NCBI RefSeq assembly: GCF_947623445.1 | Contig: NC_135240.1 | Coordinates: 4,278,001 to 4,342,000, forward strand | Direction of reading: 5' to 3' | Source of the DNA: Clavelina lepadiformis | Lineage: Eukaryota; Chordata; Ascidiacea; Aplousobranchia; Clavelinidae | Length of the DNA stretch: 64,000 bases | Part shown: in pieces, positions 1-64,000 of the stretch | How positions within the stretch are numbered: the stretch's first letter is position 1 | Layout of the letters: every line of letters starts with the position of its first letter | Position numbers and translations under genes: made by a program | Notes under the pieces: model-generated | What the model saw: only the letters and a program-made list of their open reading frames with translations | Told to the model about the DNA's origin: nothing | Databases searched by the model: none

Positions 1-188
1 ATAAGTATTTCGTTTTGCGTAACTTTTTTGTTTGCATCTTTCGTGAGTAAAGCAAACGACACTCTATTTGCAGAGTCAGAGGCAAGAGTTGACATTCAAT
101 GCAAACTGACCTAAATCTCCCGACCCCTACGCAGCAATCATGCCGCAATCGCAAAGTGCACACATCACTTATGACATCACAATCATAC

Positions 189-3100
189 CTCTGTGTTCCT
201 GCGCAAGGATGAACTTCTGTCCTCTCCTGGACTCAACTCCTTCATCCTTCAAAAAGTTTAAAAATGTCATTATTCTTATCATTCTGTGAACAATGAGTGA
301 TTGTGCTGAAACAAACCAGTCTTCATCCTCATCAATCTTCCTCATCTCTCGCTGGAGATTGCTCAGCTTATCCTGCATGGTTGCAATGGCAAGGGCAGCG
401 TTTCGCCTCACGTGGACTCCAAACGCGATCCCCCCCAGTGCGAGAGCGATGGAGATTGTGAGAAGAACGTCCTTCAGGAAGTTCGACTTCGCTGCAAGAC
501 CAAAAATGAACACATTACATGCAATGAGGCACCAGCAGTGGACCACACAACATTCAACATGGTCGGAGCAACTTTTTAATGACAAATCACGAGTGAGTCG
601 TAGATATGGTGTGATTTCTATGGTGATTGGTGCACAAAAATTGCCTAAAAGATTTGACAAATTGGAAAAGCAAACATTCCACTAAGTGCAAACAATCTAA
701 GAAGACAACACAGTCAATGAATTCGACCTAAAGCTCCAACCACTACAAGACATTCCACTATCAAAATAATTTCAAGCAAATAAAAAAAACTTTGGATTAT
801 ATGAAGTGCATGGAATATTGCAAATTTAAAAATCTATTAAAACTGGCAAGTGAGAAGAAAATCATATCGTTAATATGACCAAGTGCAACAAAGCAAGCAG
901 GTCTAGTGTCTACAAAATGGTTAAAGTTAAAGCAAACTACATTGCAATCAAGTGCCTGAGGTCAACGCATTCAATAAAATAACCTCGGTGATGTAATTAT
1001 AAAATCGACACAAAAGCATTACTCTTACGCTTGGGAAGGCCAAACAGGACAATTTCTGTTGCCCTGAGTTGAACTTTACGTCTATGAGACACCAATTGAA
1101 CGCCAAGTCTCTTCAATACAACAAAGTCTGTGTCTAGAAAACTAAAATAGCGGATTAACCAGTCATCATAACAACATAGGGCTAAATATACTCTCTATGT
1201 AATATCAACTGAGTTTATTCAGCTGATAAAATAAAAATAACATTCATGATTTGAAACCCACTCCACATTCCATCCACAAACTCATGGTTAATAATTTGGG
1301 AAAATAAGCGTTTCATGGAAGTTTGTTTGAACTTATTTTATTATTTAAAATAGTGAAATCAATGCATTGATTGCATTGAACTGAGAAAATCAATAATTAT
1401 ATAAGTAACGTCGCTTTCTTTGCTATTTGGCTCGAAGTTACACGAAAGCTTATTGGTTAAGTGGCGACAACGTTTAGCACTGCCTTGAAAAAGTTGCCGG
1501 CTGATTGTAGATTTTGCAAAAGAAATAGAAAAATCTTTGCCATCACTCGTGATTTGATGTCAATGGACATGTTGTTGTACTTACATCGAGAATATCCGCA
1601 GAGCACAACTTCCATTGCCTTCAGCCAAAGTTTGAGTCGATGCTCTTTCACCCCATCGACGAGTGATAAGAGCAGGGAGGAATTACCCGCCAAACTAAAA
1701 TATCATTTTTAAAATATTTGTGCAGAATACTTTAACATTTCTGAACCAAAAACTGGCCAAAAACTAATTGAAGGCTCACAATGTGCAAACACAATGCAAC
1801 TGTGAGCAAACAAAGCAAGTGCTGAGTCAGAGACAACAAAAGTACGCAAAATGTTCCTGAAGCGAAGCTAAAGTTTTTATTCGGGCGATATGAAGACTCA
1901 CACACTTTCAGAAAAATTGGTAAAAATCAAGCAAACGGTATTTTCAGGTCATACAGCAATATCCAAAACGTTTTCCTTTAGGTGGGCTCATAAATGATTA
2001 TGAGATAAACATTTGCCAAAATCCCTTCTCAGCAAAATGTTGAATTTTTGAAAAGAATGACTGGTGCTTGGTTCATTAATTTCTCCCCAAACTTGACCAT
2101 GGTAAGTGGGGAATTTTTTCAAGGGCATAGGCTCCAGCATGATTTTTGGAATAAGACATTTTTCTTCGAAGTGACATAAGTTAAACGACAACCTCACTTC
2201 AAAGCAGAAAAGAGCAATGAAAACGACATATTTGCTCAGCACACTGGTTGTCAACCATGGGTCTATTCACACTTTCTGACATGCTTTGAATTCATTTCTA
2301 CCCTACCAGTTCACAGAAAGACAGAATTTCCCCATTGCCAGACAGAACAAATATTCAAGCGGTCGTGTCCAGATCAACAAAATTGATCAGACCTTGAAGG
2401 CATGATGTTGTTGATGATTTGCAGAGAAGAGTTGAATGCTGAGAGTTGCTTCAACGTGATTTTACATTGTGGTGAAAATTCACATAAAGCTGGCTTTCAA
2501 GGATGGATTTAAATGTGGTCAATCGGCAATATGCGGCATCTTTTCATTGCAAAATATCGAGCTTTCTCACCACTTGAAACAAAAAGTGGGGTTCAGCAAT
2601 TTTTGCATTTTAATGTTATCTTTCGAGGAAAACTAACATGGCGAGATGCTTGTGGTGCACGCTTGCGTTTTGTGGGATTTTGCAAGCAATTAACACCACG
2701 AGCATTGGATGATGTTGCTATTGGCATGAAAAATTCTACAAAATCATCAATACATCTCCCAATGATAAAATTTATAGAATTAAAATGGTCGACAAAATGT
2801 TGAAATGGTTCACAGCAGCCTTGTCCTTCGCATTCAACAAAATCGATGAAGCTCAGGTATTTGCAACCAAACAAGTTTTAGAGTTTAATCTTAAAGGGAG
2901 TTAAGTTCACAAATATGTTGACCTTGAATCAAAGAATAGTTGTCAGTGTGAATACTTGAGAAAGAGTTTTCATCTATGTATATTTCTTTAATATAAAATC
3001 AACTTGCTCATGAACCTGCCCCACACCATGATTGCTAATTACTAACAATTACTTCAAAACTGCAACTTACATTGGCATGGCTGCACCTGATATGGAATAT

Positions 3101-5843
3101 TGTTTGAATTTTGATGCATACTGAGGAAGGTCAACGTCGGCTGCGAGCCAATCTGCCATCTGTGCTACGGTCCAGTTGTGGACTGTTGCATAATGAAGAT
3201 GATTAAGCACATAGACATTTGCAATAAGATGAATTTCTAAGTAAAATGGAGACAAACAAGCTACATTGTGTTGCAACTTCAATTTGACTCACGGGGAGGC
3301 CGGTATAACATAAAGTGCCAAGTCTTAAACTTTGAACCTACCTGAAGATTTCACCCAAGTTTCCCAGAATTCAGCAGCAGTTATTCGGCCATCTTTGTCA
3401 GTTGCAAAGCCGGGAAGGTTGCTGTCGCTCCCGTGCACAAACTCCTCACGATTTATGAACTACATGATATGAAACATAGACATGATGTGAACATGAAATT
3501 CTATACATCTTACAACAAAATAATCACAAAATCAAAACGCAGCACGAAGCTCATTGTACTAGTTATAGCAGTGAAAAGCAATGACATTAAAATTTTGTTC
3601 AAAAATCCTTGTAAACAAGAGCTGCAACTTACAAAGCTCCTGAATCTACTGCTAGTTGCGACGAAATAAATTAGAATACAACAACCCAGCTGTGTATAAC
3701 CAAGTGACATGTATTTAAACACTTACTATATTATGTCCATAAGCAACCCATATAGCAGGGGTGGCCAGACCTGCTTCATGCTCGAGCCGCATATTACAAA
3801 TTCGAGCTTTAAAAGAGCCGCAACACAAACACAATAAAAAATACGAATTTATTCACTCACAACGAAGTGTAGCTATTGATTAACATTCGTGCTGCGTGGT
3901 GATACTATGAGTCTCCACCTGGGTTTCACCAACTCTTTTTGCAATTATTAGTATAACCGTAACCAAGACTTAAAACTAGGTCAGTCCTGACGTACAGCTT
4001 CAATCTGACAGTTTACTTAACTACAGTGTACAAGTTAGCACACTTCTGTACAATAATGTACTTTTTGGAGTGTAATTTGATTATTGCTAACAATGAGTCC
4101 ATTGTTACTACGTGTGATAGAACGCATTGTTTCATAATCTGATCAAACAACTCGTCTAGACCGGGAAAATGCATGTCTAATTCAACAATGCAAATTCATT
4201 AAAGAGCCGCAATTAAAGGCTCAAAGAGCCGCAGTTTGGCCACCCCTGCCATATAGGAATGCCAGTGTTTGATTTGTGACAACACACTTCCTGTCTGGTT
4301 GCATCATAATTTACATGAAAACAGACTTTTCAGCTCATAGGGCAACAACATGTAAGTATCAGTTGGGTGAGGTCATAGCCATAATGGCTGATACCAAACT
4401 GCATCAACCACAGGAGCAACTTAAATGAGTTCGTACACCATCAGCACACATCAATGTTTGGCTGCCAGTGCCAACATAAATCGTGTTGGCAGGTTTAGTA
4501 AGATTCTTTTGTTTTCCATGAAAGTGATAGCAAGATAAGTATGTGTTTGATTTTTTGACTAACTGCAGATACATGGTCGGGATAATTTCTACTTATTCAG
4601 TATAAAGCAAAAACAGATCAAATATATTGCCTTCTATGGCCTATATCAAGAAGTTCATAAATGATATTTAATGATATTTAATGCCTTCATATTCACACCA
4701 CTATTCACTCAACACTCAGAGAAAGGCAGAGCTTCCTAGCAAGGGTATTACAGCACAGAACCAACTGATACTGCAAAGTTCTTAAAAAAATGGTAATGTT
4801 AGATTGCTACAAGCAGTCGGTAAGAACTTATTTCCCTCTCATTGGTGATGGTGCACGTCCCATACTTGCACTTGAAAATCACGCATAACAATTGCAGCCC
4901 CTTTAGTGATGTCGGTAAGATTTCGTGCAGAAAGCACAACGTTGCAAAAAAGCAAGGAACTAGGAAGGTGAATGGGGGGCGTGTGGGTCAACTGTCAAGT
5001 TGGGAACTCCAACACAAATATGAATATTGTGCATGCAGATTTGTGTCAAAACCTTTATTTTGAGCATTTTATTTTATTTTAAGCAAGAAAACAATGTTGA
5101 CGTTTGCCCTGGCTTGGTTGACATGAAGTGAATTGTTACAAAGTGTTGTTTTCATTTCAAATAAGATGATTTCTATCACAAATATATTTTTCACCTTAAT
5201 TTTTTATGATTTCTATCGACTATGTCTCTAAGTGGCAACTTAAAGTTTTTCCTGTTCAGTAGAAATTTTAGAGGCAAAGTTGGCAGACCTGGATTCTTGT
5301 GAATATCAAAATCTATTACATTCTCACAAATCTGAATATTATTCCACCTGGCGCATCCCTACTGTTGAGTGGCCATTTGCAAGTGTCAGTCGAAGGTTCT
5401 CCACTTAAGCCCGGCTCACAATTAAAAATGCTGCTTTGACTGATTTCTATCGCACAGGGTGAAGATCTGTCTCAACCCACCTGCTTGCCCTCACTCATGG
5501 AAACATTTCCATCGTCGTCTCTATCGAGGTCGTCATGGAGACGCTCCATCGCCTTCCGGGCCACAAGGTCTAACGCGGTGATGTCTGTGTTAAAAATAAT
5601 CAAGAAATTATCGCAAAGTTTCTTTCTAAAATGATTCACATTTTGAACAAACTCACTTTTAAAGTTGATATTGTTGAAGCTGGGGCTGTCGTGAAAGTCT
5701 GATTCTTCACTCAGCACAGATGTGATTTGGGAAGTGATCATGCATAACATGTTTGAGAACTGCATAGCGACCATTACAACCAACGTCATCCGGATTTTAT
5801 AAACTGACACACGATGTCGTCGTTTCATCAGCACCGTCTGCAT
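189..5843 (-). CDS. STIM: STIM (stromal interaction molecule), 5' part, runs off left edge
   Basis: ER-membrane calcium sensor that opens Orai channels when ER calcium falls. Exons on the minus strand, all phase-compatible: 5657-5843 (signal peptide), 5481-5584, 3342-3459, 3071-3182, 1585-1694, 317-491, and a tentative 189-246. The second exon holds a canonical EF-hand loop, DRDDDGNVSMSE. The third is the hidden EF-hand and linker (FATDKDGRITAAEFWETWVK). The fourth opens the SAM domain (NWTVAQMADWLAADVDLPQY) and the fifth finishes it (LKLWLKAMEVVLCG). The sixth carries the transmembrane helix (FLKDVLLTISIALALGG) and the start of coiled-coil 1. The order matches vertebrate STIM1/2. The CAD/SOAR region lies outside the window. 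Start is ATG 5843 or ATG 5789; the second puts the hydrophobic stretch right at the N terminus. The last exon has no convincing similarity and its frame is uncertain. A hAT element lies in the large intron between the second and third exons. Confidence 0.9.
3756..4248. mobile_element. Non-autonomous hAT element, 493 bp, in STIM intron
   Basis: Ends are CAGGGGTGGCCAGACC and GTTTGGCCACCCCTG, imperfect inverted repeats. The flanks are a perfect 8-bp target-site duplication, CCATATAG (3748-3755 and 4249-4256), typical of hAT elements. There is no coding capacity. It is the inverse-orientation relative of the element at 7115-8223 and shares sequence with 60075-60354. Confidence 0.9.
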
Positions 5844-7114
5844 GATGCCTCAGATCACAAATAAGTTATGATATGTCTATGGAAGTTAAGGTCATGGATC
5901 TTATAAACAAACAAGATATTAATTACAATGAATGGTTCAGCAACAATGAATACAGCTCATCATCAAGCAGTTAATGTGGCAAAAACAACTAGGACACTGC
6001 ATGCAGTTGCGAAGTTGCACTTGAACGCAAACCACAAGCATTCCTGCCTCTAAATCCGGTCAACTGTTATTTTCCTACTTCTGTAACCTTATTCCAGTTA
6101 AGAAGTGTCTACTTCCTTGGTGTAATGGAAAGTTTGTTTTCAGGTGAGAAAACCCTTGCGCAACATGATGAAACAACAGCCATTATTATACGCACAATTA
6201 ATTTTTATATCCCGCACATTTAGCAAAAATTCCAATCCGGCCTGGCACCAGTTACTGAAGTAGAAAATGCCAATTAGACAGGTTCGTTAATTGAAATGTA
6301 TGTTAATTTACACCTTGAAATAATTTACTTTTTCCAAATCCTAAATTAATCTAAAACTAATCCCGTCAGACCCAAACTCTTGCAGCTGCAATGACTCGCA
6401 GCGACTTTCTTGTCGAACATTTTAACTCCCATCGCTTTCACGTTATATGAACTCGCACTTCTACCTGCGAGCAGATTTAGTCGAGTGAATCACCGAGATA
6501 GAAAGCGTTAAATGCGTGAATCAGCGAAATGAACAGACGAGCTGTCTGAGCTAGTCATGGTGATTGCAACTCATGTATTAGACATCTTATAGGCAGTAGT
6601 ATTACTTATGTTCTTGATTATTTGTAATGTTGAGAAAGTGTACAGCACCTATATTTAAAACCTTTTCTTGTAAACTATATCTGTTGTAATATTAAAACCT
6701 TTCGGCTGACAAGAGGTTAGAGTATTCTGGCCGCACGCAACAATAGAGTTAGATAATTCCACAGGTAAATTAAGTGAAGACACCCTCATAAATTAAGGTA
6801 AGGTAAGTGGTCTTCACACGCAAAATTTCTCGAAAACTGCAGTATAGGCCTAGCAGTGTAGCCTACTTTCCAGGTGGGACACTAGGCTAAGTGGATGAGA
6901 AAGGCTAATTGTTGGGTTGAAAGCAGTCCTTGTCGAAATGCAGAGAGCTAGGCATAAACCCTAGCCTATTCCAATCTAGTCTAGGTCAACAAACGTTAAC
7001 CTCAGTCTAGGATACTTGCCATTCTACAGCAGCAGAATATAAGCAAAGGAAGTTGCTTGCTGGAAATCCCACATTCATAGCATGACGTCAGATCGGAATA
7101 AAAATCTTATATAC
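5844..7114. other. Region upstream of STIM, no gene seen
   Basis: No convincing exon on either strand. It presumably includes the STIM promoter. About 6400-6790 is a dispersed repeat (listed separately). The TGACGTCA motif is almost absent until 7083. Confidence 0.5.
6400..6790 (+). repeat. Dispersed repeat, copy 1 (partner at 62030-62400)
   Basis: About 390 bp clearly similar to 62030-62400 in the same orientation. Shared blocks include CTAGTCATGGTGATTGCAAC, AAACCTTTTCTTGTAAA and CGCAACAATAGAGT. Edges could not be set and no target-site duplication was recognised. An old LTR is possible from the A+T-rich end with AATAAAA-like strings, but this is a guess. Confidence 0.6.
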
Positions 7115-8223
7115 CAGGGGTGGCCAAACTGCGGCTCTTTGAGCCTTTAATTGCGGCTCTTTAATGAATTTGCATTGTTGAATTAGACATGCATTTTCCC
7201 GGTCTAGACGAGTTGTTTGATCAGATTATGAAACAATGCGTTCTATCACACGTAGTAACAATGGACTTGTAATGGAATGATTGGTTATTGTTGTTGAACT
7301 TGACTTTACCAGTCACTCCAATACAATCTTTGATTGTCTGAATGTTTATTGTCCTCGATATAATGAGCCTCAAGGTCGTTGTTTGCTCATTCAATCCTAG
7401 ACTCGATTGTTCAGCTAAAAGCTGATTGTCTTGTGAAGCCGACAAGCAGAGTTGTCTGACTTAACACTGAGCTTGTCTTAAGTTGTACTGTTCAGTAGTT
7501 TGCACAAATTTGTTGATTGTATAAACTGGTTATATTGTTTCTTCGTCATACGATTACAAATTGACAGAACATTGGCACATCAACAGCACTTCAATTCAAC
7601 AGTCAATGTAATAGCATTGTGGCTTAGCTATATTCAACTGCATTAAATTGCTGATTGCTGATTATTCCCAGACTTGTTACTTCGTACTGCCATACGCTAA
7701 CAAAGTTATTTTCCGATAAACTGAACGCATACGAGAAAGGCAAAATATTACGTCACAACAATGGCGCAGGAAGTGATTGCGAGTCGTGTTACACTTTGCT
7801 AAAACGACGCACATGTACTAGAATTGTAAGTCTCACATAATCTGTATATTAGTTTTGGTTATAATCACAATATTATCACAGACTCATTGTTAGTAATAAT
7901 CAAATTCCACTCCAAAAAGTACATTATTGTACAGAAGTGTGCCAACTTGTACACTGTAGTTAAGTAAACTGTCAGATTGAAGCTGTACGTCAGGGCTGAC
8001 CTAGTTTTAAGTCTTGGTTACGGTTATACTAATAATTGCAAAAAGAGTTGGTGAAGCCCAGGTGGAGACTCATAGTATCACCACGCAGCACTAATGTTTA
8101 TCAATAGCTACACTTCGTTGTAAGTGAATAAATTCGTGTTTTTTATTGTTTTGTGTTGTGGCTCTTTTAAAACTGGAATTTGTTATATGCGGCTCGAGCA
8201 TGAAGCAGGTCTGGCCACCCCTG
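7115..8223. mobile_element. Non-autonomous hAT element carrying a nested solo LTR
   Basis: Ends are CAGGGGTGGCCAAACTGCGG and GGTCTGGCCACCCCTG. The flanking 8-bp duplication TTATATAC is perfect (7107-7114 and 8224-8231). Without the nested insert at 7268-7880, the remaining roughly 0.5 kb aligns with 3756-4248 in reverse orientation. The insertion shows that the LTR arrived after this hAT copy. Confidence 0.9.
7268..7880 (+). mobile_element. Solo LTR (family with TGTAATG...TATCACA ends), copy A
   Basis: Begins TGTAATGGAATG and ends TTATCACA, the TG...CA pattern of LTRs. It is flanked by a perfect 4-bp duplication GACT (7264-7267 and 7881-7884). The uninterrupted hAT copy at 3756-4248 shows the empty site. 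No internal retroelement region is attached. It is a fossil, moderately diverged from the copies at 52562, 53653 and 62462. The 4-bp duplication would suit a Ty3/gypsy-type element, but the family cannot be fixed without coding sequence. Confidence 0.8.
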
Positions 8224-11200
8224 TTATATACTGTAATATAATCTTTTCTGTGCAGATCGCGGAGAGGATCTTAAAAAGACACAAAAACAGCAAACTCTCT
8301 CTGCCATGCAAGACTTAAAGCTTTAAAAAAAATCCAGCAATAAGCGTATCAACAACACTGAGAAGTGAAAACTCACTGTAATTCCTTCAGTGTCCCATTA
8401 CCTTTCCTTTTGTAGAGTGTGAATTAATAGCAGGGTATTCATACCGTGGTAGTGTCAAATAGTCACCCCAGCCAAAAATAGAACCCCCCCCCCCTTTGTG
8501 TGACGTAATAAATTAATTATCTGATAAAGGATTTGGCTCAGCAGAAAACGTGCGCCTATTTAATGGCTGAATAGCACGATACCGTAACTTTTCCGAATGT
8601 ATGTATACTGGCAAACAAAATACCGTATACAGGTCAAATGTGTTGGCCTACTTCTGTTTGTAAATTCTATAGGCTACCTGTGTATAGAGCTTAATTATTG
8701 CGTATTGAATGAATGAATTTATTACGTCACAAAGGGAAGTCAATATTAGGCAGGAGGTCACTATTTGGCACAACATTATAACTAGGGAAGCGCAAGGGTT
8801 GCCGCTACCCCTGGTAAAAAAGTGTCAAGCTTTGTTTTCAAGTGACGATTTTTTGAGCATATTTACGCTTTTAAAAATAAAAGCAGCAGCTCGGCCTGCG
8901 TTAACAGATTTTCTGTGTACGTCCAAGCGATGCGAATGGAACAACTTTAGTACCCGAGTTGATATGGCGTCAATCAAGCAAATAAAATTATACAACGTAG
9001 AAACCACAAAAAATATTCCAAGTTATCTGGAAAACAATGACATTCTCCAAAGTTCTCCCATTTCTATACTTGTCCTGAGCAATGAAAATTTCTCGAATTA
9101 GAGCACACGTCTGAAAGCGGTAAAGAATTCAGTTAAATAGCGACGTTCTTTCAAATTCGAAAATGCCTTCATGAAAAATGCAAAGTTTTAACAAATAAAA
9201 TAAGTGTTTCGCCGGAACAAATCAACTTCCGAGCCAGCCATTGCACTTGTTTGTCACCAACAAGGAACTGGGCGAGTCTTGTCAACTCCTGCACATTCTT
9301 GTTTTCACACTAACCAGGATTTCCCTTCGGATTCTGTCAACAAATTTTTCACCTTTTCTGCTGATCCATGTTGTGCGACGCCTTTCGCATGAGACCGACC
9401 AAACAAGTGGACTGCTACTAAACCTTTATACTCACCTAAAATACTTTCAACTCCTTTTAAGCGCAAAATTACCTTTTTATGTAACTCATGTGGTTTCGAC
9501 ATTTATAAAAGCTTTGATGTAGCTAACGTTGCACTTTGCAGTTTTAAACAGTAACTTCAATAAATCATTTTCTCTTGTACTTGCTGCTTCCTAGAAAGTA
9601 GAAAGTACACACTTTTTCATTTACACCATTGTGACGTAATAAAGATTATTTTATCATAACATTCTCCTTTCAATACAGTATTTCAAACTTTTTTCTTTGA
9701 CTTTATTTAAAAGTTTATTTTAATTAAACCTTAATTATGCCAATTTTAGCGTTTGTTGTTCTTTACTCTTGATATGTCTATCGGTGACTCCTCATCGCTC
9801 GAGCCCCGGTTACAGAGCTAGCCTATTTGTAAGTTCCGATTTGATAATTTTTTAGTATTGTCCGAATTTAGAACTGTCCACCAGTTCCACTGAACAGGAG
9901 CAAGTGTCGTTAATGCCTTGCTCAAGGGCATTACAACGGTTTGACTCCTCTGGGTATCGAACAAGGGTCGCATTGAGGCCAGCTCTCTAACCACCGGTTA
10001 CCGAGTCAACCGACTTGTATGAGAGAGTATCGCCTACAACTAAGACCGTTGTGAAGGCAACCACCCCAACAATACTTTGTATCAAGCTAATTAGTAGTTA
10101 GCCTATGTTCACTTTTAACATAACAGTTGAAAAAATAGTGGCCGTGTTGGTCACTTTTGTGCTGACCAACACGGACAAATTTCAAAAAATGCACAAATAA
10201 ATTCATTTTGTAACGAAATATATGGATTGCAAACAAAGGAAATGATCTTTGTTGAATGCTTGTCCATGTTCTTTTGTTATCAGGCTGCGGTCATCTGTCA
10301 CCGAGTATGTTGCTGGTGTTTACGAGTGGACGATCTGATAACAACACGCAGTGCCAGCAACGACATACTTTCTGCTGCCTCAGGAAACCACAGTAACAAA
10401 GGAAAGTGACAACGTTTCATCTTCATTTAATTTCATGAAAGTCGTTTCAAGCGTTTGAAAAGACACTGACTTAGATGCAAAGCTGGTCTATTTTGAGCTT
10501 TACTGAACATACTTTATTACTTTACTTACTTTATTTTTAACCTTGCGTAAAACCCAGCCCGCGGCGGCAGTAAAGGTCAAACGGTACCCACGAAAATGCG
10601 CGCAGAAAAAACTTAGCAACCGAGGTTTGAGCGTTCCTACTATAGGGGAACACCCTTCTGGACTAAAAACCGAACTTTCAACAAGCGAGCCTAATTTTAA
10701 TCTCTTCAAAGTTTTCTTTTTCGGTAAAAAAGCGGTTTCCAAATTATTACGTCATAACCTCCCATTCCTTGTTGTTTGATGTAAGTTGAGGCTTTAACTT
10801 ATTTTGTGCGAGATATATGTCGTGATTGAGACCACTTATTTGGAGATGTCTCGCCTGTGAATGTACACTTAAAAGGAAAAAGGCCACGCATCACAAGTCA
10901 TAGATGTTATTATTACATCACAATGTTTGACGAGGTGAGTCAGGTGTGAGCGGTTGTCATTTCATCCGAGAAACCAAAATTATTTGATAAACGTCTTCTA
11001 TTTGTTCAAAAATCTTTATTTCCGTCACGTGATGGCTTGTTTATTGTTTAAATTTTCTCGAATTATGGCAGGTGTTGCTGTGATGTCATCGGGTCACAAA
11101 ATAATAATTGTAATTGGTGAGATTTTTACGTCATCAGGACAAAATAATTTTAAATTATGGGTAATTCCCGACTTTTATCGCAGCAAAGCTAAGGCCCAGG

Positions 11201-14083
11201 CTGAATATTCAGCCAAAGTAGGCTCAGCTGTGGTCTTAAAATCGCGAAACACAATAAAAGCAACGCATAAGCGTCTTCAAGTCGCGATACCGAGAAGGTG
11301 AGAGAAGAAACAGCACTTAAGTGGAAGTTTTAAAAATAAACAGATTTAAAAGCTCAGCCCTTACAAACAGTGCAACTCACTCCCGCGATATTTTTGAGAG
11401 AGTCTGCTCGGTTTGGATCGAATAATTCAACCGATTTTCACAACTTAACAAAGATCTGAAGTAATTGTTACTTATCGTTCAATGACTGGTTGCTGCAGTC
11501 AAAGATATAAAATAAACGACTGATTGGTGATGATCGACGTCACGATAGTCCACCACGTCATAATTAAAAGAGAGCGATGAAGTTGCTAAATTAAAGATCC
11601 CGAAGTTTAATAATTTTTGACTCGATTCATTCGCTTTCATTTTGTTTCATTATTTGTTTTTTTGTGACATCATAAATGGTAAAACAGAGAACGCAAATAA
11701 AAATATGAAAACAATGGCAATTCTTTCGTCACAGTTAAACAAAACTGACCTTGTCTGCTGCTGAAACGGGGACATCTTATTCGTGTTTGTTTATAAATTG
11801 TGACGTAATAAATACGCTCTTTTTGAAAGAGGAACAAGCCGGTGCTGCCACATCTTGAGACAATCACCCCCTCCCGCATGTTTATAGGTTTTGTGACATC
11901 ACAATGCACGTGTTCTTTCTTTATTTTTATCCTACGAAGCGATAAATTAGAATTTCATAGATGAAATGAAAATTCTCTTTGTTAATAGCGCGATGATTGG
12001 TCAGCAGGTTATATGACGTCATTAGGACCTTGTTTATATTTGTTAGTTAATACAGTGTGACGTCATATCGAAAAAGTACTCACAAGATTCCAAATAATTT
12101 TCTCAAAACAATCTTCGTTATTACGTCATAAAACACATCTCTCTTCCTGATTAAGAAAACTCCGTATTTCCATTCTAACTTTCCTTCGGAATTTATGTTA
12201 TTGTGACCTCACAAACCGTTTATACTTCCCGTGTGTGTGACGTCACAAAAGAAAATCGTGTTTATATCTTTCCTTCTTAACAGAGTTGATTAAGAAAGGA
12301 AATTGTAAATTTAATGAGGTTTCAGGCCTAGATAGAGTTGCAGTGACCATAGCAGCGGTTGATCATTAACTTGGGTGGAAACAGCTCGCGCCTACAACAG
12401 ATTTAACGTCGAGCTGACAGAATAACGGCAGAGAGATTGAGACGACTGCTTGAGAAAAACTTATCCGCCAGTAAGCCCTCCCCGCTCTTGTCCGAGATAA
12501 TAAAAGAAAGAAAGAAATTTCTTATCGGTTGGCCAGAATAACAAGTGGCGATGACGATTTTAAGAAAAGCGATCGCGGTGAAGTATCGCCTTCGCCGGAA
12601 TAGTCTTGTTTGGTTCTACGCGACCATTTCTTCCGAAATTCGCGTTAAATTGAACAAAATAAGAAGCCAAAAAAAGACCATTACGACGTAAGAAACTGAA
12701 GGCGCGTAGCATCTGCTTTAGCGTTTGATCGAGGAACAAGCTATGACGTGATATGCACAAAGTGACCTGGAATAACCTGCAGCTCCCAAAACTTTGACAT
12801 GGTTTATTTTTGCCAGGTCCCCTCCAAACTTGCCGCTTCCTACTCAGCTGAAGTAAAAGCGACAACATCTCGCGATTTTCGCACTTTTACAGCAGTTGTG
12901 ACGTCATATTCGCAGCTTTATCACAGCACAGAGGCTAGAACCAGCAGTTTGTGGTGAAGGAGGCAACGTAGACAGCGGCTGAGCTAGCTCTGATTGACAG
13001 CGGTGTTGATTAAATATGCAGCTAGTTGTTAATTATTGATGTGATTTGAACAGATCTAGTCACTTGATCATTTTAATCTACTGAATTGCGCTTATGGGGA
13101 AACAACATTGATTATGACGTCACTTTCAACGATGTAAGTTTAATGATTAAAAGCTTCATTTGTGATGTTTTCTTCCTGGTGACGAGTTAATTATTGATTA
13201 TGACCTCGTATAACTGACAATTACCTATTAAACGCAGAGCTCTGTGTTCGCTATTTCTGGTTACTTCCGGGTTTCCTGAGAATCTTGTTCCTGTTTCAGA
13301 TGACGCAGGTTTGTAGCTTTATGACGATTGAGTGAAAAATTAAACCAAAAGCAGCTCCCAACAATACAAGGGATGCGTCCTGTAATAATAAGCTGATTGT
13401 AATATCTATTGTAATGTTGTGAGATATCGACGGGCTGAAGGGCCAACATTTCTATTGTTAGATCACAATAATGGGTCGCTGGGGTTTGGCAGTTTTTTAA
13501 AAATCTCAAACAGCAAGACCTCATTATGAGAAGGGTTTGTCATTTTGTGTGCAACTCGCAGAACAAACATTGTGACGCCAGAATGGTTGTTTGCAGAAGA
13601 CTTGTTCACTACAGCTACTGCCATAATGTCAACAAAACAAACATGGCATTATGACGTAACAGAGGCTCAGTATTTAAACTTGTTGAAAAAGTTAAAATTT
13701 GTCCACATTTCTATGACGTAACAAAATGGAAAAATAAAAGTTAGTTGGTTAAAAAGGGAATAATGGAGTGGGGGTTCCTGTCTCCTATGAGTCAATCTGT
13801 GGGGAGGGGAAACCACAGAGAGCTGTGGTCACTCGACCGTGTCCCGCTTTCTACTACATCTTTAAAACTTTCTAAATCTGTTCGAGTGACGCCGCTGGCT
13901 GTTTGTGCGTCTATAAGTGCCAGGTGCGCTCTTTTCTAATTAACGGGAAGCCATTGTGTACGTCATAATAAGATCTGTTTGTGCGCGAGAAACTTTGTAA
14001 CAACACGAGGGTGCTTGTGACGTCAAAGAAGGTGGCCAAGGTGCACCGAATTGTGATGTAATAATAAGCACATCTCTCTACAG
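8224..14083. other. Long non-coding stretch upstream of the first placed SEMA6 exon
   Basis: No exon could be supported. It probably includes the SEMA6 promoter, signal-peptide exon and first introns, because the first exon recognised starts in phase 1 and needs an upstream partner. From about 10.9 kb onward it is rich in TGACGTCA/TGACGTAACAA-type motifs. A short poly-C run lies near 8490. Confidence 0.4.
9880..10020 (+). repeat. SINE-like short repeat
   Basis: Contains GCCTTGCTCAAGGGCATTAC followed by GGGTATCGAAC and ACCGGTTACCGAGTCAACC. This resembles widespread short interspersed repeats of aquatic animals with a 'TTGCTCAAGGGCA...GGGTATCGAAC' core. No second copy is in the window, and no tail or target duplication was identified. 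Confidence 0.4.
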
Positions 14084-17000
14084 GTGACTCGGTTCGTGTA
14101 TTCACGGGTGATGACGTCACCAACAGTGAAAGGCTGCAATTCCTGCAGAAAATTCGACCAATCAGCTTCAACGGTGAAAAAAGAATGGCAATTGCTGCAA
14201 GGTTTGCATTTCAACGTCATAGAAAACATTGTTTTGTAACAAACGCCGTCATTGGCAAGTATTGTCAGGACGAATCGCGTCGCCTCCGCACCTGAAAATC
14301 GATCTAAGGCCGTCGCTCGATTCGGCGCCGATTTTAAGTGTCCGATTAAATAGGCTTCGATCACCAAACTTCTACATTCAAACCTAACCATTGTGACGTA
14401 ATAAGACACCACAAAAAGCGATCAGGTGATTGTGTTAATTTTGTTAAATTGAGCTCGATCATTAAACAAACGATCTGTCGATTCGCAAATCTAAGTATCA
14501 CGTGTTCACGGGTTTATTGTGACCTAACAAACAGACTTCCGTTGGAACGACTTTGAAGCAAACAGAGTAGCAATGTTTGTACAGATGCATCTGGCCTTAT
14601 TGTGACCAGATAGAGAATCAAAGATGATATTTTCCAACTTTTCTACCAGTTTTAGTTGATAATGGCAAATCAATCATCCCACTGCAGGAGGAACAAAGGC
14701 CATTGTTCGGTGGCTGGAGTCTCATTCAATAAAGAAAATTTCGTCGTGTATTCTATTGTTAAACTTCCGCTTCTTTCAGTTAAACATCTCATGTTACCGG
14801 AATTCAGTTATTTCTAGTTAATGGAAGCTCTGGTAACTCAACCGCGTAATAATAATAACAACAAGGTTCCTCGTTGTGACGTAACAACGCTCATCTCGAT
14901 TTCTTAAAATCATTTTCACTTTTTATTAGAAACATAAAACCCGAGTCTACTGAGTAACTTATGAATCCATTGTGATGTAACAAATGAATCAGAAGGAGAC
15001 CAATGTTTAAGAAGCCATTTTATGGTTGTAGTGACGTCACAATAACCATAATAATCGTCTGGAACGTTTTATTGCGCCTTTAACCTATCCTGGGATCATT
15101 AAACGATTTATTTTTCTAGGGAGGCGATTTATTTTCTTCGACCATCCAAGTTTTCAGCAACAATCCCAAGTAGCGAGATCGATTATGACGAAGTAAGAAT
15201 TGTCTTTATTTTGTCATCGAAGAAAATTATGATGATGTAATTACAAACTTTTTACTTTTCAGGTTCTGACGTGGAAATCAAATAACAAAACACGTGATCT
15301 GTGTATGATGAAAGGGCAGCCTAAGGTGGTTATTACGTCATAATGACAACTAGTCAAGTGATTAAAAGCTATTAATCGAATAAGCGACTTAGGGCGGATG
15401 TCATATAGAGTTTGGACAATTTCCCTTTTTAAAGGTTTGGCGACAAATAAAAGAACCTCAGTCGCTTAAAATTTATTATTTATCGGGTCCCAACCCGTCG
15501 CGTCTTTACAGCGAATTATCGCCTGAAGCCGCCATTGTGGTCAAATATGGAAAATTTGTTTGAGCAGGAAGTGTGCTACAACTTCATCAACGTGGTGGAA
15601 GCGACCAATCAGAATCAACTGTTGGTTTGTGGGACAAATTCGTTCACCCCCCTCTGCACAAAGTATCAGGTGAGTACGTCACAGTGCCCCATTGTTATAA
15701 TGACTCGACTCCAGCTTTCAATTATTCTAAAATTATATTTAAGATGGCATTGGAAGGGAGGAAGGTAATTTTGACGGATTTGGGGCGGAAAATATCCGGC
15801 AAACATCGTTGCCCGTACGGACCCAACCAGCCCAGCTCGAGCATATTCTCAGGTAAGAATCCGCTGTTTTCGTCGATGTTGACTAGATTATCTCGCTCTG
15901 TTCAAATAAACAGCGATGTCTGCTGCACGTCACAGGCGTGAGCTGTAGTGCTTGTTGAAGTGTTTGTAGAGCGCTGGATCGCGCGACCATTTGCAAGATT
16001 AACCTTTGCACAATCTGGGCCACTTAATTGCCGCGATCTTTAAACCGGTTCCATATCAGTCTGTTAATCATTAACCGTGAGATTTATCGATATCACGCAA
16101 ACAAACTTTGTTTATTGCATCATAAGAGTAAAGATATAAGTCGCCCCGAGGCGGAATTAGCGGCCAAAACTTACTCCTCGTATAACTCGCTTTATTGGTT
16201 TCTTGCCCAGCCATGTCTGACAGAAAGTGCGGAATAAAATCTTGTGTTATTGACAAAGACGTCCCGCCTAGAAACCGCGGGAGGGACTATGACGTAACAA
16301 TAAGAACAGTGAAAAAGTGTTTAATAAAGGCGGCTATGTGATTTACGAATATCTAACAAAGAAGTGCTCCACTTGAATGAGCCGGACAAAGAAGCGCGAT
16401 TAAGAGTGAAAGCAATTGCGCCTCAGCCGTGTTTTCTTTGCTTAGGAGGATCTTTGTACTCCGCCACCTTCCAAACCTTCTCCGGGGGCAGCCCTGTTAT
16501 TTCTAGAACGATGGGACAATCGCCCCCCCTCAGCACTTCAGACCTGATCAACGGTAACCATTGCCAACCACTATGTCGTCAAAATACCTTTCAACTTGAA
16601 TTAATATTGTTTTGTGACGTCATTATACAGAGCCTAGTTTTGTCCGAATGTTGGACGACGACCAAAGAATATTATTTTTCTTCAACGAAATCTCGGAATT
16701 ATCGGGCGGCGAGCGACGATCCATCGCGCAAGTCGGCCAGGTAGTTGATATTCCTCCGCCAAACCTGGATTTACTTTACCTCCTAAACCAGGGATGTCCA
16801 ACCTTTTATTATAGTGGGCCGCATTGTCACTTGAAATAATTGAATGGGCCGCAAAACATTAAATTTCAAGAAAAATGGGTACATAAAGTACATACTTTTG
16901 TAGTGAAAATGACTAGCGGGTCGCACAAAAATCTCAGGCGGGCCGCACAAAAATCTCAGACGGGCCGCAGGTTGGACATCCCTGCTCTAAACGCTTCGAT

Positions 17001-19903
17001 TGTTTTTCAAGGTTTGCAAAAATGACGTTGGAGGAAAGCGAGTCCTGCAGAAAACTTGGACGACCTTCCTCAAATCGCGCCTCAATTGTTCTTACAATGG
17101 ATTCTATCTCGATCAGATACGTGACGTCACGCACCCTATTGTGACCAATGGTAGATCAATTGTTTACGCATCTTTCGCGACGTCACAGTAAGTTTGACGA
17201 TAACGCAGAAACAAATGGCGTGTTATTAGTACATAGGGCCCGTTTTTTACGTCATAAATTTCTCCCAGAAACTCATTGGCGGGCTCCGCTATCTGTTCAT
17301 TCACCCTTGACGCTGTGCACTCAAGCATGACGGGAGCGTTCCAAGCAAGCCATGATGTAACGTCTTCGTCATCAAATGTTGGGAAGATCCCACCAGCATC
17401 CTCGAGGCATCCGGGATTGTGTCCGGACGAGAAGGCGACTGATTCGGAGCTGCTCTTCATCAATTCGCATCCTCAAATGGACAAACAAGTGAGTCCACTC
17501 GATTAAAATGGATGCAACTTCGCGGCACAAATTTCCAACAACATTTCCTCCATTTCCGCAGGTAGAGGGCGTGCTTCAACTAACCAATCAGGGTTCGAGA
17601 TGGAACGCTCTGGCTGTCGACCCCGCCGCTGGCTCTAATAACGTCACAATGCTCTTTATTGGAACGGAACAAGGTTATCTGATTCGAGCTCTGGCTCCAG
17701 ACACCAGGTGGCAGAAGGGAGCCATCCTAAGGGAACAAAATGTTTTCGACGAAAAAAGGTGAGATGACGTCAGGATTATCTAGTTCTAACAAAAATATTA
17801 TCGACGTCATAATTCAAAATTTCCCCACTAAAGGTGCTCGAGGTCGGGTGAAAAGGATGAGAGGAAAATTATTCAAATTATTCTCGAAACTGACTCTGTG
17901 GTCGTCGCTTTCCCTCATTGTGTCGTCAGTGTTCCGTTGAGTTCTTGCGCGATCCATCGATGCAGAAGCGCTTGTATCGGAGCTGCCGACCCTTACTGTG
18001 GCTGGAGCGGGAGAGATTGTGTTTCTTACCAACCTGGGTTGAAATTCGAGCAAAATCTCGCGTCCGCCCTCGCTTCGACCCCCCTTGTCCGTTGCCCGGA
18101 TCCCCCTTCCGTGGATGAGGAGGACACGACCGCGCAACCCCCCACTGAACCCATCTCCGAGAGCAAGAGGGGCACCTCGGTGGTGATCCCAGAGCCGGCT
18201 GAGGTTGGGGAGGAGATGTACTCTAAGAACCACCTCATCACCGTCGCTGTCGTCACTTTCACCGCCACCTTCGTCATCTGCCTTTCTTTCTATCTTATTT
18301 GGAAAAAATGTTGCTGCGATCGTCTGACGCGCGATGAAGTCGACGAATTCGAGAAGAAGCAGATGGAGGAACACAGACTCGCAATTAGTCCGGATGACAA
18401 GAGCGCTTCTCTGACGCGAAAAGCGCAACGATGGGTCAACATTTTCCGACGTAACGTCACCCCATCAACCACCCCCCAAATAACCCCCAAGAATAAGTTT
18501 GTCCCCGAGTCGCGCCGACGTCGCGAGAATGATTACTCGGAAGCACCGACCCTGCAGCATCGCGCGGAGAATGCGAGAGCGATGAGAAAGTCGTCTTCGC
18601 GACTCAACAGCACGAGCAGCGTCACCACATCACGACACGACGCTATTAGCGACGTCACTCCCACCCAGCCTCTCCTCGCCTCTCCAAGCAATGACTTCTA
18701 CTTCTCAGGTGAGCCCTCTAGCGGCCATTGTGTATATAGTTGAAACGTAGAAATCAAACCGCGACTCTTTCTTTAGATTCGACGCTTCCGAAACACGTGG
18801 CCGACGCCGCGACCCTCCGTCTCAGTCCCAAGCATCCCTCCGGCTCCCTTTCTTCAAGTGGGGGATCACCTTCACCCGTCTATCAAGATGGGGCTGCCGA
18901 AACAGGAACTTTCCCGACCGCATCCGCGAAACTCCGACGTCGTAACGAGCGGGTGATGACGCAGACTAACGAGATAATGCGCGACTCTGACACCGCGATA
19001 CGCGACTTCGAAAGCGCCCTCTTGCAGATGGAGAAACATGGCATTGGGGTTTACCCTCCGACACACAGTCTATCTGGGGTTGCTAGGCAACGGCTCGACT
19101 CAAATGACAGCGGAAAGGGGGAAAGTCCCAGAAATTCATTGCGGACGGATCTAGAGCAGGTGATTTGAATCTGACCAATTAGCGAGCTTGAATTGAATTC
19201 TATTGTTTTTAACAATTTTTCTTTGCAGCCAGTGTCGGTTTACACGTCCCGAGCTCCACGGCCTACGTCATTGAATCTTCAGCGATGCGTGACCCAAAAA
19301 CGTCAGAGATTGTTATCGGAGCCATCAATGGGTCATGAGGTCATATCACTGCAACGTCATCATCCGATGAGAACGCCAAGTTTAAGTTCTCGGTCCCAAC
19401 CAACGACGCCCAACAGCACCCCCCAGAAGCTGTCTCTGTATCAAGAACCTAGCCAGGAGGTGTCGCTGTACGGCACGTTGCCTAAGCAGATTCCAGGAAG
19501 CGGTCGGATGAAGGGATTCCAACCATATCAACCAATCAGCGTTCGAGAAGCAGAGGAACAGAGAAGAACCATGGCGCGTTCTTCAATCGGCAATGGTCCC
19601 CCAAACCTTTACCCCAGTCTGCAAGTTAGGGGACCATACGCTCACAAAATGCACTACCCACCACAGCAAGGGTGGAGCACACCCCCGAAAAATCACTATC
19701 CATCGTTGCCCCATAAAAGTTCTTCTGCCCCTTTTGGTCAAGCGACAAGCAACAATTCTTACGTCACAGGAGCTGGCTTCGAGCGGCCAGCCACTCTTCA
19801 CAGGCGCGAGAAACTTCCTTCTGTGATGAGACAAACATCGATGCCAGGGACGGCCCGCCCGGGGATGTTTGTGCCACCCCCTATTGTACCTGACCCGGTG
19901 TGA
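14084..19903 (+). CDS. SEMA6: Class 6 semaphorin (SEMA6-like)
   Basis: Single-pass guidance ligand/receptor that acts through plexin-A. Placed exons: 14084-14201, 15120-15192, 15263-15325, 15568-15669, 15744-15852, 16446-16553, 16631-16740, 17012-17187, 17269-17488, 17562-17758, 17834-18708, 18777-19159, 19229-19903. All phases agree, giving about 1069 codons; a signal-peptide exon upstream was not found. The sema domain shows [68 protein letters not shown] and [10 protein letters not shown]. The PSI domain follows ([11 protein letters not shown]). The transmembrane helix is near 18235-18300, then an intracellular tail of more than 500 residues rich in Ser/Pro/Arg. No Ig or thrombospondin repeats lie between PSI and membrane, which fits class 6 rather than classes 3-5. 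Stop is TGA 19901. Intron 7 carries a hAT-type MITE. Confidence 0.92.
16789..16984. mobile_element. hAT-type MITE in a SEMA6 intron, 196 bp
   Basis: Inverted ends CAGGGATGTCCAACCT (left) and AGGTTGGACATCCCTG (right), with internal GGGCCGC repeats. Flanks TCCTAAAC and CTCTAAAC form an imperfect 8-bp target duplication. Non-coding. It lies between exons 16631-16740 and 17012-17187 and does not touch their splice sites. Confidence 0.85.
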
Positions 19904-20177
19904 AGAAAAGAAGTGAACTGAAAGATTTCATCAACCTCTGGCGCTAATACCGCCACCATGTGGCGACGTTACATGGCGTTGAAGCCACGCCGTAGTGGAG
20001 TGAACGTGGGCGGTTCCTCGTGAAATGCAACGCTGTTTATTCCCGCTTTTGCTGCTGTGATTTTTAAAGCTTCTGTAGTTTTTGAATTTTCGTCTGCGGA
20101 ATAGAAAGTAGAAGTTGAACGACGCGAAGTGACCTTCGCTCACCACTGTGTGCTTGACACTGCATCTGACGTATTGC

Positions 20178-20183
20178 AATAAA
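20178..20183 (+). terminator. Poly(A) signal candidate, SEMA6
   Basis: AATAAA about 275 bp after the SEMA6 stop codon; the first canonical hexamer downstream on this strand. Confidence 0.5.
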
Positions 20184-20199
20184 ATTATCGTCGAATATT

Positions 20200-22667
20200 A
20201 GGAGCTGGGTTAGAGTGGTTGCCACCAGCCACATAGACATCTATTCATAGTGAGCATCGATAGATGGTGCACTTGAGCCTTTCGTACGTCACAATCTTCT
20301 TGTGTTGAGTTGGTGTTGATCTCAGCCAATTAGAACAAGACACGCAAAACGGGTAATAATAGGGAGCCTTGCTGAACTAATGGAGTTTTCAACAAATCGA
20401 GGCATCTAGAATTAATTCGTAGCAGAGTCCAAACAAAGTCAATAAACTCGAGTCATTTGACAAATAAGACTCAAGTCAATTGAAACCCGAAAACATAGAA
20501 AAAGCAAAACCTCGTTTCTGCAACAAGAAACCTTAAAATTTCCTTCGTTTTTCGACCAAAAATGTATTCGTAGACAAACAAACTTTGATTCAAATAACAC
20601 TTTAATGGTTTGGTCGAGAGAAAGAAAATATTGAAGTTTAATCAACAAAGACCGATGTGAACCAAGTCAAATCTTTTCCAAAAGTGACTCGAGTCATACG
20701 GCTCTGATTTCTGGAGATCTAACCATTGTTTTCGCGCAATTATGACGTAAACAAGTTCGTTCTGGTTGGTTTCAATTTTCTACCAAAAACACAAAGTTGA
20801 AATATCACAGAACCGGAGATGGGCCGGTTAGAAAATCATAGTTGCAAGGATAACCTGCAATTTATCCTGGAATTTTCCAGTATTTTACGCTTGAATGCTT
20901 GCTTGCCTCTCAAACACGAATATTGAGACATTCTATTGTCAAGTCACAATGATCTGTCCAGCTAGGACCAAGTAAACTTTTAAAAACCTTTTCGATTGAG
21001 TTATTTTGCCGAGAAGAAACAATTTTCACATGTGATCACTTTTCTTTCATATCATAATAACGCTATGACGTAATAAAACCGTGAAGATAATTTGCTGGGG
21101 AGGTAATGACGCTTCAATTGGTTCAAGCAACGGACGCAACTTCGTAAAATTTCTTTCCGTTGGTGAATCTTGGTTCTGACGTCATAATCAAAATGGTAAA
21201 GCCCTCAGGCATCAAAGGTCATAGGTCGATGATCCGAGATCGCTTTGCTTAAATTCTGTGAGAAATTTCATCTGCTCTGCCAGCGCAGCGACAACCAATA
21301 CCAGAATAACCCTTAATTATGACGTCACAATGACAGTGATAGACATGTCGCCACATGTCACTCTGCATTATGAGATAACAATGCCCGTATATGACGTAGA
21401 ATTAGCACCTTTGTTGAAGTTTTCTCAGCGATAAAGTTTATGAGCAGCAAAGTTATGCATGAGCTGCAGATGGTTCTTATCTGGACCGATTGTTGCGCAA
21501 ATATCGCGACCAGCCCGAGATGTCGTCGTTCATCGGCGTTCTGCGCCAACTTGTAAACAAAATTCTTTTTAATACAAAATATTTTCCATCCACAATAATG
21601 TACGTCTGATACGTCATAATGGTTATAACCGGTGAACGAGTCTGAGTTTTGACCAAAATAGGAAAATCAGGATAAAGTCGGTCTTTATCCTCATAACGCT
21701 TCAATAACTTACTTAAGCTTCTTGCTATTCAATTGTTACGTCACACTGGTGAATGTCAAGCGACCTTTCCGAGGACTTGGGTTAGAAGCAGTTTTAGCAA
21801 ATCAGGTGAAAGAAGATACAGGGGCTCGGAAAACTGCAAAGACAGGCGAGGTTGGAGGCACTGTGACATCACTGGTGTGGGTAAATAATTAGAAGGGGCG
21901 ACGGGACATCGCTGCACAGCGCTTTATTTTTTGTCGCGGTTGTTTGCCGAGCTCGGCTTGTAATCATCTCGTCAACTTGTAAAACGATAATTTTGCGATC
22001 GATGTTGAAAAAAAATGAGGGGTTATTAATAAGCGGGCGCCGAGCGTTAACTTATTTGGAAGATTGCCAGATAACTTACTCAAGGTAAGTCAACCAATCA
22101 CGGTCTGCTTTACCGATTTTGACATAAGATGAGGAATTGTGGCGTCACAATCGTTGTGTCTTTAATTTAATTAATACGTAATAAGAACCAACAGGACGCT
22201 GTTAATCACGTGATATTGTCATCAGTTAGGTGAAAATCGTTCAAAATCGATTTTTTTCCGCTTTGTATCGTCACAATAGGAAAAGAAAAGACATTTATGT
22301 GCTCATTGATGCGTAACGCACCGTGCTTCACCCAATGCGTGACGTCACGAAGTAAAAGATAGGTTGTGAAAGTGGACATTTCGAATTTTGAGGATTCTTT
22401 GAAAAAATCGATGGAAAATAGAGACGGGTATTTGTAGACCTACAACAGTGTTTGCGTTTCGCTAAACAGGTCTCGCGCTCAATGAAAAGCGTTTCAGGTT
22501 CTTATCCAAATATTAGAAAGCTGATACGCGCAATTCAATTATGAGCCGCTCATAGGAGCGCGATGAAAAGTTGTAGCGGCAGGAAGCGGCCATAACGCGT
22601 CTATTGTGGCTCATTCAGCGCATATGCTCTAGAATATACAGCTATAAGGTGTTAGCTTGGTGCTTAA
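20200..22667. other. Intergenic, no gene seen
   Basis: Between SEMA6 and the small unknown gene. No exon supported. Many TGACGTCA-type motifs (for example near 21320 and 21180). It probably holds promoter sequence for the downstream genes. Confidence 0.4.
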
Positions 22668-23390
22668 ATGGACGTCGGCAAAAAACGTAAATTGGATTTG
22701 CAAGATAATGTCGACTTGCCCCCGCACAAGTTGCCATGCCAACGCACAGATGACGTCATAATAGAAAAGTAAGTAAAGTTTTTATGAGCTGACAGAGGAG
22801 CGGTGCATGTGAGAATTCCAGATCTCACTTCCGCGTATGGTGGCTGGCCGAGGCTGAAAATTACGTTTGGGCGTTTCTAGATGCAAGAGCTGGCACTTTC
22901 CAGCTCGAATCGCATTTCTTTAAAGATCAAACGCGGTTAGAAAGCGCAGCCGCGCGTGCCGCAACAGTAAGTCAAGGTTTACTATTGTGACGTCATTAAA
23001 AATATTTAGACTTTAAAAGATATAAAAGGATTGTGATGACGTCACTAATATAAACCCGAATCTGAAGGTTTAGAAAGTTGCAGATCGCGGAATGGCCAGA
23101 ACTTGAGAGATATGGAGTCGAATCATCGCGGCAACGTTGGCTCGTTCGTCTGTTATCGAGTTCTAACTCGGGTGTGAACGTTCCTTGTTTGTTTTTAATA
23201 TTTATCTGAATAGGTGCGTACCGATCGCCTATTGTGATGTCACAATCATACCGCGACGAGTGAAAAGGGTTTTGTTGTAGTCGGCCAGGTCATACCGAAC
23301 AATGGCCGAGTGAGATTTGAAGCAAAACACTTGTGGGCCTTAAAATCAAAGCTCGCGGCTCTGCGCTTTCCGACCATTCACCGCTGCTAA
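22668..23390 (+). CDS. Small four-exon gene, unknown function
   Basis: Not recognised. Found by matching splice phases: exons 22668-22768, 22822-22966, 23084-23171 and 23281-23390 read through in phases 2, 0 and 1 to a TAA stop, giving about 147 residues. Donors are GTAAGT, GTAAGT and GTGTGA; acceptors TTCCAG, TTGCAG and TTGTAG. The N terminus starts MDVGKKRKLDLQD, a basic cluster that could be a nuclear localisation signal. The second exon reads FRVWWLAEAENYVWAFLDAR, rich in Trp, then an alanine-rich helix-like segment. There is no signal peptide or membrane segment. The introns are short (53, 117 and 109 bp). The last exon is the weakest, and the protein could end differently. It ends about 620 bp before the A1CF-like start codon and has no obvious homology to it. 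Confidence 0.5.
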
Positions 23391-24013
23391 TAGACGGAAA
23401 TGACGTCACAGCGCGTAGGTTGGATAAAACTTGCGAAATTTTGCACCGTGTGTGCATGAGTGCGTGTGAGTGTGTGAGTAATTATATGCACGACCAACGC
23501 AGCAAGGTTGAAGTTGTTTGAATTCATACGAAAACAAGAAAATTGCTGAGAAATGAATCTCTTCCGCCTGCTGTGATATCATAAAGCCCCATATCATGCT
23601 GTGACGTCACATTCTACTTGGGCTCGCTATTTCCGCGTTTGGTCGAATGACTTAGACACGGATCGTGCCATGCAGTCATAAATTCTGCCAACCAAACAAT
23701 TTTTAGCATTTGATTATACGGCAAAATGGTCACATGTTGTTTGTGAAGTCACAATGTGGTTATAAAAAGAAACAATGGCAAAAGCTCACTTGGTGCGTGT
23801 AGGGGCGTCGTGGTTGACGATTTTCACGAATTCTCGATTTTGAGTTAACCGCGCTTTATTTTCACATTGGTTGGACAGGAATTGGTGTTTTTCTTTGAAC
23901 CGCGAGAGACTTCAAAGTAATCGGCTAGTTTTAGGATGACGTAATAGTTATGTAGCATAGTGACGTAGTTGCCAGATTGTTATTACGACTTTCATGACGT
24001 TTTCTTTTTTAGA

Positions 24014-26483
24014 ATGACGATTGATGAGGTCACAGTTGATCGAGCGGCGAGCAGCGAAACCGCAATAACTGACCCGACCCTGATAGCCCTGACCGAGCGG
24101 ACTGGCTACGCAATAACGCAAGAGAACGGGCAACGCAAGTACGGGGGGCCTCCCCCGGGGTGGGGGGACCGACCACCCCCCAGGGGTGCTGAGGTATTTG
24201 TCGGGAAAATCCCTCGTGACGTGTTCGAGGATGAGTTGGTCCCGGTTTTCGAGACAGCTGGCAAAATCTACGAACTCCGACTCATGATGGATTTTGACGG
24301 CAAGAACCGGGGTTACGCTTTCGTCATGTTCTACAGCAAGGCGGAGGCGAAGGGGGCCGTGAAGAAGCTGAACAATTACGAAATAAGGAAGGGCCGGCTG
24401 CTCGGCGTCTGCTACAGCGTCGACAACTGCAGGCTATTTGTTGGGGGAATCCCCAAAACAAAGAAGAAAGATGACATCATGGCAGAGATGAATAAAGTCA
24501 CTGAGGGCGTAGTTGACGTCATCGTATACCCAAGCGCGTCGGACAAGACAAAAAATCGCGGGTTCGCGTTTGTGGAATATGACAGTCATCGCGCGGCGGC
24601 CATGGCGCGACGAAAGTTGATTCCGGGTAGGATCCAATTATGGGGGCATCCGATTGCGGTTGACTGGGCAGAACCAGAACAGGAAGTTGATGACGACATA
24701 ATGGGCCAGGTGAAGGTGCTTTACGTGAGGAACCTGATGCTGGAGACGAGCGAGGACACTCTCCAGAACGTCTTCAGTCAGTTCCACCCTGGCAGCGTCG
24801 AACGCGTAAAAAAGATCAGGGACTATGCGTTCATCCATTTTAGTACCCGCGATGCGTGCATGGAGGCGATGAAGAAGATCAACCTAACCAAGATCGATGG
24901 AGCTGAGGTCGAGGTCACTCTGGCCAAACCGGTCGATAAGAACGACTACAACAGGATGGCCAAGGTCGGCGCCAAGGTCCTCGGTCAAGGCAACGACATC
25001 CCTCAGTCGCTGGTAAGTCTTTGACGTCATTTGTAGATCCATCGTGGTTCATTACGTCATGCCGTTTCAACTATTTTTTCGCGAAGGTTCAGACACCAAC
25101 GCTTGTCAATCAAAACGGGATGGTGGTTTACCCAGCTGGAGTTTATGGGAGCGACATCGCCTACTACCCCATGGGTCAATATAACCTCACCCAAGCATCC
25201 AGACCGATCCGGGGTGGACAAGTGAGAAGCGAAAGGGGCCGGGGATCATCGAACCGGGGGGGAACCGGCCGTAGTTATTTGGGGTACAGTGCCGGAAAAG
25301 CAACTTACGGAAGATATTATTCAAAAAATAATCAAGATCGCGGAAGCGACGTCACTACGGTTCCGGAAGTGACCCAGACGCCGAGCGAGCAAGCGATCTC
25401 TATGTACAAGGCGAATACTGGCGTCCCTGCCATCGCTGCCACAGCCACACAGGCTATACCACAATACGCCACACCACAAATAACACAGAACGTGGTGCCA
25501 GCTGTCTTTGCTCCAACAAGAACCTCAGAGACAATTCTAGACGACATTTGCCAACGTTACATGTGGGGAAGCCCCTCATACCAGCTTTTAACGACGACGG
25601 GGCCGGACAGTCGACCGCTTTTTCTTTACAAAGTGTCGATCCCTGCCCTGGCCAATTTATTCCCCCACCAGCCTTACTTTCAAGTGAGATCACGTCACTC
25701 TTCTTCTCTGACGAGATAATGCGACATCGGTAACTTTGTGATCTTTTTCAGCCAAACAAACTCTGCCTCAGCGCTGAAGAAGCGAAATCTTTCGCGGCCG
25801 AGTACGCGCTCTCCCAACTCGCACTGCAAGCCGACGGATCTCCAGCTGTGGTTCCCATGACAACGGTCATAGCTCCGTCAGCAGCTGGATATCAGGTAAT
25901 ATGATTACGTCACTTTGGTTATGACGTCATAACATGATTACTACGTGTTACCGCGGATACATGGGGCGCAGCCGGAGTTGAAAATTTGGGCGATTCGATG
26001 TTTTGATCGGAAGCCTTCACCCAGCGTACTTTGACCGCCATAATTCCAGTGCCAGGCGCACTCTTTGTACAGCACCGATGCATTGTTTACGCAACACTGA
26101 CCCATTGTTTGCTGGTATTGAGCCGAGGGGTTGTAAGCTTTAACGAGCACAGAAGGCAAACAAAGCGATGCATGAAATGATTAACTGCGCGGTTGGTGCT
26201 AGCCCGAGCACTTAACAGACCTTTGATTTGCTTAAAATCTGCAACTCTGCAAATTACGACGAATGATCAGCATACTTAGCATAATGACGTCACCGTGCAA
26301 GCCTTCCTAAATTTTTCAAATTTTGTTTTCCAGTTTGCACAACCCCCTCCCATTCAGGTTCGGACCAGCCCTGTGGCTGCTCCCCACCAGTACGTACCAG
26401 TGACCACCCCTTCCCCCACTGTACCGATGTCATTCATCGACCCTACTACTATGATGCAGCCAATCACTGTTATGTATCAATAG
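24014..26483 (+). CDS. A1CF: A1CF/RBM46/RBM47-family RNA-binding protein
   Basis: hnRNP-R-like mRNA-binding protein; vertebrate A1CF is the APOBEC1 editing cofactor. Exons 24014-25012, 25087-25683, 25752-25895 and 26334-26483, all phase 0, give about 629 residues. RRM1 is near residues 60-138 ([20 protein letters not shown]). RRM2 is near 141-220 ([35 protein letters not shown]). RRM3 is near 236-305 ([29 protein letters not shown]). An RG-rich stretch follows ([17 protein letters not shown]). A C-terminal double-stranded-RNA-binding domain runs from [18 protein letters not shown] across the next junction to [18 protein letters not shown]. That domain favours A1CF/RBM46 over RBM47. The start is set by the acceptor directly before ATG 24014, in line with vertebrate N termini. 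Whether it serves C-to-U editing here cannot be told. Confidence 0.92.
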
Positions 26484-26650
26484 CATGCATTATGACGTGA
26501 TAAACATGTGAGCGACTGCAAAGTGGAAATGCAGTAGTTGAAGCGTCTTTTGCGTAATTCGTACCACTGTAATTTGCCCAAATTAAAGGTGCACTCGCAC
26601 TCATTGTACATAGAAGTCCGTTGCTTTGTCTTTATGTTCCTTTGTCACGT

Positions 26651-26656
26651 AATAAA
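26651..26656 (+). terminator. Poly(A) signal candidate, A1CF-like gene
   Basis: AATAAA about 170 bp after the A1CF-like stop codon. The convergent POLR1D gene ends about 320 bp further on. Confidence 0.45.
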
Positions 26657-26967
26657 AGATGTAGTGCAATCGTACAATGGTTTTTTATTACATCACAATA
26701 GGAAAGGAAGTGACCAGAAAATGGCGAGTCTAAAGTTTCAGTCAAAACACATGGCTAGCTCTGTGGCGACATGTGCCAGCAAGTTGTTGCAATTGTATAA
26801 AAATATGACGTCATAAAATCGCTAAAGTTTCAAACAGCGCTCTGCTGCCACCGCCGTTCACATATCAGTACATGTACAGCCACACGATAGCGCAATATCC
26901 GACACAATGTTCAGAGACAAAATTGATGACGTCATATAATATAGAATTGTGGCGCCACTTCGTGGTC

Positions 26968-26973
26968 TTTATT
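26968..26973 (-). terminator. Poly(A) signal abutting the POLR1D stop codon
   Basis: On the minus strand the stop codon reads into the hexamer as TGAATAAA, so signal and stop overlap. The 3' UTR would be very short. Confidence 0.5.
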
Positions 26974-29265
26974 CAATGATCCATTACGTCATTGGAGGAG
27001 TTTTGAAGGAAGTTTTGTGTCGACGTCTGCAGAATACAAAGAATTATGAAGAAGAAATTAGAAGTTGCTGAAAGTGCTGGTACGATGGAAACTAACCTCT
27101 AACGTTTCCAAGACATGTTGGCAAATTTCGTCCAAATCTTTCAAACCTTTCCTCAAGACTTCACTTGCGGACGGCCCTGCTCATCACACAAAACAAGAAC
27201 TTAGACTGGCAACCTCAGACTATGGAATACTTTGCATCTGATATAACTTTTGCTTGTGGTGTAGTTTGGAAAAATTTAACTTCCCAAACATATGACGCTT
27301 AAAGCAAAGGTTCATCTATTTTGTTCGTTTCACTCATTTTCAACACAGAGTGGATCAATTAGTTGCAAAGAAAATAATGGCTTTTGTAAGCATGCCATGT
27401 TTACTGCATATACAGTTTAGGTCTTGATGACCCATCTTAGTCCAAAGAAATAACATCCTGGGGAGGCATAAACTTTTGCAAGCAACAATGTGCTAACCTC
27501 TTGTCTGAATCCTCAAGTTGATCTTTTTCTCGGCTGGATGGGGGATGGAGTAGCCACAGAACTCTACATCAGGACTAAAAACATATTCACCTCATTAACA
27601 ATTGAAGTTATGAGGTAACAAAAATCCTCACTTTTTCCCGATGACGTATCGAAGTGCGTTGCCGAGTGTGTGATCTTCGTCGTGCATTATGAATGTGCAG
27701 CATCTGTCCGTGTGGTCATCCTTCACCTGCGTCGAACGAACAATTTTCGTGCTTTATCAACTTCTGCTTTACAAGGCTTAACATGACGCCAGGTGGTGCT
27801 AGCGGGTGACCATAAAAATTATATCACTATTTGCAAAGTGCAGCAGCACACGATAAAAATAATTTAACTTGTCCAATGTGCTCAAATACATCGCCAATAA
27901 TTACCCCACTGAGTCTATGCTATAAGCTGCAGCCACTGACATTCACTGGCAAAGAAATTTGAAAAAATATAAAAAGCTCAAAGCAGGGTCCTTGGTGGGC
28001 GACCACTCAGTAGGTTACCTGTGACATCATAACTTCAGAGTTTAAGTGGTGGCAAACATTTGGCAAGTCTCAATTCTAATACATCACGGACAAATTGGTG
28101 AGATAACGCTTGCTGATGAAGTCACAATGAGCAATTAGCCAAAGACCAATCAATGTGTTGGATGGGGTGCAACAACTTTATGATTCGAAACATTTTGCAA
28201 AGTTTTCTTGGAACTTGTTCCCTGATATGATTACGTCCTCGCTTTGTGCTTTATACAAAGCATTGTGACTTCACTAGGTACCAAAAATTTGAAGTCGTAT
28301 TTTAAAATTATATAATACTTGAATAAATCACCGATTAGAGGATAAGTTACTAAATTTAGACTGTCAGGCAGCAATTTGTACAAAGTTAAATGCACAAGGA
28401 ATTAATCTCGGACGTCCGGCTGCCACCAAATATGGACCAGAGCTTATCATCACCCCACGACTAATTTTTAAAATATTTTGTACAAATCCATATCAGTGGC
28501 TTAATTTGTTGAAAAACTAAACTGATACTCAACATGTCACCAACAACAACCTGTCAGTTACCGAGCTGCGAACAATAGCAGGGTGCTGTTAGAAAATGGC
28601 TGACTGCTAATCAACAAGAGTTCCGCTCTTTTGGTGAAAACCCTGCCCCCAAATTTCAATAAGGGTCGATGAAAATTTTTTTGGGCCCACAGGATTTTTC
28701 GATTAGATGTTAGGTAATACTGTGTTACAAGTGTTGGCTTGGATATACTGTGCTGAAGAAAGATCGCATAGCTGCAAACTTGGCTGGCCGTTGCACACCT
28801 GCACACATGAGTTGGCGTGTCTGCACACGTGAGATTTCGGCGAATCATGCCATGAAGTATAGACTGGGTTGTACACTTCAACAATTAACCCCGAACAATG
28901 TCTGTATCATGCTCTTCTACACCAGACTAGACCTCGGACTGCAGAGTGTGGCCGTTTTCAGCAAGATCTTGCGTGCGCTAAACAACCAATCATGACATTG
29001 GGGGGTTTTCATACATTAAGTGCAAAAATACTCACATTAAAGTGCGCCGTTAATGCTAATGGAAAACAATATTGGGCGTGCTAGTATTGCAAAACTATGC
29101 ACTCTGTACTTGGTCTAGACCTGATTTTGTGAATTAAGATGCCAGTTTCATAGTTTGCGATCCACTGCACAAGGAAATCTTCAATTTAAACTTAAAATGC
29201 AATATTAAGTGACAACAGACCTGTTCCACTTCCAGCTTGCGAACAGCTTTCGTTAATTCTTCCAT
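26973..29265 (-). CDS. POLR1D: RNA polymerase I/III subunit RPAC2 (AC19)
   Basis: Shared subunit of RNA polymerases I and III, partner of RPAC1, and a relative of bacterial alpha. Exons: 29221-29265, 27632-27726, 27498-27574, 27097-27176 and 26973-27026, all phase-consistent, about 118 residues. Diagnostic segment: [20 protein letters not shown], then [20 protein letters not shown] and LRIQTRG, closely following human RPAC2 isoform 1. The C-terminal helix contains [13 protein letters not shown]. The first exon ([15 protein letters not shown]) is short, and its donor is the less usual GTCTGT, so the start is a little less sure. Intron 1 is about 1.5 kb, long for this gene. The protein lacks the alternative C-terminal half used by human isoform 2; a matching protein is coded at 50578-52200. 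Confidence 0.93.
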
Positions 29266-29763
29266 TTCTTTGACCACAACCACCAAACAACGCAATGCTG
29301 CACGCCTGCACGTAACCAACTTCAGCAAACAGGACAATCTGGCGCACAAAAAACCACCGCGTGAAACAATAACCAGCGACTTTTTCCAGGTGTAAAGTTC
29401 TTGCTTGATAATTTCAATGTATCTGTTTGAGTGTGATGATATAACTCTATTGTTTCCTTATCGCGGCAAAACTTAAATATGATAACTGACCAAATTCCAC
29501 TATTACGGTATTCTGGGTCAAATATAGTGTCTAATTTATGAAAATGACTTACGTCAAAGTCTAAAATTCTGTGATTTAATAATAGGCCTATATGCAGATG
29601 ACACAAATCTTTTTGTATTATGTAAAAACTTGAATGACATAATAGCTTATAATGGACTGGTTTGCGGGTTACGATTGTCAAGATAGTCCAACCATTACAA
29701 TGGTTATAACCAGGGCAAGTAATGAACTGGCCATTTAATGAGTCTCAAATTCTCCAGTAGTAA

Positions 29764-31350
29764 CCCTAGAACTACCAGAGGGGTCAATTGACCCTCTGCA
29801 ATTTTATTTTTTAATTTTACAAGAAGTGTTTTTTGCTAGGAACCTCAAACTTTTTTACTTTTATTCTTTCTGGGTATTTGACACATCATCAACACGACAA
29901 ACAAAATTTTTTTCAAAACAAGTGTTTCAGAATGGAAAACGGTGAATTACCACAGGAGTCAATTGACCCTAAGCCGAGAATATTGATTTATTCAGTGGCA
30001 TTTCGAAAAAAAATTTACACACAGGTGCACTACACGTTCCACAAACAAACTTTGAACAGTTACAACATTGTACCCTTGTTTTGTTTGACTGGCATATTTT
30101 ACATTTCGTTCTTTTATTAAGTGGTAATTCTTCATCAGCACGTTCTCTTGCATTTCAGATGAAAAACTTGGGGGACTCTACGTCTTCTGTTTTTCTCCGC
30201 TAAACACAGTTTTTCAGTCAGTTCAATAATAAACTCTTTTTAATTGTTATTTGCACATCTTTGCATATGACGTATGCATCCAGTGCCACAATGTCCAACA
30301 AGTTGAAAAATGCAGCAAGTGGACATCTTCGTTATGCTGCCTTAGTAGAGTAACTAAGCTGCCTTAGGAGCGTTGTAGTCTAGAATAGCCCTTGGTTTCT
30401 TGGCATTATCATCTAACTCCATAACATTGTGAAGTGAAGAAAGTAGATACACTACTTCGTTTTATAACTGAGAAGCATATTATTTTCTGGTGGTTGTGTG
30501 AAAACAAATTTTGAAGTGTACAGTGGCGTATTTTTCCAAGCTGAAAATCAGAAAGAAATTCTCTGCGATGGGATCTGATAGTACCAACTATTGTAGTGTT
30601 CCTCTCAAGTAACTTCCTGTCAAGTGCCAATGACGTAAGATCTACCTAGATCCTAGATCTTACTTAGATCTGCAAGGGAAAAGTTGCTCATCAACTGTAA
30701 CATGAGAATGACGAAAATAAAACTTTTGGCAGTTTTCCATCACTGCATTGCGCAAATCTCGAATTGCCATAAACTTGTCAGATTGTCAGCGACGCTGCCT
30801 TGAAGTTTTCTCATCAAAACGTATGTAATGAATAATTGATTTAAATTTGTTCCTAGCCATAGTTTCCGAAAAATAGATCGAACATATTCTAAATCCCAGA
30901 AATTTGTTAGTGGTTCATCCCTTCCTTTCAAAACTCCTTGAAGAAGACACAGGCCAAAAAACGCTTCCAACTCTTTATTTCTGAGGGAGAAATTGCTATC
31001 CCCTTGTCGCCGAGCTTCGGCTATTGTGAATTTCATAATGTGATCAATGTTTCTATGACCTCACAACTCTTGAAACACGTCTTTTGCATTGTCTACCCGT
31101 GCAAGAACAAACTATTTAGTACCTGGCCTTGTTTGAATTATATTTCGTTTACTTGTACGTCCATTTTGAGGTGGAAACTCAGGTGCCCAAATTGTACCGT
31201 CTCTACTGACCACCTGCTCTCTATTTGGGAAAGTAGGGACAGCATTTTCCGAACTACTTTCTTCTTGCACAACATCCTGCTCTGTGTCAAACTCGTTGTC
31301 AAACAAATCTCACGTATGCTTGGTTCTATCACAGCCAGATTCATCTACTG
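29764..31350 (-). mobile_element. Decayed piggyBac element
   Basis: Left end CCCTAGAACTACCAGAGGGG followed by TCAATTGACCC is a piggyBac-type terminus; the adjoining GTAA is one change from the TTAA target. The minus strand keeps transposase pieces: an N-terminal part near 31112-31344 (DGTIWAPEFPPQNGR, ARN-like RNIIQTRPG), a central part at 30740-31036 (ELEAFFGLCLLQGVLKGRD) and a Cys-rich C terminus near 30000-30120 (TKCKICQSNKT, CCNCSKFVCGTC). The frame changes repeatedly with several stops, so it is dead. The right terminus was not found. Confidence 0.75.
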
Positions 31351-32729
31351 ATGTAGAAATAGTAGATCAATTCCAATGATATTGAAACGTCAGCGTCAAC
31401 TTCCAGTTGATATCTGGATACGTGTTATGATAAGATTCCTGACAGATCTCGGTAGCACTCTGATACTCTTCTTTCAATGGTTTTATTGATAAGTATTGCT
31501 CTGATAACTATAGACTTGATTACATTGCAAATAAGTAGACTGTTGGTGGATGAACACAGAAATTTATTGTAGAAGAATCTGAATTAAAAAATCGGCGACA
31601 CTGGGATTCTTCATCTGTGACTCACAATTAATGCGCTCGAGCAATCGCCCTCACAGATCAGTGTCATCTCGCCCTAATTCTTCTCCGCATAATCGTTCTT
31701 AATATTTCGTTTATTAATATTATTTAGTTTAAATAAATATCGTAACAGATGAGACTTTCGTCATTAGCAGGAGACAATAAGAAAAGATTTTTCTGAATAA
31801 TAAAACTTGAAAACCACTAAATTGACCAATTGGTCAGTTGCCAGTGGTTCAATAATATTGTGACCGGCAAATATAAATGACCTGTTGATTCTTATGTGAT
31901 AAACGTTGAAACGACGTTGCTTGGTGTTGTTCCAGTTGGACCTTTTCACAACCAGAAGTGTCAATTATTAGACAAGACTACGCTTAGTCACTGATAAGTG
32001 TTCATGCGATAAATTGATGTTCGCTACGTAGAGAATTGCAGCTTCTATTTTCGAGCACCGATTGGCTTTGACAACGATTCGAGTCTGGTTCACTTCAGAG
32101 TAGATGACTGACAGAGCTTCGATCGAACTCAGACATATCAGTAATAATGTCTATTATTGAACAAGAACTAATATCTTAGTTCTTCCCACTTTCGCAGTTA
32201 AAAGGCGATTGGATCGAAGTCGAAAGCAAACAACATGATATGGACGGATATATAGGACATAGAAATACACCCAAAATAACAGCAGACAATAAAAGTAAAT
32301 TAATATAATTGGTACAAGTTCATTGGGAAAGATTACTCAAAAATAAGCCGTGGAAACTTTAGGACTACGGCAGCCTACCAGGTCTATTCAAGTATCACAA
32401 TCTTGCCACAACCTCAATATATGGCGACTTCGATACGGTGACATTGTGACTAATACATAAGATTGCAAATGTAGTGAAGTTCTGAAGGAAGCCATAGAAA
32501 TCACCTGTTCGCAAAACTTAAATCGGGAAACCTTTAATGCCGGCATAAAACGCACAAAGCACAATTTACAAGCAAAACTACAAATGTGACGTAATGTTAA
32601 ATATAGAATAGCCAAACGACGTAACGGAGTAGATTGTAAGCTTTGCACATTACGTATAATTCACTATTCTGTTACTTTGAGTATGACGTCAAACACACGA
32701 TGAAAGCAAAGTGTTCGTGGAATGAGCGG
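31351..32729. repeat. Repeat-bearing intergenic DNA, copy 1 of a dispersed repeat
   Basis: Parts of about 31970-32700 resemble 35180-36130. Shared strings include CTACGTAGAG, TACACCCAAA, TTAAATCGGGAAAC and GTGACGTAATG, in the same order and orientation. Edges and class are unknown. No gene is seen. Confidence 0.45.
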
Positions 32730-34319
32730 TCAGGACATGTGTGTCTTCTTCGAATACAGGCCTCCGCTCAGTTTGGCAAGGTAGTTTAGAATAATTTGAG
32801 TTTTCATCAAATTGACTGTGACGTCATAATGAACACCGTCATAGCTGTGAACCTTTTCTCCCAAATCTTGAAAATCTAGAACGTTGATGTTGTTCCTATC
32901 AAAATAACTCCGCATCGATGATTCAAACAAAAGTAGCGATCTATGCTGTAATCGAAGGTGACCGACCGGTTTAAGGAGACCGTTCCTCATGGGGAGAGAG
33001 AAAACAATCTCCGGCCATCTTTTCACCTTTGGCCTCTGACCTCGATAAAATCGTCGGATGAGTTCAACCGCGGGGTCAAGGTAGTGACGTAGGAGGCGGC
33101 TTGCGTTGAAGGAGTTGTGGAAGCCGACACTGAGAACAATGAGGGCGCCTGAACGACCCAGCGTGCTGCGGACGAGTTGGTGGAAGCCGCTTGAGTGTCT
33201 CGCGCTGTAAAACGGCTTCACTGCAGCCCTGAATGTGACGTTCCTATTACGACACAGTCGATTTCTATGACGCATTTCATCGAAATTTTCTACAAGTTGT
33301 CTGCACAAGGAAAGTTCTGTTATTACGTCATTGTTTAGCTTCATGACATCAATTTTCCATTGAACTTAACAAACGGTAACGATCAGGTTGCCATGGTAGT
33401 TATGACGTCACTCAACTGCAAGTCTTCCAGTTTGTGAAAGCGGAATTAGAACACAACGTCATTTCCTCTTGCGTCATATTCTTGCGCCAGGCACCGATAA
33501 TGGAAAGGTCAGTCAAGGTCATGAGCAAGGCCAAGTACATGTCACGGGTGAATGAATCTCCTACGTAATAAATATCATTGTAAGGAGACCCTTCTATGAT
33601 GTCGCAGGCTTCGTCGCTATTGTATCTGTGATAAACACATCTGCAATCACGTGGTGTCCACTCCAGAAGCGCCGCGTAATCGAATGTTCTGGAATCGACG
33701 CAACTGGAAAGAGAAATGTTCGAGACTATAATCCCCAATTACCAAGCCAACCAATCAGAGGGCAGCAACTCACTTCCGGCACTTACAGGTTCTGTCGCTA
33801 GGTGGAGTACACCGCCCCCACCACATATTGCTGCAGCAGGGCCGGTCTCCCCGTCGATCGCACCATTGCCCCACCTTGAGACTGGATGGGGTTTGTCTTT
33901 GATATCTGAATGCATACATTACGATGTCATACAAAGGTGGGATAGAAAACTATACCATGTTATTTGTACTTTGATCTCATGCGGTTTATTACTTACCTGT
34001 AGTACCCACACTGGAACTTGCTGGACATACTATTACGGGGGAATCCCCTCATGACCCAGAATTCTTCCCGCTCTATGTTCAACTTCCTCCGTGCATGATC
34101 CACCCGTCTCTTGTATTCATCCGCTGACGCCTTCGAAGGAAAAATCGGTTGCCTTGACAACCAAACCCCTGACGTAAGATTACTCAAAATATTGTCACAT
34201 TCTGGAATTTGAACTTGAACACCACCCGCGGTAAGAACCTTCTCATTTTGGGCATAACTTCCCATGTTTTGTGACGTAGCAACCAAAAATAATGACGCAA
34301 TAAATATATACTGAGACAT
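32730..34319 (-). CDS. Secreted PC-esterase / SGNH-hydrolase-like protein
   Basis: Exons 33997-34319, 33774-33905, 33417-33703 and 32730-33316 agree in phase and give about 442 residues. The N terminus MSQYIFIASLFLVATSQ is a signal peptide. A Cys-rich segment follows (WCDRRGDRPCCSNMWWGRC, TCKCRNCVDSRTFDYAALLEW). The catalytic-type serine lies in NDIYYVGDSFTRDMYLAL, the GDS block. The C-terminal DGVHYDVTVNLM gives the Asp/His pair expected of block V. Together these suggest a PC-esterase-type acyl-ester hydrolase (NXPE/TBL-like superfamily) acting on glycans or other secreted substrates; the substrate is unknown. The third donor (GTTGAG) is non-consensus. ATG 34367 is an alternative upstream start, less likely because it would bury the signal peptide. 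Confidence 0.75.
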
Positions 34320-34367
34320 ACTAAAACACTCGTCCTTCACAATGCAAAGGTTGAACACACAACACAA

Positions 34368-36921
34368 CCGGCTGACTTCAGCTATTTAAAGGGCGGTATA
34401 AAGTGACGTCACAATGAGAAGATGACAGTGAGTCGCCTCGAGGCGGCCAAGTCGAAGAATTTCTTTCAACTAAAAAGGAGAGAAATCGCTCTTTCGTTGA
34501 ATTTCTCCGCTTTCTCACTAAAAGGCCATCTCGCTTTGCTTGTTTATGACATCACTAAAGCGTCAGCAGCAAGAAAGGAGACATCTTAATGCCCAAATAT
34601 GGCGTTGCGACCTAACCACGAGAAGAGGATGATCCGGTTAAAAATTAAAAACGTTTGAGAATAATTTCTCGTTCATTTGTCAAAATCTTATTTGTTATGA
34701 AAATAAAGTTTTCGGGTCAATGGAGCTTCCAACTTCCACCGCCTCATTCTTAATTCTTAGTTTTTGAAATAATCAGCGGTTCAGGAGAGTTGTTTCCCGT
34801 CCACATCTGCGTCCCCCCAGAAATAAGAGCGCCTGTTGAACTTTCATAGCACAATGAATGACGTTTAGCTACATAGACTATATAGTCTATATGTTGATGA
34901 GCTCTCCCTGACCCACGAGTGCGGCCAACTTGATACTATTTTATTGGCAAATAACATGCGCCGAAGCACAGGCGTAACCTGAAGTGGAACGACGTCGCAA
35001 AAGAGCGTCTGTGTTCTTCGTTGTCTAAAAGACGACTGACTCGGAATGCGAACGGGGGATAAAGAGAAAAAACACAATAATTCTTTGGGCAATTAAACAT
35101 GGTGTTCTGCCGCTATCTAGCGGAGAGGGTGGCGAACGTTACGCTTGTAACCGGACGATATCGTTCATCTGTTGAACCTCAAGTCACAATGACGAATCTT
35201 CTTCAATGATGATCTGGATTGATGATGAATTCGGATCTGACAAGCGATGACGCAAGAGGTTGCACCCGCGTGTGGTTGCTACGTAGAGTATCGCAACTTC
35301 TGTGTAACTTCTGCGATTAATTGTTTTCAACAATCAACGAGTAAAATCTGTTCTCATTACAGCGCCCAGAGGCAGTAACTGCATTACCTTCAGTTCCTCA
35401 GAAGTGGAATGAATACACCAGGAATTTGTACGAGTACACCCAAACAACAACATTAAATGGTCAATAACAATAACAGGTAAATTGATATATAGGCTACTGT
35501 TTGATACAGGTTGGCTGGGAATGAATATTCATAAGCAAAATATGGATAGTTCAGTGACTAACTCGTGAGATTGCAGATGAAGCGGTGATTTGAAGCTTAC
35601 CAATGCAATGCATCAACTGTATATACATGCAATGGTATAGTTAGTTAACTAAGGGTGGTAATGCAGGAACTCGGATCAAACTAAACTTGGATCAAAAATG
35701 ACGTAATCTGATCCGAGATATTCATCCGCCGTTCTAGAATGGAAGACAAGAAGAAGAGATCTCTCGATCGGATCAACATCCTTCGTATATCTGTTGTTAC
35801 TGCCATGCAGACAAAAGTCTCGAATTTTAAATTTATCGTCTATCTTGGATCAGCTGATCCCAGTTTCTGCCCTAACCGTTCTAATTCTTAATTAATTTGA
35901 TAATTATTGGTTGTTGATTAATTGCGGCGGATTAAACAGAAATAACCCGCGCGAAGAAATTAAATCGGGAAACGACAGAACTTGCAATTTACATAAAACG
36001 TCCTGCGCACAACTCATGCGCAGAAACATAAGCGTGACGTAATGGTAAATATGGAATCGCCAAATGACGTAACTGGTTGAACTTGACGTCAAAGACACGA
36101 ATTCATTATTATTATTATTTATTAGGAAATTATCGCATGAAATGTGAAATAACAAAAGCATTTATATACGTCATAAGAAGTATAAGAAACTGATTGTTGT
36201 TGTCATCTGCATTGATATGACGTCACTTCGTCTCGCCCTGGACGCGCTGCTTCGTGTTTATATAGCAGGTCACGTGCACAGATACTTTGTGTGACAATAA
36301 AGCATCGGATCGTCATAAAAAATGTAAATCTCCCAGCAAGTTAAGGTCTACCAGAAAGAGATTCTTAGAAGTAGGTTGTAGAGCAGGGATCGCGCTTTAC
36401 GTCGAGTTAAAATAATTTCTTCGATCTCATGCTTTATTACGTCACAAGTCAACGATAAGAAGAGGATAAATTATGAGCTCATAAATACATGTAGGTTGTC
36501 ATGTTAAGACGCGAAAGTGTTTGCTGAGATGTGTTTGTTCAGAGTCAAGGATTTCGATCTCACAGATTCTGTCATTCGTGTTGGCGCTTGCGATGGCAGA
36601 GGCAACGTCATAATAGTGGCTGTGATATCACAATGCTATCATTTGGTTAATTTAGAGTTGAGAGGAAGTTCTCGTGAAGGTTGAAGCCAGTACGAGGCAG
36701 CATTTGCTCACTTTCAATAAACTTCGCAGTGTTCTTTGAACTTTAAGTCTTTGTGACCGAACAATGGCTTATGTTTAAAAATGGGCTTGACGCTATCCCC
36801 ATTATGACGAAACACTCGAAGATCTCCTTTATAACTTACTCGCTATCTTTAAAGGCCAATCCTAGATTTATTGAGAAATTTTTTTTGGGAACGTTCAAAT
36901 GACATAAATGATTGTGACGTC
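34368..36921. repeat. Intergenic DNA with copy 2 of the dispersed repeat
   Basis: About 35180-36130 is related to 31970-32700. The rest shows no exon. TGACGTCA-type motifs resume in density after 36 kb. This is the space between two divergent genes, PC-esterase (-) and the acidic myristoylated protein (+), so it should hold both promoters. Confidence 0.4.
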
Positions 36922-38671
36922 ATGGGATGTTCATCGTCTGCGCAGAAAGATGTCGTCACAAAGGATACGAAGGGAGGTGAGTTGAAGCTATAATTATGAA
37001 ATTGTTATTTATGTCTACTATTGTTAGAGCACTGTGTCGTCATAATCATTCTTTAAGACGCTTAATCTCATAATTATGACGCAATAAACTTGGAGCACTT
37101 TAATTGAAGTTGATTTGAACTTTGAAATCTGTATCAAGATCTTCATCAGCAAACTGCAGCTCTTATTTGGTCACAATCTCACCATTATTTGTTCATCGGC
37201 GACGATACTTTGTTCAGTTGAAAGATGTTTCGTAGATTCTAGAATCGGCCGTCTTCGATTATATTAAGAATTTATTGCGGGTTAAATCGTCACAAATCAT
37301 CTCCTGTTACGTATTTTCTACATCCGCCGTTGTTATGGAAACAAAACACGTCATATAACTCTTGCGCGGGTTGTAGTGTGGAAACTTTAGACTTGAACTT
37401 TGCACAGACTTTTATTGGATCGGAATATTTGGATTTGCGTCACAATATCAGATAACCTGTGAACGTTTGTAACAAAAGAGTGAAGATAGTGAGGTAACAA
37501 TGCTTCTTTCGAAATTAGTTGGTCGAGATTTATGATTTAATTTATGGCGGTTTTCCGCGACCTACTGCCATTAATATTTAACTTGTGTGACGTAACAATT
37601 TGGCAAACAAAGAGCAATTTCATTCCAATTTTAACATATTTAGTCTGAGCCAATCGCCAGGAATGTTGTTGTTAAACCGCACATTAAGTTTTGCTTAAAA
37701 TGAAGTATCGTTGTGTAGTGTGACGCAATAATGACGTTTCCTGTTTCAACAAAGAGCAGAATTGTCAGAACTTTTCAGTTTAAACGTTCGCTCATTCGCT
37801 GTTAGCAGTCGATTATGAAAAACTAAATGCAGGGCAAAAATGAATTTTCACTGAAAACAGCGCGAAGGTTCACTTTTAATTCTGTCAGCGCGAGTTAATT
37901 GTGACGCAATTAATGGAAAAGAACGCGGTGAAAATCAAGTTAAAGCGAATGCGACGATTGTGGCCTTGAATTAAAATTAAGACGATAAATGGCAGGTGTC
38001 GAGGCTAAAATGACAGGTTGAATTTCCTGATTGCTTGGGGCGAGACAGAAAAGCGGAATAGCGTCGACCATCGATTTATTTAAAAATCGCTGAACATGTC
38101 AGAGACGAGGAGCGCTCAGAAAGTTTAAGTTTGCAGATTCCAGAACTAACTTATCTTTGTTTTGTTCTGTACAGGCTTGGCGCGTGTCCAAGACGCGAAA
38201 AGTAAAATTAATTCAAAAAGTGAGTTAAGAGGAGATAGTGACGTCATAATGGAAAATAAGGAAGAGTTCGAACGAAGTGATCCCGACGGCGCGACATCAA
38301 CGGAGCAGGGAGGGAGCGGAAATGAAGCAGAGTTAGAAGAGGAGGAGGACAAGGTGGAAATGTCTCTGAAGCCGATTGTGACGCAACAGAAGAACCACGC
38401 GACGCAGGCGACGCTCAACTTCGTGTATAAGAACAGTCTCGCCTCCTCGCCCGCCCATACGGGGGGGAATTTCGGGGGCTTGGCCACCGGGGGCTATGGT
38501 AGCCCTGCTCCGTCCCGATATGTTGGAGATAAAAGGAGACCGTCCGGGGTTCCGCCCCCGACCAGGGAGTTCCGTCCCGGAGACTTCATTTTTCAAAAAA
38601 ACTTAAACTCGAGGAATAGGTCAGGGAGTATGGCGGAGGCGGACGAAGATGAGGAAAATGAGGAATATTAA
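36922..38671 (+). CDS. Small acidic protein with N-myristoylation signal
   Basis: Two exons, 36922-36976 and 38175-38671, phase 1, about 183 residues. It starts MGCSSSAQKDVVTKDTKGG: Gly2 with Ser at position 6 is a myristoylation signal, and Cys3 a likely palmitoylation site, so membrane anchoring is expected. The middle is acidic (AELEEEEDKVEM). A Gly/Pro-rich part follows (GGNFGGLATGGYGSPAPS), then REFRPGDFIFQKNLNSRNR and an acidic end EDEENEEY. The MGCSSS start is shared with vertebrate ERICH5 and several other myristoylated proteins, but nothing else was recognised, so no function is claimed. Intron 1 is about 1.2 kb with many TGACGTCA-type motifs. The link between exons rests on phase, the donor GTGAGT and the acceptor CTGTACAG. 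Confidence 0.6.
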
Positions 38672-40520
38672 AGATCCGGCGAATACATTCAGCCTTCATT
38701 TGTACATAACATCGCGCTGGTCACGTGACTTATACCATTCCTCTACGTCATTGTTTCTCATTATTGTGATGTAATTAAAGACAAAACAAACGGAATTGAA
38801 TGTTTGTTTTTTCGCCATGATTACATGATTGATTTGATAGTGACGTCATATTATATGAAATGATTATGCAATAGACATTGTCTGATGACCTCATACAAAT
38901 CAAAAGTGTTTTCAATTTTTACGCAATAGTTGTTTTTAGATTGTCGTTTTGTGACGTTATGGTGTTTGTGTATTAATTGAGTGTAAGGTAAGTTTTATTG
39001 GCAAAATAGAGAAGGTTCATTTAGCTTGAAATAATGAACGCACAAGAGATGCAGCTAATTCTGCTCATCAGCGCATGAATAGAAAAAGTTCATTGTCTTT
39101 GTTTGTCTTCTCTTGGTCAGACAACCTTTTCACTTTTCCTCCTCCTACACTGCGAAGGTTTAAGCTGTAAACCACCAACCTGATTAAGTTTTCACTCGGT
39201 TCCCACCAGCCTGGTTGCTAAACTACAAAGCGCTCTATGGTTTCAATTTCAAAGCATCACACTAAGAAGTGTCATTTGAGACATCGCATACATGTGTGGA
39301 ATGGTTCCATGGTGTGGAAATTGTAAGTATCAATTCATTCAATTCCTCAATAAAAATGACTGAAGTCGAAGAGGTTTGCAGTTTCGTTGGGGTCATACGC
39401 GGTCATCGTTCACCCGAATGTCACAATTTTATGTTACCATGGCAACGGGCGTGAGGTTAAGTGCTGACCCTGGCGCAGAATATTGCTACAGACAGAAAGC
39501 ATGGATCATAGGTTTCAAGAAACGCATCCATGACATAGATTATATGTATGCATAATTCAGTTGTAGAGAGACACAGAAAACCATGTGGCATTAAAAGTAA
39601 AATAGAAAAGTACCGAAACATCGCAGCCAACACAACGAGTGAGAAAATAGACGTGTTTATTTATTAAATGAAATATCCACTGCGTGACATCTTCCGTTCA
39701 TAGCCTTGGATGGGAACACTGTTGAGAAAATAATTTGCTTGAACTTGCATTGTTGGACTTTATTTTGCTGTCACTTAGTGTTCATTACAACGTTTTGAAG
39801 TTAGCCACTAAGAGCGCCAAAGAAAGCAGCACGAAGCACACAAAGAGCTCGTTGAAAGCGTGTTGGTTGTGCGTTAATGGTTAACTCGCTTCGCTGTTCC
39901 GTATTTTATGATGTTTGCTTTGAAAGAGTGAAGGCTGACAGACGTTCTAGAATGGCGCAACTTCGTCAGTTGTCACGCTGTACTTCGATTAAACGACTCT
40001 TTAATTTCCAAGTTAGTTTCTAGTTTTGGACATGAAGCAGATTTCAAAGGTGAAGTCTTTACAAACAATTACTATTGTTTCAGGACACTTATAGTTCTAA
40101 AGTGCTTTGTGAAGGAAGAATTGCCTGAGGGAATAACGAATAAGCATTGTGAAGTTTTCTGTTTAACTGCAGAACATTTTGAGGTCAGCTAGTATTGATG
40201 ATTGAATTTAGGCTGTTACAGAAGTTGAGAAATTATTATAGCATCTGTCTCAGGGCTGGGCTTGCGTCACATTGTTTAAGTTGAAAACAGAGAGTTGTAG
40301 CGCACAAAGCGGCCATGATACTGGTATTTTGTAGATAGCCATAAGTAAGCTAATTGCTGGTTCTATATTTCTAACCACGGTAGAGGCGTAGGCTGGCTTC
40401 TCTTGACTCATAAAGGCTGTGCTTACTCGTGCGTGACACGTTATCTTCAATTTCAGATAAAGCACTTGATAATAGTTACTTGTGACGAAATAACTATCAG
40501 GTAATACTTGGACAGCCGCG
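38672..40520. other. Intergenic, no gene seen
   Basis: Between two co-directional genes. No exon or repeat edge supported. It presumably includes the M6 promoter. Confidence 0.4.
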
Positions 40521-43500
40521 ATGCGCTGCAGCGCAACATCTTTGTTCCTGACAATTGTTAACCTTGTCGGTGCTTATATGTCAACGATTGCTGGATACAT
40601 GGCGCTGGGCGACACTTTGAAGCTGTTCAGGCTGTATGGGCCTGATAAAGGTAGTTATACTGGTTGTTGCTGGGCTCTCTTCATTAAGATAGATTGTTTT
40701 ATTTGATGAAGCGCAGATGTAGAATTCAAGCTTATGCGATTTATGGCTACAGATCGAAGGATCGATTGGATTTGAGCAATTTTTAAACACGTTGAATTAT
40801 TAAGCAGCTTGTACGCAGGCGCAGGCGCTGTATTGTTTAAACTTCTTTGCCTTGCTCAGGGAATGGAAACCCCGCATTGGACGACCCCCCTAGGTACTGG
40901 GTCAACCCAAACACTAAACAGTGGGAGATGATTGACAAGTACAGCCGCGGCAATCTGGTGCCGCAAGTGTAAGTGTTTGTTGTTTTGTTCCATTGCTTTG
41001 TTAAGTGACCTAGACCAAGTGTATCAGGTGATTCAGTCGAAATAATTATACCTTCAATTTATCATTCAGTTTGTCCATTGCATTTGCACTCTTTCGATCA
41101 TTTAATAACATCTTGCTTTGCTGATCGCAAACTAAAGATTCATCAAAAATTGTGGTTTAGCACCGCATAATATAATCGGCCACTCGACACACTTTAAGAA
41201 ACGAAATAAATGTTTGTGTGATGTCACACTTATTGCAAGGATTTCGTTGTGACGTTTGATTGATTTCAAATCGTCCAAGAATTTCAGAATCCATTTTTTC
41301 AATCGTGATGTCACTCGTATAATGTCTCTGCGTGGTAAGGATTTATTTTTTATCGGCGGACGTTGAACTTTGCAACCAAAGTGAATCATTCGTTGCCTGA
41401 AGCACCTACTCGCCAGGAAATGTGGTTAAATTGATTTTAAATTGAACTTATTTTGACTTGGGACTGGTACAGCGGTGTCCGGCCTTTTCCTACTTGCGAA
41501 TTCCAACTACAACACTATCAGGCTGTCTATGAGAAATTGAAGCATAACTCGCCGACCCCAGGTCGGGAAACACTGGACTAAGTGCCCGTGCTATTTGTCA
41601 TCAGCAATTGAATAGTCGATACCATCATCATCGTTTGGAATTTCTGATCCTCGTTTTAAGCTTTCAATACTTTTTTGTGCATTACCTCATGTTATTGTCA
41701 ATTAGCGCTGTTTTTCGTTCCAACCGCGCTAATGATAAAAACTACGTAAATGATTGAATGCCTAGAATAGAATGGTTTAATTTTAAAGGTCTAGGGCGTA
41801 GTGGTCTATCTTCATATCGAAGGCAGACCGGTCATTTCTTGACCGAAGTTATGTTCTTGCAGATTTCAAGGCGTCCAGTACTATCTCATCGCCCTGGCCG
41901 TGTTTATGACAATAAACGCGATCGCTTTCATGGTCGACTCTGTCCGTAGCAAGAAAGCGGTGAACGACAGGACGTACCAGGGCCGACGGACCGGCTTGTC
42001 CGCGATCAGTTGTACCGGATGGGTAAGCAGTTCTCTTTACTTGGTGTAAATTATGACGTCATTATAATTGAATAACATGTGATGTCATCGAAATAAAGCG
42101 CTAATCTTTCTAACCATGATTATATTATGTGTCTATGGAATATAGCTGGCCGGTTATTCCTTCTTCCTCACCATGCTCTGGTTGGTGATGGTGGGGTTCG
42201 GGGTGCTTCCCCTGGTGGAGTGGGTGATCACGATGCAACGATGCTGGGACCTGGACAGCTTCAGCGACGCCTCCTCCCAGTACATCTGCGTCGACCTCGT
42301 ACAATACGGTGCGTGACGTAATAATACTTTGAACTCTGCTTGGCTTTTCTATGCGTGTGACGTAACAATTATTGTAGGTTTGGTCTTCTTCCGGGACAGG
42401 TCCGGGGGAGTTTTCGGGCTGATTTGCGGCAAGGGCCCCATCAAGCGGGGCGACCTTGAGGGTCTGTGCAGTAATGTAAGTTTTTCTGCTTTTATTCTAC
42501 CTTGCGCCGTGTAATATCTGATGTCTATGTTGCAGTACTACCCGACCTTTTCCCTCTTCCTCGCCTCATTCATCGGCTCATGCATCGCGCTTCTAAGCGA
42601 GGTAAGGTCATTGTGGCGTCATAATATCCTTTATACGTCACTTCATTGTTCCTTTGAACGTAATCTTAATGTCAAGCTCTGATAAATAATGACAGCTGTG
42701 TGGCGCAGGCCTTGTTCTCGATACGCCACGCCACAAACTTTGTCTACCTGAAAGTGCGGAGATACGAGAACCCACATGCCCCCCCTGACCCCAATAAAAA
42801 CGCCCCCTACTCCACCTACCCGGAGAGTAACTATGGCAACAGCGTCCCGAACCCGAATTACGAGAACAACGTTCTGCTGTTGGACCCCAGCCAATTTCCA
42901 CGTGATGCCGACGTTGGAAGTTACAGGAAGAGTCCCGGTAAGAGCGATTGTGACTTCATAGTGGGTTAGTGTTGTGGACCCGTGTTGCACGACAATGAGA
43001 TTATTGTGAAAGCGCTCTTGTGTCGTAAACAAGGTATAAATTCCTCCCGACTGAACGTCATAAACAACTTTGTTAACAAATATTTCTCCTCTTGTGACGT
43101 AACAAAGCAAATAGAGACATTTTATCAGCGCCACAGTATTTTTCGTGTGGGTGGATTGTCAGCAAACATAGGGGTGTATTGTGACGTTTTTGTAGATGGT
43201 GACGTCATGGAGATGCGAGAAATGCATTACGGGGAGGGCGACCACCACCAAGCCAGCAGTAAGTACTGTGTCTCTGTGTGTGGTTTAGTGACGTCACTAA
43301 TAGCATTGCTGCGGTGACAGGGAGATACCCAAGTTCGGTGGATGAGTCGGTCCCCTCCTATCCCAAGCGACCCCCCTCCTATAGCGGCAGCACAAGACGC
43401 CACAGACGTAGAAGTCGTGAATCATTTAAAAAGCCGCGGCAATATGACGACCGGCCTTCCAGTAGGGGACGCTATGTATCAAGTGATGACGACAGTGATT

Positions 43501-43745
43501 ATGACGCAAAGATACGTCATAATGAAAGTGATCAGATGGAATCTAGCGACCATGCCCTCTCTACCTCCAGCTACCGGCCGAAGCCATTGAGGCGGAAAAG
43601 TCGCGGTGCCCGGAGCGACCCGGACATTCCGCGCCAATCAGAAAGAAGCAGAAGAAAGAAGTCAAGGAGGCGCGAGGAGTCGCCACCTAGCGACTTCTAC
43701 ATGCAGGAGGACCGGAGAAGACAAGGATCCCGCAGTGTCATGTGA
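40521..43745 (+). CDS. M6: PLP/M6 proteolipid (GPM6-like) with long C-terminal tail
   Basis: Four-pass membrane proteolipid of the family of myelin PLP and neuronal M6. Exons 40521-40650, 40860-40968, 41863-42022, 42146-42308, 42378-42475, 42536-42601, 42709-42937, 43196-43258 and 43321-43745 keep phase and give about 480 residues. TM1 is in exon 1 (TIVNLVGAYMSTIAGYMALG). TM2 is YYLIALAVFMTINAIAFMVD and TM3 is FFLTMLWLVMVGFGVLPLVE. TM4 is TFSLFLASFIGSCIALLSEA, followed by RHATNFVYLKVRRY. The second extracellular loop has four cysteines (QRCW, YICVD, LICGK, GLCSN), as in M6/PLP where they form disulphides. TM3 and TM4 segments match M6 position by position. After TM4 comes a tail of about 220 residues with KRPPSYSGS and Arg/Ser-rich stretches (RRHRRRSRESFKK); vertebrate members end soon after TM4. 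Confidence 0.85.
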
Positions 43746-45093
43746 CCTTTCAACAATCATTTTATTTACTTTTAGTCACTGGAGGGCGCATAGATATGAT
43801 CTGACGCGAACACTGGGTCAGGCGCAGACGCTGTTTGAGATTTCCACAAAAGTTTTGTATTTATCTAAGCGTGGCTATTCCGCGTGTTGTTCGTTTATGA
43901 CGTTTTTGTACAAAATGCAATCGGGCAAAATATAATTTCTTTCGTCACCACCGACATTTGACGTCACGCGTTCTTAATGACATCATACTATAAAGGCAAA
44001 GCAGTCACCATTGTATCAACTGCTTGGTCAATGACGCCACCACCGCATCGAACGTAAATTGCCGGAGGCGATGGCGGCAAATCGTCATTTCTTCACTCGC
44101 TCAATTCGAAATAGAAGTTCACTTGGCGTGACGTGTTCAAAGCTGTTTATGTCATCATAGGGAGCTTTATGACATTGCCAGGCAGAGGTTAAGTTGAGAC
44201 AATTGTAGAAATGTTTTGAGACTATTTAGCCCATTTTTATGTTGCAGGTGAAGTTTTTGTTTAAATTATTTGAACCTGACAAGATGGCGACCCAGGTGAG
44301 TCAATCGTGTTGAAAGTTTGAGATTATTCGAAAACTTATGAGGTCATAATGTGAAGGCATAGCTTGGCTCGCAACTTATCGCTCGTCACCTTCGCGAAAC
44401 TCTCGCATAATTCTGCAGCATTGTCACGTCATACTTGAAAAAAATTTCCACGGTAAAATTCTTCAAAACTTTTGAAACGTGACGAAAATATTTCCCGCAA
44501 CATAAAGATGAATTCATGCGAAGATGGGATAGAGAAGTGTCATTATGACGTATGAGTTACAGAGTATACGTTCACAATAATTTAGCTGCTTAGTAGAAAT
44601 ATTCAACATACAAGATTAGTTGCTATGGGTTACTAGTTCGTATGCTACTGGCTGGGATTTTAAGTTGGACATTTGTGTCGTCATAAAGAAATCTCGGCAA
44701 TTACGCAAATGGTGCGGAAAAATTCACGTGATTATGGTCATAATCCAATAATGTTGTCATGTGACCTCATATTTAGTACATTTGTTTCGCCACTTCATCC
44801 TTTGTGACGTAACAAATGCAGATTAGACCAAGTAGGGGTTTATTGTTACATCACAAAAAAAGCATTAAAACGTCGTCACGCCGAGATATTGCTGCTTTCG
44901 CCTCAGGCCCTGACGGTTTGTGGTGCAGAAGCAGCTGTGACATAACAATAGACGTCGAAGAAGGCGCGGTGAAAGGGAACCTAGGTTGTGTGGGGTCTAA
45001 CAGTGTTCGAGCTTTAGGTGAAACAATTGCGACTTCTTGGTCGCATAATCGATGAATGTCAAGACTTGTTTGTTTTTAGAGCGACAAGCCGCG
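43746..45093. other. Intergenic and 5' leader region, possible non-coding exon
   Basis: No coding exon supported. A short ATGGCGACCCAG followed by a good donor (GTGAGT) near 44284-44296 could be a leader exon of the next gene. Spliced to the acceptor at about 45079 it would read only some 26 codons to a stop, overlapping the main start. Confidence 0.3.
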
Positions 45094-46377
45094 ATGCCTT
45101 CTCGTCGTCCCATTCTACCGGGACTTGGACTCAACAAAATTTTACTGAGATCTCTTCACCTTGAAATGAGACAGAAGAAGATCATCACTGACAACCAATC
45201 AGATTCAACTACGTCAGAGGTCGAAAGCAGCAGCGAAAACAAACAAAATAAAAAAATTGAAACAATGTCACTTGATGCAAAATTGTCCAACCACTACGGA
45301 AGTGACGTAAGCACAACAATTAGCGACGAATCAACTTCAACTACGTCATCCCAAGAAACTCAGCGCCAAACTTCGTCATGGACCAATGAACACTCAGGTG
45401 ACGTCACAGTGGAGGGGAGACCAACCGGGACATCATTTGGCGCAAAAATCGCTGCTTTTAACGAAAAATTTGCCGAAGTTCACCGAAACCCTTCCACCAA
45501 TGACGATCAAGCACGTCATAACGCGAATGAATTGGGTGAAAGTTCTGGGGTTAAAGGTGATGAAAGTGACAGTTCTGTAACATTCCCGCTAGAGAGCGCT
45601 GCCGCGGGCGAAACATTAGCCATAGACATCAAAGAAATGAAGAAGCTAGAAAAATCAGCGAAGCGTAAAATAAAAATAGAGAAGCGCGCAATCGCTGTAG
45701 CGAAAATGGACGTCGCCGAAGCGAAGTTGTCAGAACTGGGCGCGAACTTGCGCGCGAGACAAGCCAGGATCGATGAGCAGCACGCCAAGTTGTGCAGGAG
45801 GAGGGCGGCGATCAAGAAAGCGGAAGATAGACTGGGAATTCTAGAATCTCGACTGGACGAAGAGGAGGAGGGCCACCGTGAAAGAGAGCGACGCGTGAAA
45901 AATCGCGAGAGGCGCGTCAAACAGGAAGAAGCCGGGATCCGAATCAAGGAGGCTTCCCTACGAAAAAGGGAAGAAAAAATAACGGAAAATCTCCAGGTCA
46001 TAGAAAGAAGGCGGATATTGGTTGAAGAAAAAGAGGTGACGTCATCGAGCATGGATGACATCATGAGGCAACGAGAATCTTTACATGAAAACGAGAAAAA
46101 TAGCAGATACAGATCACTTGGGAAGACAAACCACGGAAAAGAGACGGAGATTGAGGGGACCACGCGCCGGAAGCGAAGAGATGAACGGAAGTTTTCGGGG
46201 TCAAGCGGAGTTCAACCAACTCCTACTCCTAGAAGAACGCAGGAAGGGCGCCACCCTGCGGGCCATCGAACCAGTAGCTCTGACGTCATCGGCAACCACA
46301 AACTTCGTCATCAAACAGATTCGCTGCCGCCAAGAAAAGTTAAAGGGGAAGCCCCTAAAGTCGGCCTGTGGTTGTGA
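45094..46377 (+). CDS. Coiled-coil protein, unknown function
   Basis: Single coding exon of 427 residues, not recognised. An acceptor (TGTTTTTAG) lies just before ATG 45094, so a 5' leader exon exists upstream; the frame is also open a little upstream of this ATG. The first 180 residues are Ser/Thr/Asn-rich and probably disordered. About 45620-46040 is one long charged helix (IKEMKKLEKSAKRKIKIEK, RRAAIKKAEDRLGILESRL, RVKNRERRVKQEEAGIRIKE) with heptad spacing typical of a coiled coil. The last 100 residues are basic (TTRRKRRDERKFSGSSG). No signal peptide or membrane segment. Four TGACGTCA-like sites lie in the coding sequence. It faces the syntaxin gene tail to tail, with about 230 bp between stops. 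Confidence 0.75.
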   Translation: MPSRRPILPGLGLNKILLRSLHLEMRQKKIITDNQSDSTTSEVESSSENKQNKKIETMSLDAKLSNHYGSDVSTTISDESTSTTSSQETQRQTSSWTNEHSGDVTVEGRPTGTSFGAKIAAFNEKFAEVHRNPSTNDDQARHNANELGESSGVKGDESDSSVTFPLESAAAGETLAIDIKEMKKLEKSAKRKIKIEKRAIAVAKMDVAEAKLSELGANLRARQARIDEQHAKLCRRRAAIKKAEDRLGILESRLDEEEEGHRERERRVKNRERRVKQEEAGIRIKEASLRKREEKITENLQVIERRRILVEEKEVTSSSMDDIMRQRESLHENEKNSRYRSLGKTNHGKETEIEGTTRRKRRDERKFSGSSGVQPTPTPRRTQEGRHPAGHRTSSSDVIGNHKLRHQTDSLPPRKVKGEAPKVGLWL

Positions 46378-46433
46378 TCCTCTCTTCCATGATTTAACTC
46401 TCGTGACACTGCCTTTATGTGGCTTATATACTA

Positions 46434-46439
46434 AATAAA
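46434..46439 (+). terminator. Poly(A) signal candidate, coiled-coil gene
   Basis: AATAAA about 57 bp after the stop codon at 46377, before the convergent syntaxin gene. Confidence 0.5.
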
Positions 46440-46610
46440 TTAATCAAAGATAAACTTTGTATTATGACGTAACAATCGTGTTTCAAACTAAATAATAACA
46501 CCTTAATTCTTCGTAGAATAAATTACAGAAGCAATTAATAAAAAAGATGATTCAGTAAAAGTTCTGACGACGAATATTTTTGATATGAGAAGATTCATGA
46601 TTTTGATACG

Positions 46611-49530
46611 TCATGTTTTCTGTGACTTCATAATAACTACTTTTGATTGTGGGCTAGCCACCGTGTGTCGTTGTGTGTTCTTGACGGCGACAACGATGAT
46701 GACGACGACGATGGCGAGGAGCAAGATGAGGAGGCAGATGAGGATGAACTTCTTCTTTCGATATTTATCCTTCAACTTCTCCGCCTTCTTCAGCCGCTGG
46801 TTCCCAACTTCGACGTAATCCGAAGCCATGAGCACGTGCTGCTCGATGACGTCAATCATGGCACCCTGCTCATCCACCATTGATGACATCATAAGGAACG
46901 CTTTGGAAAGCTGGGTAATTTTCCGCTGCATGATTCAGCAATAATTAGTATAAATGAAGTGGAATGACATCACAATGGATATTATGACTGACCTCGAGGA
47001 GTAAAATTTCGTTTTCAAAATGAGCGACTTGGTTGAGTTTGGATCTCATCTCTCTGCCAACCTCCGCGTCATCTTTAATGTCAGCGTAGAGAAGCGGAGT
47101 GCTTTCATTGAATAACCTTAAATCATTTCAACAATCGCAAACATTTGTGATGTCATATATAACTGTTGTTAGTGACGTAATGACAAACCTTCCGTCCAAC
47201 TTCCCCCGCTCAGGATAAATTGGCCCCAAGATGGAAAGTTGTCTCGCGACCTTCCGCTGGCAGAGCTTCTGGTACTCGCTCTGTTCATGATAGAACCCAC
47301 CCACCGCCTGCGTAAGCCTGGAACAAAAGTTACATTTATTCTGCCAGCACTAGTGATGTCATTGGTTTATCACAGGTTATTCAGCTTTCAATGACGTCAT
47401 CAAGTTGTCAAGCTAGTGATGGATAAAAGACCAAAAATACTTTTTATTACACAAATTATTTGTTTTAAATCGATCTAACGTCCGAGAAGAACAACGGAAT
47501 AATACTTTCTTCAGTGTTTGACAAATTATTAAAAATGTTCCAACAAAATATACACAACGAATTGTCGAAGTGACCACTTGATTGCATTTGCGTTGTCATA
47601 AAAATAGACTCATAGGTACGCAAACAACCTAAAAGTGTTCTTTCAAATTATAATCTCATGCTCAGTGCTTATATTTTTGTTCATTGCTACCAATGGTTAT
47701 GATGATTATAAAAACATTAAGCATTTGGTCAATTCTCTAAAAATGGCCAAGACATTAAGAAAATTGCCGATCTGGCGAGCCTGGGCGTAGACACCTGAGG
47801 GAGAGCACAGAATGCAGAAGAAATTTCATTCGGACATCGACGGGCACGAATCCTACCGGGTGCATCCAGGGGCATGAAACCTTGAAATGTAATCAACATT
47901 GTGAGGTCACAATTGGCAGTCTCTGCGCTTTTGACGTCATTCCAGCTTATCAAATCAAACCTCATTTAGGAATCTATTAGCTGAAGATCTGCAATAGTTA
48001 TAACTTACCATCTGAACGGACGACGTTGATTGCTGCCATCTAATTGTGACATCATTATGGTTGCCAGTGATACTGCCACTGAGTGGCCAATAGCGTAATT
48101 TATCCTGATCACTCATTTCCATTCGATGAAGAATTGATTTCGTCTTGCGAGCAAGTGCTTGGAACCTGTCAGTGGTGGAACTGATCTGGGAGAATATCCG
48201 TCGTTAAACTCAACATCTACGAAATTTCATGAGATTGTCTTCACCTTTTTTCTGCGTTCATTTGCGTTAAATATACTTGGACAGGTCACGACCTCACGAT
48301 GATGAACTTTTAACTCCTTCAGCATCGACTCCAGCTCACGCAGAAATTTCAGGGACTTTCCCGTCTGAGGAAAGTTGCAACGAAGAAAAATGAAAAATTG
48401 TGAGTAACTTCACTTTCCACACAGGCCAACCTTTTACAAAATTAAAATACGGGACCATTTGCCTTTTTCTGCAAAGATGGGGCCACCAACAATAATCTAC
48501 GGCAAAGACCAACCCTACATGAATGTGTCCAGCTGATGCAAGTTTATGTGACTTGTAGCTCCTCTTTTGAAAGGTCACCGCCTTTAACTGGCATGTTATG
48601 AAGAAGAAACTTTTGCCGACATAAACATAACATAACCTGCAGAACCATTAAACTTGGGGGTACTTTACAGTCACAGCATGGTGGTGATTGTAATAGCTCA
48701 TACTTCCTGACTCAAAAACAAGGCATTGTCTTGCAACAAAGTGCTGCATTGTTGGGTCATCGAGAAAACAATTCTGGCCAATACCAGTGGTTCTGACCGG
48801 CTAACTCAAGCCACATATTTTAATATTTCCGCAGTTTTCATTTGCTTCAGTTTTTTCCAAACTATTGACTGAGGCGACAGCGTAGATTCTTTTTACTAAT
48901 GACAGTACATTTTCTGCTCAATAAATTATATAAGCGACACTCTCTTAATCATGCAGGTTACTCTTCATTCTTTGATTTTATAGCATTGGGCTTAGCACAA
49001 TACTGCCATAATTTTTCGAAAGCATCGTGCGCAATATTTCTACTTCAACCAATTTAAATTTCTGGATAATATTCTTGCTGCAATACGACGGCTGGTGCTC
49101 GCTGTTTTACTGTCAAATGAGATATTTTTCTTATTTTAGACAAACAGGCCTTAACATTAGCAGCAAATTGTCACTTCAAAGCAATGTCGGAATCTTTTCC
49201 ACAGAAATAAACATTCGAGTGTTTTGTGGTGACATCATGAAGCGATTTCAAATTTTTGTCAACCGTAACTGCATTAGTCAGTTTTTTAAACAGGATTTTA
49301 AAGGTGACACTATTTTTTGCCCCTGACAGCGCTGATAGCAGTTAAGGGCGAATACACGGGAAAATATTTTAACGCAAAAACCCAAGTTTGATGTCTTCAC
49401 TCACCCGCTGCAGGAGAAGATCGGTTTCATCTTCCATGGGAAGTTCCTCCTGATACTCGGGCTCGTGGTACAACGATGGATCCTCCTCGTGAAGTCGGAT
49501 CAGGTCCGGCAATCGATCTCGAATCATCAT
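46611..49530 (-). CDS. Syntaxin (Qa-SNARE)
   Basis: Membrane-fusion t-SNARE. Exons: 49405-49530, 48245-48364, 48113-48185, 48009-48039, 47189-47317, 46993-47116 and 46611-46925, phases consistent throughout. The start MMIRDRLPDL resembles the MRDR/MKDR start of plasma-membrane syntaxins. The Habc region includes FLRELESMLKELKVHHREV and RFQALARKTKSILHRMEM, then LTQAVGGFYHEQSEYQKLC and RKVARQLSI. The SNARE motif has SKAFLMMSSMVDEQGAMIDV with the central-layer Gln in EQGAMID, then IEQHVLMASDYVEVG. The basic KKAEKLKDKYRKKK precedes the anchor FILICLLILLLAIVVVIIVV. An unusual lumenal tail of about 20 residues follows the anchor. The protein is divergent and paralogue assignment (STX1-4 or 11/19 type) is not possible by eye. 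The 31-bp exon is inferred from phase. Confidence 0.85.
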
Positions 49531-50577
49531 CAACCTGCATCAGCACTTATTAATAGACATCACCTAAACATACCACTTTCTCATATATGCTTGAACATCT
49601 TACACAAAATCAAATGTTAAAATCTGACTGCTTGCATATCTCTGCCATATTAAGAAGCCTGAGTTCCTTAAACCTGAATATTTGCCAAAACTTATTTGCA
49701 CTTCACCAAAGAAAATTCCAAACAACTTCATGAACAGCAAAAAAGTAGAAGTTAGCCCAACGCAGTTGTATTGGAACAGACACGCTTGATAACGAGCTCT
49801 TGTTGAGGAAAGCCTCACTTCCTTCCTTGAGCCATTTATCACGCGCCGCATATGGTCGGCCACTATCCATCCAACACAAGGCAATGTCGGCTCGTCATTG
49901 ATTAAGAGCAAAACATGAATATTTGCGATACAGGAAGGAACTAATGGGACGGACATCAAAGCTTGTCGTTAACAAAAACACAAATAAAATATATCTCACA
50001 GAATTTTCAATTCAAGTTTTTGTGTTAAGAGAAAATAAAACATTTCTACTTTTTTAATTGAGACGTTTTCATCTGATTCACAACGGCACAAGCTACACAT
50101 AGGCTAAGAAATGAAAAAGCTCTGGTTAAGCCACATTTTACCACCATTTCGTTAAAACACAAAAATACACGGAACAACATTTGTCCTTCATCAGAACATA
50201 GCATGAATGACTCTTAAACGTTTCATTGCACAACGTCAACTATTTCATTCAATGAATGCTCTGACAAAACACCAACATTGGCAGAAGCATGTAAGCTTTC
50301 TAATCAATAGAAGGTTTACAACAGCTTTTGTAGCGCTAGGTGCAAGCACTTGGCGTGTAAAAATCAACTAATAAACTTTTTCCATTGCAGCAAACTAAAT
50401 GTCACTTGCACAGAAAAACCTGCCCGTTCATCCCATTAGTGGTGTCATAAATATATACCAGCACTCATTGAATAAACACCTGATATATCATTGTATGGTC
50501 TGCTTGCTAAGTTGAGCTGCTCAATAAAAACTGCGACCTACATGGGAACAGAAATAAAAAATACACAGCAGTCATTT

Positions 50578-52200
50578 TCAAATTTTCCTCACCCCTTTAT
50601 TATTTGATTTTCTTTTCTCTTTCTTAACTTCTTCGTTCGTTCTCGCAGACTTTGCACTTCTCGGATATTTGGAAGATTTTTCTCCATCAGGGAATTTTCT
50701 TTGAGTATGATGTCTTTGCGAGAGTTGTGACTCGTCACTGTCACCACCATCACGGTCGCTTTTTCGTTTCCTTTTGTCGCCTCCCTTCACCTTCCCCCCC
50801 ACAATAATGGAACTTGCAATCGTTCTTTGAAGAAATCGTTTGTTTGCAACGGGAACCAGACTTTTTCTCCTTAAACATAGAAAAAACAGATTTATTTTAC
50901 AATATTTTGAAAAAATTGACAAACAATCGAAAAGGGCAAAATATCACAGCACATTCAGGCAACATGAGTCACAAATTCTGACGACCAACCAACTCAGATG
51001 CGCCTTACAAGTGCCCACCTATCTTAAACAAACCATTGTAGGTCCCTCCTATTCAAAAAAGAAAACTCAGTTCAGAAACAGTGTAATTTTCTTTCTGGGC
51101 ACTTTCTGCAAGAAATCTCAAGCCCTCAATGCCTGTCAGTCAAACCTACTGTACCAAATTACTTGCCCGTGTGTCATAAACATTACGTACATCAAAACTA
51201 CAAATCTTCACGATGGCCAAAGCCCATGGGACTTATACATGTAGAATTAACCACGACATGCAATGCAAGCACTGCAAAACCAAAGACATCAACATATTAC
51301 AACAAGTAGAAGTAACAAATTTTTCTATACAACTAACCAACATCCACACTAACTTGCATGTCTTTAACAATGGAAGATGCACAATTTTTAACACGCTTGC
51401 CAGATAACAATATTCAGAAGTGAAATTAGAAAAGTTGTGTAGTAAGCAAAGTGTCATGTAAGTGTATTTGTGCACCTACTTCAGTACGACAGGTGCGAGC
51501 TTAAAAAGTTCAACTTCAAGTGACATCTAACACCATGACAGTTTAACATAACAGTTGAAGAAAATGATGCAAATGTGTGTGAGTCTGGTACAACTTATAC
51601 AAAGTCAAGAATGACAACTGACAACTCAAATTGTCTTAGAGCATGATTGTGTGCTTTTAAACAAAAGAAATTATTAAGCAATATCCAAAACGGATTCTCG
51701 TTCGTACGTTCTCGGACTTTTCCCGACGATGAACATTGCGTTACATAGCACACATATCAGACTTCTTGAAACACGTGTCATCACACACTGGCCCTATTTA
51801 TTCTTTGGTGCGACACAAAACTGTGGTTGCTGTCACATTAAAATCCATTCAAGCTCACAATAATCGATACTTGTGCAGAGCAGCAACTATCGCATTTAAT
51901 GAAACCACGAAAAATAATTGACATCTACAACAAGATAAAATCAGAAGATTAAAGTCTGATGGCAACAGTTGTAAATAGAATAACATCGCTTCCAAATATG
52001 GGAGTCACAGAGTGCTATAAATTCAATGAACTATAATTCTCATCCTTGGCCGATGGAAACCAAACATTGAAATCAAAGTAGCACTGATGACATCATAATT
52101 ACCATCCACTAGGGCCCATGCTTTTCGCCCGTTCCTCGCCACGCTTGGCCTCACGCAGGAGTTCCTCCTCAGCCATCTTCTCAAGGGTTTTCTTGTCCAT
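50578..52200 (-). CDS. Stand-alone homologue of human POLR1D isoform 2
   Basis: Two exons, 52103-52200 and 50578-50869, phase 2, about 129 residues. Exon 1 reads MDKKTLEKMAEEELLREAKR then GEERAKSMGPSG. After the splice comes W-RKSLVPVANKRFLQRTIA. Human POLR1D isoform 2 has EELLKEAKRGKTRAETMGPM followed by GW and ASTNKRFLINTIKN, so the match runs across the splice site. The remaining tail is basic, low-complexity and rich in Lys/Ser/Arg (KGGDKRKRKSDRDGGDSDES), as in the human isoform. It has no RPAC2 polymerase fold. Its biochemical role is not established. The true RPAC2 gene lies at 26973-29265 on the same strand with several other genes between. The intron of about 1.2 kb has few TGACGTCA sites. 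Confidence 0.82.
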
Positions 52201-52561
52201 CGCAGCCCTTCTGTCCTCGATGATCAACAAAGAAGTAAATATTTCTATCGATTTTTAACCTGTTCAAATGCAGTAGTTAGAGAGTGCAAAAGATTTTACA
52301 TTACAAAACAATTTCTCCTTATAAGTGCATTTGTGAGAGTGGACAGGTGCTTGGGCACGCTCATGGGCAGGATGAATTCAGACGTCATTTTCAAGATAGG
52401 CTGGCCTAGTTCTCAATACTTTTTGATTAGATTATTTTTTACTTTTGCACTCTCGTATGGAAGCAAAATGGAAAAATGGTTTGGTGCAGAAGTGCACAAC
52501 CAAATGACGTCACAATTTCAGTAGTTGGGATCTGAAATACAATGTATCCTGTGGTTGAACG
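52201..52561. other. Upstream of the POLR1D-isoform-2-like gene
   Basis: No further coding exon supported; likely promoter or leader. One TGACGTCA lies near 52505. Confidence 0.35.
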
Positions 52562-53065
52562 TGTGATAAATATATCACTTAATGTAATATAAAATTGTGT
52601 ACTACATAGAATTCTCATCTATGGAATCAGTGAAGCATAACACTGCGTGACGCAATCAACAGCTTACCCTGTGCGTGCATTTTGATTTGTGATAAATATA
52701 TCACTTAATGTAATATAAAATTGTGTACTACATAGAATTCTCATCTATGGAATCAGTGAAGCATAACACTGCGTGACGCAATCAACAGCTTACCCTGTGC
52801 GTGCATTTTGATTCATTCAGTCTTTTTGGTTTTTACGTTCAACGCCGCAACATGTCTCTGTGCTGTTGCTGTTATAATGTTCTATCTTGATGTATTCGTT
52901 CAAAGAAGCTTCAAATATAATCAGATTATACAGTAGTCATTCCTGTGTCATTATTGCTGAAGTCTATCAAAGTTCACTGTTGAGATATACACAAGGAAAC
53001 AGACTTTGTAGTGTAAGTGGGCAAACCTTACAGGCTAAGGTAAGATATACCACCTTTTCATTACA
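52562..53065 (-). mobile_element. Solo LTR, same family, copy B (minus orientation)
   Basis: On the plus strand it begins TGTGATAAATATATCAC and ends CATTACA, the reverse complement of the family's TGTAATG...CACA ends. A perfect 4-bp duplication AACG flanks it (52558-52561 and 53066-53069). The outer 126 bp is tandemly repeated (52562-52687 and 52688-52813). No internal region is attached. A fossil. Confidence 0.8.
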
Positions 53066-53652
53066 AACGCTTCTAAACTAGACCCGGAAATGATAAGTAA
53101 TTTGCAATATACGTGCACATCTGCAAATGCGGCTGATTTATCACATACTCATTTCAGCATTTTAATCACAATCTTAATGTGATCTACGGTTTTCAGCCTG
53201 AATCTTCACACGGTACTAGGCCTAAGCCATTCGCATAATTTGGTCGACGATCTTGCTAGGCCTATATCGGAGTTAAAGTTTGGACCATTACAACACAACC
53301 ATCCGACCTTGAACAACTTTACTAAGTTTATCTCAAAAAGTCTTGATAATGAAATTCCTGAAATTCGACTCAGCACTCAGCAGTCATCAGTGGAGTGGCC
53401 GAGCGCAAACCGTGGCCGTAACACACCACCTGCCATGAAGCAAGTTTCTCAGAAATCTGGCGATATAGTGGCATGTGTCATAGTTACCAAGTGGTATCTC
53501 AGGCATGTAGCATGTTTGACTTTGTGTGACGGATATATTGCACAAGCACAAATTAGAACACCACAATAAATGGCGATATTGATGGTGCAATATTGCAATA
53601 TAGACATGTTTGCAGCTATTCCTTGAAATTGACGAATCTCATCTTAAGACTT
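53066..53652. other. Spacer between two solo LTRs, nothing recognised
   Basis: An open frame at 53240-53569 shows no known motif and no splice support. No LTR-element internal sequence is recognisable. Confidence 0.35.
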
Positions 53653-54055
53653 TGTAATGAAATGGTTGGTTTATCGTTCCTTAGCCTGTAAGGACGACCA
53701 CTTCAATTACAATGTTTGTCTGTTGAATTGTTTAATCTCCTCGAAGTGAAATGAGTCTCAGGTCGTTGTTTCGCTTCTCTTAATCTTAGAATCAATTGTA
53801 CACCTCGACAACTGTATAATCTGGTTATATTGAAGTTTCATTGAACGAACAAATCAAGATAGAGCACCGCGGCAGCAACAGCACAAAGACATGCCGCGTC
53901 GCCGAACGTAGAAACCAAAAGGGCTGAATAAATCAAAATGCACGCACAGGGGAACAGTCGATTACGTCACGCAGTGTTATGCTTCACTGATTCGATAGAC
54001 GAGAATTCTATGTCGTATACAATTTTATATTACATTAATTGATATATTTATCACA
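53653..54055 (+). mobile_element. Solo LTR, same family, copy C
   Basis: Begins TGTAATGAAATGG and ends ATATTTATCACA, with a perfect 4-bp duplication ACTT (53649-53652 and 54056-54059). Shorter than copies A and D. It lies head-to-head with copy B, but the different target duplications show that the two are separate insertions, not the two ends of one element. Confidence 0.8.
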
Positions 54056-56512
54056 ACTTGATTATATTGCTGATTAGTAGTTGTGCTAGGAATGACTTGC
54101 ATACGATCAGATGAACACATATTAATTTCCAGTTGTTTTGTAAGTTGGGCGTCAAAAGCTAATAACCCGATATTTCAAACGTGGTTACTGCCAGTACTAG
54201 ATTTGAGTTCTCAGTTGAAGAACCAGGTGTGTTTGATGGAGGTCCTTTTTTAAAAACTTTTTGGTCCTTTTTTAAACACAATTTGTCCGAGAGTAAATAG
54301 TTATGTAAGCAATCACTGTCACGGTTACGTCACATGGAAACGTTTCATGCTTCAGTGTTTGTAAGGAATAAAGTATATATAAGTATTTATATGTATTTCT
54401 AAATGATATTCTCCTGAATCGGATATATCAGAATAACATCACTCAAATAACGACACTTGTTCCTGTTTAATTGCACTGGCAAATAGTTCCATGTTCTAGA
54501 AATACGATGCCAAAACCAAATAAAAAACGAGCAGCATTTGGAACCTGAACAAGACAAGCTACGTAACTGGGGCATGAACAACAAGGAATCATCGTTGAGT
54601 GTGGGTCATGCAGAAATCATGCTCATTCCTATGATAAAGAAGTTGTCACCTAGTCGTAAAAATAACGTTGATTGGAATGGAAGCGACACGACCGAAAAAG
54701 CCAAAAGTATTTAACATAACTGTAGATCGCAAAAATAATTTTTGCTGATAAAACATTTGCCAGTGCTCTAAATAGGCAAAACGCAATTTATGATTTGGTA
54801 TAAACTTCCAGCAAATCATTGTTTTTCGAGATAAGCTTACTGTAGTCTTGAAAAGGTAGTTGCTGAAAAGATAGATCTCTAAGTTAATTTCTGAATTACA
54901 AAATCAGTTTTTAATTCAACACTCAAAAATTAATGTGGGATCCAACGACCTATATTATATTCTTTATGCAGACTGCTCCACGTTTGTGCAAGAAATAATA
55001 CTTTTGTGTTTTTACCCCACAGATATTTTATTCAACTTAACAGGAATTTCACAACTGTCGTTGCCATTCTTCAAAATTTGTGTCCCTTCACCCTCCTGGG
55101 CAACATGTCGCGCAAATTCTTTGAAGCAAAATAAAAAATGGAGCTAAATGAAATTTTTACCAATGTCAAGGAATGCAGAGTTGACGTCATGACTTTTTGT
55201 TTCAACAATTAGTAAAAATATTGTCATATGTTTGCTAAAATGGGCCGTGCATAACTGGCACAACCACCTCACATCCCGGGGCGATTTATCTGAACTATCC
55301 GTTCAAACCGCACTCCAAGTTCAGGTTGGAGAGGAAGCAACTTTTGTGCAGATTAATTGCTTTCAAACAATCATTTCACGAACACAAGAAAGTGACGAAA
55401 TCATTGAAAGAAAGTCTGGTCAGAAATGGTCGACGGTGGAATCAGATTTCTATGGTTGCGCGTCCCACCCAGCCCGGGTACTCGTGGTTGATAAGTGAGA
55501 AGATGGCAACCTCGTCTGTGCTGCACTGGCCTCCAAATCTACTGCCTGCCACGAACATGTTTTCCAGGCAACGTAGAACTCCAGTTACGTGCGACACAAA
55601 GCGCAGTCTGAAAAGTGGAGAAAATACTGTAGCGCTACCTGCCGGCACTTCAACAAAATTTTCGCGTTTAGGAAATAAATCAATTCCTGGCGCATCAGGT
55701 GATTCAGGCATGCTTTTAGGGCAGTAGGTGGCGCTCAGCGGCTTTTCCGAAGTTTCATAACTCGCTTGCAAGTCGGATATTTAGTACTCACACATATAAG
55801 ATATCTATGTCGATATTAAAACATAAGAGCCTGACCAGATAATTGCCACGCTTAATCAACCGAGTAAGAAATCCTTGTTCGAACTTCACAACATGGAAAG
55901 GACAATGCACGACAATGTTCATAATAGTGACGTCAAAAATGAATCGGCAACGCAATTGTGCAGATGACGTCACAGCACCATTTTGCAGATATAATGCGGC
56001 GGTAATTGTTACGTCATGCTTTTGCTCATTCAAGATAAGAAAAGCGGGAGAAACGAAAAGACTTGAGATGAGCACCGCCTCAAACTCTCATGAAATAAAA
56101 ACTACAATGAGGCGTCATTATTGTGACAAGAACAACTTTGTAACTCATCAACGCATCATAATTAAGATGAGGCATGTTCTGACGTCATTTCATGAATTTA
56201 AAAAAGCTGAGCTATAAGCGTTCAAACGCACAAGCTTCATTTCTAAAATAACGCACAACGAAAATCTGCACAAGAAACATTAAAATTTGATCAAATTCCT
56301 TTCAAACTAAATTGTTACCTCGAAACTTCAAAAGACGATGCCAAATTAGAGCAAAATGAAGGTCATATTTTGAGGTTAAAAACGCAATTTGATGCCAAAC
56401 GATGAGCAAGAGCTTTCACACAAGAATTATTGCGAAAAATAAGGAAATAATTGAACGGCAAGATCCTCTGCACGGCTCAGTATGAGCTCTCACTGCTCTC
56501 TGCTCACCGAGC
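54056..56512. other. Intergenic, one unassigned open region
   Basis: Mostly no signal. The open frame at 55241-55727 is listed separately. TGACGTCA motifs reappear at about 55180, 55928, 55965 and 56180. Confidence 0.35.
55241..55727 (+). CDS. Unassigned open frame, possible terminal exon
   Basis: A continuous frame of about 160 codons ending in TAG, in DNA otherwise full of stops. It includes LERKQLLCRLIAFKQSFHEH and a Pro/Ser-rich end. No family was recognised, there is no clear acceptor, and no upstream partner exon was found. The opposite strand is also partly open at 55442-55771, so coding status and strand are uncertain. Confidence 0.25.
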
Positions 56513-57640
56513 TCACGTGCTGGAGGAGTTGGGTGGGGTCTGGTTAGAGCCTGGTTCTGCTGGTTCACTTTTAGGTGCGATCATTGCCGCTGCTGGCATA
56601 GCACTGGTAGTGGCTGTATTCTGATGCTGCCACTGTGTGGTGCTAGGGGATGACATACCAGGAAATGTGGAAGACGGAGTTTCTCTTTCCTCCGACTTGA
56701 TGTTGATCTGTCCATCGAACTGGTTATTTTCCAGGCGCTGGATTGGTCGTTCGTCTTCATCACCGAACTCGCATCCCATCAAAGTGGGCTCCCCAACCAT
56801 CATCACATCCGACGAAGAAGTGAATCCTTTCTTTTTGTGGCCTTGGTTGGAGTTTGCAGCAGCGTGATTGCTTGAATTCTTCCTCTTCCGTGATGGACGT
56901 TTTGTGGATCTCGAAGAATCAGCTGCAGGATTGAGCATTTGCTGCCACTTTTGAAACAAACAATTCCTGAGGCAGTCTCGAGGGTCCATGCTGTAGGTTT
57001 TCTGCCTCGACATCAATTCCTTCATTGGTTCGATGACAACGCACATCTTCAGGTAGTTGATCATGGGTGAGGTGAGCCCCACCCGGGTCACGTTCTTGCA
57101 CAGCTCCTCCATCATGTTAGGATGCTGCATCGGGACTTGTTTGGGAATATATTCAAGGTGGCTTCGGATGGAGAAATGCCACGACTTCATTCTCATCATC
57201 TCATCAGGAGAAAAGTCAGCCACGAAGTGTCCTTCCACGCACACCTTGGTGGGGACGGGCTTCATGTGCTGCATGACCATGGTCGCGTGCTCGCAGTCCA
57301 GAGTCCTGCAGTTGTTTGAACTGTTGTAAAAATCTTTTGGCACCCTGAGGATGAGGCTCATGTCAACCACGCCGCTGTCGTGCATCGTGCGGAAGAATCT
57401 TGGAATGAGCGTTCGTCCGATGGTGTAACGCTTCGGCCCGTCCTCCAACATGAACGAGAGCGTCAAAGTTGATTTCTCTTCGAAGAACTCGGTAACGAAA
57501 CGATCCCACCACTGGCTGTCACAGTCATCAACCCTATCTTGCAGCCATTTGTTCATTTGGTAGATCTTGTAGTCGGGGGCGAGGCTGTAAGCTGGATGCC
57601 TCATATCCATGGCTGGGTTGCAGCTCGGGCGAATCGGCAT
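56513..57640 (-). CDS. LDB1: LIM-domain-binding cofactor (LDB/CLIM/Chip)
   Basis: Nuclear adaptor that dimerises and bridges LIM-homeodomain and LMO proteins at enhancers. One exon codes about 375 residues from ATG 57640. The dimerisation domain shows WWDRFVTEFFEEKSTLTLSF, LEDGPKRYTIGRTLIPRFFR, KVCVEGHFVADFSPDEMMRM and KSWHFSIRSHLEYIPKQ. Next are MCVVIEPMKELMSRQKTYS and PRDCLRNCLFQKWQQM, the basic RPSRKRKNSS (nuclear localisation) and the conserved DVMMVGEPTLMGCEFGDEDE. The LIM-interaction segment ends RLENNQFDGQINIKSEE. The C terminus is Ser/Pro/Thr-rich. An acceptor just upstream (CTGCTTAG at about 57663) means a 5' exon exists, and it may add N-terminal residues; that exon was not found. 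The long intronless coding exon is unlike multi-exon vertebrate LDB genes. Confidence 0.93.
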   Translation of the reverse strand: MPIRPSCNPAMDMRHPAYSLAPDYKIYQMNKWLQDRVDDCDSQWWDRFVTEFFEEKSTLTLSFMLEDGPKRYTIGRTLIPRFFRTMHDSGVVDMSLILRVPKDFYNSSNNCRTLDCEHATMVMQHMKPVPTKVCVEGHFVADFSPDEMMRMKSWHFSIRSHLEYIPKQVPMQHPNMMEELCKNVTRVGLTSPMINYLKMCVVIEPMKELMSRQKTYSMDPRDCLRNCLFQKWQQMLNPAADSSRSTKRPSRKRKNSSNHAAANSNQGHKKKGFTSSSDVMMVGEPTLMGCEFGDEDERPIQRLENNQFDGQINIKSEERETPSSTFPGMSSPSTTQWQHQNTATTSAMPAAAMIAPKSEPAEPGSNQTPPNSSST

Positions 57641-59108
57641 CTTAGCACAACCTACCACAATCTAAGCAGGACGAGAAAAACAGCTCAGTTAGTCAACAAG
57701 GAATGAGATCAGCAACAGAAGTCACCACCCCAAGACATTTAACTAACAATTGAAATGAACTTTAGTGGTTTCAAGTTCAAATACACATCTGCAACTACAC
57801 GGAGCACTTTAAAATAAACGTCATGAGCATTTGATTTTTTAACTGTCTTCTGCAAAAAATTTGACAAATCCAGATTCGAAGCATAACGGGGTGGAATGAG
57901 TCTTTATATTTGATATAATTTGACGGAAACTATTTTAGTTTGTGTGAACAGAAATATCACGTAGGTTGACACGAACGCATCCCGAATGTGTTCGTATTAG
58001 CACCTGGCCTTCATCAATATGTTGCATTATTCACCATTTCCAACATGACGTAATTGCTAAAAAATTTGCTCTGTTTCCAAAAACATTCTCATGAAGTACT
58101 GGTAGGGATCGAAAACCATCTGGTTAAAAACATACTAAATGGACACTCTTGGCACCGCTCCCGTGGCTGCTCTTTAAAAAAGTGAAAGGAGCAAGCTCTG
58201 TGGTCGTGCCCAGCTAAATTCAGCAACATATTGACGGGATCCAGTGCTGACACTAATAGACATAGAATTAATTCATGTTTGCAAGAACCCTGAACAAATT
58301 TTAAATCACGTCGTTCACCACCAAGACCAATCAAAGTGGAGCTTAGGTTCCCACCTTTGTTGATATCGAGCCAAAAAACCAACATGAGGAGAGATGGCCA
58401 GATGTACTGACGCTAATATCGCGCAATAAACTGTTTGAGTTTGGTGCCTGTTGGCTAAACTATTAAGTAAACACACAAGTATTCACAGTGAAGAGTGTGG
58501 CACATGCACGCACAAAACTGATCAACATACACGCTGTATTTATTGGACAATCATTATCCAAGAATGTTTTTAACTACTTTTTTATATCCGTATCAATCAA
58601 ACATTACACCCAACCGCCTTCAAGCCTACTCCCAAATAGAAAGTTTGTATCGGTCTATGTGTAGAAGTTCACAATCAGAGGATGTATTTGTATACTAGAC
58701 CGAAGCTACTCAAATTGTGATGTCATTTGGTTGTGCACTTTTACACTAGACCCGTTTGTATGATGCGCCAAAGAAGTTGGTTTCTGCGGTACTGCAATTT
58801 CTGACACAAAATTGCTTTTCGGCGCACTGAAGGCAAACTTTCCAGTAATGACATCGCACCTTTCAGCCCTTAATCAAACACCCACATTTTACAAATTATT
58901 AAAATAAAGCATCGGCCTATATAGTTCTAACATGCAGCTGAACAGTCTGACAGTAGCCTATGCTGTGAAGTGAAATCCTATAGGCCTCATATAATGAATG
59001 AACTGAATGTCGTTCGTCAATCAGTCGTCAGCGCCCAACGGGAATTGATTAAAACACATCAATACAATTCTTCTGTAATTATACATCTTCGTCAATATCC
59101 TATTATCC
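57641..59108. other. Upstream of LDB, no exon recognised
   Basis: Expected to contain the LDB first intron and promoter. No coding exon supported. An open frame at 58089-58385 (-) has no recognisable motif. Confidence 0.35.
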
Positions 59109-59116
59109 TATTAAAC

Positions 59117-60512
59117 CAGTGTTGCCACTCAAAAAAAGAAATTAACCCTACCAGCACACCTAAAAAAACCCTACATCTCCCTACGCAGTTTGAACAAAAA
59201 AAAAAGAAATTTTGGCAGTTTTATGGCACTTTATAACTACTTTAGTTTCAGTTCAAAAGCACCGGAACTAAAGTAGTTCAACATTTACTGACGTTTGTGT
59301 TTCCCTTTTTATCCTAATGAGTTGGTATAACTGTGTTCTTGGTGATCCATTGTATAAGTAGCGGACGTTTATACAAAAGATTTTATTCATTGATATATCT
59401 GATGCTTTATCACAGAGAATTGAAAAGCTTTTAGCTTCTTGTAGCTCTTGAATTAACCTTTCATGAGCATCAACAGCTAGACATTCTGTTAGTAGATATG
59501 TTGTTTTTGTCCGACCAGAGGTCATATCTTTTATTGCTTTGGAATCACTAGCAATATGCTTCAGGGTTGGTACCATGTACGACATGAAATTGAAAGAAAT
59601 ATTGCGTCTTGCAATTAAGGCCACAGTATTTAATTCAGCTTTGATGAAGCCTTGACTACTTGTGACATATTGCTCCATCGATGTGCTTCCAAGAACTTGT
59701 GCAGCATTTTGACAATGTTGAGCAGTTTTTGCATGCCTCATTAGTTCTGATTTCCCAGCAAGAATGTTCTTGTCACAAAATTGACAAAATGCTTTTGATG
59801 CTCCCTGAGACGAAACTTTTAACCATCCTTGTGCCCAGTTTTCCTTTTCCCATTCTTTTCTGTAGCTTTGCGATCGAAACCTAGAATTTTTGGATCTCAC
59901 CTCTTTGGGCATTACCGTTGTCAACTTGTCAACAACCAGAATTATTGTAATTTAATGATATAAGTATCGTATTCAAGATCACTTGACTTGATCAAAACAA
60001 GATCACTTGATTCCTGTAATCCTGTCTGTTCAATCTGCTGATTCTGCTCATCTGCTGTCTCACAGTCTCACTCTCCAGTCTCCACCTGCTGGGCTTCTCC
60101 AACTCTTTTTGCAATTTACAATTATAAGTATAACCATAACCAAGACTTAAAACTAGGTCATCCCTGACGTACAGCTTCAATCTGACAATTTACTTAACTA
60201 AAGTGTCCATTGTTACAACAATGAGTCCATTGTTACTACATGAGATAGAACGCATTGTTTCATAATCTGATCAAACAACTCGTCTAGACCGGGAAAATGC
60301 ATGTCTAATTCAACAATGCTAATTCATTAAAGAGCCGCAGTTTGGCCACCCCTGGCTTAGACTATGTTTTTGTCATTATTCAGTAAATTTATTATTTGAA
60401 TTTATTTTTATTTTACTTTAAACAAAAGGAAATCTATGAATAAAGGTGAAAAACCCGTAGGGTCACCCTACACCCTACAAGGGGCCAAAAAACCCTACGA
60501 GTGGCAGCCTTG
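59117..60512 (-). mobile_element. hAT element with truncated transposase
   Basis: Ends CAGTGTTGCCACTC and GAGTGGCAGCCTTG are imperfect inverted repeats, flanked by a perfect 8-bp duplication TATTAAAC (59109-59116 and 60513-60520). It contains the transposase fragment at 59268-59924. The part at about 60075-60354 matches the CAGGGGTGGCC family of 3756-4248 and ends GGCCACCCCTG, so either a second hAT copy is nested inside or the two families share this sequence. At 1.4 kb it is too short for a complete hAT element. Confidence 0.8.
59268..59924 (-). pseudogene. hAT transposase N-terminal fragment (BED-type finger)
   Basis: About 214-218 residues. The BED-like finger reads KAFCQFCDKNILAGKSELMR then HAKTAQH, with spacing C-x2-C and H-x5-H. 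It is preceded by KEWEKENWAQGWLKVSS, usual in animal hAT transposases. The segment ELQEAKSFSILCDKASDISM matches the start of the RNase H-like catalytic region (F-S-I-L-x-D-x-x-x-D-I-S). It stops well before the rest of the catalytic core and the C-terminal dimerisation domain; family members are usually 600 residues or more. Probably not an active enzyme. The better start is ATG near 59912. Confidence 0.75.
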
Positions 60513-60528
60513 TATTAAACCAAAATTT

Positions 60529-60819
60529 GGGCGCTCACTAAAAGTAGGTCTGCAGCATAGATATCTTATATATCTATGGTCTGCAGGTCCAAGTCCAAAA
60601 TTTGTAGCGCACAATCAGAAGGAAAATAGAAAATAATAACGGTCCAGAATCAATTTTACATATGCAGCTCCAAGTGCAAGTGCAGGGCAATCTCGGAGCG
60701 TCACTTGGGCTTGCGTATGTAGAAATTGATTCTGGACCGTTATTATTTTCTATTTTCATTCCGATTGTGCGCTACAAGTTTTAGACCTGGACCTGCAGAC
60801 CTGCTTCTAGTGAGCGCCC
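60529..60819. mobile_element. Fold-back element (long inverted repeat)
   Basis: The left arm begins GGGCGCTCACTA and contains ACGGTCCAGAATCAATTTTA. The right arm contains AAATTGATTCTGGACCGT and ends TAGTGAGCGCCC. Arms of roughly 110-130 bp are nearly complementary around a short centre. No coding sequence. A target duplication is not clear (AATTT/AATT at the edges). It lies directly beside the hAT element. Confidence 0.75.
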
Positions 60820-62461
60820 GAAATTGGCGAGCACCGATGTTTGAAACTTGCCACCAAGGCGAGCTAGGTAGTCACACAACAAGATTCTTTGATAAACCAA
60901 GGAGCTGAGCCAAAGTTAGTGTGAAACTCCATAATACGGATAATACCAATTTCAGAAAATATTTTCAAAGTTATACATAGAACCATTACAAAAGCAAAAC
61001 AGTAGAAAACATTTTCTTAGTCAAACATTTCGATTGATACTGTAGCCTGCCTGGTTGACTCTGGGAAACTATTCGACTTAGTAAACTAACCGTTGAAAAT
61101 AGTCCAACCTCCTACGCAAACGTCAAGTTGTTTATTCGAAGTGACTAGATATTTCACCGTGTGTAGGTCACGCAGCTTGTTGCTAAAGATAGGCGGCTAG
61201 ATTAGGAGAATGGGTAAGCAAAAAGTTAATTTTAGTTACTTAGTGTTTAATTAAAGTTGGATTCAGATTAGTAAGCTGTTTGAGGTTAATGTGCTATAAC
61301 ATTTAAGTTGGGTTTCGAATGTACGATTTTTTTCAGTGAAATGGTGGCAGCACACCAGTAGCCTTGTTATTTCCAACTAGATCAGTCCACGAGGTGCATT
61401 AGATTGCTCAGCTTCTGTCGGGAATAGGATATTTGGAGAGGAGGTTGTGACTGAAAAATGAGCTTCAGGTCAGACTATCAAAATTCTGAGCCCAACCTAT
61501 TTCCATTTTCATCCTAGCCCATTTCTAGGGTAATCCCCGCTCTGAGAAACAACACTGGCCATGCTGGACTCTGATTGGTCTATTACACACTTTTTTTTAA
61601 CAATCACGTAGGAACGTCCAACAAACCAAGGAAATCGCAAAATTTCAGTATATGCGGCGCCTTAACTAAATTAATAAACATCTAAGATTAATAAAATCAG
61701 CAATAGATTTGGTATTAAAAGTAGACCACGTGTAGCATAATAATGGCTCAGATTCTTATAATGGAAATAGGTTTGTAGCGGCTTGGGTAGTATTTTTAAT
61801 ACCATTACATCTTTTTTTTCGAAAAGTGTTTTCTAGTTATTGATTGAAGTTTACAAACTTGTTTTTGGACAATACTTCAACTATCGTTTGATATTTGGAT
61901 ACTTGCTCTGAATAACTTCGTGTAAACACTCCTTTTAATACGTTTCCAGATTGTTTTCCAGCATCTATGCTGATAAGAAGTCTTTATTGGAATTGCCCGT
62001 TTCTTAACTTTAACACTGATTAATCATCATCGTTCATCAACTCATCGCTTTCACCTTTTATAAGCTCGCACCTCTACCAGTGAGCAGAGAGAGTTAGCCG
62101 AGTGAATCACCAAAATCAACAGATGAGTTGTCTAAGGCTCTAAGCTAGTCATGGTGATTGCAACTTAAAAGACATCTTATAAGCAGTAGTATTACTTAAG
62201 ACTTAAGTTCTTGGTTATTCATAATATTAAGAAAGTGTACGGAACCTATAGGCCTAATAAAAACCTTTTCTTGTAAATTATTTCTGTTGTAACATTAAAA
62301 CGTTTCGGCCGACAAAATGTTAGAGTATTCTACACGCAACAATAGAGTCAGATAATTAATTCAACAAATAAATTAAGTTAAGATAAGTTCTTCATTTTCA
62401 TGACAAATCCTGACGTGTTTCAATCCTTGCGGCCGTTACTGCCACTTTTTCAGGTTAAGCT
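60820..62461. other. Intergenic, repeat-rich; nothing else seen
   Basis: No exon supported. Contains the dispersed repeat at 62030-62400. No TGACGTCA motif noticed. Confidence 0.35.
62030..62400 (+). repeat. Dispersed repeat, copy 2 (partner at 6400-6790)
   Basis: Same orientation and order as the 6400-6790 copy. It ends about 60 bp before solo LTR copy D. Edges and class unresolved. Confidence 0.6.
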
Positions 62462-63066
62462 TGTAATGGAATGATTGGTTTTGGTTGTTGAACTTGATTG
62501 TTGCAGTCACTCCAATACAATGTTCGATTGTCTGATTGTTTATTGCGCTCGATGATACATGAGCCTCAAGGTCGTTATTTGCTTTATCAAACCTAGACTC
62601 GATTGTTCAGCTAAAAGCTGATTGTCTTGTGAAGCCGACAAGCAAAGTTGTCTGACTTGACACTGAGCTTCTTTAAATTGTACTCATCAGTAAATTGCAC
62701 AAGAATGTTGATTGTATAAACTGATTATATTGATTCTTCTTTAAACGATTACAAATAGACAGAACATTGGTATATCAACAGCATTTCATCCAACAGTTAA
62801 TATTATAGCATTGAGACTAGTAGACTTTAGCTATTTTCAACTGTATTATGTTACTGGTTGCTGGTAATTATTAACGCAACTGTACGGCTTTTACAGCAGT
62901 CAAAACGCACACGAAAAAGGCATGACGAAATATGATCGCATAAGTTACAGCAGTGAACAGGAAGCTGTCGTGACGTAGTGTTAAGCTTTACTGATACGAC
63001 CTTAAAAACTTAAATTTCCAAATGACATTTAATTCCGTATGTTAAATTTGTCATCATATTATCACA
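62462..63066 (+). mobile_element. Solo LTR, same family, copy D
   Basis: Begins TGTAATGGAATGATTGG and ends ATTATCACA, with a perfect 4-bp duplication AGCT (62458-62461 and 63067-63070). It is the closest relative of copy A by length and by shared blocks such as GCCTCAAGGTCGTT and GACTCGATTGTTCAGC. No internal region. A fossil. Confidence 0.8.
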
Positions 63067-63633
63067 AGCTCTAAACATTGAAATGAGCTGGGATCGAATC
63101 CATCTTCAGATCATAACCGCTGTTGGATATTTGCGGACATGGCAAATAACAAAGTTAATGCAGCAAGAAATTTTGCATTTGTCTAATTAACTGAAGTCTA
63201 CTCGCACTTCCCACGTAAGTGGCTCGCGCGCATAAAACATAGTGAAGTCAATTATCCGACTACGAGAGGTTTATGAAGCATAACCCGCGTCACTGTGGTA
63301 ATTCACTTACAACCACAATTGTTTGTCAAACAAGGCTTCACATTGCATCAGACTTTCATCGAGTGGACGTTGAGCTTGGACGGATTTCACGTTCTGCAAC
63401 GAAGTGAACCTTTTATTGGCGAACAATATGTCGAGCAAATAATGAGCAGCCTCGACCGTGTACAAGGAGAAACAGATGCGATAAAGACACGTGATCAAAC
63501 CAAAGATAAAATTGGAACATGACAAAGATGGCAGAAAGTTTCCTCTTCAACGCTGACAGTGATTTGCACAAAGCACGTCATAGACATAACGATGCTTCAA
63601 TGTGACGCTTGCAGATCTGAGAAGGCGACGCGA
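63067..63633. other. Between solo LTR D and NUP54; one open frame, unassigned
   Basis: Plus-strand frame 63295-63522 is open (about 75 codons, no ATG at its start) and includes GEQYVEQIMSSLDRVQGETD. No family recognised and no splice partner. A NUP54 3' UTR may overlap it on the other strand. Confidence 0.25.
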
Positions 63634-64000
63634 TCATCTGTAGTGAGTTGGATGCTGCAGGGCGTCATCGGATGCAAGAGTCTCCTCAATGAGCTTCAAA
63701 TCAGCGAAATCCTCCTTCAAAATGTTGACCAGAGTGTTCAGCCCTTCCTGCTGCTTCCTGAGGTGCTGATTGACGTCATTGAGGGATTCCCCGTCCAGCC
63801 AGTTCGGTCCAGGCATAGCGGGGCTTCCCCCAGTATGATGATGTAAGCGAGTTTGGGACAGGAGCTCGTTTAAGCGACCCTGGGAGGTGAGAAGGAGGGT
63901 TAGTGAGGAGGTGGACGAGCAAGATGAAAATGAACTCACCCTGAAGTGGGAGGGAGCATTTATCTCGGTGTGGAGCGCCTCCAACCTCACCCGGATCTCT
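63634..64000 (-). CDS. NUP54: Nucleoporin NUP54, last two exons (5' part beyond window)
   Basis: Central-channel nucleoporin of the NUP62-NUP58-NUP54 complex. Exons 63940-64000 (cut by the window edge) and 63634-63879, phase 0. The first ends RLEALHTEINAPSHFR, like RVEAIHKELNTPTQFK of vertebrate NUP54. The last exon starts GRLNELLSQTRLHHHTGG and contains LNDVNQHLRKQQEGLNTL and VNILKEDFADLKLIEETL, matching the C-terminal coiled coil that binds NUP62 and NUP58. It ends DDALQHPTHYR, unlike the vertebrate RGGLFS-type end. The FG repeats are outside the window. Stop TGA at 63634-63636. Confidence 0.9.
   Translation of the reverse strand, partial: EIRVRLEALHTEINAPSHFRVSSFSSCSSTSSLTLLLTSQGRLNELLSQTRLHHHTGGSPAMPGPNWLDGESLNDVNQHLRKQQEGLNTLVNILKEDFADLKLIEETLASDDALQHPTHYR

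Follow-up and report, generated by a model that had tools for sequence, protein, structure and literature searches.

A locus in the ascidian Clavelina lepadiformis raises the question of whether RPAC2, the small Rpb11-like subunit (AC19) of RNA polymerases I and III and the partner of RPAC1, needs to share a gene with the second product of POLR1D, and of how such sharing arose. The two human proteins are listed as P0DPB6 (RPAC2) and P0DPB5 (POLR1D isoform 2), the second of which has been reported at the protein level in nuclei of human HEK-293 cells (PMC12249828). POLR1D is among the Treacher Collins genes (PMC12816837). In mouse, the two unrelated products of Polr1d share their start, and the second is made by means of two additional exons at the end of the gene; Neme and Tautz (2013) place Polr1d among overprinted genes, treat the second product as exons that the older gene acquired at its end, and call the two-product arrangement "highly conserved" (PMC3616865). 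Because of this common start, the products are hard to study apart.

Among the matches listed in our search of largely open-access literature, only Neme and Tautz (2013) dealt with the origin of the POLR1D arrangement. A text search with peptides of the human POLR1D proteins gave no match. The terms "isoform," "splice variant," "transcript variant," and "exons" are absent from the available text of a zebrafish Polr1d paper (PMC4957770), and that of a Drosophila nucleolar-stress paper (PMC7197718) holds nothing on the POLR1D arrangement.

We analyzed a stretch of 64,000 nucleotides (the window; NC_135240.1, positions 4,278,001 to 4,342,000), in which an earlier sequence-only reading had assigned RPAC2 and the second POLR1D product to separate genes. 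Our in-frame GT-AG models with separate start codons agree with that assignment at the level of genomic anatomy. The DNA itself shows a pair of same-strand genes that have different start exons and different stop codons and are separated by at least one further gene.

RPAC2 has its own start exon

The RPAC2 coding frame runs on the minus strand from 29265 to 26973 and encodes 116 amino acids in five exons, joined in frame across GT-AG introns. The sequence-only reading had called the gene complete at 26973-29265, and this model bears it out.

29221..29265, minus strand: RPAC2 coding exon 1, with its own ATG (context AAAGAAATGG), 15 residues and a phase-0 donor
27632..27726, minus strand: RPAC2 coding exon 2, firm by similarity and recovered in the assembly search
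27498..27574, minus strand: RPAC2 coding exon 3, firm by similarity and recovered in the assembly search
27097..27176, minus strand: RPAC2 coding exon 4, firm by similarity and recovered in the assembly search
26973..27026, minus strand: RPAC2 coding exon 5 and stop

The protein carries an Rpb11-type dimerization domain (Pfam RNA_pol_L_2, 4e-30). It also matches the human RPAC2 chain 7a6h_K at 2.2e-33, compared with 1.4e-13 for RPB11; judged by this similarity, the gene at 29265-26973 is RPAC2 and not RPB11. Exon 1 is backed more by its frame, splice site, and ATG context than by similarity, and in the alignment the protein has 14 residues less than human RPAC2 at the N terminus. Exon 5 is the least certain of the five, because read-through of exon 4 to a stop at 27058 is also possible; with the exon 4 donor unused, the protein would have an alternative end at 111 amino acids. 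AATAAA signals lie near the 3' end of the gene at 26973 and 26689.

A free-standing gene encodes a likely relative of the second POLR1D product

The second gene (the isoform-2-like gene) consists of two minus-strand coding exons separated by a 1233-bp intron, with the junction inside the tryptophan codon of GPSGW, and encodes 129 amino acids. It had been described as having a start exon of its own at 50578-52200; the gene does have its own ATG, and the interval proved to hold two exons rather than one.

52103..52200, minus strand: isoform-2-like coding exon 1, 98 nt, from its own ATG (context GCTGCGATGG) to GGATG followed by gt, a phase-2 donor
50578..50869, minus strand: isoform-2-like coding exon 2 and stop, 292 nt

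An in-frame stop lies 18 codons upstream of this ATG, and a single ATTAAA is found at 50058, about 520 bp 3' of the stop codon. In both genes, the ATG context is good and AATAAA or ATTAAA follows the stop.

We compared the 129-residue protein with human POLR1D isoform 2, using a provisional version of the human sequence rather than a database record. The local score was 154, while 2,000 shuffles gave a mean of 40.5 (standard deviation, 6.6) and a maximum of 73, with none (0/2000) reaching the observed value. The protein can thus be aligned with the provisional isoform 2 sequence, as the sequence-only reading had held. The best block, LEKMAEEELLREAKRGEERAKSMGPSGW, has 19 identical residues out of 28; similarity is confined to about 50 N-terminal residues, and the tail is hard to align. 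The N-terminal block that we take as the marker of isoform 2 (AKRG..RA..MGP.GW together with NKRFL..TI, a provisional motif) is present. By this comparison with a provisional sequence, the 129-residue protein is a clear relative of the second POLR1D product.

To assess coding composition, we used a codon-usage score for which six further ORFs from the window, some of them lacking a family match, served as the training set. The isoform-2-like gene scored 18.0 and RPAC2 scored 11.5, while 1,000 presumed noncoding stretches reached a maximum of 2.3 (95th percentile, -6.9). Across the whole isoform-2-like gene, frame 2 scored 17.4 against 18.0 for the coding frame; for exon 2 by itself, the values were 3.7 for the coding frame and 3.9 and 8.6 for the other forward frames. 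Codon usage is therefore evidence of coding-like composition in this gene and not of its frame.

The two proteins themselves show no relation of sequence. RPAC2 and the isoform-2-like protein align with a score of 22, compared with a shuffle mean of 26.5, and the isoform-2-like protein likewise scores below the shuffle mean against human RPAC2.

Gene order differs from that of mammalian POLR1D

Both genes are on the minus strand and are transcribed from high to low coordinates, which places the isoform-2-like gene upstream of RPAC2. In the DNA, the RPAC2 start exon begins at 29265 and that of the second product at 52200, in place of a common first exon, and the exons of the second product are upstream of RPAC2 rather than downstream of it. 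A transcript joining 29221-29265 to the exons within 50578-52200 is impossible by cis-splicing, because 29265 is downstream of those exons.

The locus thus encodes the same two proteins as mammalian POLR1D, and its second product has two coding exons, to be set beside the "two additional exons" of mouse (PMC3616865). Where the mammalian gene has a common start and the second product at its 3' side, the starts here are separate, the second product is upstream, and at least one gene intervenes. The overprinted mouse Polr1d and this locus share the protein pair, but in Clavelina a free-standing gene encodes the second product. For this lineage, the locus runs counter to the description of the two-product arrangement as "highly conserved" (PMC3616865). 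Neme and Tautz (2013) date the second product to ps5, with ps8 as the chordate class (PMC3616865); ps5 is the older, and by their dating the second protein therefore predates chordates. The age of a protein is silent on the age of an arrangement, and here the protein occurs without the arrangement.

Ten ORFs between the two genes were tested: one lies above the Pfam cut-off, three have weak matches below it, to a B-box-like zinc finger, a transposase fragment, and a U1-type zinc finger, and six have no match. The following features are the ones to which coordinates can be given.

46614..46934, minus strand: syntaxin ORF (SNARE domain and membrane anchor); Pfam SNARE, 1.2e-11; syntaxin-1A, 1.2e-8
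32733..34385, minus strand: NXPE-like gene; Pfam, 0.041, below cut-off; pieces joined by eye
29972..31060, minus strand: transposase fragments, just upstream of RPAC2; DDE_Tnp_1_7, 0.01, and B-box-like, 0.025, both below cut-off

A U1-type zinc finger ORF (6.2e-4) also falls below the cut-off, and an ORF of 442 amino acids has no family. At least four genes had been counted between RPAC2 and the isoform-2-like gene. That number is plausible; one of them, the syntaxin (1.2e-11), is upheld, and the other nine of the ten ORFs are below the cut-off or unmatched. By eye, the transposase fragments look piggyBac-like, and more syntaxin exons can be guessed at about 49539-47000. Neither a tRNA nor an Rfam family at the gathering score turned up in scans of the window, and a search of the assembly for COX1, as a way to test for the ascidian mitochondrial code, gave no match.

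Close linkage probably reflects an ancestral neighborhood

In the 209-Mb assembly, no second copy of the isoform-2-like exons was found at E values up to 1 among the best candidates scored, and none of RPAC2 exons 2 to 4 among the best candidates, apart from one weak match (1.4e-4) that is probably RPB11, a label we infer. The two ATGs are 22,935 bp apart on one strand of this 209-Mb genome. For a named pair, the chance of such linkage is about 1.1e-4 on the same strand and about 2e-4 on either strand, a figure to be read in the light of the pair having been noticed through its shared window. With a chance of about 1e-4, the two genes were therefore probably neighbors, or fused, in an ancestor, and the close same-strand linkage is probably a remnant of that ancestral neighborhood.

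Each gene would have a separate promoter or a separate 5' end that receives a leader; a Ciona-type leader motif, the one leader tried, is absent from the window. If each gene does have such a promoter or 5' end, the two proteins would not be coupled by alternative splicing here. We consider it very probable that RPAC2 and the isoform-2-like protein are separate genes, uncoupled by splicing in this genome, and that their linkage derives from an ancestral neighborhood.

Fusion, split, or chance linkage

The sequence-only reading had proposed either a fusion behind the vertebrate arrangement or a split in this lineage, which are fair alternatives. Gene order and tight linkage, two points absent from that reading, both bear on the choice among fusion, split, and coincidence, and we lean toward ranking them in that order. 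We give an even chance to the possibility that two neighboring ancestral genes acquired a common first exon on the way to vertebrates. A fuller version falls a little short of even: the genes would have been independent neighbors in early chordates, and the vertebrate gene would have arisen when they fused by sharing an exon, the second gene losing its start exon and coming under the promoter of RPAC2. The common start of human POLR1D, which contributes only some ten residues, and the N terminus of the window RPAC2, shorter by 14 residues, are weak reasons for slightly favoring fusion. The human residues LERK, presumably part of the common start, align in the provisional sequence with the first exon of the isoform-2-like gene itself, an alignment no less compatible with a split than with a fusion. 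Annotations of many invertebrates list a stand-alone "protein POLR1D-like" gene; if they are right, separate genes are ancestral and the present finding is less special.

We regard the reverse history as a real but lesser possibility: an ancestral shared POLR1D was duplicated in tandem in this lineage, and the copies lost complementary exons. A single step would then account for the same strand, the close linkage, and the reversed order, and each gene would have kept a short start. There is precedent in function sharing, in which paralogues divide ancestral splice forms (reviewed in PMC5306129, citing Cusack and Wolfe 2007). As in that process, the products of one spliced gene would here stand in separate genes, but no duplication trace turned up in the window. 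Nor did any remnant of an exon stand out there: in tblastn searches at E values up to 20, the matches beyond the exons themselves were at about 0.7 or worse. The starts of the two proteins are not recognizably alike, and the proteins score below the shuffle mean against each other (22 against 26.5). Great age could have erased both the remnant exons and the likeness between the proteins.

That the pair is close by chance, as two unrelated genes, seems unlikely to us given the named-pair probability, about 1e-4 for the same strand and 2e-4 for either strand. In favor of chance, it was the shared window that drew attention to the pair, and about 21 kb with other genes lies between them. Less likely still is a single transcription unit, in which splicing would join either product to an unseen upstream exon over about 25 kb and the other genes are nested in its introns. 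Strand and order would permit such a common exon, and acceptor-like sequence can be seen by eye upstream of both ATGs. Against it, a separate ATG in good context is present in exon 1 of RPAC2 and in exon 1 of the isoform-2-like gene, an in-frame stop precedes the isoform-2-like ATG by 18 codons, and the syntaxin ORF between the genes is on the same strand.

The shared mammalian arrangement of POLR1D thus appears not to be universal, and the published claim of conserved overprinting (PMC3616865) becomes a question. If the fusion of two neighboring genes is the true history, what was published as de novo "overprinting" is instead the capture of a gene, and it was only in vertebrates that the two proteins became coupled in one disease gene. 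The separate genes found here suggest that the coupling is dispensable, and they offer a system in which each product can be removed alone.

Predicted roles of the two proteins

The isoform-2-like protein matched no family in Pfam or NCBIfam and nothing convincing in the PDB, where its only match, a TetR regulator (E = 0.53), was taken as chance. Scans with its first 54 residues gave 25 pattern matches in viral contigs and 442 in prokaryote contigs, none of which (0 in each set) was confirmed by tblastn. RPAC2 would have its usual role here, pairing with RPAC1 in both Pol I and Pol III. The isoform-2-like protein is small and very basic, with a pI of 10.4, and lysine and arginine make up 32% of its last 74 residues; guessing from this composition, we think it probably binds nucleic acid in the nucleus or belongs to the nucleolus.

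Sequences flanking RPAC2 and the second gene

Domain matches in the window place an open reading frame (ORF) group beside RPAC2, a minus-strand gene, and an ORF upstream of the minus-strand relative of POLR1D isoform 2 (here, the second gene); two further matches lie at 17832-18740 and 63637-63999.

ORFs with Pfam domain matches
17832-18740, plus strand: plexin-repeat (PSI) ORF (1.1e-4, just under the family cut-off)
23969-25716, plus strand: ORFs carrying three RRM stretches (2e-34) together with a double-strand RNA binding domain of the DND1 type (3.9e-11)
56516-57661, minus strand: LIM-domain-binding protein (LDB) ORF (LIM_bind, 2.7e-27; LID, 3.3e-10)
63637-63999, minus strand: Nup54 C-terminal domain ORF (3.9e-9)

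The RRM/DND1-type ORFs, which we take to be of the A1CF/RBM46 type, end ~1.3 kb from the RPAC2 stop. About 4.3 kb separate the LDB ORF from the second gene, which lies downstream of it. By eye, the PSI ORF resembles semaphorin.

Immediately upstream of RPAC2, at 29972-31060, are DDE transposase pieces with a cysteine-rich end; these score under the Pfam cut-offs and on visual comparison resemble piggyBac. Within the gene, the intron end directly 5' of exon 2 (27733-27753) reads in frame as TKIVRSTQ, whose faint likeness to 11 residues of RPAC2 exon 1 is probably due to chance.

A Pfam search with the 227-amino-acid ORF at 59271-59951 returned nothing above cut-off; inspected by eye, this ORF resembles the start of a hAT/ZBED-type transposase. 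Approximately 360 bp 5' of the second gene's ATG, a 126-bp direct duplication (52562-52813; two copies, 100% identical) is either of very recent origin or an assembly effect.
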